This document shows, piece after piece, positions 1 through 22,105 of a stretch of DNA of 22,105 nucleotides; within the stretch, counting starts at the first letter, position 1; each line of letters starts with the position of its first letter. The stretch spans positions 1-22,105 of IMG/VR virus record IMGVR_UViG_3300022934_000224, one strand, 5' to 3'. The notes under the pieces were generated by a model. It was not told the origin of the DNA. It made no database searches and worked only from the letters and a program-made list of their open reading frames with translations. The translations under genes and the position numbers were made by a program. This DNA comes from a virus.

Positions 1-941
1 CATGTCACCGTCCATCGGACTTTTCGTTTAACTTTTCGAATTAGGTTTAAGCTGTACTGCTTGGCAAACTTCTTGGCCTTTGCCTCGGACCATGGTTCTG
101 GTACATCTCTCGTGTCGCCTGTTTCGGGGTCCACGAAGCACATCACACGGGTCATTCGTTTGTGCTGCCTTTCGATGACCCGTAGCGCCCGCACGTTGCG
201 ATATTCATCGTCGCCGGGAATACCAGCCCCTAGATAATCGTCAGTACTATCAAGGTCGCCGTAGCGATTCTCCTCGTACTCAATCGAATCCCGCCCGTAG
301 CCGTTACCGTTCTCGGCGATGAAACGCAGCTCTTCCGCTTTCTTCTTACCGTAGAGTTCTTCGATCTCATCCAGCGTCATCCACTTCGTTTCGAAGACCT
401 CGTTCCACGTCTTGGGATCAGACTCTTTGGCGTCTGGGTCGATGAGGATGTCGAGCGGGTCTTTAGCGGTGATGCGGATCTCGCCCTCAACGTGATCACT
501 AAAATCAATACGAACATCAAAGTAGCCGCGCCCATCTAGGATCAAACCGTCACTGAAGACCTGCTGCTCAACCCAGTCGAGCTTGTTGTTATCAGCGATC
601 TGCAAGTACAACTTGGTCAGCGTGTGCGCGACCGCCTCTTCGCCACCACGACGGGGTTTGAACTGTACGTCTGCGCGCCGCGTGGACTGCTCGCCCAACA
701 CCGTGTTTACTGTCGGCAATACCGTATTTATCGTCAGCGCAGGCCGACCCTCGGCGTCGAGTGCTGCAACGTCTGACTCATCCCACTGATCTCCGCGATA
801 AAAGGCGTCGCACTTCTTCGCCATCTCCACGTATTCAAGGTGACCGTTATCACGAGCGCGAACATACCGATCCCACTGTTTAGACGAGACCTCCTGCTGC
901 TCAGCGGGTGTCATCTTCCCCACAGCTTTATAAGTAGCCAT
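1..941 (-). CDS. Portal protein, P22-like (partial, C-terminus outside window)
   Basis: The frame is open from an ATG at 941 to the left edge, giving 313 visible residues. The portal forms the dodecameric ring at the capsid vertex through which DNA is packaged and ejected. The visible part has a charged N-terminus, FYRGDQW at residues 47-53, RPALTIN at 66-72, a block rich in R and K at 88-99, and ILIDPDAKE around 165-173. This order is typical of P22-type podovirus portals, as I recognise it; no alignment was run. The gene begins one base after the terminase stop (TGA-T-ATG), so the two are translationally coupled in the leftward packaging operon. The usual length of this family is about 700 residues, so roughly half is visible. 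Family assignment is fairly sure; the exact subfamily is inference. Confidence 0.8.
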   Translation of the reverse strand, partial: MATYKAVGKMTPAEQQEVSSKQWDRYVRARDNGHLEYVEMAKKCDAFYRGDQWDESDVAALDAEGRPALTINTVLPTVNTVLGEQSTRRADVQFKPRRGGEEAVAHTLTKLYLQIADNNKLDWVEQQVFSDGLILDGRGYFDVRIDFSDHVEGEIRITAKDPLDILIDPDAKESDPKTWNEVFETKWMTLDEIEELYGKKKAEELRFIAENGNGYGRDSIEYEENRYGDLDSTDDYLGAGIPGDDEYRNVRALRVIERQHKRMTRVMCFVDPETGDTRDVPEPWSEAKAKKFAKQYSLNLIRKVKRKVRWTVT

Positions 942-942
942 A

Positions 943-2598
943 TCAAGCACTCATCGCGGATCGTGACCTAGTCGCAGATCCTTTTACTAAATGTTCGAGC
1001 CGGTCTCTCCAAGATGGCTCTCTAATTACTGGCGCGGTGAAGACCGCGAACTCCGTCATCATGAGACCGATCCACGCGAGTGCGTCGACCTGATCGTCAT
1101 GAACGCCGTTGGGGAAACGCAGCAACTCTGCAACCAACGGCCCGGTGAATATCTCGTCGCGGGGAAAATGCACCATGCCCTGCTGCATCCGACCTTGAAT
1201 GGCCCTAGCTCGCGCCTCTTTATCCCGCCTGCCTGTTTTCAGATCCTTGAAGTACGCCTCATATAACCCACGCTCCCTGACCCGCTTCTCTAGGAACGGC
1301 CCTAGCGCCATCTCAATATGACCTTTCTCAATACCGACGATGGCCGGACGCCACAGCTCGTACATGTCGAGAATTTGTTCAACCAACTCAAAACCGTCGA
1401 ACCGCCCTCTCACTACATCTACAACGTATATATGTTCCATCTCATCAATGCCGACGACCATGCCGACCGAGTAGTCGTTGCGATCCTTCTTACCAATCGC
1501 CAAGTCCCACGCGCAGTAGAACTTCATCCGATCCAGATCTATGTCGTCTGGGTCGTAGTACTGGATCATGCTTCGTGAGAAGTAGTCGCCGTCGTCTGCA
1601 ACCGGATTCTGCTGGTACAGCGCCGACCAGTCTCTGGGTCCAACCGCGCGCTGGATACGCTGCAGCGACTCTACGTCGTAGCGCTCTGGGTGTAGTGCAT
1701 CTCCAGTGGCGCGGAACTCTTCATCTTCCTCGGCGATAGCGGGGTACTTAACGACGGTCCACTCGTCACCACCTTCGGAACTGGCTCGAAGGAGCTTTCC
1801 AGCAAGATCGTCATCATGCCAGCGAGTGAGAATGACAAGTACGCCACCCCCAGGGGCAAGACGCGTATAAGCAGTCGATGTGTACCAGTCCCAGTTAGCT
1901 TCGCGATTATTCTGACTTTCAGCATCTTCACGGTTCTTTACTGGATCATCGATGACAAGGACATGAGCGCCCTTACCAGTAATACCACCACCAACACCAG
2001 CAGCAACGTAACCACCACCATTGGTAGTAAGCCATGCTTCAGCGCTTTGCGAATCCGGGTCCAGACGCGTTTTGAACGCCGTTTTAAAGGAAGGGTCACG
2101 TAATAACGAACGGACCTTACGACTGAACCCCATCGCAAGCGAACCCGAGTACGAACAAGATATAAATTCGTGGTCTGGATGTCGGCCCAAATGCCAAGCC
2201 GGGAATGCAATCGACGCCAGTGTGCTTTTGCCGTGTCGGGGTGGCATAAAGAGCATAAGTCGCGGACTCTTCTTTTCAGCCACGTCACGGCTGAACTGCT
2301 CCAGCCGACGACAGATGTCTTTATGGACCCAACCGGCACTGTAGTCAGGGTTAAACCTCTCAACGAACGGGAGCAACCTTTTCCGGGTGAGTATGCGTAG
2401 TGCCAGTTCAGCTTTGGCCTTATCTTCAAGACTCATCTCCTCCTTGGGTTGTTGTTCTTCCTCTTTCTCTTTTGCGGCGGGGAGCGCTTCCTGCTTCTTG
2501 GCAACGCAGTAGACGCAGATGCGCTGCTCGGTGCTGGCGTACAGCGTCTCGGGCTGCAGAGTCCGACAGACACCGCACTCGCGCTGCTCAACCTCCAA
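943..2598 (-). CDS. terL: Terminase large subunit with N-terminal zinc-ribbon-like extension
   Basis: This is the ATP-driven DNA packaging motor and headful/cohesive-end nuclease (551 aa). The ATPase domain shows Walker A PPRHGKST at residues 119-126, Walker B VLVIDDP at 213-219 and the coupling motif ILTRWHDDD at 256-264. The RNase H-like nuclease domain shows acidic residues D365 (AWDLA), E424 (GIEKG) and D501/D505 (HDDQVDA). The N-terminus carries two CxxC pairs (C8/C11 and C28/C31), which look like a zinc ribbon not usual in terminases, followed by a Lys/Glu-rich linker. The start is TTG at 2598, overlapping the small-subunit stop by 11 bases, with GGAG upstream. An ATG at 2436 (Met55) has a strong but very close AAGGAGGAG and would remove the zinc ribbon. 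Function is sure; the start is not. Confidence 0.95.
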   Translation of the reverse strand: MEVEQRECGVCRTLQPETLYASTEQRICVYCVAKKQEALPAAKEKEEEQQPKEEMSLEDKAKAELALRILTRKRLLPFVERFNPDYSAGWVHKDICRRLEQFSRDVAEKKSPRLMLFMPPRHGKSTLASIAFPAWHLGRHPDHEFISCSYSGSLAMGFSRKVRSLLRDPSFKTAFKTRLDPDSQSAEAWLTTNGGGYVAAGVGGGITGKGAHVLVIDDPVKNREDAESQNNREANWDWYTSTAYTRLAPGGGVLVILTRWHDDDLAGKLLRASSEGGDEWTVVKYPAIAEEDEEFRATGDALHPERYDVESLQRIQRAVGPRDWSALYQQNPVADDGDYFSRSMIQYYDPDDIDLDRMKFYCAWDLAIGKKDRNDYSVGMVVGIDEMEHIYVVDVVRGRFDGFELVEQILDMYELWRPAIVGIEKGHIEMALGPFLEKRVRERGLYEAYFKDLKTGRRDKEARARAIQGRMQQGMVHFPRDEIFTGPLVAELLRFPNGVHDDQVDALAWIGLMMTEFAVFTAPVIREPSWRDRLEHLVKGSATRSRSAMSA

Positions 2599-3124
2599 CG
2601 ACCGGCTCCAGATAGTTCTCTTCTTTCCCCACGAGCTTGATCAACTCTTCATCCGACAACCGTTCCAGCTGCTTAGCCGACGCGTTGATCTGCACGTTGA
2701 CCTGCGCCTGCGGCTCGTTCTGCACCAAACCGTGCAACTTCACGAGGCTATCCGTCGTGTTCTTCATCTCGGTCGCAGTCGCCGACGCGGAGTACGCCTC
2801 CATATACATGGTGTGGGCGTTCGCGACGGTAAAATTCACCTTTTCCCGCGCTTGCTCACGGAAATACTCCAGTGCCCGCTTACATTCAGGCCGCGCCATC
2901 GCGTCATACGCTTTGTTGCGGTGCGAGTAACCCGCTGCCCTTCCAGCCGCTGCAATCGACATACCCGACGCGACGAGCATGACCAGCTTCTCTTGCTGCA
3001 CGCTCAAGGAATTCAGGTCCAAGCCCATATAAGGTAGATGGGATTGGAACTCAGTATGCGTCAGCTCCACGGGGCCACTAATGGAGTCGATGGCTTGATC
3101 CTGTTCCAACTGCCTGCAGTCCAT
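2588..3124 (-). CDS. terS: Terminase small subunit
   Basis: This 178-aa protein lies directly before the large terminase gene and overlaps it by 11 bases. A helix-turn-helix-like segment lies around residues 40-70, with GMSIAAAGRAAGYSHRNKAY matching the layout of small terminase subunits that bind the packaging site on phage DNA. A long helical part follows (about 70-140), as expected for oligomerisation, and then an acidic tail. The small subunit forms a ring that recognises the genome end and stimulates the large-subunit ATPase. The ATG at 3124 gives a 47-base overlap with the upstream 93-aa gene and has only a weak ribosome site. Met33 at 3028 is an alternative, but no Shine-Dalgarno sequence precedes it. 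The call rests on position and domain layout. Confidence 0.8.
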   Translation of the reverse strand: MDCRQLEQDQAIDSISGPVELTHTEFQSHLPYMGLDLNSLSVQQEKLVMLVASGMSIAAAGRAAGYSHRNKAYDAMARPECKRALEYFREQAREKVNFTVANAHTMYMEAYSASATATEMKNTTDSLVKLHGLVQNEPQAQVNVQINASAKQLERLSDEELIKLVGKEENYLEPVVGG

Positions 3125-3359
3125 ATTTAAGGTCGTCGTCTAACCATATAAATAAAGGTGCACGCTCGCCGAGGTCTTCCATCTGCAAGGCCTCTAAGAA
3201 CGTGTCAAACGAAAGCCCAGAATTTGAGCTTTCTAATATGTTTTGCACACTTAGTGCGTCATAGACCAGCACTTGCTGACCCGAGTCGCGAAGTCCAACC
3301 CCGATGACAGCTTCAGCCAGACCCTCTATCGCGTATGCTTCTGTCTGGTAATCGGACAT
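3078..3359 (-). CDS. Hypothetical 93-aa protein upstream of terS
   Basis: I do not recognise this protein. It is acidic in its first 80 residues, has no Cys pairs and no clear membrane segment, and contains PLFIWLDDDL around residues 68-77. It lies between the HNH gene and terS on the leftward strand and overlaps terS by 47 bases. Its ATG at 3359 is preceded closely by a copy of the 17-bp palindrome at 3368-3384, with the -10-like TAATAT ending eight bases before the start. No Shine-Dalgarno sequence is evident. A transcript starting from that promoter would have almost no leader, so translation may be leaderless. Probably a real gene, given the dense packing and promoter position. Confidence 0.6.
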   Translation of the reverse strand: MSDYQTEAYAIEGLAEAVIGVGLRDSGQQVLVYDALSVQNILESSNSGLSFDTFLEALQMEDLGERAPLFIWLDDDLKYGLQAVGTGSSHRLH

Positions 3360-3366
3360 AGCTATA

Positions 3367-3395
3367 ATATTACCTGTACTAATATCTATTCACAA
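3367..3395 (-). promoter_or_regulatory. Promoter-operator copy 1 (17-bp palindrome) before the 93-aa gene
   Basis: Read on the minus strand, a -35-like TTGTGA (3390-3395) lies 17 bp before a -10-like TAATAT (3367-3372). The palindrome TATTAGTACAGGTAATA (3368-3384) fills the spacer and the -10. It differs by one base from copy 4 at 15229-15245, which lies on the other strand, so the element keeps its direction relative to the gene it serves. The -35 box lies in the last codons of the HNH gene. This would allow the terminase genes to be transcribed separately from the HNH gene. Confidence 0.65.
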
Positions 3396-3862
3396 GAGTG
3401 ATCATGAATAGTCTTGATCCACCACCAAAACATATCTGTCGCTAATGTATGCCGCATGATGTTTATTCTGTACGCGACTAACCGGACATTTTCTCGCGAA
3501 TAGCCCTGATCATTGTTTATACGATCAATTGACGCGTTGAACTCTTTGGCACCTGAGCCATCTAGGTGATGTGTTAACGCAACGCCCGATACCGCGCATT
3601 TTCCGCCCTGCTCGTCCCAAATATCAATTAAGTCTTCAGGAACCAAGTTCCAGGGATGGGTCTTTTTACGCGTGGACTTTAGCTTTGTATGCAGGTTTCT
3701 GAGATACGCCTCATGCGACTGCTGCATGACCATGTGACGTTTACGCTGCTTATGCTTCATGCGGCATGGTTCACATTGCATGCGCCATTTTCCGCTTGGG
3801 TATTGTTCGAATTCACTGATCGGTAGCTCTTCGTTACAGAGCGTACACATTTGTTTTTTCAC
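3386..3862 (-). CDS. HNH/endonuclease VII-like protein with N-terminal zinc ribbon
   Basis: This 158-aa protein has a zinc-ribbon-like N-terminus (C6, C9, C30, C33) and a basic linker (residues 36-70). Its C-terminal half carries GGKCAVSG, SIDRINNDQGYSRENVRLV (111-129) and RIN (132-134). That order matches HNH/recombination-endonuclease folds, where a GYS-x-ENV turn and an Asn before the final helix are typical. The usual first His of the HNH triad is not obvious at S111-I112-D113, so activity is uncertain. Small HNH proteins next to terminases often assist genome packaging in tailed phages, and the position here fits. The start is GTG at 3862 with a G-rich ribosome site; ATG at 3850 is an alternative. 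It could instead be a free-standing homing-type endonuclease. Confidence 0.75.
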   Translation of the reverse strand: MKKQMCTLCNEELPISEFEQYPSGKWRMQCEPCRMKHKQRKRHMVMQQSHEAYLRNLHTKLKSTRKKTHPWNLVPEDLIDIWDEQGGKCAVSGVALTHHLDGSGAKEFNASIDRINNDQGYSRENVRLVAYRINIMRHTLATDMFWWWIKTIHDHSCE

Positions 3863-4131
3863 ATACAGCCCCCCAGCTGCCTGTTACACAAGATAGGGCG
3901 GCGAAAAATTTTTACTAGAAAAAAATTTGAAAAAATTTATCTGAATCACTCACTCATTGTCTCCCCTGCCGGATAGTTACGCGCCCGTTTCCCCCGTTTT
4001 CCGACTTGGAACCTTGTTTCGCACCATGTCGCATGAACCTTGTCTGGCAGTAACCCCCTCAACCACTCGTTCCTCGCGCTTGACCGTTCGTGTTTGTGAG
4101 CAATGACGCTCGCTTACTTTGGAGATACACC
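3863..4131. other. Divergent intergenic gap, AT-rich, between leftward and rightward genes
   Basis: This 269-base stretch has no gene. The part at 3905-3945 is made of A and T tracts, likely bent or easily melted DNA. The rest is pyrimidine-rich and then contains a possible -35 TTGACC at 4080-4085 without a good -10 at the usual spacing. It separates the packaging operon from the small-gene operon, so promoters for both directions should lie here, but I cannot place them firmly. No copy of the 17-bp palindrome is present. Confidence 0.5.
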
Positions 4132-4431
4132 ATGAATCAGTACCTTGAGCTACACCCAGCGGACAACGCCATCGTCTGCACCGAAGACCTTTTCGTTCTC
4201 ATCGAGGAGGACGAGCACTCTGCCGGTCACACTGGATACACCTACGCCTTCGCTGATACCAAAGCAGGCATCAGAGCACTTGAGCATGTTTCAGGACTCA
4301 TGGAGCAGGAAGACTCCTACGACCTCGAACTGTGGATTGACGCGATGGCTGACGTGTTTGGCGTCGACATGGTCTGGGCACCTATTGTCCACAACGACCG
4401 CATCACATTTAACGCTGTAGCTTGGGCATAA
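4132..4431 (+). CDS. Hypothetical acidic 99-aa protein, first rightward gene
   Basis: I do not recognise this protein. It is acidic (many Asp and Glu), soluble, with no Cys pairs apart from a single Cys and no membrane segment. The start at ATG 4132 follows TTGGAGAT at 4119-4126; a longer frame from 4090 lacks a ribosome site. It is the first gene of a rightward operon, followed 11 bases later by a small Cys-rich gene, with GGAG just before each start. First genes of phage early operons often act on the host, but nothing in the sequence shows a function. Confidence 0.75.
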   Translation: MNQYLELHPADNAIVCTEDLFVLIEEDEHSAGHTGYTYAFADTKAGIRALEHVSGLMEQEDSYDLELWIDAMADVFGVDMVWAPIVHNDRITFNAVAWA

Positions 4432-4442
4432 GGAGACCCACC

Positions 4443-4574
4443 ATGGAACAGTACGACCTGCCATTCAACAAGTTCGAAGACCCGACCGTAGAACTCGACT
4501 TCGAGCCTAAAGAAATCTACTGCGAAGTCTGTGACTGCCACTACGACGAAGACGACCCCTGTCCCTTCCACTAA
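4443..4574 (+). CDS. 43-aa acidic Cys-rich mini-protein, likely zinc-binding
   Basis: This short gene has a Shine-Dalgarno sequence (AAGGAG at 4430-4435) placed before the ATG at 4443, and its stop is followed directly by the next AAGGAG. The C-terminal third reads YCEVCDCHYDEDDPCPFH, with four Cys and two His that could hold one zinc ion. The protein is otherwise strongly acidic. No function can be named. Its position in a tight operon and its metal-ligand pattern support a real product despite its size. Confidence 0.65.
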   Translation: MEQYDLPFNKFEDPTVELDFEPKEIYCEVCDCHYDEDDPCPFH

Positions 4575-4586
4575 GGAGATCTACCC

Positions 4587-4664
4587 ATGAGACCTATCGT
4601 TTTTGAATCTTTCGTTCTTTTGTTTGCCGCCGCTTTCCCGTGGCTTCTCATGACTTTTATTTAG
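4587..4664 (+). CDS. 25-aa single-span membrane microprotein
   Basis: An AAGGAG at 4573-4578 precedes the ATG at 4587, and a TTTAGGAG overlaps the stop and serves the next gene. The 25 residues are almost wholly hydrophobic, with one membrane span (about residues 3-24) and a lone Arg at position 2. The spacing to both neighbours matches the regular pattern of the operon, which is the main reason to accept so short a gene. Such peptides could act on the host membrane, but this is inference. Confidence 0.5.
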   Translation: MRPIVFESFVLLFAAAFPWLLMTFI

Positions 4665-4676
4665 GAGACTTATCCC

Positions 4677-4952
4677 ATGTTTCAGAATCTTAAGCTCTAC
4701 GCGCTTGCGGTTAGCAGTCTCATCGTCAGCGCCATCATGTTCACCATCACCATCACCGGTTTCTGCGCTCTCGTTGGCAGTACCTCTATTCTCACCATCA
4801 TCGCTGGCTTCTTCTTTCATATCATTATCACCACCGTCGCAATGACTAACCTCAACGCCCTTCTCGCCGCAATGGCACGTCACGCACAAACCAGCGCACT
4901 GGATCACGCAGAAGCACTCAACAACCAATGGCTCAAGGAGCATGCATCATGA
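4677..4952 (+). CDS. Hypothetical 91-aa membrane protein
   Basis: Two hydrophobic segments are visible, about residues 7-31 and 36-57, rich in Ile, Thr and Ala, followed by a soluble helical C-terminus from residue 60 on that ends in a basic stretch. The ribosome site is TTAGGAG at 4661-4667. The stop overlaps the next ATG (ATGA at 4949-4952). I do not recognise a family. It follows a single-span microprotein, so this operon seems to deliver several membrane products, possibly for host takeover. A holin is conceivable, but no endolysin is present nearby. Confidence 0.7.
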   Translation: MFQNLKLYALAVSSLIVSAIMFTITITGFCALVGSTSILTIIAGFFFHIIITTVAMTNLNALLAAMARHAQTSALDHAEALNNQWLKEHAS

Positions 4953-5179
4953 AATTCACAGCACTCGACCGTCTCATGGATCAAGCTAAACCCACCGCTT
5001 TATCCCTCATCGACAAGAGCAAGCCCTATGCATCGAAAGCATGGCAATACACCAAGGAGAACCCCGGCGACGTACTCCTCGGTTTACTCACCTTCTCAGC
5101 ATTGGACATCGCTGACTCACTCGACAACATCGAAGAAATGGATGGATATCTGTTCATCGATCAGGACAGGGGGGCGTAA
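4949..5179 (+). CDS. Hypothetical 76-aa protein
   Basis: The ATG at 4949 overlaps the upstream stop and has AAGGAG at 4935-4940. The first half is basic and helical. A short apolar stretch (GDVLLGLLTFSALDIADSL, residues 47-65) precedes an acidic end, so it may touch the membrane, but this segment is marginal for a true span. No family is recognised. It closes the first rightward operon, and a short G-C hairpin with a T-run begins within its last codons. Confidence 0.7.
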   Translation: MKFTALDRLMDQAKPTALSLIDKSKPYASKAWQYTKENPGDVLLGLLTFSALDIADSLDNIEEMDGYLFIDQDRGA

Positions 5180-5189
5180 GCTCCCTTTT
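5170..5189 (+). terminator. Possible weak intrinsic terminator
   Basis: A six-base stem GGGGGC/GCTCCC (5170-5175 with 5180-5185, one G-T pair) closes a GTAA loop and is followed by four T. It overlaps the stop codon of the preceding gene. The short T-run makes it weak. Its position at the edge of the gene-free repeat region fits an operon end. Confidence 0.45.
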
Positions 5190-5212
5190 CTACCGAGGGC
5201 CAGGAGGTTTGC

Positions 5213-5581
5213 GTGCCACAGTGCATGATGCATGAGCCATTTTTCATGTTTCATCGGGCATGTGACGTGCTACAACGAGCTTGTGCCACCTGTGCCAGTG
5301 CTGTGCCGGCTTTGTGCCACCTTTGTGCCACCTCTGGCACAGGGCTAACCTGTTGTTTTTAATGTCCTTTTGTTAATTTTGTGCCATTTTGTGCCACCTG
5401 TGCCACCTTTTTGCCATTTTCACCTACGGGTTTTTTGACGCAAAAACGAAATTCGACACGCTTTTTTTACAGTGTGAGTAAAACTCAATTTTGCTGGCAC
5501 AAGTGGCACATCGTTGTTTTTATTGACTTTTTTCTCTCTTTTGCTGGCACATTGCTGGCACATGCTGGCACATGCTGGCAC
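5213..5581. repeat. Iteron cluster of GTGCCA/TGGCAC hexamers; candidate replication origin
   Basis: The 523-base gap between 5180 and 5702 holds no convincing gene. Exact GTGCCA occurs at 5213, 5283, 5292, 5314, 5325, 5381, 5391 and 5400, with near copies at 5303 and 5411. Its reverse complement TGGCAC occurs at 5335, 5495, 5504, 5545, 5556, 5566 and 5576. Within each group the spacing is 9 to 11 bp, about one helical turn, so a bound protein would sit on one face. The two orientations form left and right arms around AT-rich DNA (5342-5380 and 5411-5540). Phased iterons beside an AT-rich tract are typical of replication origins and partition sites. No initiator gene lies beside it, so the role is inferred. 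Confidence 0.7.
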
Positions 5582-5593
5582 ATGTAGCTAATT

Positions 5594-5620
5594 GCTGTGA
5601 TCTTCGTCGATCTCCACAGC
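5594..5620. repeat. Inverted repeat beside the iteron cluster
   Basis: GCTGTG at 5594-5599 is mirrored by CACAGC at 5615-5620, with two GATC copies in the loop. It lies 13 bases after the last iteron and about 80 bases before the next gene, in a pyrimidine-rich stretch. It could be part of an origin or a protein site; there is no T-run, so a terminator is unlikely. Confidence 0.4.
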
Positions 5621-5702
5621 GATTTTCACCTTTTTCACCCATTTTTTACCTGTATCGATATACACCACTGTACATCGATCCATGAATCAGGAGCCATGAA
5701 CC

Positions 5703-5933
5703 ATGACTAAACAATACCGACTCAACGCAACTTGCTACGACTGCGGCGAAGAAAACCACGTTGTCGTTGCCAGCCATGAGCTTGATCGATACCAAATCGG
5801 TGAGCTTGTTCAGAAAGTCTGGCCCGATACCGACACTTGGTTCCGCGAAGTCATCGTTGGCTGGCGAACTGGTGTGTACCAGTGCAAGTCCTGCCACGAA
5901 GCGTTTCTCGAAGACATAGGAGAGGAGGCATAA
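5703..5933 (+). CDS. 76-aa zinc-ribbon protein
   Basis: Two CxxC pairs (C11/C14 and C61/C64) bracket a 46-residue region, the layout of a structural zinc ribbon. The middle is acidic with a WPDTDTWF stretch. The ATG at 5703 has CAGGAG at 5688-5693; the two ATG codons just before it are out of frame and stop within a few codons. It is the first gene after the iteron region, so a nucleic-acid role is possible but not shown. The next gene starts three bases after the stop, with GGAGG in the end of this gene. Confidence 0.75.
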   Translation: MTKQYRLNATCYDCGEENHVVVASHELDRYQIGELVQKVWPDTDTWFREVIVGWRTGVYQCKSCHEAFLEDIGEEA

Positions 5934-5936
5934 ACC

Positions 5937-6200
5937 ATGACCCATGTATTCAGCAACACGCAGATACCACTGCGCCTTAACACTCCCGAAGATTTTTGTC
6001 TTGACGACTCAGTGCATCTCTTTTTGCAGGCAACACGCAGAAACGAGTGCCCGTTGGCAGATTTTCTTGACGAGCGAGAGCGTCCCTTCGTCTACCACAC
6101 GGAGCATGACGGCGACATCGTCTTCAACGAACCAACGACTGCTCGTTCCTCGCAGCCGGTCGTTACCAATGAGCAGTGCGCGGACTTTACTAGGACATAG
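5937..6200 (+). CDS. Hypothetical 87-aa protein
   Basis: I do not recognise this protein. It is soluble and acidic in the centre, with no domain motif. The ATG at 5937 is preceded by AGGAGAGGAGG at 5919-5929, one of the strongest ribosome sites in the window. A promoter-operator copy begins ten bases after its stop, so it ends a short two-gene unit. An overlapping frame at 5944 is a shadow. Confidence 0.65.
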   Translation: MTHVFSNTQIPLRLNTPEDFCLDDSVHLFLQATRRNECPLADFLDERERPFVYHTEHDGDIVFNEPTTARSSQPVVTNEQCADFTRT

Positions 6201-6209
6201 TCTGTTGCA

Positions 6210-6238
6210 TTGCTTCCCATTATTAGCTGTACTAACAA
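6210..6238 (+). promoter_or_regulatory. Promoter-operator copy 2 before the 220-aa gene at 6252
   Basis: TTGCTT at 6210-6215 lies 17 bp before TAACAA at 6233-6238. The palindrome TATTAGCTGTACTAACA covers 6221-6237. AAGGAG and the start codon at 6252 follow directly, leaving a leader of only a few bases. Confidence 0.6.
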
Positions 6239-6251
6239 TCAAGGAGTTCTT

Positions 6252-6914
6252 ATGAACATGAACGATTCATTCATCCCCGGTGCCCTCAACAAGCTGTGTG
6301 CGGGTAAGTCCAACACCTACTACACCAACTTGGCTAACTACATCGCTGGGTTTACCAACTCAGAGACCCCCATCGATGTGGCCTATGCCAAAGCCGCGTT
6401 TGAGTGCAACTCTGACAGAGACACGGCTCCGTTCCACGTCTTTGCTGTCATCAACCACATGCAGACCCTCATGGATCGCATCATGTGGAACGCGCGCAGG
6501 CTCAAAGTTGACCTCGACCGTGCCGCTCAGCAGGAAGAGGAGTCTGGTGGCATCTACGGTGTTGACCTTGCTCAGACCGCTATCGACGAGACAGGTGTCA
6601 ATCTGCCCGTGGATCGCATCAAGGACGCCGTTCAGTCTGACTACGAGCTGTTGTTCCAGACTCAGACGCTGATCATGAACGAGTTGGACATCGACGGTGA
6701 GGCGCTCGACATCGACCTGTTGTTCTTCAACCCGTCCAGCTACGACGAGACATCAGACTCGTGGGTCCACGCCACGCCAGCTGATACCTACGACGCGGCT
6801 ATGCAGGTCATGGACGAGATCGTTGCAGAACTCAAGGCCAACGAGACCAAGACCAAGCTCGCTGGCTTCATGGCAAATCGCGCCAAGATGCTCGACGCGC
6901 GACTAGCCGCGTAG
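6252..6914 (+). CDS. Hypothetical 220-aa protein under its own promoter
   Basis: I do not recognise this family. The protein is acidic and mostly helical, without Cys-rich or membrane parts; a block at about residues 70-140 has long amphipathic helices. The start at ATG 6252 is fixed by AAGGAG at 6241-6246; the longer frame from 6210 would run through the promoter. It stands alone between promoter-operator copy 2 and a strong terminator at 6926, so it is a single-gene transcription unit. Codon choice is rich in C-ending codons, as in the neighbouring small genes. Independent, strong expression signals suggest an abundant early protein. Confidence 0.8.
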   Translation: MNMNDSFIPGALNKLCAGKSNTYYTNLANYIAGFTNSETPIDVAYAKAAFECNSDRDTAPFHVFAVINHMQTLMDRIMWNARRLKVDLDRAAQQEEESGGIYGVDLAQTAIDETGVNLPVDRIKDAVQSDYELLFQTQTLIMNELDIDGEALDIDLLFFNPSSYDETSDSWVHATPADTYDAAMQVMDEIVAELKANETKTKLAGFMANRAKMLDARLAA

Positions 6915-6925
6915 TGTTACTCCAC

Positions 6926-6959
6926 CCCCGGTGCCACCTTTTGGCATCGGGGTTTTTTT
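6926..6959 (+). terminator. Strong intrinsic terminator
   Basis: CCCCGGTGCC (6926-6935) pairs with GGCATCGGGG (6943-6952), a ten-base stem with one G-T pair, around a seven-base loop. Seven T follow at 6953-6959. It ends the single-gene unit at 6252-6914. Confidence 0.9.
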
Positions 6960-7010
6960 ATTTTTGCCTCCGGCGGGGGAGTTAGCGTGCCGGACCATGG
7001 AGCATGAAGC

Positions 7011-7190
7011 ATGAACCGATGTGAGTATGAAGAACGACGTAGAGACGTTTATAAGCGCGCGTTCATTGAAAACAAAGAGTCAATGTCTCCCGAAGAATGG
7101 AGAAGCTGGATGCTTTTCTTAACAAACAAGTGGGAGCGGCGAAGTAGGAGAGTCGCATCAGACTGTAAATCTGACCCGAAAGGTGAGTAG
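7011..7190 (+). CDS. Small 59-aa ORF whose 3' end runs through the tRNA gene
   Basis: The ATG at 7011 has GGAG at 6998-7001. The first 40 residues look like a real protein: charged, helical, with SPEEWRSWMLFLTNKW around residues 26-41. From codon 41 on the frame lies inside tRNA-Tyr and ends at 7190 in the tRNA variable/T-arm part. Either a tRNA was inserted into the end of an existing gene and the last 19 codons are tRNA-derived, or the ORF is chance. No family is recognised. The ribosome site and protein-like first part favour a real but remodelled gene. Confidence 0.45.
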   Translation: MNRCEYEERRRDVYKRAFIENKESMSPEEWRSWMLFLTNKWERRSRRVASDCKSDPKGE

Positions 7191-7214
7191 GTTCGATTCC
7201 TACCTCCCACACCA
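7130..7214 (+). tRNA. tRNA-Tyr (anticodon GTA), complete with encoded CCA
   Basis: All arms can be folded. The acceptor is GTGGGAG/CTCCCAC, the D stem GCGA/TCGC, and the anticodon stem TCAGA/TCTGA with loop CTGTAAA (anticodon at 7165-7167). A long variable arm of about 12 bases is present, as in bacterial tRNA-Tyr, and the T arm is GTAGG-TTCGATT-CCTAC. The discriminator A and an encoded CCA (7212-7214) finish the molecule. The G34 anticodon reads both Tyr codons. Phages carry tRNAs to support their own translation or to replace cleaved host tRNAs. No integrase is present, so use as an attachment site is not supported here. Confidence 0.95.
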
Positions 7215-7231
7215 AATATAAGGCACGAAGC

Positions 7232-7378
7232 ATGGCACTGACACTGCAAGCAAAAAACATTCAAAGCTTCCTTAACTGGGTAGAGAACTGCCCATTTGAT
7301 TACGCCATCTCATCGATGCAGGGCGGCTTTATCCACGTCAAGTTTTTCATTCGGGAAACGGAAGGCATTGATCAATGA
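7232..7378 (+). CDS. Hypothetical 48-aa protein
   Basis: The ATG at 7232 is preceded by a weak AAGGCACG at 7220-7227, and the stop overlaps the next start (ATGA at 7375-7378). The protein has an amphipathic N-terminus and a probable beta stretch GGFIHVKFFIRE (residues 31-42). No family is recognised. The ATGA overlap with a neighbour of the same type supports coding. Confidence 0.55.
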   Translation: MALTLQAKNIQSFLNWVENCPFDYAISSMQGGFIHVKFFIRETEGIDQ

Positions 7379-7533
7379 CTTATTACAGAGTCTACGTAAA
7401 AGAAACCAACTTAGTCGTTTACTACGTGGATGCTGATAGCCCTGAAGAAGCCGAAGAAATTTACTGGGACGACTTCAGCTACAAGTACCTCAACTGCGAC
7501 GAGTCCGAAGTAATCGAAGTGGAGGAACAATGA
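7375..7533 (+). CDS. 52-aa acidic protein, possible DpnD/PcfM-like fold
   Basis: The gene overlaps both neighbours by ATGA. The sequence begins MTYYRVYVKET, then a V-x-AD-SPEEAEE block and an acidic end with EVIEVEE. This order of a beta strand, an EEA helix and a final strand resembles small DpnD/PcfM-like proteins, though the match is by eye only. The next gene has the same opening (M-x-YYR, then AD-x-x-DEA), so the two may be tandem relatives. Function unknown. Confidence 0.6.
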   Translation: MTYYRVYVKETNLVVYYVDADSPEEAEEIYWDDFSYKYLNCDESEVIEVEEQ

Positions 7534-7793
7534 ACTACTACCGATTTCACGGCCAGTTTATTACCGACAAGTTTATAGATGTCATTGCCGACAACTACGA
7601 CGAAGCTTTCCGTATTGCCGACAAACATATGCATGAGGCTGTAAGCGATCTGTTAATAACAGACAGGGGGTTAGATTTTTACGAACCAGATATCACTGTT
7701 ACTAACGCCGAAGACAACAAAGAACCCAGCACTGAATGGCCTATAGAGACCGTAGCTGATTGGGCTTTTACTTCAGAGGACTACCCACCATGA
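7530..7793 (+). CDS. 87-aa acidic protein, possible relative of the preceding gene
   Basis: ATGA overlaps tie this gene to both neighbours, and GGAGG at 7521-7525 serves its ATG. It begins MNYYRFHGQF and has an IADNYDEAFRIA helix, matching the preceding 52-aa product in layout. The C-terminus is acidic and Pro-rich. No function is known. It lies in a chain of small genes that carry no replication or structural motif. Confidence 0.7.
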   Translation: MNYYRFHGQFITDKFIDVIADNYDEAFRIADKHMHEAVSDLLITDRGLDFYEPDITVTNAEDNKEPSTEWPIETVADWAFTSEDYPP

Positions 7794-8197
7794 ACATCAA
7801 AACCAACGACGGTAACGTCGTCACACTCGGCAGCAACCCACCTGCCGTACTCAAACTAACCCGCACCATGCTTGAAAAACACATCATTGATGCCAACGCG
7901 TCAGTGCGTGCCTTCGCCAAGCTGCTCGGTATCGACTACGACACCATGAAGCCGGGGGAAAAGCGTGCGGTAGACGCTGAGTTTGTCGAAGGTGACGCAA
8001 CACAGCTCATGTTCTATCGCACCAAGAATCGTGGCGACAAACGCTTTAGCATCTCTGGCATCAAAGCGTTTGCTGATCCAGGTAGCACTGTCGCCATCAC
8101 CTACCGCGTCACCCAAACCGGCGACATCGTGCTGGTTATCAATGTCACCGAAAACCAAGAGTTCACCCCTCTATTACAGGAGCACGGCTATGTCTAA
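7790..8197 (+). CDS. Hypothetical 135-aa protein
   Basis: The start is ATG 7790, overlapping the upstream stop, with AGAGGA at 7774-7779; a longer frame from 7760 would overlap further and lacks a site. The protein has a helical N-terminal half, including SVRAFAKLLGIDYDTMKPGE (residues 43-62), whose layout is weakly reminiscent of a helix-turn-helix. The C-terminal half is beta-rich (GSTVAITYRV, GDIVLVINV). I cannot assign a family. A DNA-binding regulator is only a possibility. Confidence 0.7.
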   Translation: MNIKTNDGNVVTLGSNPPAVLKLTRTMLEKHIIDANASVRAFAKLLGIDYDTMKPGEKRAVDAEFVEGDATQLMFYRTKNRGDKRFSISGIKAFADPGSTVAITYRVTQTGDIVLVINVTENQEFTPLLQEHGYV

Positions 8198-8417
8198 CGA
8201 TCAAGACCCCGAAATCACCATCGAATTCCAGCCTGACGGCGAGATGATGGAAATCATCAAAATCCTGCAAGAAGCACGCATTGAGCTAGAGCAAGCGTCT
8301 GACTCTCTTAATGCAGCCACCAAGACGGTGCTAAATGTTGTTCCCAAAACAGACAAACCCGATGGATTTATATTTGTGGCTGACGCGGAGGATGACAATG
8401 TCCAATCTGAACCATGA
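8190..8417 (+). CDS. Hypothetical acidic 75-aa protein
   Basis: The ATG at 8190 has AGGAG at 8178-8182 and overlaps the upstream stop by eight bases. The product is strongly acidic, with a helix of about 30 residues (MMEIIKILQEARIELEQASD region, residues 13-32) that could form a coiled coil. Nothing identifies a function. A longer frame from 7983 is internal to the previous gene. Confidence 0.65.
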   Translation: MSNDQDPEITIEFQPDGEMMEIIKILQEARIELEQASDSLNAATKTVLNVVPKTDKPDGFIFVADAEDDNVQSEP

Positions 8418-8583
8418 TCCATGGACCAAGCTGACTGATATGGCAGCAGCTCGCGTGGAAATGCTCGTCCGTTTCGAAAACAGGCGAGCTGTGCAGCAGT
8501 TCATCACCGAGCTGTGCAACAACACCGCCAACAAGCGGGATGTGTTGGTGAAGTTTCTAACCGATTCAAGCAAAAAGGAGTGA
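8398..8583 (+). CDS. Hypothetical 61-aa helical protein
   Basis: GGAGG at 8387-8391 sets the start at ATG 8398 rather than 8392 or the longer frame at 8335. The protein is helical, with an MAAARVEMLVRFENRRAVQQ stretch (residues 14-33), and ends SSKKE. It overlaps the preceding gene by 20 bases. The final codons contain AAAAAGGAG for the next gene. No family is recognised. Confidence 0.6.
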   Translation: MSNLNHDPWTKLTDMAAARVEMLVRFENRRAVQQFITELCNNTANKRDVLVKFLTDSSKKE

Positions 8584-8608
8584 CTTATGTTATTAGCGGG
8601 ACTAATTG
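8580..8608 (+). promoter_or_regulatory. Promoter-operator copy 7, overlapping a start codon
   Basis: GTGACT at 8580-8585 lies 17 bp before TAATTG at 8603-8608. The perfect palindrome ATTAG-CGGGA-CTAAT covers 8592-8606. The upstream half shares GTGACT and GTTATTAG with copy 4. Unlike the others it spans the ATG at 8587, so a bound protein might also affect the gene it overlaps. A transcript from it would begin inside that gene and serve the genes from 8889 on. Confidence 0.5.
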
Positions 8609-8892
8609 CTGCTGCTGGCATGCTGTTTCTGTTGTTCAAATTCGGTGTCCGCAAGATCATCAACTACGACATTTATGTCGATCTGTTCGTCACCGTGCTG
8701 CTCATGTTCCTGCTCGCTGGCACCTTCAGCGGCATGATGGCAGCACTCACAGCGGGCACCATCGTCAGCGTGCTGTTGTTCTTCATGAAGCGAACCATGC
8801 GCCATGAATCATACGGCATGATCAAGACCGACAAGTTTCCCTACCGCAAGCTCGGCTGGCGCACTCACGATCCAAAGGGAGTGTCGTCGTGA
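8587..8892 (+). CDS. Hypothetical 101-aa membrane protein
   Basis: Hydrophobic segments lie at about residues 2-18, 29-45 and 47-66, separated by short polar links, and the C-terminus is basic and soluble. AAAAAGGAG (8572-8580) serves the ATG at 8587. The promoter-operator copy lies over the first codons; if transcription starts there, Met12 at 8620 would be the next start. The stop overlaps the next GTG start. It may be a phage membrane protein of early function; a holin is possible but unsupported. Confidence 0.7.
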   Translation: MLLAGLIAAAGMLFLLFKFGVRKIINYDIYVDLFVTVLLMFLLAGTFSGMMAALTAGTIVSVLLFFMKRTMRHESYGMIKTDKFPYRKLGWRTHDPKGVSS

Positions 8893-9071
8893 ACGAACGC
8901 AAACACATTTGGCAATGCCAGCAGTTATCCAGTGACGGCACATGGAGAAACATGTTGCTGAAACCTAGCCCCAAGAAAACTGCGATGGACAAAAAAATGT
9001 GGCTGATCAGACACCACAAAATGACCAGCCATACACGCGTTGTAGATGTGACCAAAGAGGCTGCGTCATGA
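8889..9071 (+). CDS. Hypothetical basic 60-aa protein (GTG start)
   Basis: The start is GTG at 8889, overlapping the previous stop, with AGGGAG at 8877-8882. The stop overlaps the next ATG (ATGA at 9068-9071). The product is basic, with IWQCQQLSSDGTW near the N-terminus and many Lys, His and Met; it could bind nucleic acid. No family is recognised. Confidence 0.6.
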   Translation: MNERKHIWQCQQLSSDGTWRNMLLKPSPKKTAMDKKMWLIRHHKMTSHTRVVDVTKEAAS

Positions 9072-9346
9072 CAACTGACATCACCAAACTCCTACTCCAA
9101 CAAATCAAAGACCACACGGAGGCATATGCCATGCTGCTTGATACTGCCGAGGGTCGCATGCCCTGTCGCATTTCAGACGACCCTTCTTACGATTACTCCC
9201 ACTGGCACGACAGGACGGGGCCGTATGCAGAGCAGGAAGAGGAAGACTGCTTCGACGCTTACCGCGAGCAACGTGATCGTGCCCAGCCCCCCGAGCATGA
9301 CCCCAACGAACCTGATGACTACGAAAGTAAGTCACACGGCTATTAG
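9068..9346 (+). CDS. Hypothetical acidic 92-aa protein
   Basis: The ATG at 9068 overlaps the preceding stop; the longer frame from 8999 lies within the previous gene. After a helical N-terminus (LLLQQIKDHTEAYAMLLDTA) the sequence is very acidic and rich in Tyr, His and Pro, and looks disordered. The stop is followed directly by TTAGGAGG for the next gene. Function unknown. Confidence 0.65.
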   Translation: MTTDITKLLLQQIKDHTEAYAMLLDTAEGRMPCRISDDPSYDYSHWHDRTGPYAEQEEEDCFDAYREQRDRAQPPEHDPNEPDDYESKSHGY

Positions 9347-9356
9347 GAGGAACCGT

Positions 9357-9551
9357 ATGAGTGATCTCCAACACCACCTATGCAAGCAAGACCCAGACGT
9401 GGACTACAGCTGGGAAGAGTACGACGCGCGCGGCATTTATTTGTGCCGTGTTTGTACTAAATGCGTCAAAACCAAGCTTGCTATGTACCGGCGCGACGTA
9501 CTGACCGACTCAAACTATCACGCCGACGAGCCAATTGAGGAGGAAGCATGA
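9357..9551 (+). CDS. 64-aa Cys-motif phage protein
   Basis: TTAGGAGGAA before ATG 9357 is one of the best ribosome sites in the window. The core YDARGIYLCRVCTKC (residues 23-37) carries CxxCxxC, followed by a KLAMYRRDVL stretch and an acidic end. I recognise this pattern (YDARGI-L-C-x-x-C-x-x-C, then YR-x-x-VL) from small uncharacterised proteins common in phages. The three Cys plus C9 or a His could hold zinc. The stop overlaps the next ATG. Confidence 0.75.
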   Translation: MSDLQHHLCKQDPDVDYSWEEYDARGIYLCRVCTKCVKTKLAMYRRDVLTDSNYHADEPIEEEA

Positions 9552-9715
9552 GCGAAAAGAAATGCTGCAAATGGTGCGAAGACCCAATTGAGTCGCACGA
9601 AGAAACCCAGCGCTGTGAACACGGCGACCTTTACCACCAAGACTGCCACTACGACATGCTCTGTGAGTACCGACAGGAGCAGTTCATGAAACATGCACCA
9701 GACAACATGGGATAG
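9548..9715 (+). CDS. 55-aa Cys/His-rich protein, likely zinc-binding
   Basis: The ATG at 9548 overlaps the preceding stop, with GAGGAGGAAG at 9537-9546. Cys and His are arranged as CC-x-x-C (6, 7, 10), C23, H25, H30, C33, H34 and C39, resembling a compact RING/treble-clef-like zinc site. It directly follows another Cys-motif gene. Function is unknown; a DNA- or protein-binding adaptor is possible. Confidence 0.65.
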   Translation: MSEKKCCKWCEDPIESHEETQRCEHGDLYHQDCHYDMLCEYRQEQFMKHAPDNMG

Positions 9716-9720
9716 GAGAC

Positions 9721-9909
9721 ATGATCAAAACCCGTCAAGAAATTATTTTGTGGTGCATGAAGCATCTGCAACATCACCTACTGCACACAGCAACCGACGC
9801 CGAACCCCGATTTTACATTCAGATAGACCCTGCGGAACTTACGCAGGTGCTGTCTGTTTTATCCAACGAGCAGTTCTCAAGAGGAGACACATATGAGCAT
9901 GACAATTAG
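9721..9909 (+). CDS. Hypothetical 62-aa protein
   Basis: ATAGGAGAC at 9713-9720 serves the ATG at 9721. The protein begins with a helix (IKTRQEIILWCMKHLQHHLL) and continues with a strand and helix up to LSVLSNEQF. It overlaps the AAA ATPase gene by 17 bases and carries that gene's AGAGGAG in its last codons. The tight link suggests co-translation with the ATPase, but the function is unknown. Confidence 0.65.
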   Translation: MIKTRQEIILWCMKHLQHHLLHTATDAEPRFYIQIDPAELTQVLSVLSNEQFSRGDTYEHDN

Positions 9910-10894
9910 ACCCAGCCAACTGCCTGCAGAAATAGCAGCATGCGCCACGGCTAATCTTTCCATGATGATCTGGGGTGCACCCGGTATCGGCAAATCCGAG
10001 ATGGTGTATCAATACGCCAAGTCACAGAACGCCAAGCTGTACGAAATCCGTGCCAACTTGTTTGACCCAGTCGACGTTCGCGGTGGTCTCAAAGTTGTCG
10101 AACAGGTAGATGGTTCGTACCGCACCCGATACGGCGTGCCTGAAGATTACCCTGATACCAACTATCCAGGTACTGTCGTGCTCTTTATCGACGACTTGAC
10201 ACACGCACCCAAAGCGACACAGAACGCATTGCTTCAGCTGCTATTAATGAAGCGCATCGGCACTTATGAATTACCAGCTAATACGATCATTATCGCTGCA
10301 GGTAACCGGACATACGACCGCGCTGGTGCTAACGACATGGGTCAAGCAGTTGCAGATCGCTTCGACCACTATACTGTCGAGCCACACATTGACGACTTCT
10401 GCGTGCACGCATACCAAATCGGTTGTGATCCGTCGATTCCGTCGTTTTTACGTTACCGACCTAATCTGCTACACGACGCAGATACGCAGGAAAAAGCGTT
10501 TCCAACACCCCGTAGCTGGATTCGACTCAACCAAAAGTTGCCACATCTTGCTGACGAGTTCCACGGCATTGCAGCCAGCATTGGCGACGGTGCAGCTGGT
10601 GAGTTCATTGCACACCGCAAGATTTTCCACGAGTTGCCTGACATTGATCAGATTATTCGCAGCCCCGGCAGTGTGCGTGTCCCAACGTCAGCATCTACTT
10701 TGTATGCCGTCGCTGGTGCTCTGTCTGCTCGTGCAAACCAGCAAGATATCAAGCCAATTGTGACGTACTTACGTCGTTTGCCGCCTGAGTATCAGGTTGT
10801 TGCAGTCAAAGACATCATCGGCAAAGACCGTTCACTTATTACCGACCCAGCTGTTCAAAGCTGGACTACCGATAACGCATCCATCGTATTCTAA
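9893..10894 (+). CDS. MoxR-type AAA+ ATPase
   Basis: This 333-aa protein has Walker A GAPGIGKS at residues 28-35, Walker B VVLFIDDL at 95-102 (DD in place of the more common DE), sensor 1 AAGN at 135-138 and an arginine-finger candidate R156 in ADRFDH. The layout is that of MoxR/AAA_5 ATPases, which act as hexameric chaperone-like remodelers, usually with a VWA-domain partner. That partner is present two genes downstream, with one unknown gene between. The start is ATG 9893 with AGAGGAG at 9880-9886. Such pairs are recurrent in bacteria and phages, but their targets in phages are not established. Family sure, target unknown. Confidence 0.88.
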   Translation: MSMTIRPSQLPAEIAACATANLSMMIWGAPGIGKSEMVYQYAKSQNAKLYEIRANLFDPVDVRGGLKVVEQVDGSYRTRYGVPEDYPDTNYPGTVVLFIDDLTHAPKATQNALLQLLLMKRIGTYELPANTIIIAAGNRTYDRAGANDMGQAVADRFDHYTVEPHIDDFCVHAYQIGCDPSIPSFLRYRPNLLHDADTQEKAFPTPRSWIRLNQKLPHLADEFHGIAASIGDGAAGEFIAHRKIFHELPDIDQIIRSPGSVRVPTSASTLYAVAGALSARANQQDIKPIVTYLRRLPPEYQVVAVKDIIGKDRSLITDPAVQSWTTDNASIVF

Positions 10895-10904
10895 GGAGAC
10901 CACT

Positions 10905-11567
10905 ATGGGTTCAGTAAGACTTACCAAAGATCGTCAAAACCGTATTCATCGCAAAGCTATTAAAGCATTTGAACTAGCCAATCCGCAGCCAATGCTTTCA
11001 GCAGAGATCAAAGATCTCATTTGGCAAGGTGCATACGGAGACCCTATCCAGGTTGCTTGTCGTCAATTTGTCGAAGACAACCGTACTGGATTAAAGGATC
11101 GTCGAATCCACGTCAGTCGCGTTGAAACTGACAGAGTCAATTACAAATTTCAACTTGACGGCAAAGAGTGTGGGATAGAGTTTCATTGGCCCACAGAAAG
11201 AAAGTTGTTTTGCGGGCGGAATAATTATTTACACGCTCTGCGCCGTAGCAGCCTTGGTGGTAACTCTGAGGAAGACAACGCCAAAATCGAAGAAGCAGTT
11301 AAAGACTGCGTAACACAACGCGATCAGTTAACAGAACGTTATAACAAGTTCTACAGTCAAACCGCAAAGCTTCTATCAGAATGCAACACACTCAAACAGC
11401 TGCTGGAATCGTGGCCTGCTGCAAAAGAGTTTGTTGACTCTGATGATATTCGTCAAATGCACGAGAAAATCACGCGCAAACAAGCTGCAAAACGACGCGT
11501 CGATACGTCAGGCGTCGACATTGACTCCCTAAACCAAGTAGTACTCACATCCAAACTGGTGGCATAG
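10905..11567 (+). CDS. Hypothetical 220-aa protein within the AAA/VWA cassette
   Basis: AAGGAG at 10893-10898 sets the start at ATG 10905, ten bases after the ATPase stop. The N-terminus is basic (RLTKDRQNRIHRKAI, residues 5-19). A probable beta region around 70-110 holds a lone ECGIEFHWP. From about residue 125 the protein is a long charged helix or coiled coil (DNAKIEEAVKDCVTQRDQLT onward) that ends basic. A phage family named Nmad5 (putative nucleotide-modification associated) opens in a similar way, but I cannot confirm that. The next gene begins two bases after its stop, so the three genes form one cassette and this protein may be the substrate, adaptor or a third subunit. Confidence 0.75.
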   Translation: MGSVRLTKDRQNRIHRKAIKAFELANPQPMLSAEIKDLIWQGAYGDPIQVACRQFVEDNRTGLKDRRIHVSRVETDRVNYKFQLDGKECGIEFHWPTERKLFCGRNNYLHALRRSSLGGNSEEDNAKIEEAVKDCVTQRDQLTERYNKFYSQTAKLLSECNTLKQLLESWPAAKEFVDSDDIRQMHEKITRKQAAKRRVDTSGVDIDSLNQVVLTSKLVA

Positions 11568-11568
11568 C

Positions 11569-12684
11569 ATGGAATATTCACCTACTTACAAAGCTGTCAC
11601 CAGCGCACGGTCGCAGCTTATCCTCAACGAGCCGTTTTTCGGCGTGCTCAGTCTCAAGCTAAAAATTCGTGAACTAGACGAATGCAAGACAGCATCTACT
11701 GATGGCACACACTTAGACTTCAACCCTAAATTTGTCGAAAAGCAGGACGCGTCGCAGCTATTAGGCCTCATTGCACACGAAGTACTGCACTGCGCTAACA
11801 CCCACATGACTCGCCGCAACGGACGTGATCCAGACCGTTGGAACATTGCGTGCGACCATGCGATTAACCACATTCTGCTCGACTGTGGTTTTGTGTTACC
11901 TGACGGGGGTTTACATGATCCGCAGTATCGCGACATGTCAGCCGAAGCAATCTACGAGTTGCTGCCCGAAGATGCAGGTGATCCATGTAAATGGGGCCAT
12001 GTAACAGATGCAGACAACAGTGCCATTGACGTTGATGCAGGTCAGCTCGAAGTTGATTGGACGCTTGCAGTCCAACAAGCTGCTGAAATTGCACGGCAAG
12101 CTGGCAAATTACCGGGAGCAATCGAACGTCTTGTTGACAAGTTAGGCAAAGCCACCATCGATTTTCGTGATCATCTGTGGCCTTTCTTTGCAGCGACAAC
12201 CAAAAACGACTTCACATGGCGACGCCCGCACCGTGCTTATATCAGCGAAGACGAATATTTTCCGTCAATGTATGACGAAGGACCGGGCACATATGTTGTT
12301 GCCATGGACACATCTGGGTCGACTCACAGACAGATCCACAAGTTTCTGTCAGAGATCGTTGCTATCCACAATGACATGCGTCCCGAGCGTATGGTGTTTA
12401 TCCAATGTGACACTCAAGTAGACGAAGCACGCATTGTTGATGTGACTGCAGACGAAGAGCTAACCCAAGACATTCTCAACGTGGGCGGCGGTGGTGGTAC
12501 GCTGTTTCAGCCTGTCTTTGACTGGGTAACCGATCAACACATCGAACCGGAAGGCATGGTCTTTTTTACAGATTTGTGCCCTGCCGATGAGTTTCCAGAC
12601 GAACCACCCTACCCTGTTATTTGGGTTTCCACTGACGCAAGTGAGGAAGCGCCGTGGGGAATTACCACTTATTTGTTGCACTAA
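11569..12684 (+). CDS. Metallopeptidase-like / VWA domain protein (DUF2201 type), MoxR partner
   Basis: The N-terminal half of this 371-aa protein carries HEVLH at residues 70-74, a zinc-peptidase HExxH motif, followed by WNIACDHAINHIL (91-103), which supplies further ligands as in this family. The C-terminal half is a VWA-like domain with the MIDAS motif DTSGS at 247-251, the T311 site after GGGGG, and FFTD ending at D335. The order metallopeptidase-VWA is that of DUF2201-type proteins found beside MoxR ATPases. The likely role is to recruit a target through VWA to the ATPase and perhaps cleave it; the target is unknown. A promoter-operator copy begins inside its final codons and continues past the stop. 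Confidence 0.88.
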   Translation: MEYSPTYKAVTSARSQLILNEPFFGVLSLKLKIRELDECKTASTDGTHLDFNPKFVEKQDASQLLGLIAHEVLHCANTHMTRRNGRDPDRWNIACDHAINHILLDCGFVLPDGGLHDPQYRDMSAEAIYELLPEDAGDPCKWGHVTDADNSAIDVDAGQLEVDWTLAVQQAAEIARQAGKLPGAIERLVDKLGKATIDFRDHLWPFFAATTKNDFTWRRPHRAYISEDEYFPSMYDEGPGTYVVAMDTSGSTHRQIHKFLSEIVAIHNDMRPERMVFIQCDTQVDEARIVDVTADEELTQDILNVGGGGGTLFQPVFDWVTDQHIEPEGMVFFTDLCPADEFPDEPPYPVIWVSTDASEEAPWGITTYLLH

Positions 12685-12704
12685 ATAATTAGTGGGGCTA
12701 ATAT
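12676..12704 (+). promoter_or_regulatory. Promoter-operator copy 3 before the polymerase operon
   Basis: TTGCAC at 12676-12681 lies 17 bp before TAATAT at 12699-12704. The perfect palindrome ATTAG-TGGGG-CTAAT covers 12688-12702. The first gene starts at 12728, and DNA polymerase and the CsrA-like gene follow in the same unit. Confidence 0.65.
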
Positions 12705-12727
12705 CGAAATGCACTGGGGGCAAAAGA

Positions 12728-13117
12728 ATGAACTCTGTCGTGAGCACGAAGCTTTTAGATAACAACTCTCCACGAGACTTTACCGAGTCACTAGGCAAGG
12801 TTATTTACGTTAACAAAATGCATGTCTCACCCACCGATTGGGGGTGGATATCACCTGCTGATGCCGATTCGGCATGGAAAAAAGTACCGAGAGAAGATAC
12901 TGAATATCTAGGACAGATCGTCAGAGAAGGTTGTTCGTTTGCATATGCATCACTGTTGCAGGTCTGTGATCGCAACAACATCGACTGGATACATTTTTCA
13001 AATGAACACCGAAAAATTAGAGGGCTTACTGTATTTGACGATGCCTGGAGACAGCCCGACTTTGAGGGCGACACCAGCAAAACAGGAAGCAAGCAGACAG
13101 ATCGCCAAAGATATTGA
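12728..13117 (+). CDS. Hypothetical 129-aa protein
   Basis: The ATG at 12728 has GGGGGC at 12716-12721; a longer frame from GTG 12692 would start inside the promoter. The protein is soluble, with aromatic residues in WGWISPADADSAW (residues 38-50) and DNNIDWIHF-like spacing further on. I do not recognise it. As first gene of the polymerase operon it could be an accessory replication protein, but the sequence gives no motif. Its last 77 bases overlap the next frame. Confidence 0.7.
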   Translation: MNSVVSTKLLDNNSPRDFTESLGKVIYVNKMHVSPTDWGWISPADADSAWKKVPREDTEYLGQIVREGCSFAYASLLQVCDRNNIDWIHFSNEHRKIRGLTVFDDAWRQPDFEGDTSKTGSKQTDRQRY

Positions 13118-13250
13118 CGATTTTTTAGCGCGCGGCGGCACGATTACTCGATTACCTCCAGCAGCAAGTGCTTGGAATGAAGACGCCGTGCAATTTATGC
13201 CAAACAAGATGCGAGGTAAACCAAGTGAGCAAGATGCTCCTGACTCTTGA
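13041..13250 (+). CDS. Small phage protein with FLARGGTITRLPP motif
   Basis: The conserved-looking core is RQIAKDIDDFLARGG, then TITRLPP (13098-13163). A short helix ending in F-L-x-x-G-G-x-I-x-x-L is common in small uncharacterised phage proteins. The start is uncertain: ATG 13002, ATG 13041 and TTG 13062 are in frame, and only TTG 13062 has a GGAG at a tolerable distance (13046-13049). All overlap the previous gene. The end overlaps the polymerase start by 26 bases, and this gene contains the polymerase ribosome site. Function unknown. Confidence 0.6.
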   Translation: MPGDSPTLRATPAKQEASRQIAKDIDDFLARGGTITRLPPAASAWNEDAVQFMPNKMRGKPSEQDAPDS

Positions 13251-15045
13251 TTTTGAAACCTACTACGACACCAAGCTTTCCCTGACAAAAATTACCACGA
13301 TGGAGTATGTGCGCGCTCCTGAATTTAAAGTGTGGGGGGTTGGTCTTCAGGTAAACGACGGCGAACCATATTGGGTTGGTGAAGATGAAGTCACCGATGC
13401 ACTCGCCGAGTTTGATTGGAATGACATACACTTACTGTGTCATAACACACCTTTCGACGGTTTTGTTTTGACACACTATTATGGCTATCGCCCCGCTTAT
13501 TACCTAGATACTGCAGCAATGTCCCGTGGCTACTGGCCGGGAATGTCTGCATCACTGCGTGCCACGGCTGAACGCTGCTTCCCACACGACAATACCATGC
13601 GTAAAGGCGACGAGCTGATCAACGCAAAAGGCATTGTCGACCTCCCTCCCGATATTGAAGACCAAATTGCAGGCTACTGCATACAAGACGTAGCGCTGAC
13701 ATATGCTATTTACAAACAGCTTTATGAGGCATTTCCACAGTCAGAGCTGGATTTAATCGACTTAACGACGCGCATGTTTTGCGAACCAACGCTGCGAATC
13801 GATAGGGAACGCTTGACTACGTACCATGAAGCAGAAGTCATGGCGAGTGAAGCAGCGATTCATGCATCAGGCTACACGCGTGATGTATTGGCTTCGAATC
13901 AAAAGTTTACTGCCGTGTTGCAAGCAGACCATGACATCAGCGTGCCAACAAAAATCAGCCCCACAACAGGCCAATCCATACCTGCCTTGGGTAAAAACGA
14001 TGCGGGGTGGAAGCAAATGTGTGAAATGTATCCTGACCTACAACACATTTGGGACGGGCGCACAGCGGTCAAGTCGCGCATTAATGAGACCCGAGCCTCA
14101 CGGTTTTTGGCAGCAGCAGACCCAGTCAACAACACTCTCCCCGCCCCACTTCGTTATTACGCGGCGCATACAGGGCGTTTTGGCGGCACCGAAAAGCTAA
14201 ATCTACAGAATTTGCCACGCGGCAGTGAGCTGCGGAAATGTCTTGTCGCGCCACCGGGGGAGCTGGTTTATGTTGCAGACCTGAGCAACATTGAAGCACG
14301 CATGCTGGCATGGCTCGCAGACCAAGACGATTTGCTGGCACAGTTTGCCCACGGAGATGACATTTACTCCAACTTTGCCTCAACTGTGTACAACCGCCCG
14401 ATTAATAAGGCCGATGACCCAACAGAACGGTTTGTTGGCAAAACAGCAATCCTTGGTCTTGGGTATGGCATGGGGGCTAAAAAGTTCAAAGCCACCCTAG
14501 CATCGGGCGCAGGCGGTCCTTCATTGGAATTTACAGACGCTGAAGCCGCTGCTGTTGTCACAAAATACCGACAGTCATACGCCAAAATCCCCCTGCTGTG
14601 GCGACGCCTAGAAAATTTCCTAATGATGTCCCTGCAACACAACCAGCCAGCGCTGCCGTTTCGCGTGTTGCTTTTCGATCAGGGCAATATTCAGCTGCCT
14701 AATAAAATGTGGCTCAAATACAAAGGTTTAACTCTACAGGACGGACAACTTGTTTACACAGGGCGCAACGGGCTTGAAAAAACGTATGGTGGCAGACTGG
14801 CCGAAAATGTCGTGCAAGCCTTATCACGGATTGTTATTACAGACGCCATGCTTCGTCTTGAACAAAAGCTTCCAGACGCAGCCGTTGCTCTCACAGTCCA
14901 TGATGAGGTCGTTTTGATTGGCTCTGACAAGGAGCCTGATGTTACAATGTCACAGGTTATCAATACTCTTTGCACGCCTCCAATTTGGGCACCTGACTTG
15001 CCCTTAGACGCTGAAGGCGGTTATGCCACCAACTACAGTAAGTGA
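13225..15045 (+). CDS. DNA polymerase, family A, with 3'-5' exonuclease domain
   Basis: This is the replicative polymerase (606 aa). The exonuclease domain shows DFE (D9, E11), NTPFD (74-78) and YCIQD (Y151, D155). The polymerase domain shows HTGRFGG (315-321), motif A VYVADLSNIEAR (348-359, catalytic D352), motif B R402-GK-LGLGYG (to 415) and motif C HDE (559-561). There is no 5'-3' exonuclease domain, so it is the short phage form. GTG at 13225, with GAGG eight bases before it, fits better than ATG 13234 or the frame from 13168. The gene overlaps its upstream neighbour by 26 bases and the CsrA-like gene begins three bases after its stop. Confidence 0.96.
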   Translation: MSKMLLTLDFETYYDTKLSLTKITTMEYVRAPEFKVWGVGLQVNDGEPYWVGEDEVTDALAEFDWNDIHLLCHNTPFDGFVLTHYYGYRPAYYLDTAAMSRGYWPGMSASLRATAERCFPHDNTMRKGDELINAKGIVDLPPDIEDQIAGYCIQDVALTYAIYKQLYEAFPQSELDLIDLTTRMFCEPTLRIDRERLTTYHEAEVMASEAAIHASGYTRDVLASNQKFTAVLQADHDISVPTKISPTTGQSIPALGKNDAGWKQMCEMYPDLQHIWDGRTAVKSRINETRASRFLAAADPVNNTLPAPLRYYAAHTGRFGGTEKLNLQNLPRGSELRKCLVAPPGELVYVADLSNIEARMLAWLADQDDLLAQFAHGDDIYSNFASTVYNRPINKADDPTERFVGKTAILGLGYGMGAKKFKATLASGAGGPSLEFTDAEAAAVVTKYRQSYAKIPLLWRRLENFLMMSLQHNQPALPFRVLLFDQGNIQLPNKMWLKYKGLTLQDGQLVYTGRNGLEKTYGGRLAENVVQALSRIVITDAMLRLEQKLPDAAVALTVHDEVVLIGSDKEPDVTMSQVINTLCTPPIWAPDLPLDAEGGYATNYSK

Positions 15046-15048
15046 TGC

Positions 15049-15225
15049 ATGTCCCGACTCGTGTTAACACAAAAGACCGCCGACAAGATCACTTTGAAAA
15101 AAGAAGATGAAGATATTGCTGTCATCTCTGTAGGAAAAATAGATCGAAACCAAGTTCGTTTAACTTTTGAAGCAGACCCATCGGTTCGGATAATTCGGCA
15201 CAAATCACCCAAAAAAAGTGACTAA
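15049..15225 (+). CDS. CsrA/RsmA-like RNA-binding protein (58 aa)
   Basis: The translated product opens RLVLTQKT and continues through a beta-rich middle to NQVRLTFEAD and VRIIRHK, which lines up along its whole length with CsrA (LILTRR, NQVRIGV, VHREE). CsrA dimers bind GGA motifs in mRNA leaders and repress or stabilise transcripts. The key C-terminal arginine (E. coli R44) is kept as R50 and the N-terminal R7 is K9, but R6 is replaced by Q8. Four to five residues are inserted after strand 1, and the usual C-terminal helix is shortened to a basic tail. The gene lies three bases after polymerase with no clear Shine-Dalgarno sequence, so coupling is likely. Alignment was done by eye. Confidence 0.72.
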   Translation: MSRLVLTQKTADKITLKKEDEDIAVISVGKIDRNQVRLTFEADPSVRIIRHKSPKKSD

Positions 15226-15246
15226 CGTTATTAGTCCAGGTAATAT
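15218..15246 (+). promoter_or_regulatory. Promoter-operator copy 4 before the primase-helicase gene
   Basis: GTGACT at 15218-15223 lies 17 bp before TAATAT at 15241-15246; the palindrome TATTAGTCCAGGTAATA covers 15229-15245. The -35 overlaps the last codons of the CsrA-like gene. TTTAGGAG follows immediately and the start codon is at 15263. Confidence 0.68.
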
Positions 15247-15262
15247 TTAGGAGACTACCTGC

Positions 15263-17755
15263 ATGAAGCTTACATTTTTGGAGGCATCAAACGGCCTTCC
15301 ATTGAGTAAACACTTCACTTCAGAAAACAAATTTTGCCCTTACCCACACGTTAAGAACTTCAACAGTCATGAAATTCATGCAACATGCATCGACGACATG
15401 CATCAGGCTATTGTGGACCATGCCGCAAAAGGCCATTGCTTACTAAAAGGCAATCTACGTAAGCAATTGCAAGACGAAAGCCGTGCAGGTGCTACAGATC
15501 GCGCAGGCTTGACCCAGTTTTTAGCTCTCGACTTTGACGGCATCGCATTAGCAACACTTGACGCCTTATCATTTCGAGACATCGATGCCGCAAAACTGCA
15601 AACCATGGCTGAAGAACTGGTGGCATTGCTGCCTGCCGAGTTACAGCACATTAGCTACATTGCACAAGCGTCGTCGAGTCTAGGCTTAAAAAACAACACG
15701 GTCAGCATGCACATTTTTATGGTGTTAAAAGTGCCTATGCCACCTAAAACACTCAAGTTGTGGCTGCAGCAAGTCAATTACACACAAAAAGTGTTTGCTG
15801 ACCAAATCGAATTATCGGCTAACGGGCAGTCGCTCAAGTACGGCTTAGACACATCAGTCGCAGACAACAGCAAAATCTTGTTTATCGCGCCCCCATCTTT
15901 TGATAACCCTACTGTTGACCCGTTTAACGCACCAAATGATCGCATTATTTTGGTGAAGAAAAGCTACGATGCCTTTGATCTTGGCACTATGGCTCATCTT
16001 AGCGCACAGGCTATGTATGACAGATCGCAGAAGTTTAAAAACGAACTGCGTCAAAAAGCCGGATTGTCAAAGAAAGAAGAAAAAATAAAAGTCATGCAGG
16101 TCGATGATCGATCAGAAGAAGTCCTGCTCAACCCAGACAAAATGTCTATTAGCATTGCAGACATTAATACTGCGCCTTACATACGCTGCAACATCAACGG
16201 CGGCGACAGCAATGCTTACTGGTTCAACTTGAACAACCCAGTGTACATGTACAACTTTAAAGGCGAGCCAATCTTTTTGATTGAAAAAGCCGACGCTGAT
16301 TTTTATCAATCAATCTTCGACGTGTTTGAAGATGAAATGAAGAAAGAAGGTCGCCCTGAATACCCAGTTGTTTTTCGGGATTTTAACACCGACGTGTATT
16401 GGAACGGGTTGTTTGATCCAAACCTTAATGAATTTACTGAGCTAAAGCCTACATCCCCAAGCTCAATAGAAGGGTTTATGCGAACTCATGGACGCCCTTC
16501 TCCCGACTTTGTGCCAGATGCAAATATGGCATTTGATCCAACTCATGACGGCCCAAGTGTTGACTTGAAAACAATGCCATACCGGATCAACACGTTTCGA
16601 CGAACTATGTACATGCTCAACGCTATTCCACCAGAAGAGCCGCTGAGCATAGGATATGCTTGCAAAATACAAGAGCGGTGCCCGACTATCTATACACTGC
16701 TCAAACACATACTGGGGGATGGCGACCAAGAAGTAGAACGGTTTGTAAACTGGCTTGCTTACATTTATCAAACCAAAAAGAAAGCTAAGACAGCATGGGT
16801 ACTCAGCGGCGTACCCGGTACAGGTAAAGGTGTCTTTGCATACTCTGTTCTGCGACCGTTATTTAGCGAAGATCAAGCACCTGTCAAAACCCTAGAGAAC
16901 CTTGAAGAGCAGTTTAACTCTTACTTACAGACAGCTTTGTTATGTGTAGTTGATGAGTTTCACATGGCAAGCAGCGCTGCTATGCAAAAAGTTGCAAACA
17001 AACTCAAAAATCAGATTACTGAGCCAAGCGTCACCATTCGTAAGATGCGAAGCAATCAGGTAGAAGTACCTAACTACACAAGCTTTATCTTCTTAACAAA
17101 CCACGTTGACGCAGTTCGTATAGAACCAGGCGACAGGCGCTACAACATTGCCCCTCGTCAAGAAAGAAAGCTGATTGAAGCGCACCCAAAACTAGTATCT
17201 ACAATGGATAAACTTATACCCCGCGAGCTGCTGCATTTTGCGGGTGCGCTTGCGACGTTTAAATACGACGAAACACTTGTCCGTATGCCTATCGATAATG
17301 AAGCAAAAGTAATGATGAAAACAGCATCACTGTCTGTTTTCGAGGAGTACTGTGACGCCATTCGAGACGGCAACATTGAATACTTCAGTGAGGTATTGGA
17401 TATCAATGTTACTGATGTCATGAACAGCGGCGCTATTGACGCAGCGCAACGGAGTATCAAGCTATGGATATCCAACGCCCACCAAAAGGTACCTTCATTA
17501 ATACCCGTCGATCATTTTAGAAATGTATTCAATGTATACGCTGATGCAAAGTTGTCGTTGCATGAGTTTAGAAAACGGCTGCAGCGGAACAACATTACAA
17601 CCGTTCGTAAAAGACCTGCAAACGCCGACTCCTCATCGCATCCAATGCGAGGAGTAGAAGTCACTTGGCATACTGACGATCTTAAAATACAAAATTTAAT
17701 TAACGTTTATTTCAAAGAACAAGATTCTGTGCTCTTGCATAAACATAATAATTAG
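15263..17755 (+). CDS. PrimPol-SF3 helicase fusion (primase-helicase)
   Basis: This 830-aa protein should prime and unwind the phage DNA. The N-terminal part looks like an archaeo-eukaryotic primase: LALDFDG with DFD at residues 90-92, then SMH at 148-150 in a strand, then D196 in GLDTS. The C-terminal part is a superfamily 3/D5-like helicase of the DUF5906 type: Walker A GVPGTGKG (516-523), Walker B CVVDE (561-565), motif C FLTN (610-613) and an arginine pair (625-626). The middle (200-500) lacks familiar motifs. A similar primase-polymerase plus helicase layout is known from phage NrS-1. TTTAGGAG sets the ATG at 15263; the stop lies inside promoter-operator copy 5. The helicase call is firm, the primase call good. 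Confidence 0.88.
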   Translation: MKLTFLEASNGLPLSKHFTSENKFCPYPHVKNFNSHEIHATCIDDMHQAIVDHAAKGHCLLKGNLRKQLQDESRAGATDRAGLTQFLALDFDGIALATLDALSFRDIDAAKLQTMAEELVALLPAELQHISYIAQASSSLGLKNNTVSMHIFMVLKVPMPPKTLKLWLQQVNYTQKVFADQIELSANGQSLKYGLDTSVADNSKILFIAPPSFDNPTVDPFNAPNDRIILVKKSYDAFDLGTMAHLSAQAMYDRSQKFKNELRQKAGLSKKEEKIKVMQVDDRSEEVLLNPDKMSISIADINTAPYIRCNINGGDSNAYWFNLNNPVYMYNFKGEPIFLIEKADADFYQSIFDVFEDEMKKEGRPEYPVVFRDFNTDVYWNGLFDPNLNEFTELKPTSPSSIEGFMRTHGRPSPDFVPDANMAFDPTHDGPSVDLKTMPYRINTFRRTMYMLNAIPPEEPLSIGYACKIQERCPTIYTLLKHILGDGDQEVERFVNWLAYIYQTKKKAKTAWVLSGVPGTGKGVFAYSVLRPLFSEDQAPVKTLENLEEQFNSYLQTALLCVVDEFHMASSAAMQKVANKLKNQITEPSVTIRKMRSNQVEVPNYTSFIFLTNHVDAVRIEPGDRRYNIAPRQERKLIEAHPKLVSTMDKLIPRELLHFAGALATFKYDETLVRMPIDNEAKVMMKTASLSVFEEYCDAIRDGNIEYFSEVLDINVTDVMNSGAIDAAQRSIKLWISNAHQKVPSLIPVDHFRNVFNVYADAKLSLHEFRKRLQRNNITTVRKRPANADSSSHPMRGVEVTWHTDDLKIQNLINVYFKEQDSVLLHKHNN

Positions 17756-17767
17756 CTACACTAATAG
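17750..17767 (+). promoter_or_regulatory. Operator copy 5 before the nuclease gene
   Basis: The perfect palindrome ATTAG-CTACA-CTAAT (17751-17765) is flanked by A on both sides, and a -10-like TAATAG covers 17762-17767. No -35 box lies at 17 bp; TTGCAT at 17735-17740 is 21 bp away. It overlaps the primase-helicase stop and the next gene starts at 17790. Confidence 0.55.
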
Positions 17768-17789
17768 CTGCTAAACGGCTGGTATCAAT

Positions 17790-18542
17790 ATGAATTCTGT
17801 TATTACGCAAGACGCACGACCAGACGCAGATAGCCTCTTTATAGACAAAACTCCACTAGGACCAGTCACCGCTTGGTCTTACTCTGCGTTAAAAGTCTTT
17901 GAAGAGTGCCCCTATCGCACATTCCTATCGCGAGTAAAACGCATACCGGAGCCTTCTAGCCCGGCAGCTGACCGTGGTTCTCAAATACACCAAGAAGCCG
18001 AAGACTATGTTAACGGCACACTAGGCGAATTTCCTGACTCACTAAAGAAGTTTAAAGCTGAGTTTGAAGAGTTGCGCCATCTTTTTGCTGAGGCAAAAGT
18101 CGAGCTAGAAGGTGAATGGGCATTTACCGAAGAGTGGCAACCTTGTGGTTGGGTAGAGAACCGAACATGGGCACGCATCAAACTTGATGCACTAGTCCAT
18201 GATTCAGACACCAGCGCCCGTGTCATCGATTACAAAACGGGCAAAAAGTTTGGTAACGAAATTGGTCACTCACAGCAAGCGCTGCTTTACGCAATTGCGT
18301 CATTCATACGGTATTCGAATTTAGAATATGTGCAGACTGAGCTGTGGTACCTCGACCATGCTGAGACAACCAAGCAGTCATACACCCGCGCCGAAGCTAT
18401 GGCGTTTTTCCCCGGCTTTCATGCTCGTGCCACACGCATGACAAGCGAATTTGATTTTGAGCCAAAGCCATCAAAGTCGGCGTGCCGATGGTGCTCTTAC
18501 AGACAAGGTGACGATCCCGCATGTACATGGGGTGTCGAATAG
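17790..18542 (+). CDS. PD-(D/E)XK nuclease, Cas4/RecB-like, with probable Fe-S cluster
   Basis: This 250-aa protein has H67 in GSQIHQEAEDY, D133 in IKLDAL, and DYKTGKK with D147 and K149, then QALLYA (163-168), matching the RecB/Cas4-type exonuclease core. Four Cys, one at position 40 (EECPYR) and three at 232, 235 and 245 (CRWC then C), match the Fe-S staple of Cas4 and AddB. Such enzymes resect DNA ends in phage recombination and replication. No cas genes or repeats occur here, so a CRISPR role is not suggested. The start is ATG 17790; the ribosome site is weak. The gene is followed by a terminator. Confidence 0.88.
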   Translation: MNSVITQDARPDADSLFIDKTPLGPVTAWSYSALKVFEECPYRTFLSRVKRIPEPSSPAADRGSQIHQEAEDYVNGTLGEFPDSLKKFKAEFEELRHLFAEAKVELEGEWAFTEEWQPCGWVENRTWARIKLDALVHDSDTSARVIDYKTGKKFGNEIGHSQQALLYAIASFIRYSNLEYVQTELWYLDHAETTKQSYTRAEAMAFFPGFHARATRMTSEFDFEPKPSKSACRWCSYRQGDDPACTWGVE

Positions 18543-18587
18543 CCTGACCAGCTCCCTGACACGGGAGAACTCCTAAAAGTGGTCCTT

Positions 18588-18614
18588 GACCCTGCTTCGG
18601 CGGGGTCTTTTTTT
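18588..18614 (+). terminator. Strong intrinsic terminator
   Basis: GACCCTGC (18588-18595) pairs with GCGGGGTC (18600-18607) around a TTCG loop, which is unusually stable, and seven T follow. It ends the nuclease transcript. A small hairpin without T-run (18552-18567) precedes it. Confidence 0.92.
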
Positions 18615-18627
18615 ATGTGAGGCTGAT

Positions 18628-18801
18628 ATGAAACAGCTACTTCAAACGCTGCAATACGTTATTGCTGCGCTCGTTATTTTTACGCTTATGTATTTCACCT
18701 ATTTATTTATGGTTGGGCTGAGCGCATTCGTACTGCCTGTGTTCTTTCTTGCCGCAGTCGCAGTCGTTGTTTTTACAAGACACAACAAGGGGGATCAATG
18801 A
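18628..18801 (+). CDS. 57-aa two-span membrane protein
   Basis: Two hydrophobic spans lie at about residues 8-28 and 30-49, followed by a polar tail RHNKGDQ. The ATG at 18628 has a weak GAGG at 18619-18622; the longer frame from 18586 would run through the terminator. The stop overlaps the next ATG (ATGA at 18798-18801). Size and topology resemble small phage membrane proteins such as holins, but no lysis enzyme is nearby. No promoter was found between the terminator and this gene. Confidence 0.65.
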   Translation: MKQLLQTLQYVIAALVIFTLMYFTYLFMVGLSAFVLPVFFLAAVAVVVFTRHNKGDQ

Positions 18802-18968
18802 TTTGGTTATCAAGAATATTGACTGTTCTTGAAATATTTTTTCTGTTCAAAGCAATTGCGAAAGCAAGGAGAGAGCAAGAATGTCAACAGGACTCCTCGA
18901 CCGAGACGGATGCATCCCAGGATGTTTCTACACCAGAGACGACGGTACCACCATCGAATACAAACTGA
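18798..18968 (+). CDS. 56-aa protein with N-terminal membrane span, overlapping the next gene
   Basis: The ATG at 18798 overlaps the upstream stop and has AAGGGGG at 18787-18793. Residues 2-20 form a hydrophobic segment; a basic turn (KARR) follows and then a polar, Thr/Ser-rich tail with no Cys-lipobox. The tail is out of frame with the next gene, which starts at 18881, so 88 bases are read twice. The pair recalls nested Rz/Rz1-type genes, but the inner gene lacks a lipoprotein signal, so that is not claimed. Confidence 0.5.
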   Translation: MIWLSRILTVLEIFFLFKAIAKARREQECQQDSSTETDASQDVSTPETTVPPSNTN

Positions 18969-19195
18969 AGACAGATCCACCTGAAGCTGCTTTCTGGACA
19001 ACATACAAACTCAAACCCAGTCATATAAAAGTAGTTGGAAAATATGACCGCAAAACAAAATCTGCCTTAGCTAAGGAAATATGCGATGAAATCACTCGAC
19101 ACGAGCAGTCCAAACCCAAACCGTCGATTGAGGACAAAATACGTAAAAAGCGTCAAGCCGCCCGCCGACAACATGCTGAAGTCGGGGAGAAATAA
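18881..19195 (+). CDS. Hypothetical basic 104-aa protein
   Basis: AAGGAGAG at 18866-18873 serves the ATG at 18881. After DRDGCIPGCFYTRDDG the sequence becomes increasingly basic, with EDKIRKKRQAARRQHAE near the C-terminus, a likely nucleic-acid-binding helix. No family is recognised. It precedes and overlaps the gp88-like gene by 23 bases, so the two are probably co-translated. Confidence 0.65.
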   Translation: MSTGLLDRDGCIPGCFYTRDDGTTIEYKLKTDPPEAAFWTTYKLKPSHIKVVGKYDRKTKSALAKEICDEITRHEQSKPKPSIEDKIRKKRQAARRQHAEVGEK

Positions 19196-19784
19196 TAAAA
19201 AGCTAGGTAACTACATTACCAAAGGTCGCTGGAAAGGAATGCCCTTGTACTCACTGACTCTCGAAGAACGGACCAGCTGCCCATCTTACTGCGAGCAATG
19301 GGACAACTGTTACGGTAACAACATGCCGTTTGCGATCCGTTACGATCATACCCACCCAGATTTTCTACCACTACTTCGATCCCAGCTTGAAGCATTATCC
19401 ATGAAACATGAATCAGGTTTCGTGGTCCGGCTGCATGTACTGGGTGACTTTTACTGCAGAGAGTACGTTGCATGGTGGCGTTGCATGCTAAACAGCATCC
19501 CAAATCTGCATATTTATGGGTATACCCACCACCGTAGTTTTTCACAAATCGGCTATTCAATAGTCAAAATGAATCGAAAATATGAGGAGAGATGCCGTGT
19601 TCGCTTTTCGGACGATACTGCTACTTTATTTAGTACATCATGTGTTCAAGGAGGACCAGACGACTGGCATTTTGGACGCACCGATTTAGCCTGCCCTGAG
19701 CAAACTGGGCACGTAAAAAGCTGCGCCACTTGCACTATATGCTGGGAATCTCAGGACAAAAATGTTGTATTTTTCCAGCATTAA
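19173..19784 (+). CDS. Phage gp88-like protein (Cys-rich, unknown function)
   Basis: This 203-aa protein has the pattern LTLEERTSCPSYCEQWDNCY (residues 28-47), then VRLHVLGDFYCREYVAWW (85-102), then YGYTHHR (115-121) and a C-terminal cluster C174, C184, C187, C190. This matches a family known from mycobacteriophage gp88 and many other phages, with Cys in the N-terminal third, a GDF-x-x-x-EY block and a YT box. The eleven or so Cys suggest a metal or Fe-S centre. No biochemical role is established to my knowledge. ATG 19173 has no clear Shine-Dalgarno sequence and is coupled to the preceding gene; the longer frame from 19086 overlaps too far. Confidence 0.78.
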   Translation: MLKSGRNNKKLGNYITKGRWKGMPLYSLTLEERTSCPSYCEQWDNCYGNNMPFAIRYDHTHPDFLPLLRSQLEALSMKHESGFVVRLHVLGDFYCREYVAWWRCMLNSIPNLHIYGYTHHRSFSQIGYSIVKMNRKYEERCRVRFSDDTATLFSTSCVQGGPDDWHFGRTDLACPEQTGHVKSCATCTICWESQDKNVVFFQH

Positions 19785-19802
19785 TATTAGCATAGCTAAT
19801 AT
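19785..19802 (+). promoter_or_regulatory. Operator copy 6 before the SNF2 helicase operon
   Basis: TATTAGCATAGCTAATA at 19785-19801 is a perfect 12-base palindrome around five bases, with TAATAT at 19797-19802. No -35 box lies 17 bp upstream. It starts directly after the gp88-like stop; AGGAGG and a start codon follow at 19813-19825. Confidence 0.6.
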
Positions 19803-19822
19803 GCCTGCAGTCAGGAGGACAC

Positions 19823-19987
19823 ATGCGGATCAAAGTCGAAATCAATCTCGACGCCTATGAATGGGATGGCCGCACTCTTCATATCCAGCTTTTACCGCCT
19901 GACGAATACGCCAGTGATGAACCAGATCCTGAAGAATTACCTACTGAAGAAGCTGAAAAGAAATTAAAAGTTATCGGAAAAAAGTAA
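19823..19987 (+). CDS. Hypothetical acidic 54-aa protein
   Basis: CAGGAGGA at 19812-19819 gives the ATG at 19823 a strong ribosome site. The N-terminal half is beta-like (RIKVEINLDAYEWDG, then LHIQLLP) and the second half is acidic (SDEPDPEELPTEEAEKK), ending in KKLKVIGKK. It is the first gene of the helicase unit, right behind operator copy 6. No family is recognised. Confidence 0.65.
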   Translation: MRIKVEINLDAYEWDGRTLHIQLLPPDEYASDEPDPEELPTEEAEKKLKVIGKK

Positions 19988-20007
19988 ACAGATATGGAAA
20001 ATAGAAA

Positions 20008-21357
20008 ATGCAAAAACCCTTTGAGCATCAAAAAGCAACAACCGACTTCATTCTCAATAACCCCAGAGTTCTCATCACAAGCGATCCCGGCACAGGAAAA
20101 ACACGTTCTGTCCTTGATGCTTACGCCAAACGGAATGACGGCAAACTTCTTGTACTTGCACCACTCAGCATCCTTGGAGCCAGTTGGGGAGACGACTGCG
20201 CTAAGTTTCAACCGAAACTAAAGTACTCCATCGCATACGCCCGCAATCGGGCAGACGCATTCAAAGCCGACGTAGATATCGTTATCACTAACCATGACGC
20301 GGTGAAGTGGTTGGTTAAAAACCCAGACGTACTGGATGGCTTTAGCACTATTTGTATTGACGAATTTACAGCGTTCAAAAACAAAGACAGTCAGCGCAGC
20401 AAAGCCATGGCAAAACTGGTCAAGCTATTTGAGTACCGCATTGCTATGTCCGGTACGCCTAACAGCAATACCATTCTTGACGTATGGCACCCTACCCTAC
20501 TAGTCGATGACGGTGTTCGTCTCGGTCACCGGTTCTATGGTTTCCGTAACGCTGTCTGTACTCCTCAGTTCAACGGCTTTGCCAATGTGTGGGTCGACAA
20601 GCCCGAAGCGCAGGAAATCGTTGCTGCTGCTATTAAAGACATCAACATCCGATACACCTTGGAAGCTTGTCTTGATATGCCAGAGCAATCTGTCCACACC
20701 ATGTATGTGAACTTGCCACCCAATATACTCAAGCAATACAACACGCTCGCTGATGAGTCAGTGCTGTACACCGGCAAAGGCACAATCAATGCAATTCATG
20801 CAGGTGCCAAAGTCAAAAAGCTTTTACAGCTGTGTACTGGTGCCATTTACGACGATCATGGCACACCTATTACGGTTCATGATGACCGCTACAAGCTAGT
20901 TTTAGATCTTGTGCAAGCACGCGAGCACTCGCTCGTTGCATTCAACTGGCGACACGAGCGCGAAAAGCTAACCGAGCTGTCAGAACAAGCCGGTATTAAA
21001 TACGACTTTATCGACGGCAGCACACCTGCCAACAAACGCAAAGACATCGTTGACCACATGCAGTCAGGTCAGCTGCAGGTTGTGTATGCACATCCACAGT
21101 CTGCAGGTCACGGTCTTACGTTAACTCGCGCTACATCAGTTATCTGGGCATCACCCACTTACAACGCTGAGCATTATCAGCAGTTCAATCGACGGATCTA
21201 CCGTGCCGGTCAAACAGCTAAGACCGAGGTAATTCAGATTGCCGCTCGCGACACTTGGGAACCTGATGTCTACGACAAATTACAAACCAAACTCGGACGA
21301 ATGGAAGACTTACTTAATGTACTCAACAAACTTAATGAACTAAGGAAAACAGCATGA
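20008..21357 (+). CDS. SNF2-type DEAD-box-like helicase
   Basis: This 449-aa protein has a Q-motif-like FEHQK at the N-terminus, Walker A DPGTGKT (26-32), Walker B IDEF (117-120), motif III SGTP (148-151), and a second RecA-like domain ending in motif VI QQFNRRIYRAGQTAK. The R-IYRAGQ box is typical of SNF2 proteins, which translocate on double-stranded DNA. Phage members are short and lack chromatin domains; they probably act in recombination or fork remodelling. The ATG at 20008 has only a weak GGAAA; ATG 19994 is in another frame. The stop overlaps the next start (ATGA). Confidence 0.9.
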   Translation: MQKPFEHQKATTDFILNNPRVLITSDPGTGKTRSVLDAYAKRNDGKLLVLAPLSILGASWGDDCAKFQPKLKYSIAYARNRADAFKADVDIVITNHDAVKWLVKNPDVLDGFSTICIDEFTAFKNKDSQRSKAMAKLVKLFEYRIAMSGTPNSNTILDVWHPTLLVDDGVRLGHRFYGFRNAVCTPQFNGFANVWVDKPEAQEIVAAAIKDINIRYTLEACLDMPEQSVHTMYVNLPPNILKQYNTLADESVLYTGKGTINAIHAGAKVKKLLQLCTGAIYDDHGTPITVHDDRYKLVLDLVQAREHSLVAFNWRHEREKLTELSEQAGIKYDFIDGSTPANKRKDIVDHMQSGQLQVVYAHPQSAGHGLTLTRATSVIWASPTYNAEHYQQFNRRIYRAGQTAKTEVIQIAARDTWEPDVYDKLQTKLGRMEDLLNVLNKLNELRKTA

Positions 21358-21719
21358 ACCTAGGTGACATAATCGAAAAACGCGTTGCTAACAAAAAAGC
21401 AATTGATGATGTTAATGCTCAACTTAAAGAGCTTAACAAGCAAAAAAGCGAACTCGACTGGGATCTCATCCAGACATTAGATCAACAAGGGCAGACCAAA
21501 GCAGCAAACGACGCTGCATCTGTAGCTGTCCGTGAAGAAGTTGTACCGCAAGTCGAAGACTGGGAACAGTTTTTTGAATGGCTTGCAGAGACACGCAACT
21601 TTGAAGTTTTACAACGCCGGCTATCAAGCACTGCATGCAGAGAACTGTGGGCTTTGGGCGTTGCAATCCCTGGAGTAACACCGCGAGAGCTTCGCAAAAT
21701 AGCAATACGTGTAAATTAA
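21354..21719 (+). CDS. 121-aa protein with N-terminal coiled coil
   Basis: The ATG at 21354 overlaps the helicase stop, with AAGGAAA before it. Residues 5-45 are a coiled coil. The C-terminal half (EDWEQFFEWLAE, then LQRRLSSTACRELW, then PGVTPRELRKIAIRV) forms an orderly globular part seen in small uncharacterised proteins near phage replication genes. Coupling to the SNF2 helicase suggests a partner, but no function is known. Confidence 0.75.
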   Translation: MNLGDIIEKRVANKKAIDDVNAQLKELNKQKSELDWDLIQTLDQQGQTKAANDAASVAVREEVVPQVEDWEQFFEWLAETRNFEVLQRRLSSTACRELWALGVAIPGVTPRELRKIAIRVN

Positions 21720-21732
21720 TAGGAAACCAAAG

Positions 21733-22105
21733 ATGACTAACTTAGCAATTCTTGAAGACAAAATCCCTGCTCACCTCAAAGATGTCATGGATGGCATCGG
21801 TCGCGGCAACGAGAACGTTGGTAACAACGTTATCATTCCGCAGATTGTACAGGTGCATGCTTCATCTAAGGTAGTACAAGAAGGTGACGGCGACTGGAAG
21901 CCGGGCGATTTTCGCAACATCGTGACTGATGAGCGATTTCCAAAAAGTTTTACCTGTCTCAATATCACGGTGTTCTGTTATTGGACTTGCAAGCCAAAAT
22001 ACGGCGTACAGGTCAATGACTACCGTGCTTATCACTTTGAAACAGAAGCTGAAGCGCACGAGCACCTCAATAATCTCGAAGATGCTAACAAGCAAAACTA
22101 CGAGA
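21733..22105 (+). CDS. Hypothetical protein (partial, C-terminus outside window)
   Basis: The ATG at 21733 follows AGGAAACC at 21721-21728, 13 bases after the preceding stop. The 124 visible residues open MTNLAILEDKIPAHLKDVMD and contain a possible OB-like beta region (NVIIPQIVQVH, then FPKSFTCLNITVFCYWTC). The DNA metabolism setting makes a single-strand DNA-binding protein conceivable, but no diagnostic motif is visible. Confidence 0.7.
   Translation, partial: MTNLAILEDKIPAHLKDVMDGIGRGNENVGNNVIIPQIVQVHASSKVVQEGDGDWKPGDFRNIVTDERFPKSFTCLNITVFCYWTCKPKYGVQVNDYRAYHFETEAEAHEHLNNLEDANKQNYE

Follow-up and report, generated by a model that had tools for sequence, protein, structure and literature searches.

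A 17-bp palindrome, TATTAG-N5-CTAATA, recurs seven times in the window, i.e. the whole 22,105-nt stretch of viral DNA analysed here. Its copies are very probably dispersed operators for a CI-type repressor encoded by the phage itself, overlapping the sigma70-type promoters of its gene units. In the proposed mechanism, each operator would cover the spacer and the -10 hexamer of a promoter of the form TTGNNN, 17 bp, TAATAT, and a repressor dimer bound there would keep the host RNA polymerase out. With operators at the promoters of the packaging, capsid, early, replication and excision units, a single protein could keep the entire prophage repressed and render the lysogen immune.

All seven copies were recovered by a motif search at the positions given in the initial annotation (Table 1). 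In line with the counts given there, the core ATTAG-N5-CTAAT is exact in operators 3, 4, 6 and 7 and has one mismatch in operators 1, 2 and 5; over the full 12 arm bases only operator 7 is exact, and each of the other six has one mismatch. In order-2 Markov simulations of the window the mean was 0.017 dyads at no more than one mismatch, as against the seven observed, and none of 1,000 runs contained more than one. When all 4,096 6-mer half-sites were ranked at a spacer of 5, TATTAG came first, with seven occurrences in the window and three for the runner-up. A looser search of the window (up to two mismatches in the 10-base core) gave 11 sites, compared with 7.5 expected by chance; this is no excess, and weaker copies in the window are therefore not to be counted. 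The least certain of the seven is candidate operator 3, which lies within an ORF.

Table 1. Putative operators and -35 elements in the window (window coordinates), with the location of the repressor gene
Feature	Position	Strand	Sequence	Context
Operator 1	3368..3384	-	TATTAGTACAGGTAATA (minus strand)	First terminase-region ORF start codon (3359) 8 bases downstream; also kept in G002, G020 and many terminase-related phages
Putative -35, operator 1	3390..3395	-	TTGTGA	17 bp before TAATAT -10 overlapping operator 1; likewise in G002, G020 and others
Operator 2	6221..6237	+	TATTAGCTGTACTAACA	ATG 6252 after 14 bases; G002 orthologue TATTAGCAGTACTAATC
Putative -35, operator 2	6210..6215	+	TTGCTT	TTGCAT at the same -11 offset in G002, despite an indel between them
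Candidate operator 3	8591..8607	+	TATTAGCGGGACTAATT	In first codons of ORF starting 8587; same place in G002 and G020, though sequence there also coding
Putative -35, operator 3	8580..8585	+	GTGACT	Conserved in G002, G020
Operator 4	12687..12703	+	AATTAGTGGGGCTAATA	ATG 12728 after 24 bases; orthologues in G002, G020
Putative -35, operator 4	12676..12681	+	TTGCAC	
Operator 5	15229..15245	+	TATTAGTCCAGGTAATA	Primase/helicase-like gene (15263-17755) after 17 bases; orthologues in G002, G020
Putative -35, operator 5	15218..15223	+	GTGACT	
Operator 6	17750..17766	+	AATTAGCTACACTAATA	PD-(D/E)XK exonuclease gene (17790-18542; Pfam PDDEXK_1) after 23 bases; orthologues in G002, G020
Operator 7	19785..19801	+	TATTAGCATAGCTAATA (perfect)	ATG 19823 after 21 bases; SNF2-like helicase gene (20008-21357) downstream; orthologues in G002, G020
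Repressor gene	L018:4780-5370 (contig G001)	-		196-residue protein

The placement of the dyads is promoter-like. Six copies end 8–24 bases before an ATG, and in five (operators 1 to 5) a TTG or GTG lies exactly 17 bp before a TAATAT-like -10, both as first annotated. No clear -35 was found at the expected place for operators 6 and 7; the G002 orthologue of operator 7 has TTGAGC at -11. Among 119 non-redundant sites, TTG occurs exactly 11 bp upstream of the dyad 59 times, compared with approximately 4.4 times at other offsets, and this position puts the -35 17 bp before the TAATAT -10. Genomes contain up to 18 dyads, and 82 of the 119 sites are situated outside called ORFs. In a second set, a single orienting TTG at -11 was present at only 53 of 234 sites, which counts against the operator reading. 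A sigma70 consensus scan gave 13 hits, compared with 23 in shuffled sequences, and the promoters are therefore not strong consensus ones. Since TAATA is present on both strands of every dyad, the palindromes might be regarded as symmetric -10 elements serving bidirectional transcription, with no regulator involved. That explanation is scarcely credible: a TTG or GTG -35 occurs on both sides of only 2 of the 119 sites, the direction of the orientable sites agrees with that of the nearest gene by 49 to 3, and the G/C at positions 6 and 6', for which a -10 has no need, is conserved.

Dyads were found in 77 of the 82 loci carrying relatives of the repressor. The repressor-homologue loci contain 295 dyads in 1.11 Mb, compared with 0–12 for six control half-sites, and among their exact palindromes with 6-bp arms and spacers of 2–8, TATTAG with a spacer of 5 is by far the commonest (104, the best out-of-register combination giving 16). 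Records of at least 43 kb contain 2–18 sites (median 11) when the repressor is present and 0–4 when it is absent (P=0.001, a value that overstates the evidence because the motif itself was used for selection in the site-counting scans and the related records share ancestry). The dyads extend genome-wide, and beyond the window one is present at the promoter of the major capsid gene. Several observations count against the operator reading: three repressor-less records that are closely related (G026, G027 and G028) retain three or four sites, a repressor-bearing record of 57 kb (G041) has only two, and two loci (L211 and L212) encode a repressor with the usual recognition helix yet have no dyads. 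No sites with up to one mismatch were found in the isolates phiA008 and KPP25 (49 of 64 kb read), and literature searches revealed no reported motif for this phage group.

Loss of the dyad together with the repressor is seen in G030, a close relative that lacks both the repressor and the integrase. G030 keeps none of the seven alignable G025 dyads, in flanks that are 78% identical. Pairs of repressor-bearing phages, by comparison, keep five of six, six of six and six of seven dyads, their arms being 92–96% identical as against 68–83% for the flanks. Conservation of the arms in related phages had been set beforehand as a test of the initial annotation, and the arms do outlast the flanks. The comparative evidence, including the loss of the dyad where the repressor gene is lost, supports the earlier suggestion that one regulator acts at the packaging, early and replication promoters, and the G025/G030 pair constitutes a natural experiment on operator decay once a phage turns lytic.

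These comparisons bear on two other explanations. One holds that the palindrome is itself a promoter element, for a phage-encoded or alternative sigma factor or polymerase, with no operator present; the coincidence of the right arm with the TAATAT -10 and the fixed -35 17 bp away are in its favour. It is nevertheless very unlikely, since the orthologous terminase and capsid promoters of G030 keep the -35 where the dyad is gone, a simple promoter has no need of the left arm, which falls between the -35 and the -10, and the two arms are nearly equally conserved, while repressor-less phages manage without them. The other, that the dyads bind a host-encoded regulator in the manner of CtrA in some alphaproteobacterial phages, is extremely improbable. 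Phages do borrow host regulators (PMC9437464), but here the dyad tracks a phage repressor gene and disappears with that gene in a close relative. Host CtrA sites were rejected, as the dyad consensus differs from the CtrA consensus TTAA-N7-TTAA.

The initial annotation was correct in finding no repressor gene in the window; the gene is situated just outside, 721 bp past the right edge, in an overlapping contig of the same phage (Table 1). After it come genes for a DUF3310 protein, an excisionase-like protein and a tyrosine integrase. Because genes for a repressor, an excisionase-like protein and a tyrosine integrase adjoin the window, the phage is probably temperate. The repressor gene and the early genes point the same way, and the operators are dispersed. 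An operator lies directly upstream of the repressor gene in only 5 of 37 loci, which counts against the operator reading, and just downstream in 34 of 37. Autoregulation via an upstream operator is doubtful, as only the window's own clade has an upstream site, which has two mismatches and is coding. A search for lysogens in cellular genomes matched only two MAG contigs, and these may be of phage origin and have ended up in bins; therefore no host or attB was assigned.

The same protein might bind the dyads but serve chiefly to time the early-to-late transition of lytic growth, or as an activator in it, and not as a lysogeny repressor. Sites are present at late promoters too, and the three repressor-less records keep a few, which would suit such a role. 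It is unlikely, however, given that the dyad lies over the -10, a repressing position, that the gene adjoins those for the integrase and the excisionase-like protein, and that the repressor and integrase are absent together in the relatives tested. From the sequence evidence we infer instead that the CI-type protein binds the dyads, represses the promoters and maintains lysogeny.

Structure prediction for the repressor improved from a pLDDT of 56 (poor) with 6 sequences to 86 with 52, and the C-terminal part of the model is a beta domain; no Ser or Lys is invariant in the C-terminal half among the homologues. HTH_3 was identified by Pfam in 52 of 52 homologues, and the positions corresponding to lambda Gln33 and Gln44 do not vary among all 52. 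Half-site base 2 is A in 92–100% of arms in every recognition-helix class. The half-site is identical across all of these classes, and therefore no specificity covariation was seen.

A broader proposal can be made, tentatively and with some doubt: that the CI-type repressor itself silences all transcription units, late structural promoters included, by way of operators set within host-type promoters, lysogeny then requiring no antiterminator or late-activator layer, and that relatives without the repressor have shed their operators, leaving a temperate-to-lytic record that can be followed site by site. In this phage group the repressor, operator and regulon would all be readable from sequence, providing a lysogeny signature for many uncultured phages, a large group for which metagenomes are almost the only source. 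The operator/recognition-helix pairs would enlarge the lambda CI specificity data set.

Among solved structures, lambda CI is the best match to the DNA-binding domain, by sequence (phmmer E=9e-5 for a single sequence; hmmsearch 1.9e-10 for a profile) and by predicted fold (VIA-align Z 12.4 to 3kz3). Both systems have a 17-bp palindromic operator with a central base, here TATTAGYNNNRCTAATA. The lambda half-site is TATCACC, and TAT-N-A is common to it and to the half-site of the dyad; positions 4 and 6 are T and G here but C and C in lambda, and the residues aligned with Ser45 and Asn55 of lambda CI are Gly/Ser and Thr. The operators are spread over the genome, whereas those of lambda form two clustered triplets; no divergent control region of the cI/cro kind, with its operators in a cluster, was found, nor was there any sign of the cleavable S24 domain (no Pfam match in 52 members). 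The best whole-length Foldseek match is the lambda-186 hybrid repressor 7jvt (E=6e-7; 13–14% identity), which includes the C-terminal domain of phage 186 CI, but the TM-score is only 0.45. In the Streptomyces phage phiC31 the repressor is associated with conserved inverted repeats at many early promoters, and the symmetric repeats at many promoters here are similar. Cluster A mycobacteriophages also have many repressor sites, as many as 30 across the genome (PMC6550527). Their stoperators lack symmetry, mostly face the same way and act by halting elongation (PMC9283540, PMC6550527), whereas the present sites are palindromic, overlap promoters and are mostly outside called ORFs. The P1 C1 repressor likewise acts alone on 22 operators of 17 bp over the P1 genome (PMC8546580), although its operator (ATTGCTCTAATAAATTT) is asymmetric. 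In SPbeta, the SPBRE element is present at about ten promoters and is bound by one master repressor, MrpR (PMC10516654), which differs in being a recombinase-derived protein with a 15-bp motif. As in P1, phiC31 and SPbeta, many copies of one motif are situated at promoters across the genome, and the system described here would add to these known dispersed-operator repressors.

It is apparent that the palindrome TATTAG-N5-CTAATA occurs in the window at the seven positions reported in the initial annotation, and its distances from start codons and five –35/–10 pairs with 17-bp spacing were likewise confirmed. All seven sites have at most one mismatch over the 12 arm bases, against a mean of 0.017 sites, and never more than one, in 1,000 order-2 Markov simulations of the window. 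TATTAG ranks first among all 4,096 half-sites with spacer 5 (seven sites; runner-up, three). The copy at 8591, which overlaps coding sequence, is the least secure of the seven.

The window is a 22-kb phage record from IMG/VR. Its minus strand carries the terminase and portal genes, and its plus strand those for early functions and replication. Contig G001 shares the sequence of the window from about base 1451 onward, with exact matches to 60-mers taken at 1-kb steps from base 2001, and it runs beyond the window's right end. G002, a 61-kb record that is the nearest relative (polymerase identity 91%), has orthologous dyads.

Principal features of the window and of the adjoining part of G001.
Feature	Location	Strand	Remarks
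196-aa repressor	L018:4780-5370	minus	G001, 721 bp beyond window end
Family A polymerase	window	plus	
DUF5906/VapE-like primase-helicase	window	plus	
PD-(D/E)XK exonuclease	window	plus	
SNF2-like helicase	window	plus	
CsrA-family protein, 58 aa	window 15049-15225	plus	Pfam PF02599, E 6e-8; between polymerase and primase genes
tRNA-Tyr (GTA)	window 7130-7214	plus	early region; overlaps small ORFs
MoxR-like AAA ATPase, then one gene later DUF2201 metallopeptidase/VWA protein	window 9893-12684	plus	
Strong intrinsic-terminator-like hairpin	window 6926-6952	plus	11 pairs, seven-T run; after ORF ending at 6914

The CsrA-family gene, a predicted translation regulator carried by the phage, has relatives in the same place in four related records (G002, G020, G025 and G028). 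The MoxR-like/DUF2201 pair, unusual for a phage early region, has homologues in those four and in G030.

At 59 of 119 non-redundant sites TTG begins 11 bp upstream of the dyad (other offsets average 4.4), and would constitute a –35 element separated by 17 bp from a TAATAT –10 in the right arm. The T following the dyad is conserved on the –10 side only (47/57), which points to a directional promoter superimposed on a symmetric operator. Orientable sites agree with the direction of the nearest gene by 49 to 3. A second set, around repressor genes, has a lower TTG share (53 of 234 orientable).

The gene order in G001 is repressor, DUF3310, excisionase-like HTH_17 protein and tyrosine integrase. 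Among solved structures, the best match to repressor residues 1–75 is lambda CI (E 9e-5; profile 1.9e-10). An AlphaFold2 model (52 homologues; pLDDT 86) predicts an N-terminal domain of five helices and a C-terminal beta domain; its best Foldseek matches are a lambda-186 hybrid repressor and lambda repressor, and VIA-align gives the model a Z of 12.4 against the lambda N-terminal domain. Gln33 and Gln44 of lambda repressor read A at base 2 of the half-site. The residues aligned with them, Q27 and Q38, are invariant in 52/52 homologues, and base 2 of the dyad arm is A in 92–100% of arms, depending on recognition-helix class. An S24 peptidase domain was found in none of the 52 homologues, which argues that induction probably does not proceed by RecA-stimulated self-cleavage. 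Directly downstream of the repressor gene, and ahead of DUF3310 and the excisionase-like gene, 34 of 37 loci have one or two operators (e.g. L018:4299-4770); upstream of most of these repressor genes there is no operator.

A repressor-profile scan gathered 82 loci from many phages, 77 of which contain at least one dyad. These loci (1.11 Mb) contain 295 dyads, whereas six control half-sites gave 0, 0, 3, 0, 12 and 7. When palindromes were counted without a preset motif, TATTAG/spacer 5 was the commonest exact one (104 sites); the remaining frequent palindromes (ATTAGC/ATTAGT with spacer 3, ATATTA with spacer 7) represent that site in shifted register, and the best unrelated palindrome reached 16. 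Among records of at least 43 kb, repressor-bearing ones have 2–18 dyads each and repressor-less ones none (G030, G013) or 3–4 (G026, G027, G028), a difference with a Mann-Whitney p of 0.001 among records that are related and not independent. The last three (L135-L140, L144-L146) lack the integrase as well, yet their dyads stand, for example, before terminase, GP88-like and exonuclease genes; these may be half-decayed operator sets or may serve a different regulator.

The strongest single item of evidence is the pair G025 and G030, because it separates the promoter from the overlying operator. These phages are close (identity: terminase 89%, exonuclease 91%, helicase 92%). G025 has 18 dyads, the repressor and the integrase; G030 covers the locus, and both genes are missing there. 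None of seven alignable G025 dyads survives in G030 (flank identity 78%). At the G030 terminase promoter both arms are broken and TTGCGATTAAT is unchanged; the capsid promoter similarly retains TTGCAT and has lost its dyad. Where both compared phages carry the repressor, 5/6, 6/6 and 6/7 dyads persist, and arm identity (92–96%) exceeds flank identity (68–83%).

These sequence comparisons suggest repressor binding, repression and lysogeny. A CI-type dimer over the –10 would shut RNA polymerase out of the promoters that serve the early and replication units, the terminase and capsid units and the DUF3310-excisionase unit; the operator that directly follows the repressor gene would keep the excisionase off.

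No prior report of the TATTAG-N5-CTAATA motif was found in the literature searched. Inverted repeats serve as dispersed repressor sites in phiC31. Phage P1 C1 has 22 asymmetric 17-bp operators (PMC8546580), SPbeta MrpR about ten sites (PMC10516654) and cluster A mycobacteriophages up to 30 stoperators (PMC6550527). Repressors with dispersed operators are an already known kind, which the present system joins with a lambda-type DNA-binding domain.
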